Shown here in pieces: positions 1 through 64,000 of a stretch of 64,000 nt of DNA. The first letter of the stretch is position 1. Every line of letters starts with the position of its first letter. The DNA comes from Tetrahymena thermophila SB210. Taxonomy: Eukaryota; Ciliophora; Oligohymenophorea; Hymenostomatida; Tetrahymenidae. Both the position numbers and the translations under genes were made by a program. The notes beneath the pieces are model-generated. The model had not been told where the DNA came from, made no database searches, and saw only the letters and a list, made by a program, of their open reading frames with translations. The stretch is from positions 217,954-281,953 of the forward strand of contig NW_002476421.1 in NCBI RefSeq assembly GCF_000189635.1, read 5' to 3'.

Positions 1-2
1 AA

Positions 3-413
3 ACTTTTAAGCAAAATGATAACAAATAATAAGATGATGTTAGCAAAAAAGATCAATAAATAAAGAAATTAATTCTTTAAAATAAATCAAATTAAAGTAG
101 AAAAAAGGTAAGAATAATCTAATAATAAACTGGAAAACTAATCGAAAATAAAAAAATTCCAATCAAATAAATAACACTGTAAGATAATAGTCTATTTTAA
201 GATGATCTAAGTACTGAAATTTCGCCTAGATCCAATCTAATTTAAAATGAAAGAAAAACTGAACAATAATATTAAATTTCTGAACTTAATCAAAATCAAA
301 TTGATAAAAAAAATGAACATATTAGCTTGATTCAAAATTTAAGATAGTAAAGCGTTACAAATGCAGCTTCTTCTGTTATTTCTTATTTGAAATAAATAAT
401 ATCCAACCATTGA
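3..413 (+). CDS. 3' end of an unidentified K/N/Q-rich protein (partial)
   Basis: An open frame enters from the left edge and runs 136 codons to a TGA at 411-413 with TAA/TAG read as Gln. The product is polar and low in complexity (Lys, Asn, Gln, Ser), with a more ordinary C-terminus ending SYLKQIISNH. No domain is recognisable and no membrane segment is visible. With only one stop codon, open frames of this length can arise by chance in such AT-rich DNA. The mix of Pro, Arg, Ala and Val codons near the end and the clear AT-rich spacer after the stop favour a real last exon. The 5' part lies outside the window. Function unknown. Confidence 0.45.
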
Positions 414-2544
414 TATTTATTTATTGTCTTTATGAGTGGTATGTGTGACTTATTCATAAATAAGTAAACATTCATCAGCAAAAAATAATAATCAGCTAGT
501 GATTTTTAGCTTCTTTAACAAAGCAACTAAGAAAAATTGATAAAACACCTGAAAAACAAACTAATTAAAAATCTGTGGAGATAACGCAATTAGTTTCTAT
601 AATATATATATATAATATTATTGAGTTAATCATTAATTTAATTTATTAATTTTGCTTAATTTATTTTTACAATTTCTTATTTATACTAACAATTTAATAC
701 TAGATAAACTTAACTTTTTAACATAAAATTATTTATAATTGTTATCATTTTAATTTAAAATGAGTCTCATCCTCTTTGTACTAGATAACTTTTTTATATA
801 ATTTATAATACGCCAGTAATTTAATATTATTTACATAGATTTATGCGGTTGCCAATTTTTAATTCGATTAAATTAATAAGCCATAGATTATTGAGATAGT
901 AAAATTCATGGGTATATTGTCTTGAATTTATTTATTTTTTACGTATTATTTTTCGAAAAGAAAGTTGGTTACTAACTTAAATTTTATCTATAAAAAACTT
1001 AAAAAAATATAATTCGTTGTCAATAGGTTGATTAATTTGTTTGATTACCATTTTAGTTAAATATAAGAACATGTTAATAACTCGATTTTTTTTCAAACAT
1101 ATCATAGTTTTATGAATACTTTTAAAAATTTGAATATTTCATTAGATATTTTTGTTTCTTTATTTGATAGGGTTTCATTTTGTCATTAAATTTTTTTGTT
1201 TTAAGTGTTTTAATTATCTGAGTAGCTTTGCAAACAACAAATGTAATAATAAATTTTAAATATAATAATATTAGTTCCACAAAACCTATCAAATACAAAT
1301 AATTTACTTTCTTAATAATAAGATCAAAAAAGAAAAATAGATCAGAGCAAACAAAAACTAAATTAGAGTGAAATAATTCCAGTTTTTTTATTTAAATAAA
1401 CAAAATTGTTTTCATAAAAATTTCTTACCTTTCTAATTTCTCATTTATTTTTTGTAGTTGTATTTGAGTGATATTCAAAAAAGAATTTAAATTATTTATA
1501 AAAAGATTATTTTGAATAATTTTAATCTATTTATAAAATAAATAAATATTTACAAACTTATTTGTTTAATCTTTAAAATTAAATATTGAAAAAATTCTTT
1601 CAAATAAGCAATTCTTTTACCACTTTTCATGTATTTTGAAGGAAAACAAAAAATTATTTTTTTTATCCAATTAATTTATTTTATAACAAATTTTAAAATA
1701 TTTATATAAAGTATTTATTTACATACTCTAAGTTTTCATTTATTAGGATCTATTATATTATTAATGTTTAGTAATTATATTAAGTATAATTTCTGGCTTA
1801 TAACAAGATAGAATTTTATCATAAATAATTTGAGTAACTATTAAGGTATATATTACAATAAAATAAATTTAAAATACTATTTATTTATTATTTAATGAAA
1901 TTAAAATCGATTTATTTAAAAGTAATAATAAATTAATTAGTAGAATATAAATAAAATTTTATCTACAGCGAAATAACATTTCTACATATAATTTTGATAT
2001 ATTGGAGAAATTATTGTTAAAAAATAAAATATTTAAAATTTTAAAAAGTGTAAGAAAAAGATTCTGTATCAGGGTTAAATTAAATATCAAATTAAACAAT
2101 AAAACTAATTTATCATTTCAGTTTTCAATCTTATGAAAAACAAATGGCTAAAATAGCGTTTATTTTTAAAAGCAAAGAAGTAATAACACAATAATTCATG
2201 GACAAAAATTAATTTATAAAAGTGATTAATTAAAGCTAAAAGGTGGTATTTGTTAGAATGAAATGTTCATTTTTTGATTTTTATGATCCTAATCAAAAAG
2301 TAAATATAGTTTTTTATATTTTGAAGAACTGATAACAATATGTATTTCTGTAAGCTTATTTTGAAAACATATTCAGGATAAATAGATGGAATTCCTTAAT
2401 TTAAATAAGTTTCAAGTTGCTTCAAAAAAAACCATTAAATTAAGTTTATAAAATTTTTAATTGAAATATAAAAGAAGTAATAAGATTTCGGAAAACAAAC
2501 AAACAAAGTCAAACACAAAAATATTCACACTACATTAAAAATAA
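414..2544. other. AT-rich intergenic region
   Basis: About 2.1 kb of very AT-rich sequence with homopolymer runs and TA-rich stretches (for example near 601-617). No frame carries recognisable coding composition, and I see no RNA gene. It separates the partial upstream gene from the cysteine-repeat membrane protein and presumably holds the latter's promoter. Confidence 0.6.
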
Positions 2545-5500
2545 ATGAGTGAATTATTGATATTTAAAATAGCGTTAGTTGCAGTGATAGCGATAAATTT
2601 CTAAACAATTTTATGTCAACCAACTGTTTAGATAAATAATCTAAACAATAATTCAATAAGATCTATTGCTTTTCTAAATTAAAATACTTACATTGTCTGT
2701 ATAGATTTCATCAAATTATAAGGTTTCTTTTATTTATCTTTTACTTCTTTTATCAACCTATCTATCTGTCAAATCTAAAAATAAAAGCTTGGTCTATTTA
2801 GCCACCTTCTTCATCTTAGAATATAGCAACTTCGAATATTCCCTGTTAATCAATTGTAAGAATAGACGTAAGAAATCATTCAATATGAAACTAAATAGAA
2901 ATTAATTCTATGCTTTAAAAAATAAGGATTAAAGATTCGCAGGAGGGCTTAATAAGTTAGAAAGTAAGAAAGAATTAATATTTTTAAAATAAGAAATATT
3001 AGATATATATTCAATCTCTAAATTAATTTTTAGTATATATCTTGTAAGGAAATCAGATAATATCATAAAATAGTATTGCTTTTACTAATGTTAGTTATTT
3101 CTAAAGGCTTTCTGATCAACATGTAGAATATTTTTTTATTTTTGATGATCTATTTATATTATTTTAAAAAAATTTTTAAAGGTACTCGCAAGTAATAGCT
3201 AATACATGAGAAGTAAAATTATTAGAACAATCATCAAATAGAAGCTAATCTTTTTATTTATGTTTAATTAGTATACAATGTCAGTGATCTTAGCCAACCT
3301 TAATCATTTGGTTGCAATTCTTATTAAACTACTGGTCTATTTTACGATGAAGTATTTTAATAATTTGGTTTAAAAAATAAATAGTTTTTAACTTTTCTAT
3401 TAAAATCTTTTATTAATATATCTATCTAAGGATAACAATATTATGATTTCAGCGTGCTCAAAATTCTTAACATGTAATTCTTAAAATAAATAAATATTTT
3501 TAAAAATAATATCTCTTTTTTAATTCAAATTAGTATGGAATAAGACAAGTAAGAACATTGCTCATTAATACTCTCCCGTTGCAGTATTTGCATTATCTCC
3601 TTAAAATATTACAATTATCTAGCCATTAACCGTATATTTAATTAATATCTCAAATATTTTTATCAAATTCTTTTCTAAATCAAAAAGCCTCTAAATTAAA
3701 TGACTTTTTTGGCCTCTTTAAATGATGGCAATAAACTTACAATTTACATACTTCAGTATAAAGATAATAAACTTGAATAGTTAAAATAGATGAATTTTAG
3801 CAATACAGCAACTTTTAAATCTTTAGGCTAAGCAGTTGCAGTAATTGATTAAGGGACTCTTACTTGTATCAAATTATTCATTCATTTTTATTATTAATTT
3901 AACCATTCATAAAATGTAAATTAATAGTTTATGACTCTACTTTCACATATCTTGGAAATATTAACTAAAAATTTCTAGGTTTTGATTATCTAAAAGTAAT
4001 AACTAATTTTTTTGCTTAACAAAATTTAATAAAATAAATTTGTTTTTCAAATTTAAATTCTTTCTTTATTTATATTTATTCATCTTATAGCGAAAGTTAT
4101 AAAAGATTTTATTTTATAATATTATTGTTAATTTTTTTTTGAGTGACTTTTATTTCAAGAAAAAAAAAAAAAAAAATATTTTATTTAAAATATAGTTTTA
4201 AAATTAATTGATTCTCTATGACAACAAAAATATAATTTACAGTAAATAAATTTTGTTTTATTTGCTATTGAAATAAATAATTTCTTTATATAATCTAGCA
4301 TTTAGTGCCACATTTGATTTTTAAAAATGCATTTCACCTTGTTAAACATGCTTAGATAATGACTTTAGCAAATGCATGTCTTGTTTCCCTAACACTCTTA
4401 CTGTCAATTCAAATTTTTAATGTGTTTGTTAAGATAATTAATACATGGATACAAATAATAATTGCCTAAATTGTAACTAAAGCTGTAAAACTTGCTCTGA
4501 TTCTACTACCTGTCTAACATGCTAATAAGGGAAAGTACTTTATAAAAAATCGTGCTAAGATTAATGCCCAGATGGATATTTTTAAGATCTTAACAATATA
4601 TGTTAGTAATGCCCAAATAACTGCTTACTTTGTGACTAAACTGGTAAATGCTCTAAATGCTAAAGCAATTTTTACTTAGATCCAACTAAATAATGCTTAA
4701 ACTCTTGTCCAGATTAATATTATCCAGATAATAATAATATTTGCTAGTAATGTCTGCCAAATTGTTCTAAATGCACATCTTCAGCATAGTGTACAAAATG
4801 TATATCAAATTACAATCTATTCTAAAATTAATAGTGCTTAGCTACTTGTCCAGATAAATATTATCCAGATAATAATAATATTTGCTAGTAATGTCTGCCA
4901 AATTGTTCTAAATGCACATCTTCAGCATAATGTACGAAATGTATATCAAATTACAATCTATTCTAAAATTAATAGTGCTTAGTTGCTTGTCCAGATAAAT
5001 ATTATCCGGATAATGATAATACTTGCTAATAATGCATGGCTAACTGTTTTCAATGCAATTCTTAAACTTAATGTAGCAAGTGTTAGCCAAATTATGTACT
5101 TTCTAAAGATTTTCAGTGCATACTACCTACTTGTGCAGATTAATACTATATTGATAATAATAATATTTGCTAGCAATGCCTCTCAAATTGTTCTTAATGC
5201 TCTTCTTCAACGAATTGTAACAAGTGTTTGCCCAATTTTTATTTATACTAAAGTTCACAATGCTTAAATAGCTGCCCTGATTAGTATTATTCTGATAATA
5301 ACAACATATGTTAAGCTTGCTTATCAAACTGTTCTTAATGTACCTCTTCAACATCATGCAATAAATGTTTACCCAATTTCTATTTACTTTAAAATTCTTA
5401 GTGTTTAAATACTTGTCCAGATTAATATTATTAGGACAATGTTTAAAATAAATGCTAATAATGCTCTACAAGCTATTGTAAAAGCTGTGATAGCAATAAC

Positions 5501-7942
5501 AATTGCTTATTATGCTAAAATAATTACTTTCTAAAAGGAAATTAATGTGTTTTATCTTGTGGTCCTGGCTATTAATAATAAAATAGTTTATGTGTTGCCT
5601 GTACATCTTAAAATTGCCAAGAATGTAAAAACTAAATTGACTAATGCTCCTCTTGTTTAGTAAATTTTGATATCTTTAATAACAAGTGCATCCCAAGTTG
5701 TAATAACAATTAAATTAGAGATTAAAATGGAAACTGCATAGAAAATATTTCTTTTTAACTGGTTAGTAGAGCTAACAATTAAATCTTAGTGATATTCAAG
5801 AATAAATTCATTCTACAAGATATTTAGAAATCTTTGAAGGTTGATATTCCTGACTTACAAAATAAATTTGATTACAATATAACAACTTAAGATGAATATT
5901 CCTTTAAAATTACAATAAGCACAGATTAATAAATAAATGACACTTTAAAAGTTATGGTATCAATGAATGATCAAATAGGCAAATATTAAGAAACATAGTA
6001 ATCAATTAACATGAAGATTTAGGGGCAAGAAAAAGATAAAAATCCATCAATTACTCAGAGTTTAGAAACAGCTACTTAAGCTGTTTCTACTGCAACAATT
6101 ACAGCTATATTTCCTTTAATATTATCAGGGAATTTTTGGATGATTTCTTCTATTTTAGACATATCTTAAATAATTTACATGACTTCTTTCATTGATTTTA
6201 AGTAATTCATTTATAGTTTTTTTAAATAATTTCATCAAAACATTCATAAAAAACAATCTAAAAAGTTAAATTTATTATTAAACTATTTAGTTTTATAATT
6301 TAAGATTCATTCATTAGCTATAAATTTTAAAAATATTAAATAAAATAAAAATTAAATAATCAAGAACTTCAAATACATTAGACACGTTTTTATCATCTTA
6401 AAAAAACTTTAAAATACCCTTTCCTAACTTCTTTGAGTATATTGATCACTATGAAGAAATTGAATACGAAACCCCTCATAAAATATCAGAAAAGAATATC
6501 CAAGGCTTTTATTTGAGTAATATGGGTAAAATAACAAGATTAATTTAATTTCTAAAAATATTTTTTAAATATTAATTTTTTAGCTATTATTATCTAATTA
6601 TTACTTATTTTATTTTTTTTCATTAAAAGGCGATACAATATCTTTGATTATTATTATTTTTGCTGTAAAAATAATCTTAAGAATTCTCTGCCTTTTATTT
6701 TAATCATTTAAAGGAATAAAAAATCTTATAAGTAAAGTTGAAAGTAAGCTGTTCCCTTTCAGCTTTTTAATAGATTTAGCTTGGATAGTTTACTAAGATA
6801 TGAGTTTTTCAGTTATCTTACAATTAGATAGTATAAACATTGCAAGATATAGCGTAGAAATAATAAATTACGTTATGTTTTCTATTGGTGTTATCGGAAT
6901 AGGAATACCATTTTTGTTTGCAATTTTAATTTACAAAAATGTTAACTAGAAACTAATAAAGCATCTTACTAAAGGTTTAAATTTTAATTACTATCAAATT
7001 ACTTTATATGTAAGAAAATTCTACTATACTGTAATCATTGGAGCAATTCAAATATCTCCGTTATCTTAGATAATATTAATAATAATCTTTCATTTCATTT
7101 AACTACTAAGTATCTTTAAAATAAAACCTTATAAGAAGAATTTTTTTAATGTGAAGGATGGGTTAGATAGCTTTTTTTTCTTGATCAGTCATATCTTTGT
7201 CTTAGTTTTGTACTAAATAGATTAGGATTAAGAATCTATCATTTAAGCTTTATGCTTTGTAGTTCTTTCATCCTTTTCGTTAATAATAATATTAGAGGTT
7301 TTATCATGCTTTAAGGAAATATATTTAGAAGTTAGGAAAGTTTATCTTAAGTTTAAAAGAATGAAAAAGAAACAGCTTACAATTGTACCTCATAGTGAAT
7401 AGAAAATAAAGGAAGAAGATTAAAACTTAGAAATAAAAAGAATTTCATCTATGCTTAAAGATATTTAGAGTGCTGTTTAACAAGAAAATGTATTAAATGA
7501 TTAATCTCCAACTAAATTAGATGATTAATCCCCCTCTAAATCTGATAGCAGATAATTAATATCATTTATGGCTGAGGTAGACTCTCCTCAAAAAAGGATT
7601 TTAAGAAAGGCTAAAAGAGTGTAAGAGTAAGTCATTAAAAGTTAATCTTATAACAATTAAAGCTAAAACTGGGGAACCATCCTTAGAGTTAGTTAAAGCT
7701 AGTATGAAATATAAAATGAGCCATAATCTGCTTAAGAATCTAAACTCATTCAAACTAACAGATCTAGTTCTAATCTAATCTTAGAAGATGATAAAATTAT
7801 CTATAATAATTTTATCAATGAACTAGCTATTTAGAAAAAGTAAACATTAACAAAAAATTAAAGTATTTAAGAAGAATTAAATAATTATTAACTTGAATAG
7901 CAATTTCGTAATTATAATTAACAGAGCTGTACCAATTTATGA
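2545..7942 (+). CDS. Signal-peptide, furin-like cysteine-repeat, multi-membrane protein (multi-exon)
   Basis: Start at 2545 gives a hydrophobic signal peptide (MSELLIFKIALVAVIAINFQ). Several short exons follow between AT-rich introns; good coding patches lie near 2810-2900, 3280-3365, 3540-3620, 3690-3865 and 3925-3985, but exact joins were not all resolved. About 4320-5700 encodes tandem CxxC-type furin-like/growth-factor-receptor cysteine repeats (motifs such as NICQQCLPNCSKCTSSAQC). Next come a first hydrophobic segment (about 6090-6205), an FKIPFPNFFEY block (about 6415-6450), an intron at 6526-6629 and a last exon 6630-7942 with several membrane segments and a charged, Ser/Gln-rich tail ending at TGA 7940-7942. 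This architecture matches the large ciliate surface or endomembrane proteins with furin-like repeats; their ligands are not known. The signal peptide, repeats and C-terminus are secure, the N-terminal exon structure is not. Confidence 0.8.
4721..5443 (+). repeat. 141-bp in-frame tandem repeats coding furin-like cysteine modules
   Basis: A 47-codon unit starting at TATCCAGATAATAATAATAT recurs at 4721, 4862 and 5003, an exact 141-bp spacing. The first two copies are almost identical; the third and the later ones (to about 5440) are diverged but keep the cysteine pattern. The unit lies inside the cysteine-repeat gene and keeps its frame, so copy number can change without breaking the protein. 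Confidence 0.85.
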
Positions 7943-8799
7943 CTTAATTTATAAAATGTATGATGAAAAAATTTGCTTAAGATTAATTTATAAATTTTCT
8001 TATAATTTAGTAAAATAAATAAAATATTTCTCTCTATTCAATATTCAATAAGTCGAAAGAAAAGAAAAAGCATTTTTTATTTTTAGTATTTCATTAATGT
8101 TTTTTGTAGTATTATTAAATCTAATTTCATTTATTTTACTTTTTGATAAATAATGTGCAAATGTTCATATAAAAAGTCACCAAAACATTAAGGCCTTTTT
8201 TTAAAATTTATAAAAATTTTAGTGTTTATATTCAAGAACTATCATATATAAGAAGATCTATTGACTAAGAGACCATACGGTACATTTTTTATAAAAAGAA
8301 GATAGTTGATATAATTGTATTATGATAAATATATCTATCAATAGGTAGAGCTTTACACACTTTACCTTTTAACTATAATATAAATTAATTTAAAATTAGT
8401 GAATTATTAAAAAAATGTAAGGGTTTGGCAGAATCAAAAGTATGAGCAATATTATAATATTATTTTGATTCATACTGATAAAGATATTTTATGAAAAATT
8501 ATATATGAGTTTGATAACTAACTAACTTATATTAAATTAATATCAAAAAAAGAAAAACTAAACTAATTTTATCATATTCTATAATAATATTAAATGAGAA
8601 AAAAGTATCTGAATGATTGAATGATAATACTTAAGTATTAAGAAAATGGAATCAAAAATTTTTAAGAATTTTGAATAAGATAATTTTTTTTACTTTTGAT
8701 ATGAACAAACTAAGCATTTTAGAAGAAAAGTATTGAGACAATTAATAAGAATTGATAACATATAAATAACTTAATTTAATAAATATTTTATTTTAAAAG
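7943..8799. other. Spacer; left edge of the 7.2 kb duplication
   Basis: AT-rich, no gene seen. From roughly 8297 onward the sequence resembles that starting near 15457 (for example GGTAGAGCTTTA at 8343 and 15503), marking the left edge of the duplicated unit that holds members A/B and C/D. Confidence 0.6.
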
Positions 8800-10284
8800 T
8801 CAATTTCGCAATTTGTTATCTTAATCTCCTTTGTTTGGTTACTGTCTCATAAATTTTTCTGTCAAGTTATGAAGTTTATTGCTTTAAAAATATTAGTGAC
8901 CATAATTAGCTGGAATAGAAACTATTTTTTAAAGATAGGAAAGTACTGATTTTGCAGTTTCTTTAAAATCTTATTATCCATTTTAATTTGATATTTTTAT
9001 AGTTTTTTGGTTGATATTGCTTTACTAGCATTTAATAGAATTTTTATTATCTTTTGATTGGCTTAATCTATTATTAGATTTAGGTGAGGCATTATAGAAA
9101 CTATAATCAGTTTTAGCAGTCTCATCATTTTGGTCATCATCATTATCATCCAATAAGCTAATTTATTTGATCGGAATCATCTTATTTTACATCATCTTTT
9201 ATGCTTATTCTTAGTCAATACTGATTTTCTGTCTTCTTTTAGATTTGTATTATTACTATAATTATTTATATGATTAATTGAGTTCTTTTGCTTTTTTGTC
9301 AATTGATTTTTAAATATCTTTATATTATTATTTTTGAATTCTTTCTGATTAATTCTAAAGAAATTCATTTTACTCTCTTTAAATTTAATTGTTTTGATTT
9401 TAATTGATTTACTATTTTAATTTTGTAGAAGTAATTTTATTTTATTCTTATGAAGACATTGGTCGGTAAATTCTTTCAGTTTAACATTTTTATGTAAAAT
9501 TTTTGACATTTTGTTTATTCTGTAATTATTCCATCTTTTAATCTTTCATTTTCTTTTTCTTTTTCTGAATTTCATAATATTAATCAAGATAACTTTATTA
9601 TTACTCTAATTACTCAATTGTTATCTCTTTATTAAAATGTTAACAAAGATTTTACACTTCAAATATAGTATCTATGCGGGATACATATGTTGGTTAGTAT
9701 AGAGCAGAGCGTAATCTGTATATTTAATAAAAATCTAATTTTTCTCCTCTACAATCAACAAACTAATCAGTGTCTACGCCATTAGTCTAAAGTTAATTTT
9801 CTTACCAGATAGAGACTTCCTCTTCTGTGTCAGAATCACTTTCTAAAATATTCATTTCATGGGTTTTATTAATTAGATATTTATCTCTCAAATTTTATTA
9901 TTTATTATTATTCTTATTTTAAGGAGAAGATAATTAAAAAGAATTTTATTTGTATTAATTGAATTTCTATTTAATTAGTTAGCTTTCTTTTTAATCATTA
10001 AATCTAGGACATTATGCTTTTGGGGATTGGCAATATTAAAACTGATTACTGGAATTTAATTTATTTTAAGGACTTTGAATTTTACTCCTGTTGGAATTAT
10101 TATAAAATTAGTTTGTTTTAGATTATTCTTGCCTCGGAGAAATACTAGAGTTAAGTTTTTTATTTAGATTTTCAACTTTAAACTTTTAGACATTCTAAAA
10201 ATCAAATTTTTTCCACTAAGAAATTTGCTTAGTAGAGTTTATTGGTGAAAGAGATTCGTTTTTGCACAAGCTTCTGTTAATCAT
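8800..10284 (-). CDS. Unknown-family protein A (LDFYQIYRLRSALYQ family, intact)
   Basis: Single-exon frame of 494 codons plus TGA, start CAT at 10282-10284. N-terminal third is Ser/Asn/Gln-rich with SPxx patches. An acidic stretch ESDSDTEEEVSIWQEN comes just before the family core LDFYQIYRLRSALYQ (about residues 183-197), followed by PTYVSRIDTIFEVQ, HFNKEITIEQLEQQQSYLD and a basic, Gln-rich region. A second acidic patch (LLDDNDDDQND) and a more hydrophobic block, FKETAKSVLSYLQKIVSIPA, lie near the C-terminus. No signal peptide, membrane helix or known domain is recognised; it reads as a largely disordered soluble, perhaps nuclear, protein. It lies head-to-head with B across a 2.7 kb spacer and has a close copy, C. 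Function unknown. That several members stay intact argues it is a real gene. Confidence 0.85.
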
Positions 10285-12957
10285 ATTTAATTTTAAAAAG
10301 CTTTTTTTGATGTTAATCTTTTTATTTAATTAAATTAATTATAATGAATTTTTTCCATAAACATTTTTAAATTACTGATTGTTTAATCAACAGCTAACTG
10401 ATTTAAATGGTTATAAAATTTTATTAATATAAATTTACCAATAATTAATCTCTAGAATGATTCATAAGAATAATATTTTTGGTTCAGTAACTTTATTTTT
10501 TAGGTCAGGTATAAATAACAACAAACTCATGATTGTAATCAAAGAATTAATGATTTTATATTTGCATAATAAAATACATAGAATACTCAAAATATATTTC
10601 GATAAGTATTTAAGTAAATAACTATATTTTATTTAATAAGTAAATAATGTTAGCTGCTATATTAATAAAAAGTAATTTTGAAGAAAAATTGAGATGGTTA
10701 TAATGATTATTGATAAAAGCAAATTTTAGGTCATCGGCTAAGTTGAGATAATATATTGTTTATCTATTTTTAGATAGAATGCATCCTTAATCTTTTCTAG
10801 TTCTCTTTTCAAAAAATTTATTGATTGCAACTTTTAGCTTTAAATAATTCAACACTCAATAAAATTAGAGATTAGTGTTAGATGTAAATTTAAATAATAA
10901 TGGTTCTTGAAATTGTAATCTAAGACGAATAAGCCCAAGCTTTTGAGTTCAGAAAAAAGTATCTTTTTAGAAAAATTATAAATTTCATAATTTTGAACAA
11001 TTTTGATTTATTTTATATACAATCAAAGCGTACTTAAAAATATTTTATGAGTTTTTGAAGAGCTTTCATTTTTATTGTAAACTCAAAAATGAGAAAGTTG
11101 GTTTGTGACTATTCTAATTTAATTACTTGAATTGCTTTAATCAAAATCAATTTCTGCTAACTGACTCTTTCTTTTATTGAAAAATCAATGTTTGTTTTTT
11201 AATCACTCATTTAAAACAAAACATAACTAAATATTTTCTTTCTCAAAAATCAGAAATTTTTATTCGCACATTATTTTTCGAAATCTACCATCATTCTTCT
11301 TTTAATTAAATGAATAATTTTTCATAAAAATAATAAAGTTAAAGAAAAAATAGCTAAATATTTACCCTAACTGATTACCTCTTTTAGGCATAGCTGCTGG
11401 AGGAATCAAAGTAGTAAAATATATATCTTTATTCAATAAATAATCTAAGAAATATATATAGTTGCTTAAAATTATTTAAATATAATAATCAAAAATTTCA
11501 CCAGCTCTTGTTTTTAATTATTTCAGATAACTTTTATCAATTTTAATTGATAGATTTAAACAAATATTATTAATTATTTATCTATTGATTACTTCATAAT
11601 TTTTCTCTTAAGAGTTATTTTAGAAATTAATTTAAAAATTCACAAATAATCAATTTTCTTCGACTTTATAAAATCCAATATTGATAAATAATGAATCATT
11701 TTTTTTATTTTATCATTTTAAAAAATATTTTTTTACTTAAGTTTTCTTTAAAGTGTATTAAATATTTACAAAAGCCATAGATTTTATATATTTTATTAAA
11801 TAAAACTTAAAATAATAAATATATTTTACATTCTATTATTATAAATATAGATGTAATAATGAAAAAAGTTAAGTAATTAGTTTTTTAATATTTTTGTTTA
11901 CTTTAATTCACTAAGGAAGCTAAATACTAGTAAATTTATTAGTTATTTTATAATATTCGTATTTTGTTCAAATATTATTTTGAAATAAATATATATTATA
12001 AACAAACAATTCTTAGGATATTAATTTTGGCTTACATAAATCCTAATTGCCTTATGTAATTTAATTTATAAGAAAAAAGAAATTGTAAAAATTTTATTTA
12101 AATAATAGGAAGGTCAGTCAGTATGTTGAAAAATTATATAAGAACTTATTTAAATAATTTAATTAATATTGTTGTACCTAACTAATTTTTTAGTGAATCG
12201 CTTTTTTAAGTAATTTTTTTATGTGAATTTTAAACATGTATAAAAACAGTTTATTTTTCAATAAAAGGGTTTAAAATGTGCTTATTTATTTAAAAAACTG
12301 ATGTTTAAATCTTTTGTTCGAAGTATTATTACTTAAAATTCAATTTATACTAAGGTTCCTATTTATAACCTTTGCAATTTAAATATGCTCTTTATGCTAA
12401 CTTTAAATCCAATTAATGTTCGATAATTACTCAACCAAAATAAGCAGTCTGTTATTTAGTTAGTTAGTTATTTAAAGTTCAATGATTATAATAACAATAA
12501 TTTATTTTAGTTTTTATCTATTTTTAGCTGAACGATTGATTGTATGGTTATTAATTAACTATAATTTACACTTTAAAAAATAAAGCTGATTCATTTTTCT
12601 TATAAGTTTCTTTAAATGTTTCATCTATCTAAAAAGTAATAGATATATAAATTATTAATAAATGCATAAAAATGGTCTCAGTTATTAATCTAAAATATAC
12701 TAATTTAATACAAAAAATAGATGTCTAAAATGATTAATTTTACTTTTATTTTGTTTATAGCTTAGAAAATTTAAATTTATAATCTACAATTAATTGCTTT
12801 AAGAAAATATTTTTTTATACTTATTGGTGGAAAATATATTTTTAGGTGCTTAAATTATATTTGTAAGGGTGATTAGTATATAATAAATGCTCTTTTTGTA
12901 ATAATTAAATGATTAAATAATAAAATCTAAAGTACTATAAAAAAAAGCTTAAAAATA
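10285..12957. other. Shared spacer between divergent genes A and B
   Basis: 2.7 kb of AT-rich DNA between two genes pointing away from each other, so it should hold both promoters. It aligns along its length with 17425-20131 between C and D, with many small indels. One 40-bp stretch (11374-11413) is conspicuously better conserved. No open frame with coding composition was seen. Confidence 0.6.
11374..11413. promoter_or_regulatory. Conserved island in the A/B spacer (copy 1)
   Basis: The core TTTAGGCATAGCTGCTGGAG plus flanks is almost identical to 18635-18674, while surrounding spacer has accumulated many changes, and it is richer in G+C. It could be a shared regulatory element, a short internal exon (AG before, GT after on the plus strand), a first exon on the minus strand (ATGCCTAAA then a GGTAAT donor), or part of a small RNA. 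I cannot choose between these. Confidence 0.5.
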
Positions 12958-14406
12958 ATGAGAAATGCAATTGATAAAAATAAATGCCGCTCTCCTATTA
13001 GTTTTTCTAAAAGCACTTAAAAGTCAAGGCTTGAACTTTTGAGTCTCTGTAAGCCTAATATTCAACATATTAATACAAAACTTAATTCTACTCTTTCTCC
13101 TCAGCATATATAGCCTAAAATAAAGCAATCTTAAGATAGCTAATAAATTCAAAGCCCTTCTAAAACAAACAAATTTTTTGTATTTAATTCTTAAAATAAT
13201 CAGTCACCAAAGACCAAAAATAACAAATCGAGTTATTAATTAGAAAAGAATTAATTTTAGTAAAAATTTAATTTATCAAAAATAGAAAGCTCATTTTAGC
13301 AAAAATCATCTTTTGATAAGAATTCTTAATAAAGAAGGGATCATTATTTAATTAATAAAAAATATAAAACTTAAGATGATGATAATTTAAAAAGTGATGT
13401 AGAATCAGAAGAAGAAATTTCAATATGGGAAGAAAATAAACTTAAAACTTAATTTATTGATAGTAGAGGAGGATAGTTAGATTTTTACTAAATTTACAGA
13501 TTGCGCTCTGCTTTATACTAATAAACTTGTGAGTCTCCCATAAATACTATTTAAGATGTATAAATTTTATCATAGCATTTTAATAAAGAAATACCAATAG
13601 AGTAGTTATAATAACAACAATCATATCTTGATAAATACTATGAAATTTAGAAAAAAAATTACGCTAATTAACAATAGTAAAATAAACAAAATTAATAGAA
13701 ATTTATTAAAAAATGTTAAACATAAAGAATTGAGAGATCTAAAACTTCATATGAAAAAAATGAATTTAATTCTACCAAGTAAAAACAATAGATAAGTAAA
13801 TAATAACAAAAAAATTTAAGTAATAAACCTCAAAAAGAATTACTCCATGATTAATTTGAGAAAATTCAAAAATATTTATAAAACAATGATCTTTAAAAAG
13901 AAAAAGAAAAAAATTTATAATGCGAATCTTATTTATCACAAGAGTAGCATAGATAATAATATAATTCTTAAAGAAGACATAAAATTAATATTTATTAAGA
14001 ATAAATTTCGAAGTTGATACAAACCAAAATAGTTCCAGTCAGATATATAGACCTAACGGATGATGATGATGATTATGATGATGATGAAGATGATGATGGT
14101 TATAATTGTCAATACACAAATCAAAACAAAATCCTTGATAATGCTTTTTCTGAATATTATAACAAATAAGAATTATAAAAAGAGTATAAAAACACTGAAA
14201 TAGATATAAGTACTGATGATAAGTAACTAATTTTGAAAAATGAAAAATAATTAAGTAACTAATAATTTACAGAAACCGGAAAATCAATACTTTCTAGTCT
14301 GTAAAAGACAATCTCTTGCTAAACCAATTGCAGCTAAAAAAATTTTTCAAATACTAAATTAAATAATCTAACAAAAAAATCAATAAATTAGAATTTATGT
14401 AAATGA
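12958..14406 (+). CDS. Unknown-family protein B (LDFYQIYRLRSALYQ family, intact)
   Basis: Single-exon frame of 482 codons plus TGA (14404-14406), start ATG at 12958. Same order of parts as A: polar Ser/Gln/Asn-rich N-terminus, acidic VESEEEISIWEENK, DSRGGQ and the core LDFYQIYRLRSALYQ (residues 174-188), then INTIQDVQILSQHFNKEIP, a Gln-rich and Lys-rich coiled stretch, a strongly acidic run of Asp from (GAT)n codons near 14058-14097, and a C-terminal ETGKSILSSLQKTIS block resembling A's. No known domain, signal or membrane segment. A and B align in the core but differ outside it, so the pair is older than the A/B to C/D duplication. Function unknown. Confidence 0.85.
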
Positions 14407-15942
14407 AAATAAGATTTTAATTAGTAAAATTGAAATTAAAATTAAAAAAAAATATAACAATTTATATTTATGTATCAATTTTATATTAGATAAAATAGTA
14501 TTTTTTTAAAATGAAAACTACTTTACAATTAGTTTTCTTTGGTATTTATTCAAAATAAAGATTAAATCTAACACTTTTACTTGATAAAAGCAGTTTATTT
14601 GTTTTGGATTGTGATAACATTATCTACAAAAGTGATTTAAAAAAACAATAAGAAATTAAAAATCAGTAGTTTGGTTTTTTTAAATTCAGTGATTCCTTAA
14701 ATTATTTATTTCAATCATAATAAACTATAATTAACTGACCCTTTCTGTTTTTGATTTAAAGCCTGATAAATTCTTCAAAATTTCAATTAATCAAGAACCA
14801 AATTAATAAAGATAATCAATTTATGCAGAGTTCTGTATTAGTAACTCAAGCTGCTTTTAAAAGCTAATATAAACAAAGTTAGGAATTTAATAGATTCAAA
14901 TTTTTATCATGTAAAAGTAATCATTAAAAATTTAGGAGAAAAAAAATTATTTTTTTGTGTGTGATTAATATAAATAAATTTTTATTTATCTATAATTATA
15001 AAACAAACTATTAAACTAATTTCTATGCAAAAAATATTATAATATATAATTTTAGTAATGAGCAAAAACTTAGATACTAACTAAAATATTAATTGTATAA
15101 AAATATTCAACTTATTAAACTGAATAGTAAATTAAGTAAGTGACTTTAGTTATAATTAATTAATATGTTCACAACACTTATGTTTTTATAAATTATAATT
15201 GTTATTGGATTTCATAAATTATATTTTTTTGCTAAAATCTCATAAATATATTGTCATAGCAAATAGGAAACCTCCCATACTTTATTTAATAACAAAAATA
15301 CTAAATTTCTTTTAATTAAACATTCATTAGTATATATACAGCCTATCCTAAATAAAAAAGGCATTTAATTATTAATATACTGAAGTAAACATTTGATATA
15401 ATAATTGTGAAAAAAATTTTAATCTATCTTATTTTTGTATTTGATATTATATTTTATATACATAGTTGATGTAATTTTATTGTGATAAATATATCAATTA
15501 ATCGGTAGAGCTTTAAAAATTTTATCTATTAAATATAATATAATTTGAAATTAGCTAATTAAAAAAAATGTATGGTGTGGCACTATCAAAAATATGAATA
15601 ACATTATGTTAATTCATACTGACATAGATATTTTATGAAAAATTATATGTGAGTCTGATAACTAACTTATATTCTTAAAATAATATCAAAAAAAAGAAAA
15701 ACTTGAACTAATTTAATCATATTTTTTTATAATATTAAATAAGAAAAAGTATCTGAATGATTGGATCATAATGCTTCAAATCACGAAAAAGGTAATAAAA
15801 ATTTTTCGGAAGTTTGAATTAGATAATTTTTATTACTTTTTATTTGAGCAAAGTAAATATGTTAGAAGAAAAATATGGAGACAAGTAATAAGAATTGATA
15901 GCATATAAATAATTTAATTTTATAAATATTTTATCTTAAAAT
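14407..15942. other. Spacer after B and before C
   Basis: AT-rich. The part to about 15310 matches the flank after D (21605-22550), and the part from about 15457 matches the flank beside A. The junction of the two duplicated units therefore lies near 15310-15457. No gene seen. Confidence 0.6.
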
Positions 15943-17424
15943 TCAATTTGGCTATTTATTATCTAAATCTCTTTTGTTTGGTTACTATCTCATAAATTTT
16001 TCTGTTAAGTTATGGAGTTTATTGCTTTAAAAATATTAGTGACCATAATTAACTGGGATAGAAACTATTTTTTAAAGATAGGAAAGTACTGATTTTGCAG
16101 TTTCTTTAAAATCTTATTACCTATCTTAATTTGATATTTTTATAGTTTTTTGATTGTAATTGCTTTACTAGCATTTAATAGAATTATCTTTTGATTAACT
16201 TAATCGACTATTAGATTTTGATGAGGTATTATAGAAACTATAATCAGTTTTAGCAGTCTCGTCATCATGCTCATCATCATTATCATCCAATAAGCTAATT
16301 TATTTGATCGGAATCATCTTATTTTGCATCATCATTTATGCTTATTCTTAGTCAATACTGATTTTCTGTCTTCTTTTAGATTTTTATTATTGCTATAATT
16401 ATTTCTATGATTAATTGAGTCCTTTTACTTTTTTGTCAATTGATTTTTAAATATCTTTTTTTTATTATTTTTTAATTCTTTCAGATTAATTCTAAAGAAC
16501 TTCACTTTTATCTTTTTAAATTTAATTTTTTTCAATATAGTTAATTTATTATTTTAATTTTGTAGAAGTAATGTAATTTTATTATTATGAAGACATTGGT
16601 CTATAAATTCTTTCAGTTTAACATTTTTATGTAAAATCCTTGATATTTTGGTTATTCTGTAATTATTGCATTTTTTAATTTTTAATGCTGTTTTTCTTTT
16701 TCTGAATTTCATAATATTAATCAAGATAAATTTATTATTACTATAATTACTAAATTGTTATATCTTTATTAAAATGTTAACAAAGATTTTACACTTCGGT
16801 GATAGTATCTATGCGGGAAACATAGGTTGGCTAGTATAGCGCAGAGCGTAGTCTGTATATTTAATAAAAATCTAATTTTTCTCCTCTACAATCAACAAAT
16901 TAATCAGTGTCTACACCGTTAGTCTAAAGTTAATTTTCTTACCAGATTGAGACTTCCTCTTCTAAGTCAGAATCACTTTCTAAAATATTCACTTCATGGG
17001 TCTTATTTTTATTAACTTGATATTTGTCTCTCAAAATTTATTATTCATTATTGTTCTTATTATTATGAGGAAATGATAATTAAAAAGAATTCTATTTATA
17101 TTAATTAGATTTCTATTTAATTAATTAGCTTTCTTTTTAATCATTTAATCTAGTATCTTATGCTTTTGGGGATTGATAAGATTAAAACTGATTACTGGAG
17201 TTGAATTTATTTTAAGGACTTTGAATTTTACTGGTGCTTGAATTATTTAAAAATTGATTTGTTTTAGATTATTCTTATCTTGGAGAAATACTAGAGTTAA
17301 GATTTTTATTTTCAACTTTAAACTTTTAGATGTTCTAAAAATCGAATTTTTTCTAATAAGAAGTATACTTAGAAGAACTTATCGGGGAAACAGATTCGTT
17401 TTTGCACAAGCTTCTGTTAATCAT
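15943..17424 (-). CDS. Unknown-family protein C (close copy of A, intact)
   Basis: Single-exon frame of 493 codons plus TGA, start CAT at 17422-17424, colinear with A. It begins MINRSLCKNES like A and keeps the acidic SDSDLEEEVSIWQEN stretch, CRGEK, the core LDFYQIYRLRSALYQ (about 184-198), PTYVSRIDTI and the C-terminal TAKSVLSYLQKIVSIP block. Differences from A include substitutions and several in-frame indels, and the frame is never lost. That is what selection on the protein would leave, unlike the decay of its partner D. Function unknown. Confidence 0.85.
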
Positions 17425-20131
17425 TTTTACTTTTATAGCTTATTTAATTGTTTTTCTTTATCTTTAATTAAATTAATTATAATAAATTTCTTCCAAAAAA
17501 TTTTTAAATTACAATATCAATCAACAGCTGGTTAAATAATTAAAGGAATTTCATTATTATTTTACCAATAATTAATCACAAGAATAATTCAAAGAAATAA
17601 TATTTTCGGTTCAGTAACTTTATTTTTTAGGTCATGTATAAAAAACAACAAATTCATGATAGATATACTGTTTTTATATTTACATAAACAAAATTTATAA
17701 TTCATAGTATTAAAAATTACATAGGATACACAAAAAATATGGATAAGTATTTATGTAAATAACTTTTTTTTATTAAATGAATATAATTTTAGCTGTAATA
17801 TTTATTAATCAAAAAAAAATTTGAAGAAAAATGGAAATGGTTATAAAGATTATTAATTAATAAATGCAAGTTTTAGGTCGTCCGTTAAGTTGAGATGATA
17901 TATTATTTATCTATTTTTAGATAAAATGCATTCTTAATCTTTTCTAGCTCTCTTTTCAAAAAATTGATTGCTAACACCTTTAGGCGTTAATTAATTCAAA
18001 GCTATCTTAAAATTAGAGATTAGTGTTTATTGTAAATTTGAATGATAATAGTTGTTAAAATTGTAATCTATGATGAATTAGTCATAGCTTTTGCTTTTAG
18101 AAATAAATAACTTTTTAGAAAAAGTATAAATTTAATAATTTGAAATAATTTTGATTTATTTATCATTCAAGTTAAAGGTTACTTAGAAATGTTTTAAGAG
18201 TTTTTATTGAAGTGTTATCATTTTTATTGCAAAACTGATGAAAGAGAAAGTTGTATGTGCAAAAATTTTAATTTAATTACTTGAATTGTTTTAATTACAA
18301 TCAATTTCTGCTTACTGACTCTTTCTTTTATTGAAAAACCAATGAATGTTTTTTAATCACTCTTTGAAAAGCAGAACATAAAAAAAACCTTTTCTTTCTC
18401 TTAAATCAAAAATTTTTATTTACACATTATTCTTCAGAAGTATACCAACAATTTTTTTTATAAAATGAATAATTTTTACCTATTCTTTATCTAAAAAATA
18501 ATAAAGTTGAAGAAAGAACCTTTTCATTTTTGAAAAATTATAAGTAATTACCTTAATTCTTCTAATTTAAGAGACTCTAAAATGCCAAAATAAGTGTTTT
18601 GTCTTAAATTAGAAATATTTACCCACACTAATTAATTACCTCCTTTAGGCATAGCTGCTGGAGGAATCAAAGTATTTAGTAAAACATATTTCTTTATTTT
18701 TTAAAATTTATAAAACAAATATATATTTGTTTAAAATTAGTTAATTGCATAGGAAATCAAAAATTTCATCAGGCATTCTTTTTAATTATTTTAGGGAGCT
18801 TTGCCAAATTTTAATTGATTAATAAACAATTATTATTATTTATCAATTGATTACTTCATAAATTTTTATTTTAAAAGTTATTTTAGAAATTAATTGAAAA
18901 ACTCACTAACAATCTATTTTCTTCTACTTTATAAAATCCAATAACGACAAATATTTTTTTTGATTTTATGATTTAAAAAATATTTTCTTTATTTAAATTA
19001 ACTTTAAAATTTATTAATTATTTAAAAAAATTAAAGATTATAAATATTTTATTCAGTAAAACTTAAAATAATAAATATTTTTAAATACTATTTTTATAAC
19101 TATAGATGTAATAAATGAAAATAAACAGTTAATTAATTAGCTTTTTTATATGTTTTCTTTAATTCATTAAGGAAACTAAATACTAGGTACTTGCTAATAT
19201 TAGTATGTATTTTGCTCTAAATATTATATTGAAATATGTATTATAAACAAACAAATTACTTGTGGTTTGAATAAGCCCTAATTACCTTTAAACGAAGAAT
19301 TTGCCAAATTTTAATTTAAATAATAAGAAGGTTGATTAATATGCTGAAACATATTAAGAACTCATTAAATTAATTTAATTTATATAGTTTTATCCAGCTA
19401 ATCCTCTAGTCAATTGATTTTTCAAGTAATTGTTTTATGTAGATTTTAAACATCAAAAAAAACAGTTTATTTTTGAATAAAAGTTTTCAAAAAGTGCTTA
19501 TTTGTGCTAAAAACTGATGTTTAAATATTTTGTTCGAAGTATTATTATTTAAAACCAAATTTATACTAAGATCAAGTTCCGATTTATAGCCATTACTATT
19601 TTAATATGAGCTATATATTAACTTTAAATCCAATTAATATACGAAAATTGCTCAGCCAATATAAGTAGTCTTCTATTTAGTTAGATGTTTATTTAAAGTT
19701 CAATGATTATATTAATAATAATTTCGTTAGTTTTTATCTATTTTTAGCTCAAAAATTATATGGTTATTAATTAATTAAAATTTACACTTAAAAAAAATAA
19801 AGCCGATTAATTCTTCTTACAACTTTCTTTAAATACTGCATCTAAATGAATATTTAAATGATATTTATCTAAAATATACTAATTTAATATAAAAAATATT
19901 TGTATAAAATGATTAAATTTATTTTTATTTTGTTTATTGCTTTGAAAATTTAAATTTATAATCTACAAATGCTACTTTTTTAAGAAAATATTTTTTTTAT
20001 ACGAATTGATATTTTTAACTGCTTAAATTATATTTATAAGGGTAATTAATGGTAATAAATGCTTTTTTTATGATAATTAAATTACTAAATAATAAAATAT
20101 ATAAGTATTATAAAAAACAAGTAATAAAATA
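17425..20131. other. Spacer between C and decayed D
   Basis: Copy of the A/B spacer. AT-rich and without recognisable coding sequence. It contains the second copy of the conserved island at 18635-18674. Confidence 0.6.
18635..18674. promoter_or_regulatory. Conserved island in the C/D spacer (copy 2)
   Basis: Near-identical to 11374-11413, with only small differences, inside an otherwise freely drifting spacer. It is retained although the plus-strand neighbour D is decayed, so it may serve the minus-strand gene C. Confidence 0.5.
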
Positions 20132-21604
20132 ATCAGAAATGCGTTTGATATGAATAGATGCTTATTTTTTTAGTTATTCCGAAAACACTAAAAACCAAGA
20201 CTTGAACTTTTGACTCTCTGCAAATCTAATATTAAACATATTTATAAAAATTTAATTCTACTCTTTCTCCTTAAGCATATATAACCTAAAATAAAACAAT
20301 CGTAATAAAATTTAGGATAAATTCAAAGCCCACTAGAAAAAAAAGAATATTTTGACTCTTATAATGATGAGTCAGTCGCCTAAGACCAAAAATAACAAAA
20401 TTTAGTTATTAATTAGAAAAGAATTAACTTTAGTAGAAATTTAATTTATCAAAAATAGAAAAATCTTTTTGGTAAAATCAACTTTTGATAAGAACTCTTA
20501 ATATAGAAGAGATTATTATTTATTTAATTAATAAAAAAAATAAAACTTAAGATGATGATGATTTAAAAAGTGATGTATATATAATAAGAAGATGAAATTT
20601 CAATATGGGAAGAAAATCAACTTAATACTAATGGAGTAAATTCTAACTAATTTATTGATAGCAGAGGATAATAATTAGATTTTTACTAAATTTATAGTTT
20701 GCACTTTGCTTTATACTAATAAGCTTATCTGTTCCGCATAAATACTAATTAAGAAGTATAAATTCTTTCATTACATTTTAATAAAGAAATACCAAGAGAA
20801 TATTTATAGTATCAACATTGCTTTCTTGATAAATACTATGATACCTAGAAAAAAAATTAATCTATTCAATAAAAGTAAAATAAACTATTTTCTGACAAAA
20901 ATTCATAGAAATTTATCTAAAAATGTTAAATAGATAGGATTTAGAGATCTAAATCTTCATATGAAAAAAATTAATTTAGTTCTACCAAGTTAAATTAACA
21001 AATTATCAAGTAATAATCTCAAAATTTAAGTAATAAACCTCAAAAAGAATTACTTCATAATTAATATGAGAAAATTCAAAAAAGATTTATAAGATAGATA
21101 ATCATATTTAATAATAAATAAATTAAAAAGAAAATTTAAAATATTTATAATGCGAATTTTATTTATCACAATAATATAATTCTTAAAGAAGACATCAAAT
21201 TAGAATTGATTAAAAATAAATTACCAAGCTGATGCAAATAAAAATAGTCCCAGTCAGATAAATAGATTTAACGAATGATAATAATAATTATGATGATCAT
21301 AATTATGAATACACAAATAAAAGCAAAACCTTAAAAATACTTCTCCTGAATATAAATAAGATTAATAGTAAGGGAATAAATATATTGAAACACATAAAAG
21401 TAAGTAGTGATGACAAATAACTAATTTTAAAAACTTAAAAATAATTAATTAAGTAATTAATAATTTACAGAAATTGGAAAATCAATACTTTCGAATTTGT
21501 AAAAGACTATCTCATGCTAGGCCAATTGTAGCTACAAATATTTTAAAAATACTAAATTAAGCAATCTATAAAAAAAATCTTTGGATTAGAATTTATGTAA
21601 ATGA
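20132..21604 (+). pseudogene. Decayed copy D of gene B
   Basis: Colinear with B along its length but disrupted. The position of B's start codon reads ATC (20132-20134), and B's reading is carried by different frames in different segments: for example the acidic block is interrupted near 20570-20595 and the C-terminal third changes frame near 21110. The core persists in altered form (LDFYQIYSLHFALYQ, about 20665-20710). The stop matching B's is at 21602-21604. I read it as a pseudogene that arose after the 7.2 kb duplication, unless introns rescue it, which the positions make unlikely. Confidence 0.75.
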
Positions 21605-23359
21605 GAATAAGATGTTAATTAGTAAAATTGAAATTTACAAAAAAATAAAAAAAATATAACAACTTATCAATTTATATTAGATAAAATTGTTTTTTTTTTA
21701 AATGAAAGGCCTGCTTTTTTATGAAGTTTTCTATGGTATTTATTCAAAAATAAAAGATTATATTTGTTTGGTATTTTAATTCATTTTTTCCTTCTAACAC
21801 TTTTACTTGATAAAAACAGTTTATTTTTTTGGATTGTAATAATTTAAGCTACAAAAGTGATTGAAAAAACAATAAGCCTATTAAAAATCAGTTATTTTAA
21901 TTTATAGATTCTTAATTGAGTTATTTCAATCGAAAAAAATTATAATTTACTAGCTCTTTCTTTTATCAATTTAAAACCTGATAAATTCCTGTAAATTAAT
22001 TAAAAAAGTTAATCAGTGTATGCAAAATTCTAAATTAGCAACTCAAGCTGCTTTTTAAAGGGAACTAAAACAAAGCTAGGAATTTAAAGAATCGAATTTT
22101 TAATATGTAATTTAATACAAATAAAATTTTTTTGATAAAGCAAAGCAATCAATAAAAATTTTAGTGGAAAAAATTAATTTTTTTTGTGTATTTTTTTAAA
22201 CAAATTTATATTTGTCTTTAATTTAAAAAAGAAGCAATTAAACATATTTCTATGCAAAATACAATAAAAGTAATTAAATAATCTGAATAATTAGCAAAAA
22301 CCAAGAAATTAACTAAAATATTCATAATTTAAATATATATTAGGAAATAAAATGTTTGTTTTTAATTATAATTTATAAATATAATTTACATATTTCTCAT
22401 ATTTTTTGTTTTAATAAATTATAATTGATCAATTGTTATTGCATTTCTTAAAATATATTATATTAACTATTTGTCGAAAATCTCATAAATATTTTACATA
22501 GCAATTTGGAAATCTCCCATACTTTATTTAATAACAATAATACTAATAAAATTTTAAAAAAATGATAATTTTGAATTTTTATAGGCCTCAAATACAATCT
22601 TTATTAAGGATGCTAATAGAGTAGATGATAATCGAGGTTTTACAGTATATATATATTTAAATAACTTTTTAATTCCTCATACACTTATGTAATATCCCAC
22701 TCTTCCACTTTTTTAAACCTATATTTTATCAGGATGGGGCAGAAGGAAGGGATTATTAATTAATAGAAAGCTGATTTAAAACTTTTTTATATAATCTTAT
22801 AAAGCTATAATAATTTTCAAATATCTAGAATTTTAAATGTTAATATTTTTATTAACAATCTATATTTGTTACAATAATTGGTGTAAAAATAAATTAATTA
22901 AGGGTAGAAATTTTTTTAATCAGCGACTTGTTAGAAATTCATCTATCATTTATGCACTATCAATTCTGATAGATTAAATGACTTTTGGGACTGTTTAAAT
23001 GTTATGAAAAAACGTAATTTTAACAAATAATAAAGCTAATAATATATTTTAATTTAAAGATAAGGAATTGATCATGACATACACACACACACACACGAAT
23101 TTATTTTTGCTTTAATAAATAATCATGCAATCAATATTAATTATTTACTTAACCAATTTTAGAAAAAATGAAGACTATTACAAATTTTTAGATAGACATA
23201 GATTGATAGATTCACTCAGTATTATACTCAAAGTTAAATCAGATTATAAAAGTTTTATATTAAAGAATAAAATCTGATAAATTATAATATGATTTACTGT
23301 CTATGTCACTACTTCACTGTATTGAATTTATTAATTTTGATATTGAAAAAATAAGGTGA
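21605..23359. other. Spacer with a few weak open stretches
   Basis: Up to about 22550 this is the right flank of duplication unit 2. Beyond it one frame stays open at about 22590-23000 (containing FIKDANRVDDNRGFTVY), and another short one lies around 23165-23277. In a genome with a single stop codon neither length is significant. They may be exons or relics of locus E. Confidence 0.4.
23081..23096. repeat. (AC)8 microsatellite
   Basis: Eight AC dinucleotides in a row, in non-coding DNA upstream of locus E. Confidence 0.9.
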
Positions 23360-24245
23360 CATTTAGATGTTGAAGAATTAGCTAATTAAAAACTTACAAT
23401 TATATATCAGAATTTAATAAGATATCCGTTTCATGAGTAGTTGACTAATTTATTTTAAATTAGTGAAATTAATAATACATAAATTAATAAAAAATAATAA
23501 AAACAAAAATAATTAAAAAACATCTTTACAAAAGATAACTAACAATAACTTGAACAATTAATTAATTGCTCGCATAAGAAAATAAATTAAAAATTTTGCT
23601 TTAATTTTAAAGGAAATCATTAATATGACTTGCTATAGTATCCAAATTATCTTTTCTAGGACTGATAATACATAATAATCCACCATAAATATTCTTGCTA
23701 ATTAAGAGTTAGACTTTTATCAAACATATTAACTATATCCAGTCCAAGCTACTTATGAGCAAACAGAAAACTGGAACTAATAGTAACTAAAAGATTTCGA
23801 AAATTAAAGTTTTTCTTTTGACTAAGATGGTTATAAATCTTTTAGCGAGTTTCCAAGCCTATATAGCCTATGTGAAGATGAAGAAGTAGAAGAAACCAAT
23901 TAAATTGAAAATGGAGAAGAAAATTATATTCTTGATAGTTTTAATGAAATAAATGACTTTATATTTTTTGAAGAATTAGACTATTAATAAATTCGCCCAT
24001 AAAATAATATTATTAAAAATCGCATAAAATAACAAAATAAATAATAAGTAATACCAAATAGTCCCTAAATTTAATTCTAATAACCTATGAAAGAAAGCTT
24101 TAAGTATCATATACCATATAATTCAGTGATTAACAAAATTAACCTATAAAAAATAAATTAATAGTAAGAACTAAAAAAAATTGAAAATTTTTCATAACTC
24201 ATATATAATAATATGGGGGACCTGGCGCAAACGTCGTAAGTTTGA
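23360..24245 (+). pseudogene. Locus E: broken or unresolved gene, remote relative of the A/B/G family
   Basis: Two overlapping frames with clear coding composition. The first (23360-23665, HLDVEELANQKLTIIYQ...) has no start and ends at TGA. The second, in another frame (ATG 23625 to TGA 24243-24245, 206 codons), contains ELDFYQTYQLYPVQATY, an acidic CEDEEVEETNQIENGEE and a second DFIFFEELDYQQ. The LDFYQ-Y-L motif and nearby acidic stretch suggest a distant family member. A TGA just upstream (23357-23359), the frame change and a C-terminus that runs into a GC-rich hairpin suggest decay. An unrecognised intron could also join the two frames. Confidence 0.5.
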
Positions 24246-24345
24246 AACCAGGGGGGTATTTTGAAAAAAATGTAAAATATTTCATTCAAAATTATATATA
24301 TTACTCGATAACTGAGTGACCCCACCCTAAATCTTTTGTATACCA
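24211..24345. other. GC-rich hairpin and flanking element
   Basis: In DNA that is otherwise very AT-rich, 24215-24256 holds a run of G, an inverted repeat (CCTGG...CCAGG outside, CAAAC...GTTTG inside) and a run of G again, followed at about 24312-24330 by TGAGTGACCCCACCC. The minus strand is open for 63 codons under the standard code. Composition and structure differ sharply from both neighbours, which suggests an inserted short element or RNA structure. It is not a complete tRNA: the A-box-like and B-box-like parts are too close together. Confidence 0.45.
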
Positions 24346-26984
24346 TCATTAACTAATATAATTATTATTATTATTGTTTAAGATTGTTTATTGATATTTT
24401 TTCTGTTGATAAACATAAAACTTTTTAAAAAATGTCAAAGTGATATAAGAAATATTTAGTATAAGTATGAATTAAAGTTAATATCTATAATTAGTTTCCT
24501 TTAAGGTCAATAGATTTTATGAATATTACATATTATCTATAATCAATTTCTTGCCGCATTGAGTTATCATGTTTGTTTACCTCATCTTCATTATCATAAT
24601 TTGAATAGTTATCATTTTACAATTTTATATTGTTTAATTAATTAATTTCTGTTATTACTTAGAATTTAGAAAAGAACATTACTCTTGTAAATTTTTTAAA
24701 TTTGAATTGGGATCATCTCCTTATTTTAAATTTATTTTTCTTCCATAATTTAGTTTTACATGTTAATTCGAATATAAATTTAGCTTTTATTCAAATAGGA
24801 GTAATAATATTTTAAAGGAGTTTGTAATTTGCATTTTTTTTTTTGTTAGTTATTACATATGTTTTTATAAAAAGATGAGAATTTTCTTTCTCTTAAAAAA
24901 AATTAAAAGATTGTCTGTGTTAGGTGATTTGGAAAAAAAATTTAAGATAATAGGATCGTATTATATTTTAATTAAGCTCTTAATTTTTTTCAATAATAAA
25001 AAATAAAGCAGTTTTAAATGCTAAATATTTTTAATTTTTTTATGGAAACTAAGAGCCTAAATCGCAATTACTTGTAGTAACTTAAAGAATAATTTTAGAT
25101 ATTTATCAACAAATTTATGAGTAGGATTTATTTATTTCATCCATTAGATAATACTAATTTTTATTTATTAACTTTACTATGCAATTCAGTAATTAATGAC
25201 CTAATTTGTTTCTTAACTCCCAAAAAATTCACGCAAATTTAGAATTTATTTGGATTGCTAGCTTTAATCTCTAAAAACTATGAGAAAAAGAGCATTTTAA
25301 CTATTTTATTTTTATAGTATTAAAAACCAATCAATCTTAAAATTTTGATACTTACATTACATAACAATAATTATATGTAATATGTACATTTATTTTTTTA
25401 GCAAATATCTAAATATTTAATTATTAATTCTTGAATTCATAATTATTATTAAATTCAATTAATTTTTTGAATACAAAAATTATATGGTAGTTATTGATTG
25501 ATTCTAAACAATTTATTAAAACTAAAATTAAAAAAAGGCAAAGAAAAAATAGAAAGTTAATAAATAAATAAATGAATATTATAAAGCTATTGAATGAATT
25601 ATTAACAATTTATTTATTTTATATTTTATAAAAATAAAAACAATAAAATTTATTTCTGTATTTATGAATACATAAATATATTTAGAAATTGTTAGGTAAT
25701 TTTTTAAGCTTTTATTATCTTTCAATACTCTATTTTCTCTCAATCAGTTTTCCTGTAACAACGAAAAAGTCATTAAACTATTTAGAACTTTCCATAAAAA
25801 TTTTTTTAACTTAATAATAATAGACTAGTTAGAAATTAGATTAACAGTAAGTAATCTTTCTTCTCTATAAAAATCATAACTAACAATCTCATTTCAATTT
25901 TATGATTATTTACAAAATAAAAAAAAATTAAACAAAATAACTCATTGATTTTCTGATTATCCTGCTTACAAACCTTTAAAAAATTAATCTGACAAAATCT
26001 AATTTACATTTTTTTTATAAAATCTTTACTTGAATTGCAAAGGAAAGCTGCTAACTTACTGTATTTCTCATTAAAAATCACTCCTCAAAAAATGAATTTT
26101 TTTAGTTAAATTTCATACTGATAAATAGAGAGATATAATTGAGTTTTTAGAATAAAATTGTTTTATTTATTTTAATAAAGATATATAGTTAATATTTTAT
26201 TTATATCTAGATAGCCAAATTTAATAAATGTTGCAATTAATTATATTCATTTTAAATTGTTTTTAATAGAAAAGTTCACTTTAATATGCGCAGTTAGTAA
26301 GTTAATAAGTAAATTATTTTTAAATTTATTACTAACTTGCACTCAAGTAATTAAAATTAATTAATATTTTATTAGCAGCTTAGTTTTTATCCATATAAAT
26401 ATTAGTTTTTAAAAATTATTTTATAGAGACAACTTAACAGAGCTGTTTCTATTGTATTAAACAAATTATTCGAGTAATTAATTATGGATTGCTTGCTTTC
26501 TCTTTTCTAATTTAGTTTTTTGATGAAAAAATAAATACTTTATAAAATGAAAAATACAAATTAAACTTCATTTTTTAATAAAAAAACCAATATAAATTAA
26601 ATCTGACATTCTTAATCTTAAATACTTACTTAAAATATATTTTCATTTATTTATTCTTTAAAGTAAAAATATTGGTTCATAAGATTTCACTCAGTAAATA
26701 AAAACTTGTAAATAAAAATATTCATTCCCTAGCTCATTAAAAGGTTTTATTTATTTTGAGATAAATCAATAAACATTTTAGGTATATTCAAATATTTTCT
26801 GTTAAAAACACTTATAATATAAAAATTAATTTATACCTTATCTTTAATTCTAATTAATTAAGGTAAGTTGAAAAAATTATTTAAAGTTAAAACTAGAAAC
26901 ATCAATCTTTCTTTCTTTAAACAAATATATGATTTTGTCAAATTTTTTTTGTTAAATTCAATATTTTTACTTAAAAAATAATTT
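24346..26984. other. AT-rich intergenic region
   Basis: About 2.6 kb with long A and T runs and no supported gene. It separates locus E from decayed member F. Confidence 0.55.
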
Positions 26985-28426
26985 TTATTTACTTGAGCTC
27001 TAATCCATAGATTTGTTTATTAGATCATCAAGTTTAGTATTTTATTATTATTATTTCTAAAATTTATTTAGCTAGAAACTATCTTTTTGAGATACGAAAG
27101 TACTGATTTTGCAGGTTATGAAGCATTTTATTTTATTAATTCACTTCCAAGTTTCGAATTTATTTCGCTTTGATATATTTTCGAAACATTAGTATTGTAT
27201 GTATATCCTTTTGATATATTTGATGATTAATTAGATTTTTGAGAGGTATTACAGCTATAGTTATTTTTTGGGGATTCATGATTATCCTTCTAATAAGCTA
27301 ATTTATTTGATTGGAATTAGTTTTTTTAAAATAAATTTCTTAGCTTCTTCCTAATCTATACAAATTTTTTATCTTCTTTTAGATTTATATTAGTTTTTTT
27401 ACTACTTTTGAAATAATTAAGATTATTTACTTTCTTCTTTTCCTTTTTAATTTACTTAATTTTTATGTTCTTTTGGTTTGTAAGTCATTTTCTATTTTTT
27501 CATAATAATTCTCAAATTATTCTTTTTGAATTTTATTCATTTTTTTGAAATTTTTTATTTAATTGTTTATTATTTTAATGTTGTAGAAGTAATTTCATTT
27601 TTTTAGTATAAAGATTTAGATCTCTAAATTCTTTCAGTTAGCATTTTTGAGAAAAATCTTTTAGATTTTTGTGAAGTGGTAATTTATTCTAATTAAATTT
27701 TCTGGTTTAGTCTTTTTTCTAAATATCATAGTATTTATCAAGATAACTTTATTATTACTTTAATTAATCCATAGATATTTCTTTATTAAAATGCTATGAG
27801 AGGATTTATACTTCTTAGATAGTATCTAAACGAGATCCATAAGTCTATTAGTATAAAGCAGAGCGCAATCTGTAAATTTAGTAAAAATCTAACTATTCTC
27901 CTCTATAATCAACAAATTAATCAGTATCTACTCCACTAGTCTTTAGTTGATAATCTTCCCATATAGAAACTTCTTCTGAGTCAATTTTTAACTTAGTCCA
28001 TCAAGTGTATTATTTTTTGACTTTAATAAATTAGCTATTTATTTATTCTTAATTACTGATTGTACTCAAAAGAAGATTATTGCTAAGTAGAATTTTCTAT
28101 TTTTAAAATGTTGTTTTTTAGTTAAAATGGATTATGTTCTTATTAATAATTTAGATTGGTGTTTTAAGTCTTAGGTAATTGATAAGTCTAGGGACTAAAC
28201 ACTACAAATTGGTTTGTATTTGAAGGAATCTGAGTTTTGAAGCTATTTAAATATTATTTAAATCTGTTTCTGCTTGATTATTGATGTTTGGGAGATAGGC
28301 TGGAATTAAGATTTCTATTGATTTGTTCGATATTAAGTTTATAAAGGTTCTAAAATCAAACTTTTGCAGCTGAGAATTTTCAGGAAGATTAATAGTTGAT
28401 ATATTATTTTGTATTTTATTCATCAT
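26985..28426 (-). pseudogene. Decayed family member F
   Basis: Minus-strand relative of A/B/C/G. The central segment is intact in one frame: DSEEVSIWEDYQLKTSGVD, DYRGEQ, LDFYQIYRLRSALYQ, QTYGSRLDTIQEVQILSQHF, then SYLDKYYDIQKKD. The N-terminal portion reads in other frames (a possible start at 28424-28426 lies in a different frame from the core), and the frame is lost again near 27620 and after. The C-terminal AKSVLSYLKKIVSSQ block is still visible near 27080-27120. At least two or three frame disruptions, so a pseudogene. It sits head-to-head with G in the same arrangement as A/B. Confidence 0.7.
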
Positions 28427-31400
28427 TTTTAAAGCTTGTTTTTGCTATTTGATAATATATTTTTAGATTATTTTCCTTAGTAATTTAATTAGCTCCTTAC
28501 ATTTTAGAGCATTAATGACTCAGCTTTCCAGCGTTATTTTAAATTACAATAATTCTATCAATAAATCTATAAGACATCTTTCAATGAAAAAAAGTGTAAA
28601 TTATAACTCATAATTGAATTCACCAAATAACTATGAAATGGTTGAATGCGCAATTAAATTCTATTTTGCACAATATCATAATTTAAGCTATTAATACATT
28701 AAAAAAGTAATTAATATTATTTTTACTTATTAGGACACAAATTTTTTAACAAGTGCATTCAAGATTTATCATTCATAAAATGTTTAAAAACTAAGCCTAT
28801 TGGAAATTAACAATAAATAATAAGTTTTAAAAACTAATATTTTCATTATTTGTAACATGAAAAAAGTAAATAAAATTATGATAAAAATGTGCATGAATCT
28901 AAATTAAAAAAAAAATAAATTGCTAATAGATTGTTACTAGTCAGTAAGTAAATGATAAATATTATTAAGTTACTTGAATATAAAACAATTAATATGGATT
29001 TTGATTGATCTAGATATTATATTTAAATCAAATAATAGCCAGCCTATTTGGAAAAAATAATTTAAATCTGAGAAAAGAATTAAATTTTTTCATTTGCATA
29101 TGAATTAATAATGGCTAAAAAATAGGAAATATAACGATGAATAAAATAAATTTTTTGTTTTTAAAATAAATTTCTTTAAATTAAACACTTTTAAATTTAT
29201 TTTTTACATAAAATTGTAGTTCTGATAGGTAATTTACTCAAAATTTAGGAATTAAAAAAATGTAGAATATTTACTTTAAATATTGATAAAAATAACGTAT
29301 TAAGAAGAACAAAGTTAACTGAATGTGTTTTTGTCAAATAAATTCCTTGAAACTAATTATTTTGATAATTTATAAATTGTTAATCTTAAAAAGTAACTAA
29401 GTAAATTCTATTAAAACATGTATATACAATCGAATTAGTATATTATGAATTACTTTTAAATATTTTTGAAATGCTTAATATTAATATAAATAGTTAACTA
29501 ATTTATAAAATGATTTTCTTACTGAAGAATGTTAAATAAAACATATCATGAATAAATTACCAAAATTATTGTACCTATGTACCATTCATTTTAAGGGAAG
29601 ATTCATAAAATCGATTTATTAAAATTGATCTAAAATTTAAGATTATTAAATGAATAAAATTTTATATATAATATTTGTAAAAATATAATATATTTTTAGA
29701 TAAACTTCTTTAAAAAAAATATTTTTTAAGAGTAAAAATCAAAAATGAGCTATTTATTACCTAAATTAATTTATTTCTAAATCCTGGAAGAAAATAAATT
29801 GTTGTAAGTTAGTTAGTAAATTGAATAATTTTTAATTACAATAAGAAAATATACAAATAATTTATTAATTTTAAAATTGCATCAGCTTAAAATTGATCAA
29901 TCAGGTAAAAAAGCAAAATAAATATTTTTAAGACTACTTGAATTGAAGGTAAACATAGAAATTTATGAATTAATTAAAGAATTTACACTTCCTAAAAAAT
30001 TAACGCCTTACTTCTTAAAAAATTAACTAAGGCATTAATTTTTTTACAATGCTCATCATATAATGAATTGTTTGCAATACTGCCATCTATCTATAAAATA
30101 ATTTAATAATATAGTTGTAAACAACTCTTAATAACTTCATTTATTGAATTGTTATTTTCTTAACTCTTAAAACATTGAAATATTTAAATTTAAATTATGT
30201 CTCTTTAATATAAAAAGTAACCAAGCTAAATATTCAACTATTTAAGATACATAATATAGTTTTTCAAGTATTTAAATGAGCACAAAAGGCAAGGAAGACA
30301 AATAAATAATTAATTAATTATAGTATTATTACAACCTCAAAATTTTTAGTGTAAGTAGTAATGACTTTAAAAGAATTCTAATAACCAGTGTCCTTTATTA
30401 AAAAAATTAATTCTTCACAAATCAATAATTTTTAGGATAAACAAAATTTGAAGAAAAAAGAGATTTTCTATTCTTACATTCTTAGTTAGCTATTTGTGTA
30501 TAGAGCGAAAAGCTTTATTTAAATACACTAAATTTTAGTTAGTTTGTTTTATTATTATCATAACAAGTCTTAAAAAAATGATCAAAATACATACCTATAA
30601 ACCTCTAAAACCAATAAATTTATTAGATTATTCAAATTTAAATACATTTTAACTCTATTGGCATTAAAAATATTTTTTTTAATAAAGTTAAAAGCTTTAT
30701 TTTATAAGAAAAAGGTTGTTTATAGATTTAAATATTCCATAATTAATTCATAATATGATTTGCACTTCTCTAGATAGCTTTTGAATAGAATAAAGTATTA
30801 CAATTCAAAAGATATTATATATGAATGTGCCATATAATTTAGTATTTGATTTGTTTAATTTTTATTAGGTATAGTTAGTTATTAATAAGTATTTATAAAT
30901 AAATCAGTACTTATCATTCAAACAAAAAAAAATATCTACTTTTTTATTTTATGAATGTATACTTAAATGAAGTATAAAAGTAAGTAAAATATTCAGATGA
31001 TATTACTTTATTATTGGATAACATATACTGATTTATAGTTTTTCTTAAGGTATGGATAAATATTTTTACTATAAAATATTAGTTGCAAATGTATCAATTT
31101 TATCTAAAATATATAAAAGGGAATAGTATATTATATGTTTAAAATTATATCATACACAATTAAAGCATCTTGAAGCGTTTAAAGCATATTTATTTACAAG
31201 AAACATAAAACAAATAAGTGAATTTGAAGAAAAGATCAATCTTAAATATATTTATTAAGATGGCTTTTTTTTATTTTTTTATTTTCTTTTACATATACTG
31301 ATAATGTGTGTCTGTGTGTAAAATAGAATAAAGTTAACTTTTGATAAGGACGATTTTTAATTAATGGTAAAAAATAAAAATAAAAACTATTTATTTAATA

Positions 31401-32186
31401 TTAATTCATACATATTATTATATAATAAATATATATGATCCTTTGTTTGCATGATTTTGGATCATGGAAGCATATTCCTTTGAATGAAAAACTCAAAAAT
31501 AAAGCTGTTTTAAGCTTATTTAGCTTTATTTTTTAAGTTATGAAAATATATTATATTTTGCCTTTTGTAAATTAAATAGACATTTCACTCTAGGTTCAAA
31601 AAATAAATTTCCTAATATCTTTCTATATGGAGATTAAGAAAATTCATCTTATATTTGCTCTCTTTGATTAGTTTCCATAGGTAAAAAAACTACCTTGGAA
31701 ATAAAATCAAATAGTGATACTGTTAAGTTTTTTGAATAAATAATTAAGATCAAACATTTTAAAAATTAGATCATTAATTACTGATTAGCATTTTAAAGTT
31801 AAGAATCTTACTTTCTTACTTAAAAATTATTAATAATATTCTCAAATGCTCTTCGAGTAAAGTAATATTTGGCTTAAAAATATTATTTCTTTCAAAAAAT
31901 TTGAATAATATTGAATATAATTAATTATAATCTAAAGCTGATTTATATTATCTACTTAGATATAAATAAAGAACTTGCATTAATGATAACACTATAATAT
32001 TTTCTTAAATCTTAATTAATAAAACCTTGCCACCCAAGTAAGTCTTTTAACTTTATAAGTAAAAGAAAATTCCTAAAATGTAATAAACACATAAATAATA
32101 ACAATAATAATAAGTCAAATTAAAAAAAATTATTCAACTCATAAAAAATCTTATTTCTTCTATTTGACTAAAAATTAGATTCAAAT
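28427..32186. other. Spacer between F and G
   Basis: 3.7 kb of AT-rich DNA between two divergent family members. I saw no open frame with coding composition and no copy of the conserved island found in the other two spacers. Confidence 0.5.
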
Positions 32187-33410
32187 ATGAATACAGATTT
32201 AAAATTGTATCACGAAAAATACCTTTAAACCACTAATATTGAAAAAAACCCACTCAACACTTAATTTTAAAATATTAACGATAATATTTTTAAAAATGGT
32301 ACTTTTGAAAATATCTAAGCCTAAAAAGAAACAAATTAAAGAATAAATAATTAAGGATAAGAATAAATGAAGAAAAATAGCTTAAAATAAGAAGAGGGTC
32401 TTAATTCTAATTAATAAGATTTAAAATAATTTCATGAATAGTAAATTATCTTCAAAATTCAAAATAATGAGAAAATTTAACCATATTGTTTGAATGTATA
32501 AAGTATTAGTTATTCTAATGATGATAGTGATGATGAGGATAGCGAAGAAGAATACTCAATTTGGGAAGAAAGTGAAATTGAAAATAATGGAATAAATGCT
32601 GATACACTTACTGACCCTAGAGGTAACTAATTATAGTTTTACTAGATCTATAGACTTCGTTCAGCTTTATATTAAAAATCTTATGTATCTCGTTTAGACA
32701 CCATTAAAGAAGTTTTAAAAATATCATCTCATTAAAAAAAAAAAATATCAATAAACACTCTTAAACAATAATAAAATTACCTTGACTTTTTCTATCCAAT
32801 ACAAAAAAAGGATTTTAAAAATGAAGAAAATATTTTATTTAATATCAATAAAAGCACTCCAAAATAATTTGAAAATTATTTTAATTAAGTAAACAAAGAA
32901 ATCAAAGATAAAAATTTAATAGAATAAGTAAATAACTATTAAAACAAAGATAAAAATTAAACCAGTGAAATAAGATCATAATTATGTTTGTAAGACTAAA
33001 ATAGTAGGAGATAATCTTTAAAGCTACTTTTAGACAAGAATAGTAAAATGAAATAAATATTTGAAAATAATAAAATCTACAATACGAAAAGCAAAGATAT
33101 AGGAGAATAAGTATTAGGCTATTATGCTAGAAAATAATCACTAAAATTGATATTAAATAAGAACAAAGTATCTAAATAATCAATATCCGAAAATAATAAT
33201 TTTTAAAAAATTGATTTAAATAAAGATAACAATATAAAAGAAACAAATTATCATGGTATTTAAAATAAATAAATAGCTTGTGAGGAAGAAAAACAATCAC
33301 CACAAGATTTAGATGAAAAAAATTAATTAGAAAGTAAAATTAGAAAAGGAAATTTAATATAAATAAACTTTTCCTTTCTCTCTAATTTAAAAATGAAGCT
33401 CTTTTCCTGA
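32187..33410 (+). CDS. Unknown-family protein G (LxFYQIYRLRSALYQ family, intact)
   Basis: Single-exon frame of 407 codons plus TGA (33408-33410). The N-terminus is polar. Then come NDDSDDEDSEEEYSIWEESE, a NGINADTLTDPRGNQ linker and the core LQFYQIYRLRSALYQ (residues 149-163), followed by KSYVSRLDTIKEV, ISINTLKQQQNYLDFFYPIQKKD and a Lys/Asn/Gln-rich tail. It is the most diverged intact member and is shorter at the C-terminus. The core and the spacing from the acidic stretch are nonetheless kept, which makes the core the likely functional part. No membrane segment or known domain. Function unknown. Confidence 0.85.
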
Positions 33411-34325
33411 TTTCTAAAGATAAAATATATTGTTGGAAATTATAATTTTCTATATTTAATAGTAACATCATAACTAAAAATAAAATTAACATATAATATC
33501 AAATTTTATTAAATGAATTATATTTATGTATACAGTTTATAAGAGTAATTACCAAATTTATATTTAGTAAATTTTAATTACTATTGATAGACCTATAGAA
33601 GGTTATTAGGTCTTTTAATCATATCCAGTAAATTTAGATATATGACAATTTTTTTAAAAATCAGCTATTCTATAAATTTAAAGTAAATAATTATTTGAAT
33701 TAATTTTTTCAATTGATTTAGGTATAATTTACAGACAGACCCTTTTTTTGTTTGGTAGATAAATTTTTCTAAATCAGAATTAATCAAGAGCAAACTAAAT
33801 AAATAGCTAATATAAATAACTAACTAACATCAGTAAGTTATTACCTAAAATCATTTTTGAATACTAAGAAAAAATTTTCTTTATCAGTGTAGCATTTCAT
33901 TAAATTTTTTAAGATCAAAAATAGAAGTTTTTATTAAATGGCCTTAATTAATAAGAAATAAATATATTGTCATTCAACTTGACCCTCCTATAAATGATTA
34001 ATAAATCATAATAATGAAAATTAATTATTTATTATTGTTAATAAAGATATAAAATTAATTTTTTATATTTCATATTTTAAAAAGAAAAAAAATAATTTCA
34101 ATATGATTCAAAAATTAAAAAAATATAGAATTAAATATGAATTATTTTCACACATAAAAATTATATCTACAATATTTGTTAATAATATTTTTGATCAATA
34201 GTAAAATAAGTTTAAAGTATAAAAAATTTATATATTATTTTGTTAATTTGAGTGAAGCAAAATCTTAAACAAATAAGAAATTTAATAAAATTTCAGAAAA
34301 AATTCTAATATTGTGTAAAAAATCA
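33411..34325. other. Spacer between G and the kinase genes
   Basis: AT-rich. The first 450 bp after G contain short patches (for example ACAGACCC near 33732) resembling the flank after B and D (ACTGACCC near 14736). No gene seen. Confidence 0.5.
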
Positions 34326-37299
34326 TCAATATTAAAATATGATTTAGTCTTGATTTTTCTTAAATAAAAAATTATAATTATTTCTATCGATTTTATACTT
34401 TAAAAAAAATTAATCAACAAAGTCTTACTATAATTACTAATTTTTAGAATCAAAATTTTTTTTAAATTATAAATGTTTATCTTACATTTAACTGAGGCAT
34501 TTAATGATAAAATATTCTTATTATTACTATTTTACCTTATTTTTGTTTAGTAGATAGATTTAATATGATTGATCTGCTTATATTATTGCCTTATCATATA
34601 AAGTTAACTAAAAGTAGTTATCTGCAATGTTCTATTTTAAATCAGCAATCTCAGTATGATATTTTCCAAGTTATTTTTCTTAAAGAGGTAAAATATCGAA
34701 ATATATCTAGATGACTTTAAAAGGATCATTTTTTTTAATATAGAATTCACTTTAAATTTTTAAGCTCAAAATTTGAAGGTTTTTTAAATCGAATTATTCA
34801 GCTATTTCTTATGAGATTTTTAATTTTTATTTAGCTTTAGAGTAATCTTCTAAATTATAATAGCAAGTTCCAATCAAATTTTCAAAATGAAAAGAATAAG
34901 GATTATCATTTTAAATAATTTTTTGAAAATCAGAATAAGATTTTGAACAATACTCAATAGCTATTTAATATTCTTTTAATTTTGTATAGCAAAATGCAAT
35001 ATTTAATTGAGTAATAGCCAAATCTAAATGAAGATTCTTTTAATATATTATTGTTTAAATTTCAATAGATTTTCTTAGATTTTCAATAGCTTAATGATAA
35101 TCTTATCTATTATACAATATAAACCCAAAGTTATTATAAGTTGTGTAATAACTTTAATCTTACTAATTTGGTTTGCTTGAATATTCCTAAAGCTTTTTTT
35201 AAAGATATTCCTACATTTATTCTAATCTAGGATATTGTTTATGTTCTTATGAAAAAACTAAGCACTATGAAGTAAAATTATTTTCATGATTAGAATATTC
35301 TTTTTACAAGAATTCAAAAATTTTGTTTTATTAAATAATTGATTTTTCATATTTTCCTAAAATTAGAAGGCAATCTAAAAGATTCTCTTATTTTGAAAAA
35401 GAGTTTTTATCTTTATTAACTTCAATGCAAATATTATTGTAGTAAATTTATTATTGATAGAAGAAAGCTGAATTAACAAACCTTTCTGGGATTCAATCTT
35501 TTTACCTATTTAACCTAGCAATATATTAATCTAAAAATTGTTTGTTTTGTTTTGCATATTAAAAAAACATTTCATGAAGCTCTAAACAATTTTTTCTTTT
35601 TGAAGGTTCATTATCCAACATATAGGTGTTAATTAAAATTTTAAAGTCAGCAATATATTTTGGTAACTATTCATTTACTTTATCAAATATTGTATTGAAG
35701 GTTTTTCCTAAGGAATACACATCAGTTTTGTAACAAATACATTATTTATTAAGTTATTCAGGTGAAGCAAAAGGAGCAGTATACGAATATTAAATTTAAT
35801 TTTAATTAGGTAAAGCTATTAATGAAATACCAAAATCAGTGTAAAAATAGCGTTCTTATTAATTTACCAAAATATTGGATGGCTTTATATCACAGTGAAT
35901 AATATAATATAACTAAAACGTAATTAAACCATCAAGTAAATCGAATATCATATTCAATAATTTTAGTTCTTCAAAAGTATCATTTTTAATATTTTTCAAT
36001 TTTTATGATAAGTCCATTTCACATTTTTCCAACACTAATATTTAGAAATTTTATTAAACCACAAAATCAAGTAAATTTACTATATTATACTCATATTAAG
36101 TAAAAGATTATTATATATCTAATAATTTAAGTAAATCTATATCAACTTCATTAAATTGTACTTTTATAACTACTTCTTTTTGTTATTTAGTAATTTCTTA
36201 ATTTTATATTCCATCAAAAATCACTCCTTCTCCACTTACTGCTATTATTTTCTTAGTTTAATAATTTCTGGAATTTAATTTTGAAATTATGTCAATCATA
36301 TTATCTTCAAGATTTTTCAATAATCTTTATAATGATTTATATTGATGATTTTTCATTAATCCTTATGATGATTTATTTCTCAATTTTTTTGATTCATTTT
36401 TAGATTCAATAATATTAATTTCTATCTAAGTTTATAGAGTTAGTATGATGTTAAAATTCATATCTGAAATAAAATCAAAATTAATATTTTTAATTTTTTG
36501 GAAAAACATTTCTTTTATTTCTGTGATTTCTAATCTCTAATCTGAATTACTACATATCATAAAGTCTGGTATTTCTTGGGGGATGCGCTCACTGCGATTG
36601 CGATCAAAAAATTTTGATTTATAAGCTTTTGCTATTAAAGTTAAATTTACAAAGTTCCATGACTTATATGAAAATCTTACCTTAAATAAAATACTCTTTA
36701 ACATTTAGTATGTATTTTAATTTATCATTTTTCTAATAATTTTCTTTAAATTCTTTTATATTTTTTACTTAAGCTTCTAAAAGATCATCAATGTCACAAT
36801 AATTAAATTATTAGTAATTTATTATTTTAATCGCAACTTCTTCTTAAGTTTTAAGATTTTTAGCTTTAAAAACAAAACCAATTTCTCCTTTAGAAATTAA
36901 ATCCTAAATTTCATAATTTTAATTATAAGGAGAAATTATTTTTTTGTTTTTTATGGAATCTATTAAGTCTTTTTAAGATAAATTAATTAAAAGGTTATAA
37001 ACCCATCTATTTTCTTTAAATTAATCATTTGATTACTCTTCTTAAAGTTCTTAATTATTAAATATTTTTTCACTTTCATACTCATCTTATAAAATTTACT
37101 TATCACTTTGCTCAGTATTTATATATTAATCCATAGATTACTAAAAGTTTTTCAAACAATTCTCATTATCATTTTTATAAATTATCTTTTTATTCGGATC
37201 TTTTTATTCTTCACAAATATTAGCAGAATTAAATTTATATTTATTTTAACTTGACTTTTTAATTGTTAAAGTATTTGAAATATCATTGCTTTGAAACAT
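34326..37299 (-). CDS. Double-kinase protein with TPR tail, first kinase C-lobe deleted (K1)
   Basis: Minus strand, start at 37297-37299 (MFQSNDISNTLTIKKSSQ). The first kinase N-lobe has a glycine-loop remnant (SKGEIGFVFKAK) and VAIKII. An intron at 36632-36680 (49 nt) or a deletion scar follows. The second kinase domain is complete in outline: VVIKV, IIHCDIKPSN (HCD for HRD), TDFG, ASPEQL, DVYSLGK. A tetratricopeptide region follows (NNFGFILYNRQDYHQAIENL, DLAITQLNIAFCYTKLKEYQ, GKYHTEIADLKQNIA), ending at TGA 34326-34328. Compared with tandem neighbour K2, the first kinase lacks its catalytic C-lobe (about 450 bp missing). Near 35481-35504 the frame changes: either a 24-nt intron or a frameshift. 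Probably a signalling Ser/Thr kinase that uses its second domain. Confidence 0.7.
36576..36605. other. GC-rich filler at the K1 deletion junction
   Basis: A 30-bp stretch with 18 G/C, GGGGGATGCGCTCACTGCGA and neighbours, inside AT-rich coding DNA. It sits exactly where K1 departs from K2: K2 continues through the first kinase C-lobe, while K1 jumps to the segment coding DFMICSNSDQR. It has no counterpart in K2. Confidence 0.6.
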
Positions 37300-38111
37300 C
37301 TTTTTATCTCTAATCTTATTTAATATGATTAATAAATATTTTTTTAACAAATTTAATTTTTATATGAAAAGTTAGTATGGGTAATGCGTTTATAACACAA
37401 CACTCTCATTTAAATTATTATTAGTTATGTAAAAATTTAATATAATAAACAAATTATTACGCCATCAAATTATATTACAACTATTAAAATTTTATTTTAT
37501 TTCAATTTATAAATTGGTGACGTGAAGTCTTTAATACGTCAATAAATAACAAAATTAATTTTTAAAATTCTGATATTTGTACTGTTATTAATAATTGATA
37601 ATATCTAATGAAATGCATAATACAAAGTATTTTTAAGCCATCATTTTTTAATGGAAATTTTTATAACAATTAAATTTTTAATTAAATCACCTTATTTAAT
37701 AATTAGTTTTAAAACTAATATAACTAAAAAATATATTTCATAATAAGTGGGATGCAAACCACTAAATTTTTGTATGGCTTCTTGCTATAATTAATTCAGT
37801 TAATATCAGGCTTATTGTTTGTCAATTAAATTCTAACTTGTTATGTCATATTTTTTTTCTCATATACTGAATATCTATCTCATCAGAAGTAAATTTTTTA
37901 AGTAAAGTTCTCTAGGAGGTGAGATTTAATATTTTATATTCTGCTTGTCAAAATATTCTTTTGTTTAAGGTTGGTGTTAGCTGGGTTACCATCTTGAAAT
38001 ATGATCGTATCTTCGTTCAATATGATTCGTAAATATAAAACTTATCATAAATCTTAAAAAATAATGTAAAAATAACCATTATTTAAAATATCAAAGATTA
38101 AAATAAGTTTA
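37300..38111. other. Spacer between the two kinase genes, with duplicated 5' flank
   Basis: The part next to K1's start (37300-37620) closely matches the 5' flank of K2 (40200-40540), including AATTATTACGCCATCAAATT and CAATTTATAAATTGGTGACG. So the duplication carried the promoter region with it. The rest is AT-rich with no gene. Confidence 0.6.
37420..37560 (-). promoter_or_regulatory. Duplicated upstream region of K1
   Basis: Best-conserved part of the flank shared by K1 and K2, 120-260 bp before the start codon, with a TGACGT hexamer at about 37518-37523. Likely promoter; no factor can be named. Confidence 0.4.
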
Positions 38112-40199
38112 TCATAAAAAAAATGACATATTATTTTTTAATTAAAAGTATTGTCTTTTGTTAATTAAATCTTAAAATTTAGCAATGTATACTGGTAATT
38201 ATTTCTTTATTTTATTAGAAAAAATTTATATTATTTAATTGAAGGTTTTTCCTAAAGAATACACATCAGATTTATAAGAAATATATTCATATTTCATTTA
38301 TTCAGGTGAAGCATAATATTTTGTAAACCCATAAGGTATTATATTTTAATTAGTTAAAACTATTTATGAAATACCAAAATCAGTGTAAAGATAGCGTCCT
38401 TATTTATTTACCAAAATATTTGATGGTTTTATATCACAGTGAATAATATTATACATCTATAATGTAATTAAACCATCAAGTAAGTCGAATATTATATTCA
38501 ATAATTTTAGTTCTTCAAAAAATGATGATTAATTATTTTGAATATTTTACAATTCTTATGATAAGTCCATTTCACACTTTTCTAACACCAATATTTAGAA
38601 TTCTTATTAAACCACAAAATCAAGTAAATTTACTATATTATACTCATATTAAATAAAGGATTGTAATATATATAATAATTAATCTTACTCTTGATTATTG
38701 TTATTAAATTGTACTTTTATGATTACTTCATTTTTTATTTGTTATTTATTATTTTCTTAATTTTATATTCCTTCAAAGACCACTCCTTCTCCTCTTACTG
38801 CTATTATTTTCTTAGCATAATAATTTCTTGAACTTATTTTTTAAATTATCTCAAACATATTTTTTTCAAGATTTAAAATTATCTTAGATTGTTATTTTTA
38901 ACTATTCTATAATGATTTATTTCTATATATTTTTGATTGATTTTTAAATTCAATAATATTAATTTCAATCTAAGTTTATAGAGTTAGTATGGTGTTAAAA
39001 TTCATAACTGATATAAAATCAAAATTAACATTTTTAATTTTTTTCAATATAATATTTTTTATTTCTGCAATTTTAAATCTCTAATCTGAATTACTACAAA
39101 TCATAAAGTCTTATATGATATTATATATTTATCTTAAATTATCCTTATAAAAATCACATTTCTGAAAAACTGCTGAGTAGTTTTACAAAACGCTATCCAT
39201 TATATGGCCTAGATTAAAGACATCCTGCTTTTTAAAATCATCTTGAAACTAAAATTTAGGACTAACTAAATCGTCATTTTTGTATTTCAAATACATGCGG
39301 AATTTTTATAGTTGTTCATAATATGAATTAGAAGCAATAAAATCAGATATTTTAATATAACCATTCATATTGACAAGAATATTGCAAGGTTTTAAATTTA
39401 AATGAGTAAGATTTTATTCATGAAGTTCATTTAAAAAACAAGCTAAAATGAAATTAATCTAAAGAGGGTATTTAAATTTTTTTGAATTAATTTCTTGAAA
39501 ATATAATTATAAGCTGGTGCTGTTAAAGTTAAACTTACAGATTTCCATTTCTTATATGAAAATCTAATCTTAAATAAACTACTATTTAACATTTAGCATG
39601 TATTTTAATTAATAGTTATTCTAATACTTTTATTAAAATTCTGATATATTTTATTCTAAAGCTTTTAATAGATCATCAATGTAAGGATAATTAAATTATT
39701 AGAAATTTATTATTTTAATCGCAACTTCTTCTTAAGTTTTTAGATTTTTAGCTTAAAAAACAAAACCAATTTCTCCTTTAGAAATTAATTTCTAAATTTC
39801 ATAATTATATAATTTTAATAAAGAATTAATTTTTTTGTTATAAATGAAATAATCATCTAAATCTAAGTCTATTTCAAATGAATTACTTAAAGAGCTATCA
39901 ACCTAGCTATATTACTTAAATTAATCAATTTATAATTCTTCTTAACTTTCACTATTATTAGATATTTTTTCATATTCATACTCATCTTATAAGAAATACT
40001 AATCGTTTTGCTCAGTAAATACATTTTAATTCATAGATTAGTAAAAGTTTTTCTAAGAATTCTCATTAGCTTTTACATGAACTACATTTTGATACTAATC
40101 TTTTTATTCTTCACAAATATTAGCTTAATCAAATTTATATTTATTTTAACTTGACTTTTTAATTGTTAAAGTATTTGAAATATCATTGCTTGGAAACAT
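38112..40199 (-). CDS. Double-kinase protein, pseudokinase plus kinase, TPR tail missing (K2)
   Basis: Uninterrupted 695-codon frame, start at 40197-40199 (MFPSNDISNTLTIKKSSQ, nearly identical to K1). The first domain has SKGEIGFVFQAK and VAIKII, but its catalytic loop reads HLNLKPCN instead of HRDxKxxN and the metal-binding motif reads SDFIA instead of DFG, so it is probably a pseudokinase. The second domain keeps VIIKV, IIHCDIKPSN, TDFGIS, ASPEQ and DVYSLGK and should be active. The protein stops soon after, at TGA 38112-38114, so the TPR region of K1 is absent. Tandem duplicate of K1 with starts 2900 bp apart. Substrate unknown. Confidence 0.8.
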
Positions 40200-41049
40200 C
40201 TTTTTATCTCTAATCTTATTTAATATGATTAATAAATATTATTTTTAGCAAAATTTAATTTTTTATAAGAAATATTAGTATAATTAATGTATTTATAATG
40301 CTCTCATTATAATGATTATTAGATACGTAAAAATTTAATACAATAAACAAATTATTACGCCATCAAATTATATTATAAGTATTCAAATTTTATTTTATTT
40401 CAATTTATAAATTGGTGACGTATTTAGTACATCAATAAATATTAAACTAATCTTTTAAATTCTGATATTTGTATTGTTATTAGTAATTGAAAATATCTAA
40501 TGAAATGAACAATAAAAAGTATTTTTAAGTTGTAATTTAATCGAAATTTTTTTTACAATCCAATTTTTAATTAAATCACCTTATTTAATATTTATTTAAA
40601 ATTAATTAATTTTGGAAATTTTTTGAAATCAACTTTTTTAAATTTGGATTTATTTATTTATTTATTTATTTTGTGCTTAAACAATAACAGAAAAAATATG
40701 TTTTGTATAATTTTATTTCTATTTTTGTTAAAAAAATATTTGGTGTGTTTTATTTAAAATATTTAAAATTCTAGTTTAATTTAATCCAATTATTTTATCA
40801 AAATGTATAAATTCACCAAAATTAAAAAAGTAGTTCTTTAAAATATTTGGTTATTTATAAAAAAATAATTTACAAAGTTAGAATTTAATCAAATTATAAA
40901 ATAATCAATTAAATTTTTAATTAAATTGAACTTTATATTGTCTTAAGATTGGAAGGAAAAAACATATTTAATTGAGTTTTAATAAATAGATATAAATATA
41001 CATAAATAAATAAATAAGTTAGTAATTAAGTAAATAAATCATACAAGGT

Positions 41050-41511
41050 ATGAGGATTGGTTTGAGCAGTTTTATTATTAGGTAATTTAATCAGGAGGTT
41101 TTTGCTCCTGCTTTAGAGAGAAATAGAATAGGTTTCAAATGGAAAATGGTAGATATTGATCTTGTGCTAATTATTTATGTGAAAAATGTCATTAATAATT
41201 CAGTTTAAAATGCAACAGATAAAATAGTTAAATGTATATTAAATGATAATAAAATCAGATTAAGAATAATATTTTTAATTAAGTAAACTTATAAACAAAA
41301 ATTCATCTTTTGCAAATATTTTATTAGTGTGTTTTTCAAAATGTAACAAAGAATAGCATATAAAAAGAATAATTCATTTAGATAGCTTCAATTTTAGATT
41401 ACTCTAAAAATTTGCAATCTAAAATCTTTAGTGGTAAAAAATAATAAATTTAAATTACATTTATTTGTATTGGAATATGTTTTGTCTTTACATTTTTAAT
41501 TTATGAGTTGA
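41050..41511 (+). CDS. Possible small protein, unrecognised
   Basis: ATG at 41050 opens a 153-codon frame to TGA 41509-41511. The first 45 residues (MRIGLSSFIIRQFNQEVF..., then APALERNRIGFKWKMVDID) have normal amino-acid variety and less AT-rich codons. The rest is Lys/Asn/Phe-rich and looks like non-coding AT-rich DNA. It may be a first exon followed by an intron, or chance. No domain recognised. Confidence 0.25.
41092..41110. other. Perfect short hairpin
   Basis: CAGGAG (41092-41097), loop GTTTTTG, CTCCTG (41105-41110): a perfect 6-bp GC-rich stem in AT-rich DNA, inside the possible ORF starting at 41050. Confidence 0.5.
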
Positions 41512-41672
41512 TGTAAAAAATCTACGTATATTGCAAAATAATACATAAAAAAGAAATTATCATTTGTTCTTTCAGATAATTGGATTTATTATTAACATTA
41601 AATACTGCATCAAAAAAGCAGAGATTATCACATATAAATAAATAAATTGGATTAAAATTTTAAATACTTAAA

Positions 41673-42572
41673 ATGAAAAAGCTACTATTCAACTTTACAA
41701 AAAGTTTAAAATATTAAGGGAAGCAACAGTTTTCTTGTGTGAAATCAGTTTAAGAATTAGAGACATTTTGGGATAGTTTCTCTGAAAAATATGTTACTTA
41801 GGATAACAGTATAAATTTGTTCTACTTTTCTCTTTTAAATATGATTAAATTTGATTAGAGAAACAAAATTCTAGAAGTTGGAGCTGGAGGTGGCTATCTT
41901 CTAAACCATGCTTTAAAGTATAAAAAGCCTTCTGCTGAATATTTTGCAACTGATTTATCAGAAAATATGTTGAAAATATTGTGTAGAAGAATGAACTTAC
42001 AAGATTGTTTAAGCAACTAATAAGTAAGCTAGAATCTTTACAACTTAACAATATAAAAGGCAAACGGAGAAGCACTTTAATACTAAGATGATACTTTTGA
42101 TTGCTATATTTCTAATTTATGCCTTTAATTAACTTCTAACCCAGAATTAATGATCAAAGAGTCATACAGGGTTCTTCAAAAAGGAGGTTCAGCAGGTTTT
42201 TCAGTTTGGGGTGAAAAAGATAAGTCGCTGTTTTATACTATTTTACCCTCTGTTTTAAGCTAATTTGGATATTAAGAACCTCCAATCAGAAGCAATTTTC
42301 ATTTAAACAATAGGGAAAAACTCATAGAAATGATGTAAAATGCAGGTTTTAAAAATGTTATATGCTGGAACTAGTTTGCACCATTTCACCACACAACTGA
42401 ATAAGAAATAAATAACTTTTTAAACTTTCCAAATAATTTATAAGCAATAGAATCTACTGGAGAAAATAAAGAAAAAGTTAAATAAGCTATATATCAGAAG
42501 TTAAAAGAACATATTATGGAGAAAAATCTTCCCCTTGGTTTAGATGGACTTTTGGTGATTGGCACAAAATGA
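41673..42572 (+). CDS. Class I SAM-dependent methyltransferase
   Basis: Single exon, 299 residues, start at 41673. Motif I is EVGAGGGYLL (Glu68 and the Gly-rich SAM loop), followed by an acidic residue in FATDLSENML (motif II) and ANGEALQYQDDTFDCYISNLCL (motifs III/IV, the adenine-binding and post-motif region). ESYRVLQKGGSAGFSVWG is the typical beta-strand after the R-V-L-K-G-G turn of Methyltransf_11 (UbiE/ubiquinone-like) enzymes. The N-terminal 40 residues are Lys/Phe-rich and could be a short mitochondrial targeting region. Substrate cannot be told from sequence. Confidence 0.85.
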
Positions 42573-43375
42573 ATGAATGAATTAATACTTTATTTTATAT
42601 TTGTAAAGATTACATTTCTATATTAATATTCTTTATTTATTTATTATTTGATAAATTTGAATTTTAATCAATTTACTTGTGTTAATTTACAATTGTTTGT
42701 TTGATGGATATAGATTATTCTTACCTCATAATTTAAAGATATCTTTCTAAAAAATTAATGTTTTGATATGAACTAAGTACTAAAAAATCTAATTATTTTT
42801 AGCCTAATATAGGAATACTAATTAATATAGCCTTTTATATTAAATATGTTTTGAAGTAAAAATAAATTATTAATTTAAAATATTTAAGATATTAAAGATA
42901 TTTAAAATTAAATGTATGATAAGTTATTTTTTAAAACAATTTAGTCAAACCATATAATTATTTGTAAAACTGAATAGTGGTTGATAAAATTAATTTTTTT
43001 TATTTTTCAGACAGGATTTTAAAATAAAAAATAATTAAAAATGTTAACAATTTTAATTATTAAAATAATGTTCATATTTTAGATTTAAAAATTTATTTTA
43101 ATCCTCAATCCTACTCCATATTTTTAAAGAAATTTTATTGTTAAAAATAAAATATTATGATTTAGTTATTAAAAAAAATATAATTATTTTACTTAGACTC
43201 TCTTTGTTCTAATTAGTATTAAAAATTTAATGCTTTGAGAAATATAAAAATTAAATTAAAATTGTTGTCAAATAAACAAATAAATAAACATATAATACTT
43301 GCAAAAGAACTAGAAATGTTGTAAATTAATCAGACTAAATAATAAAATATGGTATAATATTGTTTAGTTTAAAAT
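42573..43375. other. AT-rich spacer
   Basis: Short AT-rich region between the converging methyltransferase and multi-membrane genes, expected to hold both 3' ends. No gene seen. Confidence 0.6.
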
Positions 43376-45549
43376 TCACTTATCAAATAAATCAAAATAA
43401 ACATAAGCAGGATTAACTGTTAAGTAAGCAGATATTTAATACTTAAAAACGAGAAAATGAATAACTCCCTTTAGTTAATCACTTTAGTACTGTTAAATAA
43501 GCTAATAGAAAGAATCATCTTTTAAATCGTTATCAATTTTAAAGTAAAGAATGTTGCTATTGAAGATTTTAGATAATAAAGTAGTTGAATTCAATTAAGA
43601 TTATTTGTCAGTTTTATTAGTATATAATTTCATTTTTAAGAAATGAATTTTTTCAGAAATTTCATTGATTTCGTTTATACATTTTAAGCTTTAGCCAGCG
43701 TCAAAATTAAAGCAATCTAATTTTACTTTATATTTATAATCATTTTCATCATATTTAAATCTTCCCCATTTAGAGTTGTTGATTACCACTTCACATTTTT
43801 CGTATAAACCTAAGCATAAATGTAATATTTGATTTAAAACTTCACTTGATTAATATGGAATCTTGATGATTATTCTTTCAAGTTTAGAATTAGAGTTGGT
43901 CTTGTCTGAAGCCTATTTAATCAACTTTTATAACTAGTTGGAATCATTAATAACTATTTCTTTTTAGTCTCTAACTAAGAATGAGTATAAAATATCATAA
44001 ATAAGTTTGAACTGGCATACTGTAGCAATTACAAACAAAACTTTGATTTGATTTGAATTAGAAACTTAGCCTTTTATATTGTCCATGTTTGCAAGAAAGA
44101 AAAAGTAAGGGAATTAGTAGAAGAGGAATTTATAAATAACCAAGAATTTGTTAGTTTTGTTAGTGATATCTGCAAATATTTTTTTTTTAGATACAATTCT
44201 GTTGGTGCAAAATTGATATGTGCAGAGCCAAAATGTAGTGAAGTAAAGTGCTTTTTCTACACAATTAATAGGTCTATTATTTGAGTAGAAAGTACTTGAA
44301 ACACAAGGAAGTAAAATAAACATTAAAGGAAGGTAGGAGAAATAAGCTATTAAGAATGGAATAGAATATCTAATGTTTAAAATAAGGAGTCCAGTAAAAG
44401 ACATGCTTGTAACTATCTCATAAATCTATATAAGCGAATAATAAACACTACTACTGCTAATTTTACATGCAGTTGGTAAGCCATAAATAAAATAAACAAG
44501 AAATTCATTGATTGAACTGAGCAGAATTACTGTATAAATAATTTATGTTTCTATTCCTTAATAGATATAATCATTGAGAATGATCACAATTATATATGCA
44601 GGTAAGCAAAATAAAGAAAGGATGTTTGAGATGTAGAATCTCAGCGAATTGTGAGGTTTTGTACAGGTAGAATCAGTGTAGACATAATAGAAGTCTATTA
44701 ATCCAGAAATGTGTAGAGGTAAATTTATAGCAGCTTATGCTAATTTAGTAAAATCCTAAAGGAATATCCATGCTAAAACTTTAGAAAGAATCAAGCTGAA
44801 AAAGCTTAAATAAACTATCACTGCTATAGTATTATCGCTTGTGCCTAGATTTGTTTACTGTAATAAAAAAATATTAATTAAAGGACTACTTCATCAATCA
44901 ATCAATTATTGGTAGATGTTATTTTGAAATAAAAAAATGTATTTTTATTACCTGCTATTATATAACAAAGAGAAGCACGATAGCAAGATAAAACTTGAAG
45001 TTCTTATAAGCTGCTTAGATCAGTTTTATAGCAATAAATTGAGTAATTTTAAGGTTCATGGCGAAGTTGTTTATGAAAATTTTCAAGATTTGATTGATTA
45101 TTTAAATAAATTATTTGCTTTATTATTTCAACACGAATTAAAGTTTTCAGAAAGATAACTATTAAATTTCTAATCTTTAAGCTTTTTTGTAATCCTGATG
45201 TCTTCTTATATTTTGGAGTTTTTTGAAATAAATTTTGAGCTATTTTAAGAGTTTGCAATATCTATTCTCTATCTACTTACCAATCTATTTGATATTTTTC
45301 TGATAAAAAATCTTTCTATATATCTATTTTATTAATTCTGGTAATTTTCAATAGCATATATTAATTTTTTATATAGTCTAGCTTGTTAGGTTGTGATTTT
45401 GTTTGTTATTTATCTTCACAATACAGATAGTTTCTTTAATTTACATCAATTATCTTTAGCAAACGCCCTGCTTCATTATAGAAAGATACAAATTTATTTT
45501 TAAATATATATTCAGTAAAGGAGAATTTTGTAAAAAAGTAGTAAATCAT
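43376..45549 (-). CDS. Multi-membrane protein of unknown function
   Basis: Two exons, 45549-44952 and 44844-43376, with a 107-nt intron; together 688 residues in frame. The N-terminal ~200 residues are soluble, charged and Lys-rich. Then come about six hydrophobic segments (for example TIAVIVYLSFFSLIL, FYISNILSLFCLPAYIIVII, MSFTGLLILNIRYSIPFLIA, YLPLMFILLPCVS, KVLFVIATVCQFKLIYDILY) and a cytosolic-looking ~230-residue C-terminal domain (IIIKIPYQSSEVLNQILHLC...) ending at TGA 43376-43378. No family recognised; the layout suggests a ciliate-specific membrane protein. The upstream start is the first in-frame ATG after a TGA near 45660, and a further 5' exon is possible. Confidence 0.65.
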
Positions 45550-46784
45550 CGGAGTTATATTGAAAAGTATTTTAGAATGAATAAAATATACTATATAGAA
45601 GTATTCTAATGAATATTGTTATTAAAAAAAGAGATTTATAAAAACAAATAATATTAATCATATAAATTCTACTAAATAAAAAAAATAAATAGTTTTTTCA
45701 ATTCTAAAAAAGGTGATTGATTAAGCTATTTTATATTTTTAATATCCAATAACATTAAATATTATGAATGTATTAAGTTTAATTAAAAACTCAATCAATT
45801 TACTTGATATTTTTTAAATACCAAATAAATAATTATGAGAGTATTTAAATAATAAAATTTGATATCAATTGACAAATTGCCATAAAATTTTATTAGAAGA
45901 AATAATAGAAAAGATATAAATTTTAGACAAAACAGCATATTTAATCTAATCAAATCATTTCATTGAACATAACCATTTAAAAATGAAGGCAGTTTACTAA
46001 ATAAATAACTCAATTAATTTTGAATATACTTACTTTTTCTGGCTTTCATATTTTTAATTCATAATAACTTAACAAATAATTTTTTTTATTATACCGTGCT
46101 TTTTTTTGGATATTAGGTTTTTGTTTTATATAAATTCGTTGTAATAAGTGATATTATTTGTATTTTGAGAAATTCTTGTTAAATATATATTGGTGCTTTA
46201 ATTATCGAGGAACTATAGTATTTGAAATTTATCTTACTATAAATTTTGTAATATTGAATATTAGATGTTTAATTTGATAAAATATTTTTTAGTTTATCAA
46301 ATATTTATGAGATAGTAAGAAAAATTAAAATAATTGGTTTATGTCATTATAAATTAAATAAATCTTAAATATAATCCATGCTTTTTGCCAATTAATTAGA
46401 ATATTTTGATAAAGAACTTAAATTTTAATAAAATTAAATAAATAATATAATTTTTAAAAATTAATAAATAATTGAGCTTTGATTTTAATTCCTCTTTTTG
46501 TAATTATTTTCATATATAATTTAAATAATAACTTAATTATGAATTTATTTTGCAAAATCTTTATTACTTTTATTTACTTGACTATCTTTTGGTGATGAAT
46601 AATCAATTAATTGTTTTTTTGTTTTTTTTTTCAGTCTTTTTATAGCAAATTTTAAAAATAATTTGAAAAATCAATCAAATATTTAGGTTAAAATCAGATA
46701 GGTAGTTACTTTTAAAAGTTTAAAAAAAAAGCAAAAGAATCGCAAATAAATAAATATTTTACATAAAAGAAATATCAATAAGAA
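45550..46784. other. AT-rich intergenic region
   Basis: Between two divergently transcribed genes. Long A/T runs, no coding composition or RNA gene seen. Presumably contains both promoters. Confidence 0.6.
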
Positions 46785-48344
46785 ATGGACAAGACATGTA
46801 ATTTCTAGAATTTCTAACATTTTTAGTTGATATTGTATAATTAGGTCGAAATAACTTTAAATTTTTAAATTAAAAAAGTAATTAGCCAAAATGTAGATAA
46901 GTTTATGAAAGACTTAAAAGCAGTCACAAATAGAGATGAGTTTTTAGGGAAAATGAAGGAATATGAAAGCTAGTAAATATAAATTAAAATATAATTCATT
47001 TATTACCAAATTAAAACCCTTCATAGGCATTTTAAAGATGAAAGCATGAAATTTTTGTTATAAAAATAGATTTTATGGATATTATGAAAAATCAGTATAA
47101 GATAATTTATTAGATGAACTCAAGAAGAAGAGTTTTTAACCTGAGCATGTTGAAGCTTAAGCCTTTTTGAGACCACCAACATAAGCAGAGAAAGAGTATT
47201 CATTTATTTATAATTTTTAGCAAAAAATTGATTTTATATTAGAAGAATTTAAGCCTTAGAATTTTTGAACTTTTATAAATAGCTACATGCAAGGCCAATA
47301 TAGATATAATAAATTCAGCAGATAAATTGATGAAGAATAATCATAAAATTTGAGATAAATGTTTTAATAAAGTTAAGAAGGACAATTTAATACTTATGTT
47401 CCTCCAAAATATGTAATTAATTCATCATTTTTGAATGGGATTTTAGCTAATTCAATTATAATTTATAAAATATTCAGAACTATATAGATGTTTAAGCAAA
47501 CTCAAAGCAATATTATCCTGATAATGAGTTTTTCATTAAGGATACTAACAGACCATAATAAAGTTTTTCAAATGCTTAAAATATTTTCTTAAACAGAAAT
47601 ATTCCTGCTAATTTACAAGGATAAGAAACTAAGAACATTTATCCTCGTAAGCTTTTTGGAGCTCAAGAACATGAAGTTTCCCATCCTTACTTTTTAGCTT
47701 AGGAAGCTCCTTCTCTTGCATTAAAATAAAATATTTAAAAGCTTGGAGGAATTTAAGATACTCTTTCAGGTATTTTCAATATTAAAATCATATTATATTG
47801 ATAATTTTTTAACTAAAAAAGTCATGGAACCCTCACTTCGTGAAAACGAAAGAAAAGCTTTTTATGAAAAGAATAAATTTGATATACTTTAACATAATGT
47901 GGGAGTTAATGATCCTTCATATCTCCCTTTCCCTCAATAAGCAGTAATTTCAAATACATAAAATAGACCTCAAGTAGCTCAAAATGTTGTTTTGCCTAAC
48001 CCAGCTTAATAAAATTATAATCCTTTTGATAGAAATCCCTATCAAGTTGCATAACTCTCTAATTTATCACCAATCAGAAATGTTTAACCTGATAACTATC
48101 CTTCTTCTCCATTCAATAGTAATCATTATTTATTTTATAAAGCTTTTAAATAAAAAAAATAAATTTAAAAGGAACTGCTAATTATGCTCATTAAAGACCT
48201 CCCACAGGTATGCAGGGATAATATGACAAATTTTTATCATATAATGGAGTTAACAACAATTCTAATAAATTTGGTGCCACTACTGATTTAAGAAATTAAT
48301 TTGAAACTGGTCCAGTATTCATTAATGGAGCACAAAACGTCTGA
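46785..48344 (+). CDS. Gln/Asn/Pro-rich protein of unknown function (multi-exon)
   Basis: Start probably at 46785 (MDKT). Coding patches: KFMKDLKAVTNRDEFLGKMK (about 46905-46970), SVQDNLLDELKKKSFQPEHV then RPPTQAEKEY (about 47090-47210), GQYRYNKFSRQIDEEQSQNL (about 47295-47350). An intron from 47415 to about 47481 precedes NYIDVQANSKQYYPDNEFF. An intron of about 60 nt follows TLS near 47767. Later come EPSLRENERKAFYEKNKFD, a Pro/Asn/Gln-rich stretch, another ~50-nt intron near 48120-48172 and the tail RTANYAHQRPPTGMQGQYDK to TGA 48342-48344. No domain known. Composition and the repeated RPPT motif suggest a filamentous or cytoskeleton-associated protein, which is only a guess. The 5' half intron structure is unresolved. 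Confidence 0.6.
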
Positions 48345-48777
48345 AAATAATTTAATATAATTTAATTTATTGTTTATTTATCAAAATATTTTATTTTCAA
48401 ATTAAATACTAATTAAAAAAATCAAATAATCAATTTTTCATTCTCTAGCTTAAAGAAAATCAAAATTATTTAAAGGCAATTTAAAACTAATATGTTTTTA
48501 TTTACTTACTTAATTTAGTTTGTTTTTTATTTAGAAAGAAAATAAAATTATATTATTGAAATTTGTAAATTTTAATATTTAAGAAATTGATAAGCAAAGC
48601 AATTAATTATACAATAGAATTTAATAACTAACTAAATAAATAAATAATGTTTATTGACCAATAAATAAATACAATTAATTAATCATTATTTTATCATACA
48701 ATCATATGATTTTTTTATTTTGAAAACTCCAAATATAAAGATAGCAAGTGTTTATAAAATATATAAAAATCTTTGAA
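48345..48777. other. AT-rich spacer
   Basis: 430 bp between two co-oriented genes; no feature seen beyond A/T runs. Confidence 0.6.
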
Positions 48778-50908
48778 ATGGAAAGGAAATTTTATCTTCA
48801 AATTATAATACTAGGGATAATTTTATTATCTATAAAGTAGGTAGATGCTTTAAAATATACTATACTTACATCGCCTTTTCCTCCAATGGTTTATTGCACA
48901 GAGGGAGATACTGATAAGGCAAATTTTTAAGGATTAGACATAGAAATGTTTAATAATATTGCAAATGTAAAATAAATGTTCATATACTTATTACAATAGA
49001 TTGTAATTACTTTAGTTAAAAGGAATTAAACATTTTTAAAGTAATTAGGATGGGCGAGCACAGATTTTACTTATGAATGCATTGATTTTTCACAGTTAAA
49101 TTCATATTTATAAAAGACTGATAAATATGTAGGATTTATTGGAGGTCTAACTATAGATTCTAAAAGAGAGTAAGATGGAATAATATTTTCATACCCAATG
49201 TGGAACACTGGCATTTCTATACTGATATACAACAAAAATGATTACTGGCTTCAAGTAACTGTAATGATTTATTTATCAAATAGAGAACTTTTTTAATGAA
49301 ATTAAAATTATTTATCATTCATTATATTTTTAGGTCCTAACTTCTCAAATTTGTGCTTTAGTTATAGCAACTGCTTTAGTTATAGGATTTATTCACTTCT
49401 TTTTAGAAAGGCAAGAATATTGCCTTGATTAGTTTTTATGGAACTCAATGACCAGTATTTTTTTTATTACTACAATTAACCTGAAGAGAAGTGGGTCAAG
49501 ACTTATATAAATAACTTTTTGGTTCATGATTATGATAATTTCTTCAACTTATTTGGCAAAAATGACAAATATTCTAACAATTGAGTAACCTTTATACTCG
49601 ATCAAATCTCCATATGATTTGAACAATAAAAGGGTTATAAATTATTCTGTTAATAGCTATTAACTTTACTAATATGGTGCTATCCCTCTTTATTCAGATT
49701 TCGGATCTGATGGAGGTAAATAAATGATTATCTATCTATCTCATTAAATACATTTAATTTTAAATTATTTATTAACATTTTTTTTAATTAATTTTACATT
49801 ATTCTTTTTATTCTGTTTAATGTTGGTATTAATGAATTTAAAAAAAAAGAGACTTTATATGATGATATCAGCTTAGAGTAGGTTGTTAAAAATTTAAGCA
49901 GAGATGATGATTTTAAAGTAGTTGCATATGCAATTGATGACATTTAGGCTTAATCTTTTGAATTCTCAAACTGCAATTTATATTTAGTAGGAAGAAACTT
50001 TTATTAATTTAATTATGGTATGGCCTTTAATATGAATTAAGATCCTAACTTGATTTCTTAAATTAATAAACAAATTTAAATTTATAATGTCAATTCATTC
50101 AGCAAGAAAATAATAGATGCTTTTTTATAGAAAAATTACTCCAAGTGCAATAAAGGAGCATTTGATGATTAGATCACGTTTGATTAAGTAAATTCACACA
50201 CAATTTTTTAATTTTTATTTTAGAAGGAAGGTATTTTAAAATAATTAAAACTTAAAATTAAATAAAATCAAAGGTTGGAGGACTTTATATAATACAAGCT
50301 ATTGCTATTTGTGTTTCTATTCTAGTTTATTTAATTGCCAAAATACCTTTAGTAAGAAGAATTTTAATAAAGCTGTAGAAATATAAAATAGTTAGTGAGC
50401 CTATTTAAGAATCCAAAGCCTTATAAGGAGATGAATTAGTCTTATAAAATATCAAGCAAGTCACTAAAGAATAAATTACTAAATTTTAGTAGTCTATCGA
50501 AGATAGATTAGATGAAATGGATGAAAATATCATTAAGTTTTATGAAATTTTATTGAACGAAGAGCAACTTAAAAAGCTTAAAATTATTGAGGTATTTATT
50601 ATTTTAAACTAGAAAAATATTAATAGTTGTAAAATATAATTTTCTTTTTTAAATATTTGAAGTAAGATTAGAATAGTCACAATGATTTACTACAAAAGTC
50701 AGATCATATAAATAATCTTTTTATAAAAAAAACTGACAGTAAAATAAGTTATTAGAATCAAGTTCATTATGATCAAAACAATAAAGAGGCTAAGGAAGAT
50801 AACTAAGAATAACAATCTCAGGTTCATAAAGATATAGTCTTGGAAGGTGAAGTGGAAGCTGCCGAATCTGATAATCATGAGCATTTATTTGACAACAACC
50901 ATTTTTGA
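48778..50908 (+). CDS. Ionotropic glutamate receptor-like ligand-gated channel
   Basis: Six exons (48778-48966, 49000-49260, 49334-49715, 49850-50187, 50274-50591, 50663-50908) keep frame and give 577 residues. Order: signal peptide (MERKFYLQIIILGIILLSIK); ligand-binding half S1 (LDIEMFNNIAN...GGLTIDSKREQDGIIFSYPM); M1 (ICALVIATALVIGFIHFFL); pore loop (QFLWNSMTSIFFITTINL); M3 with a version of the SYTANLAAF signature (SSTYLAKMTNIL); S2 (VINYSVNSYQLYQYGA through SKCNKGAFDDQITFDQ); M4 (GLYIIQAIAICVSILVYLIA); then a charged, Gln-rich cytosolic tail with an acidic end. There is no amino-terminal LIVBP domain, so it is a minimal receptor of the kind seen in some prokaryotes. It should act as a ligand-gated cation channel in the cell or ciliary membrane. 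The ligand is unknown. Confidence 0.85.
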
Positions 50909-52577
50909 AATTATTTATAGATAGATAGATTATTATTCTTTAATAAATTAATTTTTTGTAAATTTAGTAATTATTTTAATTATTGTAATAAATCAAAATT
51001 CAAACTAAAACAAATTTCAAGAAATTATATTTAATAAAATCTTTTGTCTCAAAAATAAATAGAAAATTCTGATTTTAGTAAAATTTGAAATAAGTGTTTT
51101 CTAATTATATTGAGAAACACTTTAATCACATTCTAAAAAATATTTAAAAACTTTAAATTTAAAATGAAAAGTAATAATAATATTTTGACAATTTAATATA
51201 AAAATTTTAATTAAATTAGTAAAGCAAAAAAAACATTTATGTTTAAATAAAATACTTTATCACTTAAAAAATAATCTTAAAAAATGAGGTTAAATTTTAT
51301 TTTATTATTTTCGAGGATAAATTCTCTAAAAATAGATTGATTTATAATATAAATAAATTCAGTAATAGTTAATTTTATATAAAACCAATTTAATAATTCA
51401 AATGAAAATAGTTAATAATCTTATCTATAATTATAAAATTCATTTATTAAATATATTTAAAGACTAAATAAATCTATTTATTATTTATTTATTTATTAAT
51501 TTATATTGTATTTAAAATGAATATTTATAATTTATTTGCACACATTTTAAAATTAAATTGGATATATCTTCATTATTTAGATATATATTAATTATTTTGT
51601 TATAGTTAAATGTATAATTAATTTATCATACCTAATAAATTAAGAAATAATGTAGCTATAATTAAAAACTGAGCTATACAATACTTGAATATATTAAAAG
51701 TCTATAAATTTAAAACTATATTTGATTAGTAATACTATCAATTAGAAATTTAAAACTAAATATTGTGTTCTACCTAATAGTATTAATTTTAAAATTTGTT
51801 TTGATAAATTTTCTTGATTTATATTTTTATGTGAATTTAAATTCATTTCTCTTTATAAAAACCAATGTAATTTTTACATTTTTCTTTAATATAATTTAAT
51901 TTTTTTAAATTTATAATTTGTTTATTTAACTAAATTAGATATAAAAACATTAAATACTATTTAAATCATTGAAGTAGAAAATTTAAAGTATAGAACAAAT
52001 TAAATTAAATTAATTAAATTTAGCTATGTTTTTATGTTATTTTGTATCTTTTTTTCTTTTTTAAAGTATATGTTATTATTAAGTTTATTGTTTTCTAAAC
52101 AAAACTAAATTTAAATACACAAATACTATTTTCTCTTACAGTTTTAGATTGTTCTTTTTAAATTTTATTATCTAATTATAGTAAAATTCTTTTAAAATTA
52201 ATTAAATTGTATAAAGACTATAATAAGTAGCTCTAATCTAGTATTATTAATTCATTTACATTAGTAATATCTTATATAACAAATAAATTTAAAAATTAGT
52301 AGGTTTATTTCCTCAAATCATAACTAGGATAGTGCTTGCTTTTGTTTTTAAATTTAATTTTCAAAAATAGCTAATTTATGTAAAAGAAAATCTTAATGTT
52401 CTTTTTCATTCATCATATTACCAAAGATTTTTCTTTAATTACTTTGTCTATACTATTTAATATTTATTTAATTTAGAAAAATAGTATTGATAGGAAATTA
52501 ATAAACAATAATAAACTAAAACAAATAAAGAAAATAAAAGTTTAATTAAAATAATAATAATAAAAGTTTTAATAAAT
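50909..52577. other. AT-rich intergenic region
   Basis: 1.7 kb of highly AT-rich DNA, no gene seen. A TAGATAGATAGAT run lies just after the receptor's stop (50922-50932). Confidence 0.6.
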
Positions 52578-53510
52578 ATGAAAATAAATTATTTGCTGAT
52601 ATTGAGTATTTGCTTGCTTGGATTTTGCATCTCATAACAAACAAAATAAAAAAATAAATTAGATTTTGATGAATATGATCAATATAAATTAATTATAACC
52701 TATGAATAACCAGATGAAGAAGTGGAAGACGGAGAAAAAGAAGATGTTGAAAACTTGATTAAGCTAAATGAAAATTCTATGTAATCGGAACTAGATAAAT
52801 CCACCAACGAATTAATTAGTTTTTATTCAAATCCAGAAAATGGAGAAAGTGGTCAATGCTTTACTAATATGATTTCTAGCTGTAAAGACTCTAATCAACT
52901 ATGTATAGAGAATTTACTTGATTAAATGAAATGTCTTACTAATGAATGTTAATTATAAGTACCTTAAGCTTCTTAATATAAGGACTGTATACTTAATTAT
53001 TGCAAATCTCACTAAAATATAGTTTAATAGCATAATTCTTAAGTTTACAAATGCTTGCTTGCGATAGAAAAATAAAATAATACTTAATAATCTGGTAAAA
53101 CTGATGATGATGAATAAAATAAAACTAAAGAAAATCAAGATGAAAAAAAATAAGAAATTAAAGAAGAAAAATAAAATAATACTTAATAATCTGGTAAAAC
53201 TGATGATGATGATGAATAAAATAAAGCTAAAGAAAATCAAGATGAAAAATAAAATAATACTTACTAATCTGGTAAAACTGATGATGATGAATAAAATAAA
53301 ACTAAAGAAAATCAAGATGAAAAAAAATAGGAAATTAAAGAAGAAAAATAAGAAAATTAAATAGAAAAAGAAGGAGATAAAACAAATAGTAACAGTGAAA
53401 ACGATTAAAATGAAAAAAACAATCTTACAAATAATACTGATTATAAATCTTCTTCATGCAAGTTATAAATGATATTACTATTATTAGTGTCTAGTATATT
53501 GTTAATTTGA
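52578..53510 (+). CDS. Secreted, probably GPI-anchored protein with acidic tandem repeats
   Basis: Single exon, 310 residues. A signal peptide (MKINYLLILSICLLGFCISQ) is followed by an acidic region, then a cysteine-containing domain (about residues 95-165, with eight Cys: QCF, SSC, LCI, KCL, NEC, KDC, NYC, KCL). Next come three copies of a hydrophilic repeat NNTQQSGKTDDDEQNKTKEN and a C-terminal hydrophobic tail SSSCKLQMILLLLVSSILLI preceded by small residues, as in GPI signals. Many NxT sites suggest glycosylation. It resembles ciliate surface proteins in layout, though no family is recognised. The repeats make misleading open frames on both strands. Confidence 0.8.
53069..53352 (+). repeat. 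Three nested in-frame repeats in the GPI-protein gene
   Basis: AATACTTAATAATCTGGTAA and what follows recurs at about 53079, 53178 and 53255. Copies one and three carry an extra KKQEIKEEK-coding segment that copy two lacks, and copy two has one extra Asp codon. All differences are multiples of three. The pattern looks like recent expansion by slippage or unequal exchange. Confidence 0.8.
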
Positions 53511-54374
53511 GATATAAATATATTGTTTTATATATTTTAATATTTCAATTGCTTTTTTATAGTTAAAAAATAATCTATGTATGTTTGCATAAGCAGATGT
53601 TTAATTAATTTTTAAATCTTTTACTAATATTTTGAATGCTTAAAAATAATCTAATTTTAAAATTGTGAATATAAAACAGAAGTAGCAATCCTATTTGTAA
53701 ACCTAAATATATATTACTTTTTAAAATTCAAATCCACTCTAACTATCTATCTATCAACACCAAACCATAATTTAAAAGAAGTCTTTTTTTTGAATAAAAG
53801 TTTTATTCTTTAAGTAATTAATTATTGTTTGTTTATTATTTATTCTTAAATATTATATAAAAAATAATATAAATATATAATTTATTGAATAACTAACTAG
53901 TTTTAATTTCAATATTAAAGTAAAAATTTTGTTTTTGAAAATTAAAAATATTTTTCTCTAAGTTAAATCCAATTAGGACTGAATCCAAGGACTCATATCC
54001 ATATATATATAAACATATAAAATGTTTAAAATTTTTATATAAAATATTTTGATCTTAATTTAATTTAAAATAATCTAAATATTTAGAAGTAGATTTTATG
54101 TTTTATTCAAATAATAAAATAATTTTAAAAAAATACTTGGTTTTGATATGAGTTTTCAATTTTAAAAAAAGGGCAATATATATAAAAAGTAATTATACTC
54201 AATTTATTTATGAATTTTATTGATTTGTGCCTTTACTTAATAAATTTTCATAAATATTTTATTCATCTTAAATTAAACCTGGTCCAGTTATTAAAATATT
54301 ATAATGCCATCTATCTATCTAGTTTATTATATTTTAATACATGGATTAGCAATATTATAAAATTTTGTTTTTTT
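53511..54374. other. AT-rich spacer
   Basis: Between converging genes. Contains TCTATC-type simple repeats (53747-53754, 54309-54320). A 66-codon standard-code ORF on the plus strand (54210-54410) looks like chance. Confidence 0.6.
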
Positions 54375-56343
54375 TCACAATTTTTTATTGTATGTTGCGA
54401 GCTCTTTTAATAGAGGCTTAATATCTTTGCCATCACTGTTCCATTCTCTGATCATTCTTTCAGCCCAGGAGTTGAAATTTTTGTCATCATTTTCAAGGCG
54501 TTATTTAATTTTTTCAGCTTCATCCATTTCATTTAAAAAGGCCTCTTCACGAAGCTTTTACTTTTCATTAGCTTAAACTTTGTGGAAATCTTATAAATCT
54601 TTAGCACGATTGAAAGCCTCTCTCTTTTCTTAATGCTCTCTTTATTGTATTTGGACATTCTTTTTTTACCAATATTGCTAGTAAGCTTAGTCTTCCATTT
54701 TTTGTTCAACAACTTATTACTCTTTACGTTTCAAGGTTAATTAAATACTTTCATCGAAACGCTTCTTTTAGGCAGCGATTGCTTCACGCTTCTTCTTCTC
54801 TGCTTCATCTGCTTTCATTTATGCCTCTATGATTTATTTATTAATACGAGATTCCTCTTCGTTTTTAATGGCAGCTAAACGCTTAATTTATTCATCTATT
54901 AATTTTTAACGTTGTTCTTGCTTCTCTTTAAAACGCATTTCTTCACGTAAACGTCTCATTTCAGTAATTTTTTCTTTCTTTTCAGCATATTATTTTATTT
55001 TTTCATCTTCTAATTTTTCTTTTTCTTTCAATTCAGCACGGATTGTTTGAAGGACTTCGTTACCCTTCTTAGTATCTATTTAAATTTGAATAGCCTTTTC
55101 TCTACGAGCTCTTTCTTCTTCTTTTTCCTTAGCTATTGCTTCTAAGGCTCTTTGCTTGATGATTTCTCCTTCAATCTTTTCATCCTAAAGTCTTTTAATA
55201 TACTTGACCTTCATTTCTTCATGCTGTTCACGTAATATCTTTTATGCATGTCTTTTCTTCTCTTCAAGTTCTTCCTTTTTTCTTTGTTCCTCTTCTTCAA
55301 GTTTCCTTATATTCTCCTTCATATTTTCTAAATGAATTTCTTCTCTCATCTTTTCCATTTCTTAAACCTTTTCAAAAAATAAGATTAATCAATTAATTAA
55401 AATGATTTCAAAAATTTAATTTATTGAAATAATTTCATTCGCTTTCGTTTAACTTTTTAGCATATTTTCTTTTAAATTTTAAAATATTGATGCCATAATA
55501 TTTGTAGATATATCATAAAATTAAATAATTCCTAAAAGTGGTAACTGTTTCTTTTTTTAAGGTTAATATTATTGATTGATTGACTGATTGATTAAGATTA
55601 ATTAAGTGATATTCAATCATTCAATAAAAAATTCACAAACTAAAATCTTTTGACTTAAACTCATTTTTTAGCTAATATAATATAAAATAGATATATCCCA
55701 TGTGAAGACAGAAAATTTCTTAAAGTAACTGCTATTCAATGTTAAAAAATTGATGACATTCTGGCGAATAGTGGAGTCGAATTGAATATTAAAATTAAAT
55801 TTGTAAAAGTACTTATTTCTTCAATTCAATCTATCCTTCACGCTCTTAAAGTGTGTCAACTAAAAGTAACTTTGATTAGAAAGCTTTAACACGATCATTC
55901 CCCTCATAAATTTGCTTATTTGCTTTTTCTATGATTTCTTTCTTAACATTAGCCTGATAACGGGCTTCTTCTTCGTCTACACGTCTACGCTCTTCTTCAT
56001 CTTTCTTAAATTTCTCAAATCTAGTTTCATCTTTCTTTTTTCTTATAGCCTAAATGGTATTTGGCCAATTTTTAACACGCTACTTTGATAGCTCGTATAA
56101 CTCTGTTTTCTCCTTTAGCTTCCTTTCTTTCTCAGGATCTGAGTTTATTTGGCAGTTTTCTTTCATCCTAACTATTTCTGAAAAAGGCACTTAAATTGTA
56201 TTCTTTTAAGTAAAAGTTTTATTAGATTGATTGAAGTTATTGCTTGTCCTGCTCTGCTAGTTAATGCTTTGCTACTAAATTGAGCCCTAACGTTGAGAGC
56301 CATAAGAGCTTTTATTCTATCTACTTTGGCTTTATACTGACAT
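54375..56343 (-). CDS. CFAP210: CFAP210 (CCDC173) homologue, ciliary doublet microtubule inner protein
   Basis: Two exons, 56343-55813 and 55367-54375, separated by a 445-nt intron, give 507 residues. After a Ser/Asn/Gln-rich N-terminus comes KERKLKEKTELYELSKQRVK, NWPNTIQAIRKKKDE, DEEEARYQANVKKEIIEKAN and NDRVKAFQSKLLLVDTLQER followed by EGQIELKKQ. From memory this stretch resembles vertebrate CCDC173/CFAP210 (its RVKxFHSALLLTEVLKEREAQIE segment). The rest is long alpha-helical coiled coil, rich in Lys/Glu/Arg, of the trichohyalin-plectin-homology type (KLIDEQIKRLAAIKNEEESR and on) and ends EWNSDGKDIKPLLKELATYN. CFAP210 lies inside axonemal doublets and stabilises protofilaments. Length is near the usual ~550. 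Codon use is less AT-rich than neighbours, consistent with high expression. Confidence 0.8.
55368..55812 (-). other. 445-nt intron of CFAP210
   Basis: GTAC donor at 55812, AG acceptor at 55368; joining keeps frame between ELKKQ and VQEMEKMREE. Contains a GATT-type simple repeat (55571-55593). The longest intron supported in the window. Confidence 0.8.
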
Positions 56344-57647
56344 TTACTAGTTAAAAGGTCTTTCTTGTTTTTCTTTCTTATATATTTATAGTTATATATT
56401 TTATTTTTATGAGCTCTTGGTCAACAATAGCTTATTTATTTTTTGCTTGGTTTATTTGTATTACTTGCCTCTTTTTGAATATGAAATTATTATTTCACTT
56501 TTGCATTCAAAGGCTTTATTATTCTTAATCAAATTTAATAACTAACTAACAAGCTAACAAACAAACAAAAAATATCATTCTTATTTTGATTAATTAATAC
56601 AATCCATTTATCATTAACCTATTTATGTTCTAATTTGTTTTCATTTTCTTATTTATATTCATATATAAATGCAAATCAAATAAAAATATAAATAAGCATT
56701 CATTGATATTGCTTAATATTTTATTAATGATTTTGTATATGGTCTATCTAACAAATATCAAATCTTAATAAAAATAACTTGTTTGATGAATATATCAATC
56801 AATCAATTAATATCCTCCTTATTAAATATCTAACTTAATTCATTTAGATAATTAAGACTTTACTCAATAAAATTTTTATTTAAATAATAAATATATTAAT
56901 TTGTAAAATGAATGATTATTATTTAATAAAAATTCAGTATTATCAAATTTAATAACTAACATCATATTATTATGTTGAATATAAATAAATATACAAAATT
57001 TAATTAAATCTTTTTTTAAATTCAAAATTGCTTGTTATATTTTTCATGTTCAATAATATATCGTAAAATCTGATTAAATCTATAAATAAAAAATAATAAG
57101 ATCAATAACTGAACTGAAAAATCAACAAAAAGGAATTGTATAAAATTTAAATATTTGAATATTAATCTAACATTATTTTACATCTTTTTATGATAAGAAT
57201 ACATTTTTTTACTTATATAAATTAAAATATTAATAGAAAAAAAGGTACAATCAGAATAAGATATCAAATACAAATAAAAAATAAATAAATTACTTTTGTT
57301 ATTACTTTAAATTCATTTTTGCTAAAATATCACAATTTAAAGCAAATAATAAACTATTTTTACTATAGTTGAATTCTAAAATTTGATAGATTAGTGAAAT
57401 TAAATTAATTTTAATTTTAACTAAATTTAACCAATTCTATTATAAATTCTTCACTATTAAAGGAAATATAATTAGTTAAAGAAAAATATGAAATTATAAG
57501 AAATTAATTAATAATCAAATCAAAAGTTGAAAATTAAAAACCATTTAAATTAAGAAGAAGAATAAAAGTATAGAATTAAAAGAAGTAAATACTAGACATA
57601 GATTATTTCATTTTTAGCAGCTTAATTATTGATATATATTTGAAGAT
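56344..57647. other. AT-rich intergenic region
   Basis: 1.3 kb between the divergent CFAP210 and N6AMT1 genes. A/T runs and TAACTAAC-type repeats (56541-56556), no gene seen. Likely holds both promoters. Confidence 0.6.
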
Positions 57648-58421
57648 ATGGAGAATTTAGATGTAGTGTATAATACAAATAACTATTTGAAGTACGATTT
57701 TTTGGATTATTTACCTTTCATTGAGAAAGGAGAATTAGATTAAGTATATAGACCAAACGATGATTCTTATCTTATGATTGAAGCTCTGAATCTTGAGGCA
57801 GAGAATAGTATTGAGTAAGGTGCTTTGATAGTAGAAATTGGAAGTGGATCTGGAATTTTGATTAATCATTTAGTATCATTTTTGGATAAAAAAAATAAAA
57901 GTTCAAGTTTAGCCATAGCAATAGATATAAATTACGATGCAAATATCCTAACTCAAAAGTATGCTAATCATTATCATTTGAGTTAAGTAGAATGTGTTAA
58001 CACTGATGTTGCAGAAGGTTTATATAATAGATTAAAAGGGTAAGCAGATGTGGTCATCTGTAATCCACCTTATGTGCCTACAGAAGACGAAGAAGTTGCT
58101 AGCGCTTATCAAAAATTATACTAAAAAGACAAGCTGCTTAAAGAGGGTAAAATGGAAGAAATGAAAAAAATAAATTGCATCGAAGCCAGCTACGCAGGCG
58201 GAGAAGATGGCATGGTAGTCACATAAAATATGATTGATACATCACTAGATTTGTTGGCTCCAAATGGGAGTTTGTACATATTTTTAATTTTTGAAAATGG
58301 AGTAGAATCTATTGTAAAAGCTATTTAATAGGAAAGACCAGAATTTAAGTGCTAAGTTCTATTAAAGTAAAGAAAATACAATGAACTATAATATGTATTA
58401 AAATGCTCTAGGTTGAAATGA
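57648..58421 (+). CDS. N6AMT1: Release-factor (eRF1) glutamine methyltransferase, N6AMT1/HemK2 type
   Basis: Single exon, 257 residues. The family N-terminal signature VYRPNDDSYLMIEAL is followed by the SAM motif EIGSGSG (Glu63-Gly69), IAIDI (motif II) and the catalytic substrate-binding tetrapeptide NPPY at 139-142, then VPTEDEEV and AGGEDGMV as in HemK2. Length fits the family, slightly longer than human N6AMT1 (214). With TRM112 this enzyme methylates the GGQ glutamine of translation release factor eRF1, and in animals it is also reported to modify histone H4 (KMT9). A decayed copy of its 3' half lies about 0.7 kb downstream. Assignment is firm on motifs; the partner subunit is not in this window. 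Confidence 0.9.
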
Positions 58422-59079
58422 AATTATGTATATATTTATGTATTTAATTAATTAATTAAAGTATTTCTTATAAAAAAAAAATATATTTTGAAAGTATTTA
58501 TATATTTTTAATTCAAAGAGTTTGTTATTAATAATCATTCATAAATAAATATTTTATAAATTAAAAATAATATAAAAATATTTTCTTTCTATTTTTTGTC
58601 GTTTAACATAAAAATAATGATTTGCAAATAAAATTAGAGGTAAATCAAATTAAATTTATTAAGCTTAATCATACTTCTATTTATTTATTATCATTGAACC
58701 AAGCTTAGTCAGAACAAAAAAATCTATAATTTTGTATTTTTTATTTAAAAAAAGTGGATTGGATTAAGTTTATAATCCTTAATTCTTTGTTAGATGTAAA
58801 GTCACTAAACCTAGATATGCAAAATGATTTTTGCCAAAAGTTTTTCAAAGCAGAAATAGAAATTTATGAGTAATTTCATATTTTCACTTCCTATTACTTA
58901 TTATGATTTTTAGATTAAAAGTCATAAAAAATCAAAATATTTAAGTTTGCAAAAAATTTATGAATCAAGGAAGATCTTAATCCTATGTCTTTGCTATAAA
59001 AATAAGTTAATACTAAATTACAGTGTTAAACTTAAAGAATTCACCATCTGGAATCATCCTTTTTAATTGGTGATGATGA
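58422..59079. other. Spacer after N6AMT1
   Basis: AT-rich. The part after about 58990 may already contain weak remnants of the decayed N6AMT1 copy, but similarity is too low to claim. Confidence 0.5.
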
Positions 59080-59395
59080 AAAAATTACTATCACTAATAT
59101 AAAATAATACTAGAAGGAGAGTATCTTAAAGAATGAAATGAAATAAAAAAGAAATATTTGGGATTAAATTTAAGTAGCTAAGTGACTATGCAAATTAGAA
59201 AATGAGATATAAACCACAAGATATTTTTATGGATATTTACTATACTTACAATCTCCAAAAAGGAGATTTTAAGTGTTTTTAATTTTTTTAATAAAGAGTA
59301 GAATCATTAATAGAAACTATACAGTAGAAAAGATCAGATTTTAACAAGTAAGTTCTATAAATCTAAAGAAAGTAAAATGACTAGTATATCTTTTA
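59080..59395 (+). pseudogene. Decayed copy of the N6AMT1 3' half
   Basis: 59242-59395 aligns with the gene's end (58255-58400), for example TTTTTAATTTTTTTAATAAA against TTTTTAATTTTTGAAAATGG, then GTAGAATC, GAAAAGATCAGATTTTAA and AAGTTCTATAAATCTAAAGA. 59087-59150 resembles the segment after NPPY (58105-58165), with ATACTAGAAGGAGAG against ATACTAAAAAGACAAG. The segment between is rearranged or shortened and the frame is broken, so it cannot code for the enzyme. A tandem duplicate relic. Confidence 0.6.
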
Positions 59396-60530
59396 TCATT
59401 TATTTATTTATTTAAAAAATCGATATTTATATTTTAAAGCAATCATTCAATGAATTAATAAGTAAATAAAATATAAAGAAAGATTTTTTGATAAAGCTAA
59501 AACTCATTTGTTTTATTTGATTTGATACGATTTTTATTTACCTATCTATCTATCTTTTATATTTAATTTTTAGACAAAAAATATATTTGCCAAATTTAAA
59601 GTTTTATCATTTTGGATTATAAATTTAATAATTATAAATTTCAAAAAAACTCTATTCTTAATTTTTATAAATGTAATAAATATGAATGAAAGGCTCTTTC
59701 GTTATCAAATTTTTAAATTATGTCTTTATAATTTTTAATTTTAAAATTATTGCTAAAATTTACAAGCTAATTCTTACTATTACTATTACTTCGTTTGGAC
59801 ATGTCTTTTAGGTATATTTTAAGGCAGTTAAGCTTGCTAATTATAGGTCTTTATATTAGTTAATCAAAAGCGCATAATTTAATTACAAAATTATATTTTA
59901 TGCATCATTTAATTATTTTTGGATCTACTTTAAAATTTTCCTCAAAGACTAAAAAATATGAAAATTTTATTTCAAAGTTTTTATGATTAAAAGTAGTGGC
60001 GATAAATACAAATTTTTTTTGTTTATTATATAATAGAAGATTAAGTAAGGTGTATATATTTATCTATTTATAGTTTATTATATTATAAATACAAGAAAAT
60101 TTTATAGTAGGATACAATTTTTTAATTACTTGAATTTGTATTAATAATAATCTAGTACTAACAAATATATTCATTTATTTTTTGAAATGGAACTAAAATT
60201 TAATGGAATCTCTGCGTTCATATCGAGAAGCCTATTTTTGAAAGATTTTAATTCCTGAATTATTTATTCCAAAAAATTGAATGTATTTCAAATGTCTATT
60301 TCATATAAAATAAATTTGTGTTGAAATAAATCTTTTCTTACTAATTCAATATTTTTAAAGCTAAACAAGAATAGACTCAGATTTATTTAATCACGAGTTT
60401 ACTATAACGGAACTCAAATTTGTTTTAGTGTTCTATAAATAGCTTTGTAATTATTAAAAGCAATTGCCAAATATTGTTTTTTTAATAATAAATTTTTTAA
60501 TAAAATTCATAAAGCGCAGAAATAAGTAAG
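59396..60530. other. AT-rich intergenic region
   Basis: 1.1 kb with CTATCTATCTATC (59538-59552) and long A/T runs; no gene seen. Upstream region of the P-type ATPase. Confidence 0.6.
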
Positions 60531-63500
60531 ATGAATACGAGTGACATTAATAAATCTGTTGTTCGCTAATTTGAGATGATTCGTTAATCTATCGAATTAG
60601 CCAACATCGCCAATGATAGAAGAGCTAGTGTTGTCAGAAGCAGTGTACAAGATATAAAAGCAAAAAAACATAGCTTAGAAAACTCATGCAATAAAGTAAG
60701 ACACGTTAATGAAGAAGTAGAAGAAATTTAAATAAAATTCCCAAAAAATGTTTCTTTTGACAATAAGGCTTAAACTCCCTAAAATAATCCAAAAATAGAA
60801 CAATAAAATTAAGAAGAAAAAGTAGTCGCTTAAGTTGAAGGACAATTTTCTGATCATCATGTTATCTCCTTATAAGAACTCTAAAATAGACTTGGAACAA
60901 ATTTTGAAATGGGTCTTAGCTAATAGCAGGCTCATGAATTAAATTTAGCTTGTGGTGATAATAAATTAACTCCTCCTAAAAAAACTCCAACATGGATTAA
61001 ATTTATTAAAGAAATTCTTCATGGCTTTGCTATTCTACTTTGGATTGGAGCCTTCTTGAGTTTCTTGGCTTATGGATTAGATGAGTCAGACCCAGCAAAT
61101 TTATACTTAGGTATTATTATAGTTATTGTCATTTTCATGACAGGAGGTATCACATTTATGTAAAATGCCAAAAGTGAAGCCTTGATGGAATCTTTCAAAA
61201 ACTTGATGCCTTAAGACTGTATTGTAATTAGAGATGGAAAAGAACTTAAGATTTCTGCTGAAAAGTTAGTTGTTGGAGATGTTGTTCGTGTAAAGTCTGG
61301 CGATAAAGTTCCAGCTGATATTCGTATATTAACTAGTAACGAAATGAAAGTTGATAACTCTCCCTTCACAGGTGAGACTGAACCTTTGCTTAGAACTACT
61401 GAGTGTTCAAACTTGAATCCTTTAGAAACCAACAATTTAGCTTTCTTTGGTACTTTATGCAAGGAAGGATAAGGTAAAGGTGTAGTCATCAACATTGGTG
61501 ATCAAACTATGCTCGGTATGATTTCTAATCTTTCATCTATAGAAAAGTAAGTAAAAACTCCCTTAAGACAAGAATTAGATAGATTTGTTCTCTACATTTC
61601 ATTTATTGCAGTCTTTTTGGCCATTCTCTTGTTTGTTTTAGCCTTATTTGTCTCAAATTAAGGAGTATTCCACAGTCTCTTACTTGGTATAGGTATTCTT
61701 GTTGCCAACGTCCCTGAAGGTTTATTAGGTAGTGTTACTATTTCTTTAGTTATCACAGCAAAGCGTCTCCACAATAAAAATGTCTTAGTTAAGAATTTAG
61801 AAGCAGTAGAGACTTTAGGATCTACCTCTTGTATTTGCTCTGACAAAACAGGTAATTTTAAAAAATTTTAATCTATTTGAAAAATTTTTAATCAATCAAT
61901 CATTAAAATTCATCATTTACTGAAATAATAATTTAAGGAGGAAATATTTTTAAATTAAAAAAATTAAATTTATTAAAGGAACATTAACTTAAAATGTGAT
62001 GACTGTTGAACATATGTGGTATGATAGAAAGACTATTAGAGCAGTTAATAAATCTTAAATAGCTTCTAATAAAGTTTTAGAGTACAATGAAAGTGAAATT
62101 TGTTTTAGAGCCCTTCATTAAGCAGCTATCATTTCAAGTGAAGCAAAATTCGATACATAAGGTGTGAAGGACTAATCTAATATTAATTGGATCGATTGTC
62201 CAACTACTGGTGATGCAACAGAAACTGGACTTATCAGATTTTATTAATATATTGAAAGTATTGATAAAACACGTTCGAAATATGTTGTACCAAAAAATAA
62301 AGATGGTGCAGATGCAAAGATGCCTTTCAATTCCAGTTGTAAGTTTGCATTAACAGTTGTTGAAGAATAAAATGAAAACTCAGAATATTGTGCATACATC
62401 AAAGGTGCTCCTGAAAAAATTTGGACTTTCTGCAAGTACCTTTAAACTTCACAAGGAAGTGTACAAATAAATAGCTAAATCAGTAAAGAATTTAAGCATG
62501 TCAATCTCTAGTTTGGTAAAAGTGGAGAACGTGTTCTTGGTTTTGCCAAGCTCCAATTCCCTAAGAGAGACTATCCAAAGGGATTTTAATTCAATCTTTC
62601 AAATCCTTAAAACTTTAATTTCTAACTTGAAGGCTTTACATTTGTAGGATTAGTTTCTTTAATAGATCCACCAAAACCCACTGTCCCTGCTTCAATTTTA
62701 GAATGTAGATCTGCAGGTGTTAAGGTTATTATGGTAACAGGAGATTAGCCTCCTACCGCTACAGAAATAGCTCGTTAGGTCAACATTATTCCAAGAGGAG
62801 TTAAGACAGTAGATGAAATAGCTGAAGAAAGATGTATTGACTGGTATGAAGCAATAGATTTGTCTGATGCAATAGTTGTTCATGGAGATAGAATTGTAGA
62901 GTGTATTTAAAGGAAAATTGATGAAGATGGTAATGAAGATAACAAATTCTATTACCTCTAACAATGGGTATAAAAACCTTATTGCGTCTTTGCTCGTACT
63001 ACACCAGCTTAGAAACTCTAAATTGTTTAAGCATGCTAATCAGTAGGTAAAGTTCAATAAAATTAAATTCATTTCTTGTCTTGTTATAAAAAAACTATTA
63101 AAAACTTAAAGCAAAGTTACACACAAAATTAATTTAAAGAAAGGAAAAAATAAAATAGCAAAAAAATTATAAAAATAGGTTTTGACAAACACTTTCAATA
63201 AATAAATTAATTAATTAATTTTATCAGCAATTTAGGTGTAATCTAATTTAAATTTATTATTAAAAAAAGGATTTATTTGCGCAGTAACTGGAGATGGTGT
63301 AAATGACTCACCTGCAATTAAATAAGCTGATATTGGTATTTCTATGAATTTATCAGGCAGTGATGTAACAAAGGATGCTGCTGATATGATTCTACTTAAT
63401 GATGATTTTTCTTCTATTGTTACTGGTATTGAAGAAGGTAGAAAGATTTTCGATAACATCAAGAAGACAATCATTTATATTTTAACTTCAAACATCCCTG

Positions 63501-64000
63501 AACTTATTCCTTTTGTCGCTTTTATTATCTTGAGAATTCCTTTAGCTATAACAAATATATATATGATTTGTATTGATATTGGTACTGATATTCTTCCTTC
63601 CTTGTCTCTCGGTTATGAAGAAGCTGAAATCGATATCATGACTCGTAGACCTCGTAAAAAATTCGAGCATTTAGTTTCTAATAAAGTTATATTCCATGGC
63701 TATGTATTGATGGGAGCTATTTCAGTCGGTAGTGGTTTCGCTGCATTTTATACAACTATGAACCACTTTGGATTCCCCATACTTTCTTTATTCGGACTTT
63801 CTACTATTTATGTATATGAACCTAATTTGAGCTTTAGATAAAACTCTCAATTTAGTGACTAAATTAAATCATTAGCTTATTCTAGAAGAGAACATGACAC
63901 AATCTTCCCAAGAGCTATAAATCCAACAGATCTAAATTTAGCTATTAATCCATACTATAATCAATTCTTTATGTATTTAGATGGCTAAAATTCATGCAGA
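60531..64000 (+). CDS. P-type ATPase alpha subunit, Na+/K+-ATPase type (P2C), 3' end missing
   Basis: Exons 60531-61851, 61979-63046 and 63270-64000+ join in frame at DKTG|TLT and SVG|FICA, giving 1040 residues before the window ends. Landmarks: TGET (280-283, actuator dephosphorylation loop), M4 NVPEGLL with Glu396, CSDKTGTLT with phosphorylated Asp438, KGAPEK in the nucleotide domain, [10 protein letters not shown] with Asp805 and Asp809, M5 TSNIPE (Ser870, Glu874), M6 CIDIGTD (Asp899, Asp903). A serine in TSNIPE, where gastric-type H+/K+ pumps have lysine, and the conserved M4-M6 acidic residues fit a Na+/K+-type pump. The ~155-residue hydrophilic N-terminus is longer than in animal alpha subunits. 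No beta subunit gene is visible nearby. Acts in plasma or contractile-vacuole membrane. Confidence 0.9.

Follow-up and report, generated by a model that had tools for sequence, protein, structure and literature searches.

A conserved segment without a credible match to known domains in a tandemly duplicated gene family of Tetrahymena thermophila

The ARID domain is defined by a GG loop after helix 2 and a tryptophan in helix 3. The W-acidic motifs through which ligands bind kinesin light chain consist of a tryptophan flanked by aspartate or glutamate, e.g., EWD (PMC6214655), and among the species-specific genes of Tetrahymena a high degree of tandem duplication has been described (PMC6564038). 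Here we analyze a window of 64,000 nucleotides from Tetrahymena thermophila SB210 (contig NW_002476421.1) that contains a cluster of related genes (Table 1). A first-pass annotation had described the cluster as an apparently undescribed family with a near-invariant core of 15 residues, arranged as head-to-head pairs.

Table 1. Features of the gene cluster, in window coordinates.
Feature	Position	Strand	Remarks
C-terminus of an additional family member	3..410	+	enters the window from the left
Left copy of 7-kb tandem block	8302..15304	.	holds A and B
Gene A	8800..10284	-	494 aa, single open frame, code 6
Core module of A	9559..9825	-	EEEVSIW...IQKK, 89 aa
A-B spacer	10285..12957	.	73-89% identity per 100 columns to C-D spacer, 45 indels
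Gene B	12958..14406	+	482 aa, single open frame
Core module of B	13408..13656	+	without six linker residues
Right copy of 7-kb tandem block	15462..22546	.	holds C and D; 76-84% identical
Gene C	15943..17424	-	493 aa, single open frame; 84% identity to A
Core module of C	16696..16962	-	within gene C
Decayed copy D (of B)	20132..21604	+	ends hand-counted from alignment
D core remnant	20588-20854		within decayed copy D
Decayed copy E	24368..25033	-	G-like
Decayed copy F	26923..28491	-	nearest to B; ends are extents of DNA matches
Gene G	31983..33410	+	475 aa, single open frame; divergent
Core module of G	32544..32810	+	within gene G

Read with ciliate code 6, genes A, B, C and G are uninterrupted ATG-to-TGA frames, as had been claimed. 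Their pairwise similarity is far above chance (A/C 84%, E 0; A/B 41%, E 5e-58; the cores of A and G 57% over 84 aa, E 8e-26), and the closest tree neighbor of the G core is locus L009 at C126:198110 (support 80/70). The description of D and F as decayed is borne out as well: most of their indels are out of frame (14 of 20 in D relative to B; in F 11 of 17 relative to A, 11 of 20 relative to C, and 8 of 14 relative to B), and D begins with ATC in place of ATG. The core of F (27713-27979) is still readable in one open frame. All six members listed in the annotation, A, B, C, D, F and G, are real; the list had, however, overlooked a third decayed copy, E, and had not counted the C-terminal end of another member at the left edge of the window.

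The six members do lie on the strands described (A-, B+, C-, D+, F-, G+), and this order had been taken to reflect head-to-head pairs under shared control that perhaps encode partner proteins. The pairs are nevertheless not an independently repeated arrangement. Two of the three, A/B and C/D, stem from a single block duplication, whose copies share 84% identity over the A half and 76% over the B half. Copy F is of the B type, with a dS of 0.56 to B versus 0.82 to A, and therefore F/G is not the same type of pair as A/B; copy E interrupts the alternation of strands; and because D and F have decayed, A/B is the only pair in which both members still have a long open frame. Elsewhere in the genome, the members found on contigs C199 and C198 (three on each) are all on the + strand. 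The 2.7-kb spacer between A and B differs from the C-D spacer by indels of many lengths, shows nothing that suggests a coding gene and does not exceed 89% identity in any 100-column window; it drifts at about the rate of the synonymous sites of A and C (dS 0.23), although short control elements could escape notice in this comparison. An open reading frame within the spacer (11691-12485) was considered as an extra gene and rejected, since 10 of the 11 indels that separate it from its counterpart in the other block copy would shift the frame. The apparent pairing results for the most part from one duplication and is not a property of the family, and shared control of partner genes is very improbable.

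The acidic SIW stretch, the RG, the 15-residue core, a DTI-type segment and QQQxYLDxxYxIQKK are common to A, B, C and G. The more specific claim of [ST]RxDTIxEV fails for B, which reads SPINTIQDV at this place and whose linker is six residues shorter. The 15-residue core is near-invariant in the young clade on this contig, where G has LQFYQIYRLRSALYQ with one change and D has three changes, but not across the family: in 19 aligned family rows only a tryptophan and an arginine are invariant (19/19 each), with a tyrosine in 18/19, and the general signature is IW...G[ID]...LYxxR. Nor is the remainder of the proteins freely variable, as had been suggested. Two C-terminal motifs had been overlooked: RRxK[IT]xIxQE, found in A, B, C and loci L003 and L005, and LSYLxKI, found in 8/8 long-frame members of the young clade, to whose rows this pattern was fitted.

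Divergence was estimated by NG86 with gapped codons dropped. Between A and C (dS 0.23), dN/dS is 0.12 in the core, 0.35 outside the core and 0.31 for the whole gene; a core value near 1 for this pair, which the annotation had named as a finding that would speak against its reading, was thus not observed. Over ten of the 15 possible pairs among A, B, C, G, L003 and L009, which are not independent, dN/dS is 0.07-0.23 in the core versus 0.35-0.69 outside it, most of these ratios being rough because seven of the ten pairs have a core dS above 1. The (rounded) counts of synonymous and nonsynonymous changes differ between core and remainder for A/C (p 0.035), A/B (4e-4), A/G (6e-5) and G/L009 (8e-6), and show no difference for B versus decayed D (p 1.0). 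Where one copy is dead the core dN/dS is high, as expected (B/D 0.58, G/E 1.6). These observations support purifying selection on the core, compatible with its being a binding module. The decay of D, E and F might be thought to indicate a relic family without a present function; however, the intact frames of 475-494 aa and the low A/C ratios, in the core and over the whole gene, make this explanation extremely improbable.

The family extends well beyond the window. The segment occurs in long open frames at no fewer than 19 loci, distributed over 10 contigs. The distant members L022, L023 and L048, the first two of which were assigned to the family at E-values near 1e-4, retain chiefly its N-terminal half, so that a module of three helices may be confined to part of the family. 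A whole-genome search with the bare 15-mer gave no match, this query being too short to score. Pattern searches of viral contigs and GTDB genomes returned 20 and 32 stretches, respectively, none of them confirmed, with patterns taken as standard code, which makes these searches weak tests for a code-6 gene.

The suggestion that the family is apparently undescribed is supported by searches of Pfam, PDB and NCBIfam, which gave no credible match to a known family for the core. In a Pfam scan of 12 cores, run to E 10 with HMMER filters that drop most weak matches, seven families matched one core each (best E 0.01, DUF4156); PDB searches with single proteins and with 12- and 17-row profiles gave ribosomal S4 as the best match (E 0.065), besides heme oxygenase (0.43), FBXW7 (0.85) and a myosin light chain (0.99). 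We take all of these as chance matches. The myosin light chain match, which covers 30 positions, is the sole pointer to an EF-hand. The calcium-binding loop of EF-hands is DxDxDG, and inspection by eye of the 17 family rows did not reveal it. Literature searches found no paper by the letters of the motif, and by topic, among the papers listed, no title or abstract opening on this gene family. AlphaFold2 predicts three helices for the trimmed core (32-43, 50-63 and 70-83); over residues 51-80 the block means reach 77-80, but the model is weak overall (mean pLDDT 63, pTM 0.50, six sequences). Foldseek searches with two models (pLDDT 56 and 63) gave 8 and 12 rows, respectively, all with E of at least 1.

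The explanation we prefer, to which we assign about an even chance, is that these proteins are largely disordered adaptors or scaffolds, each with one conserved docking segment. Their basic, Asn/Gln-rich composition suggests disordered tails, which would evolve fast and diverge freely around a segment of about 90 residues. This segment would consist of an acidic serine-rich patch, IW[DE], a G-[IVF]-[DN] turn and a helix F[YF]x[LI]YxxR, probably followed in the young clade by two further helices, and it may dock onto one conserved partner. The tails may be tuned by proline-directed and acidic-directed phosphorylation, the latter of the CK2 type. [ST]P sites are more frequent than in shuffled sequences (the baseline used here) in A (6 versus 1.6, p 0.001) and B (5 versus 1.5, p 0.009), but an excess is not clear for C (p 0.063) and for G (p 0.23). 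Tandem duplication of blocks, duplication in inverted orientation and dispersal probably produced the copies, of which some then decayed, in a process of birth and death. The cluster is a clear case of such a process: after one block duplication both A copies are open and one B copy has decayed. The analysis defines a segment that is found at no fewer than 19 Tetrahymena loci and, in the tested copies, is maintained by selection while the remainder of the protein drifts. Should this segment serve in docking, one partner may explain a whole uncharacterized family in a model ciliate.

Among known domains, ARID/BRIGHT (PF01388) resembles part of the segment. The family sequence GxxLDFYxLYR matches the start of ARID helix 2, whose LD[LF][YF]xLY is present in the family, and an ARID protein of the same genome has GGRELDFFKLYKAV where the family has RGEKLDFYQIYRLR. 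In hhalign the 17-row family profile scored 25.4 against 10 ARID sequences, far above the maximum of 15.7 in 200 column shuffles; calculated for a single template, E is 5e-4 and the probability 32%, an E-value that overstates the case because ARID was chosen by eye. Furthermore, Fur DNA-binding proteins account for 5 of the 12 rows that Foldseek returned for the core model, but at E 1.9 or worse. In this alternative explanation the segment would be a highly derived DNA-binding domain of the ARID/BRIGHT (helix-turn-helix) type, and the family one of chromatin or transcription factors. However, the match is limited to 28-30 columns. ARID helices 3-5 alone score 6.8-7.9, under the shuffle median of 9.4; a gapless test of helices 3 and 5 gave negative scores throughout and placed the predicted register 9th and 15th among 22 offsets, but its outcome is not decisive, since for helix 5 the neighboring offsets +1 and -1 ranked 2nd and 3rd; and global hhalign alignments gave probabilities of 0.1-0.2%. 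The GG loop and the helix-3 tryptophan, found in the 10 ARID rows, are by eye at neither place in the 17 family rows. The filtered Pfam scan gave no ARID match among the 12 cores at E up to 10, and a genome-wide scan with PF01388 (E up to 1) found a single gene, from one first-look candidate, and this gene lies outside the family. The PDB profile searches, with E allowed up to 10, recovered no ARID chain, and no ARID structure was among the Foldseek rows for the two low-confidence models. We rejected ARID membership, since a strong local match is accompanied by an unsupportive remainder of the domain and by the absence of both defining features, and we regard the derived-ARID explanation as unlikely. 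It is also rather improbable that IW - G[ID] - LYxxR is an undescribed domain that came from an ARID-like helix-turn-helix through loss of the GG loop and the helix-3 tryptophan, in which case the Tetrahymena paralogs, with fast-changing disordered tails, would be lineage-specific chromatin- or DNA-targeting adaptors that are still multiplying by block duplication.

The W-acidic motif shares with the family a tryptophan in an acidic stretch, and the family sequences IWDNS and IWDDD resemble TNLEWDDSAI of SKIP (PMC6214655), as would be the case if the proteins were cargo adaptors that bind kinesin light chain. However, the family tryptophan is preceded by I or V in 19/19 rows, and not by an acidic residue as in EWD; moreover, it is part of a longer conserved segment, being kept along with a downstream G-D turn and helix that would be superfluous for a free peptide motif. 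This role is highly improbable. With regard to its genomic arrangement, the family is similar to the LRR gene clusters of Tetrahymena (PMC6564038), which likewise consist of clustered paralogs from tandem duplication, seen here in a 7-kb block repeated at 76-84% identity. It differs from them in that neither LRRs nor another known domain were found and in that its members are single open frames in mixed orientation. The domain is apparently undescribed, yet the family that carries it is an ordinary tandemly duplicated one.

Read with ciliate code 6, the window (contig C126, positions 217954-281953) holds four genes and three decayed copies of one protein family, whose members share a core of about 90 residues (EEEVSIW...IQKK) that contains a near-invariant stretch of 15, the 15-mer. 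The first-pass annotation had called A, B, C and G intact and D and F decayed, and both assessments are borne out: the four frames run uninterrupted, and out-of-frame indels make up 14 of the 20 between D and B (lengths 1-19) and 11 of the 17 between F and A (lengths 1-14). Indels between F and B reach a length of 38; none of the indels in these three alignments is intron-like. The motifs described as common to A, B, C and G are present, except that G reads LQF and not LDF in the 15-mer and that B reads SPINTIQDV at the DTI segment.

Family members and other genes in the window
Feature	Position	Strand	Description
Tail of a further family member	3-410		
Cysteine-rich protein gene	4376-6433	+	Furin-like repeats, E 3e-24; internal DNA repeats at 4666-5464
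Gene A	8800-10284	-	uninterrupted frame, 494 aa
Gene B	12958-14406	+	uninterrupted frame, 482 aa
Gene C	15943-17424	-	uninterrupted frame, 493 aa
Decayed copy D	about 20132-21604	+	full-length match, many small out-of-frame indels
Decayed copy E	24368-25033	-	G-like; absent from the first-pass list
Decayed copy F	about 26923-28491	-	full-length match, many small out-of-frame indels
Core of F	27713-27979	-	one open frame
Gene G	31983-33410	+	uninterrupted frame, 475 aa
Protein-kinase genes, adjoining	35627-37719 and 38159-40606		Pkinase E 8e-20 and 3e-36; direct duplication, DNA identity 82-84%
P-type cation ATPase, two adjoining frames	60531-63303	+	E1-E2 ATPase E 3e-42, Cation_ATPase E 3e-11; possibly a single gene interrupted by an intron

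In the genome to which the window belongs (101 Mb, 445 contigs), a TERT stretch agrees at 109 of 109 residues with the telomerase reverse transcriptase chain of PDB 6d6v, the Tetrahymena thermophila holoenzyme; the window is accordingly macronuclear DNA of T. thermophila or of a very close relative. Queries of this genome began with A and two divergent cores, followed by three others and a final one. At least 19 loci with long open frames, on 10 contigs, carry the core segment (A, B, C, G, L003, L005, L009-L014, L020, L022, L023, L024, L028, L047 and L048), with D, E and F additional; the counts are lower bounds, the frames may include introns, and the membership of L022 and L023 rests on E-values near 1e-4. 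The bare 15-mer gave no match as a query of this genome, and a C-terminal piece found five places, all on the window's own contig, C126. Nineteen rows were aligned, namely F and all of the loci but C, without D and E. In them W and R are conserved in 19/19, Y in 18/19 and G in 17 of 18 filled cells, and the family signature reads [IV]W - G[IVFY][DN] - [FW]x[DN] - F[YF]x[LI]YxxR. A tree of 19 rows, which includes C and D but neither L047 nor L048, places L005 and L010 together with the C126 genes (support 85/78); one of its 16 inner branches is well supported and six are left open, and the branches of five rows are long.

The core is constrained in the copies tested, and the remainder of the protein drifts. 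By NG86 under code 6, dN/dS ranges from 0.07 to 0.23 in the core (89 codons) versus 0.35 to 0.69 in the rest (10 of the 15 possible pairs among six genes). The open copies thus do not show the value near 1 that had been named beforehand as a refutation. Because core dS exceeds 1 in seven of the 10 pairs, A/C is the cleanest comparison: 0.12 in the core (11 synonymous and 6 nonsynonymous differences) and 0.35 outside it (44.5 and 75.5), with three synonymous and no nonsynonymous differences in the 15-mer. Fisher tests of core against rest on rounded counts gave p = 0.035 (A/C), 4e-4 (A/B), 6e-5 (A/G) and 8e-6 (G/L009), and 1.0 for B against D. The D core has a dN/dS of 0.58 against B, close to the expectation for a constrained branch paired with a free one; for G/E the core ratio is 1.6 and the overall ratio 1.04. 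The F core gives 0.11 against A, 0.12 against C and 0.31 against its nearest relative, B. These ratios suggest that it is partly constrained, and therefore F possibly died recently. Its frame is still open though the rest of F is broken, which may reflect recent death or a kept fragment.

The head-to-head pairs A/B, C/D and F/G, proposed as a repeated arrangement, are not supported as such. The stretches 8302-15304 and 15462-22546 are two copies of one block (identity 84% in the A half, 76% in the B half); A/B and C/D thus represent a single event. F has a dS of 0.56 against B and 0.82 against A, which makes B the closer of the two, and the core nearest to G in the tree is that of L009, elsewhere on C126 (weak support, 80/70). 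All members found on contigs C199 (three) and C198 (three) lie on one strand, as do L003 and L009 on C126. On this evidence, the pairing is therefore a local product of duplication. Aligned with each other, the A-B and C-D spacers show 73-89% identity in each 100 columns and are separated by 45 indels, 1-93 in length; they diverge about as much as A/C synonymous sites (dS 0.23). Accordingly, no additional gene and no extended conserved control region was seen in 100-column windows of the two aligned spacers. Tandem duplication is reported to be frequent in species-specific Tetrahymena genes (PMC6564038), and tandem duplications are reported to be concentrated near putative germline centromeres (PMC5182062).

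Asn and Gln make up 20-31% of residues and the net charge is basic in 17/17 measured proteins, some of whose frames begin at the previous stop rather than at ATG. [ST]P pairs number 97 in these 17 versus 41 expected by composition, and when the four window proteins were shuffled, only A and B showed a clear excess. A C-terminal motif, LSYLxKI, occurs in 8/8 of A, B, C, G, L003, L005, L009 and L010 and in 0/9 other measured members, the pattern having been fitted to the rows in which it was counted. A second short motif, [MA]DTID[ST]P, precedes the core in the divergent members L005, L014 and L020, and L011 and L012 carry weaker versions of it.

Pfam returned no family for A, B, C and G at E up to 1 or for 10 further members at E up to 0.1, and one weak DUF4773 match (E 0.12) for the remaining five. 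Twelve cores at E up to 10 matched seven Pfam families, each in one core (best E 0.01), and 17 cores matched four NCBIfam families, again each in one (best E 0.022). Against PDB the best E was 0.065 (A) and 0.85 (L047) by sequence, and 0.99 and 0.43 by profile. The viral and GTDB collections held no confirmed relatives, and the strings SIWDNS, FYQIYRLRSALYQ, FYQLYRLR and YQIYRLRS were not found in the literature text searched. AlphaFold2, run twice on six sequences from the window, reached mean pLDDT 55.8 and 63.0; the second model has three helices (32-43, 50-63, 70-83). Good conservation of the last two core helices is confined to the young clade (the C126 genes, L005 and L010) and its neighbours. 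Foldseek against PDB at E up to 10 gave 8 and 12 rows for the two models, none with E below 1; Fur proteins account for five of the 12 (best E 1.9). We give roughly even chances to the core being a docking module within disordered adaptor proteins. Its constraint would then reflect one conserved partner, acidic and proline-directed phosphorylation would tune docking, and the C-terminal hydrophobic motif would form a second contact.

By eye, the core stretch LDFYQIYRLR resembles the helix-2 motif of ARID domains. The sole ARID-domain gene found in this genome, L046 (C308:80059-80316, minus strand; Pfam ARID E 6e-24), has an ARID2 chain as its best PDB match and reads GGRELDFFKLYKAV at the comparable stretch. 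Against 10 ARID sequences, hhalign scored 22.8, 25.4 and 25.2 with 12, 17 and 19 family rows; the maximum of 200 shuffles against the 17 rows was 15.7. Global alignment gave a probability of 0.1-0.2%. In a gapless test over 22 offsets, the predicted register comes 9th for helix 3 and 15th for helix 5, all scores being negative; for helix 5 the adjoining offsets +1 and -1 rank 2 and 3. We did not file the core as an ARID domain, because the match is limited to 28-30 aligned columns and ARID without helix 2 scores 6.8-7.9, under the shuffle median of 9.4. We retain an ARID-related origin of the core as an improbable reading.
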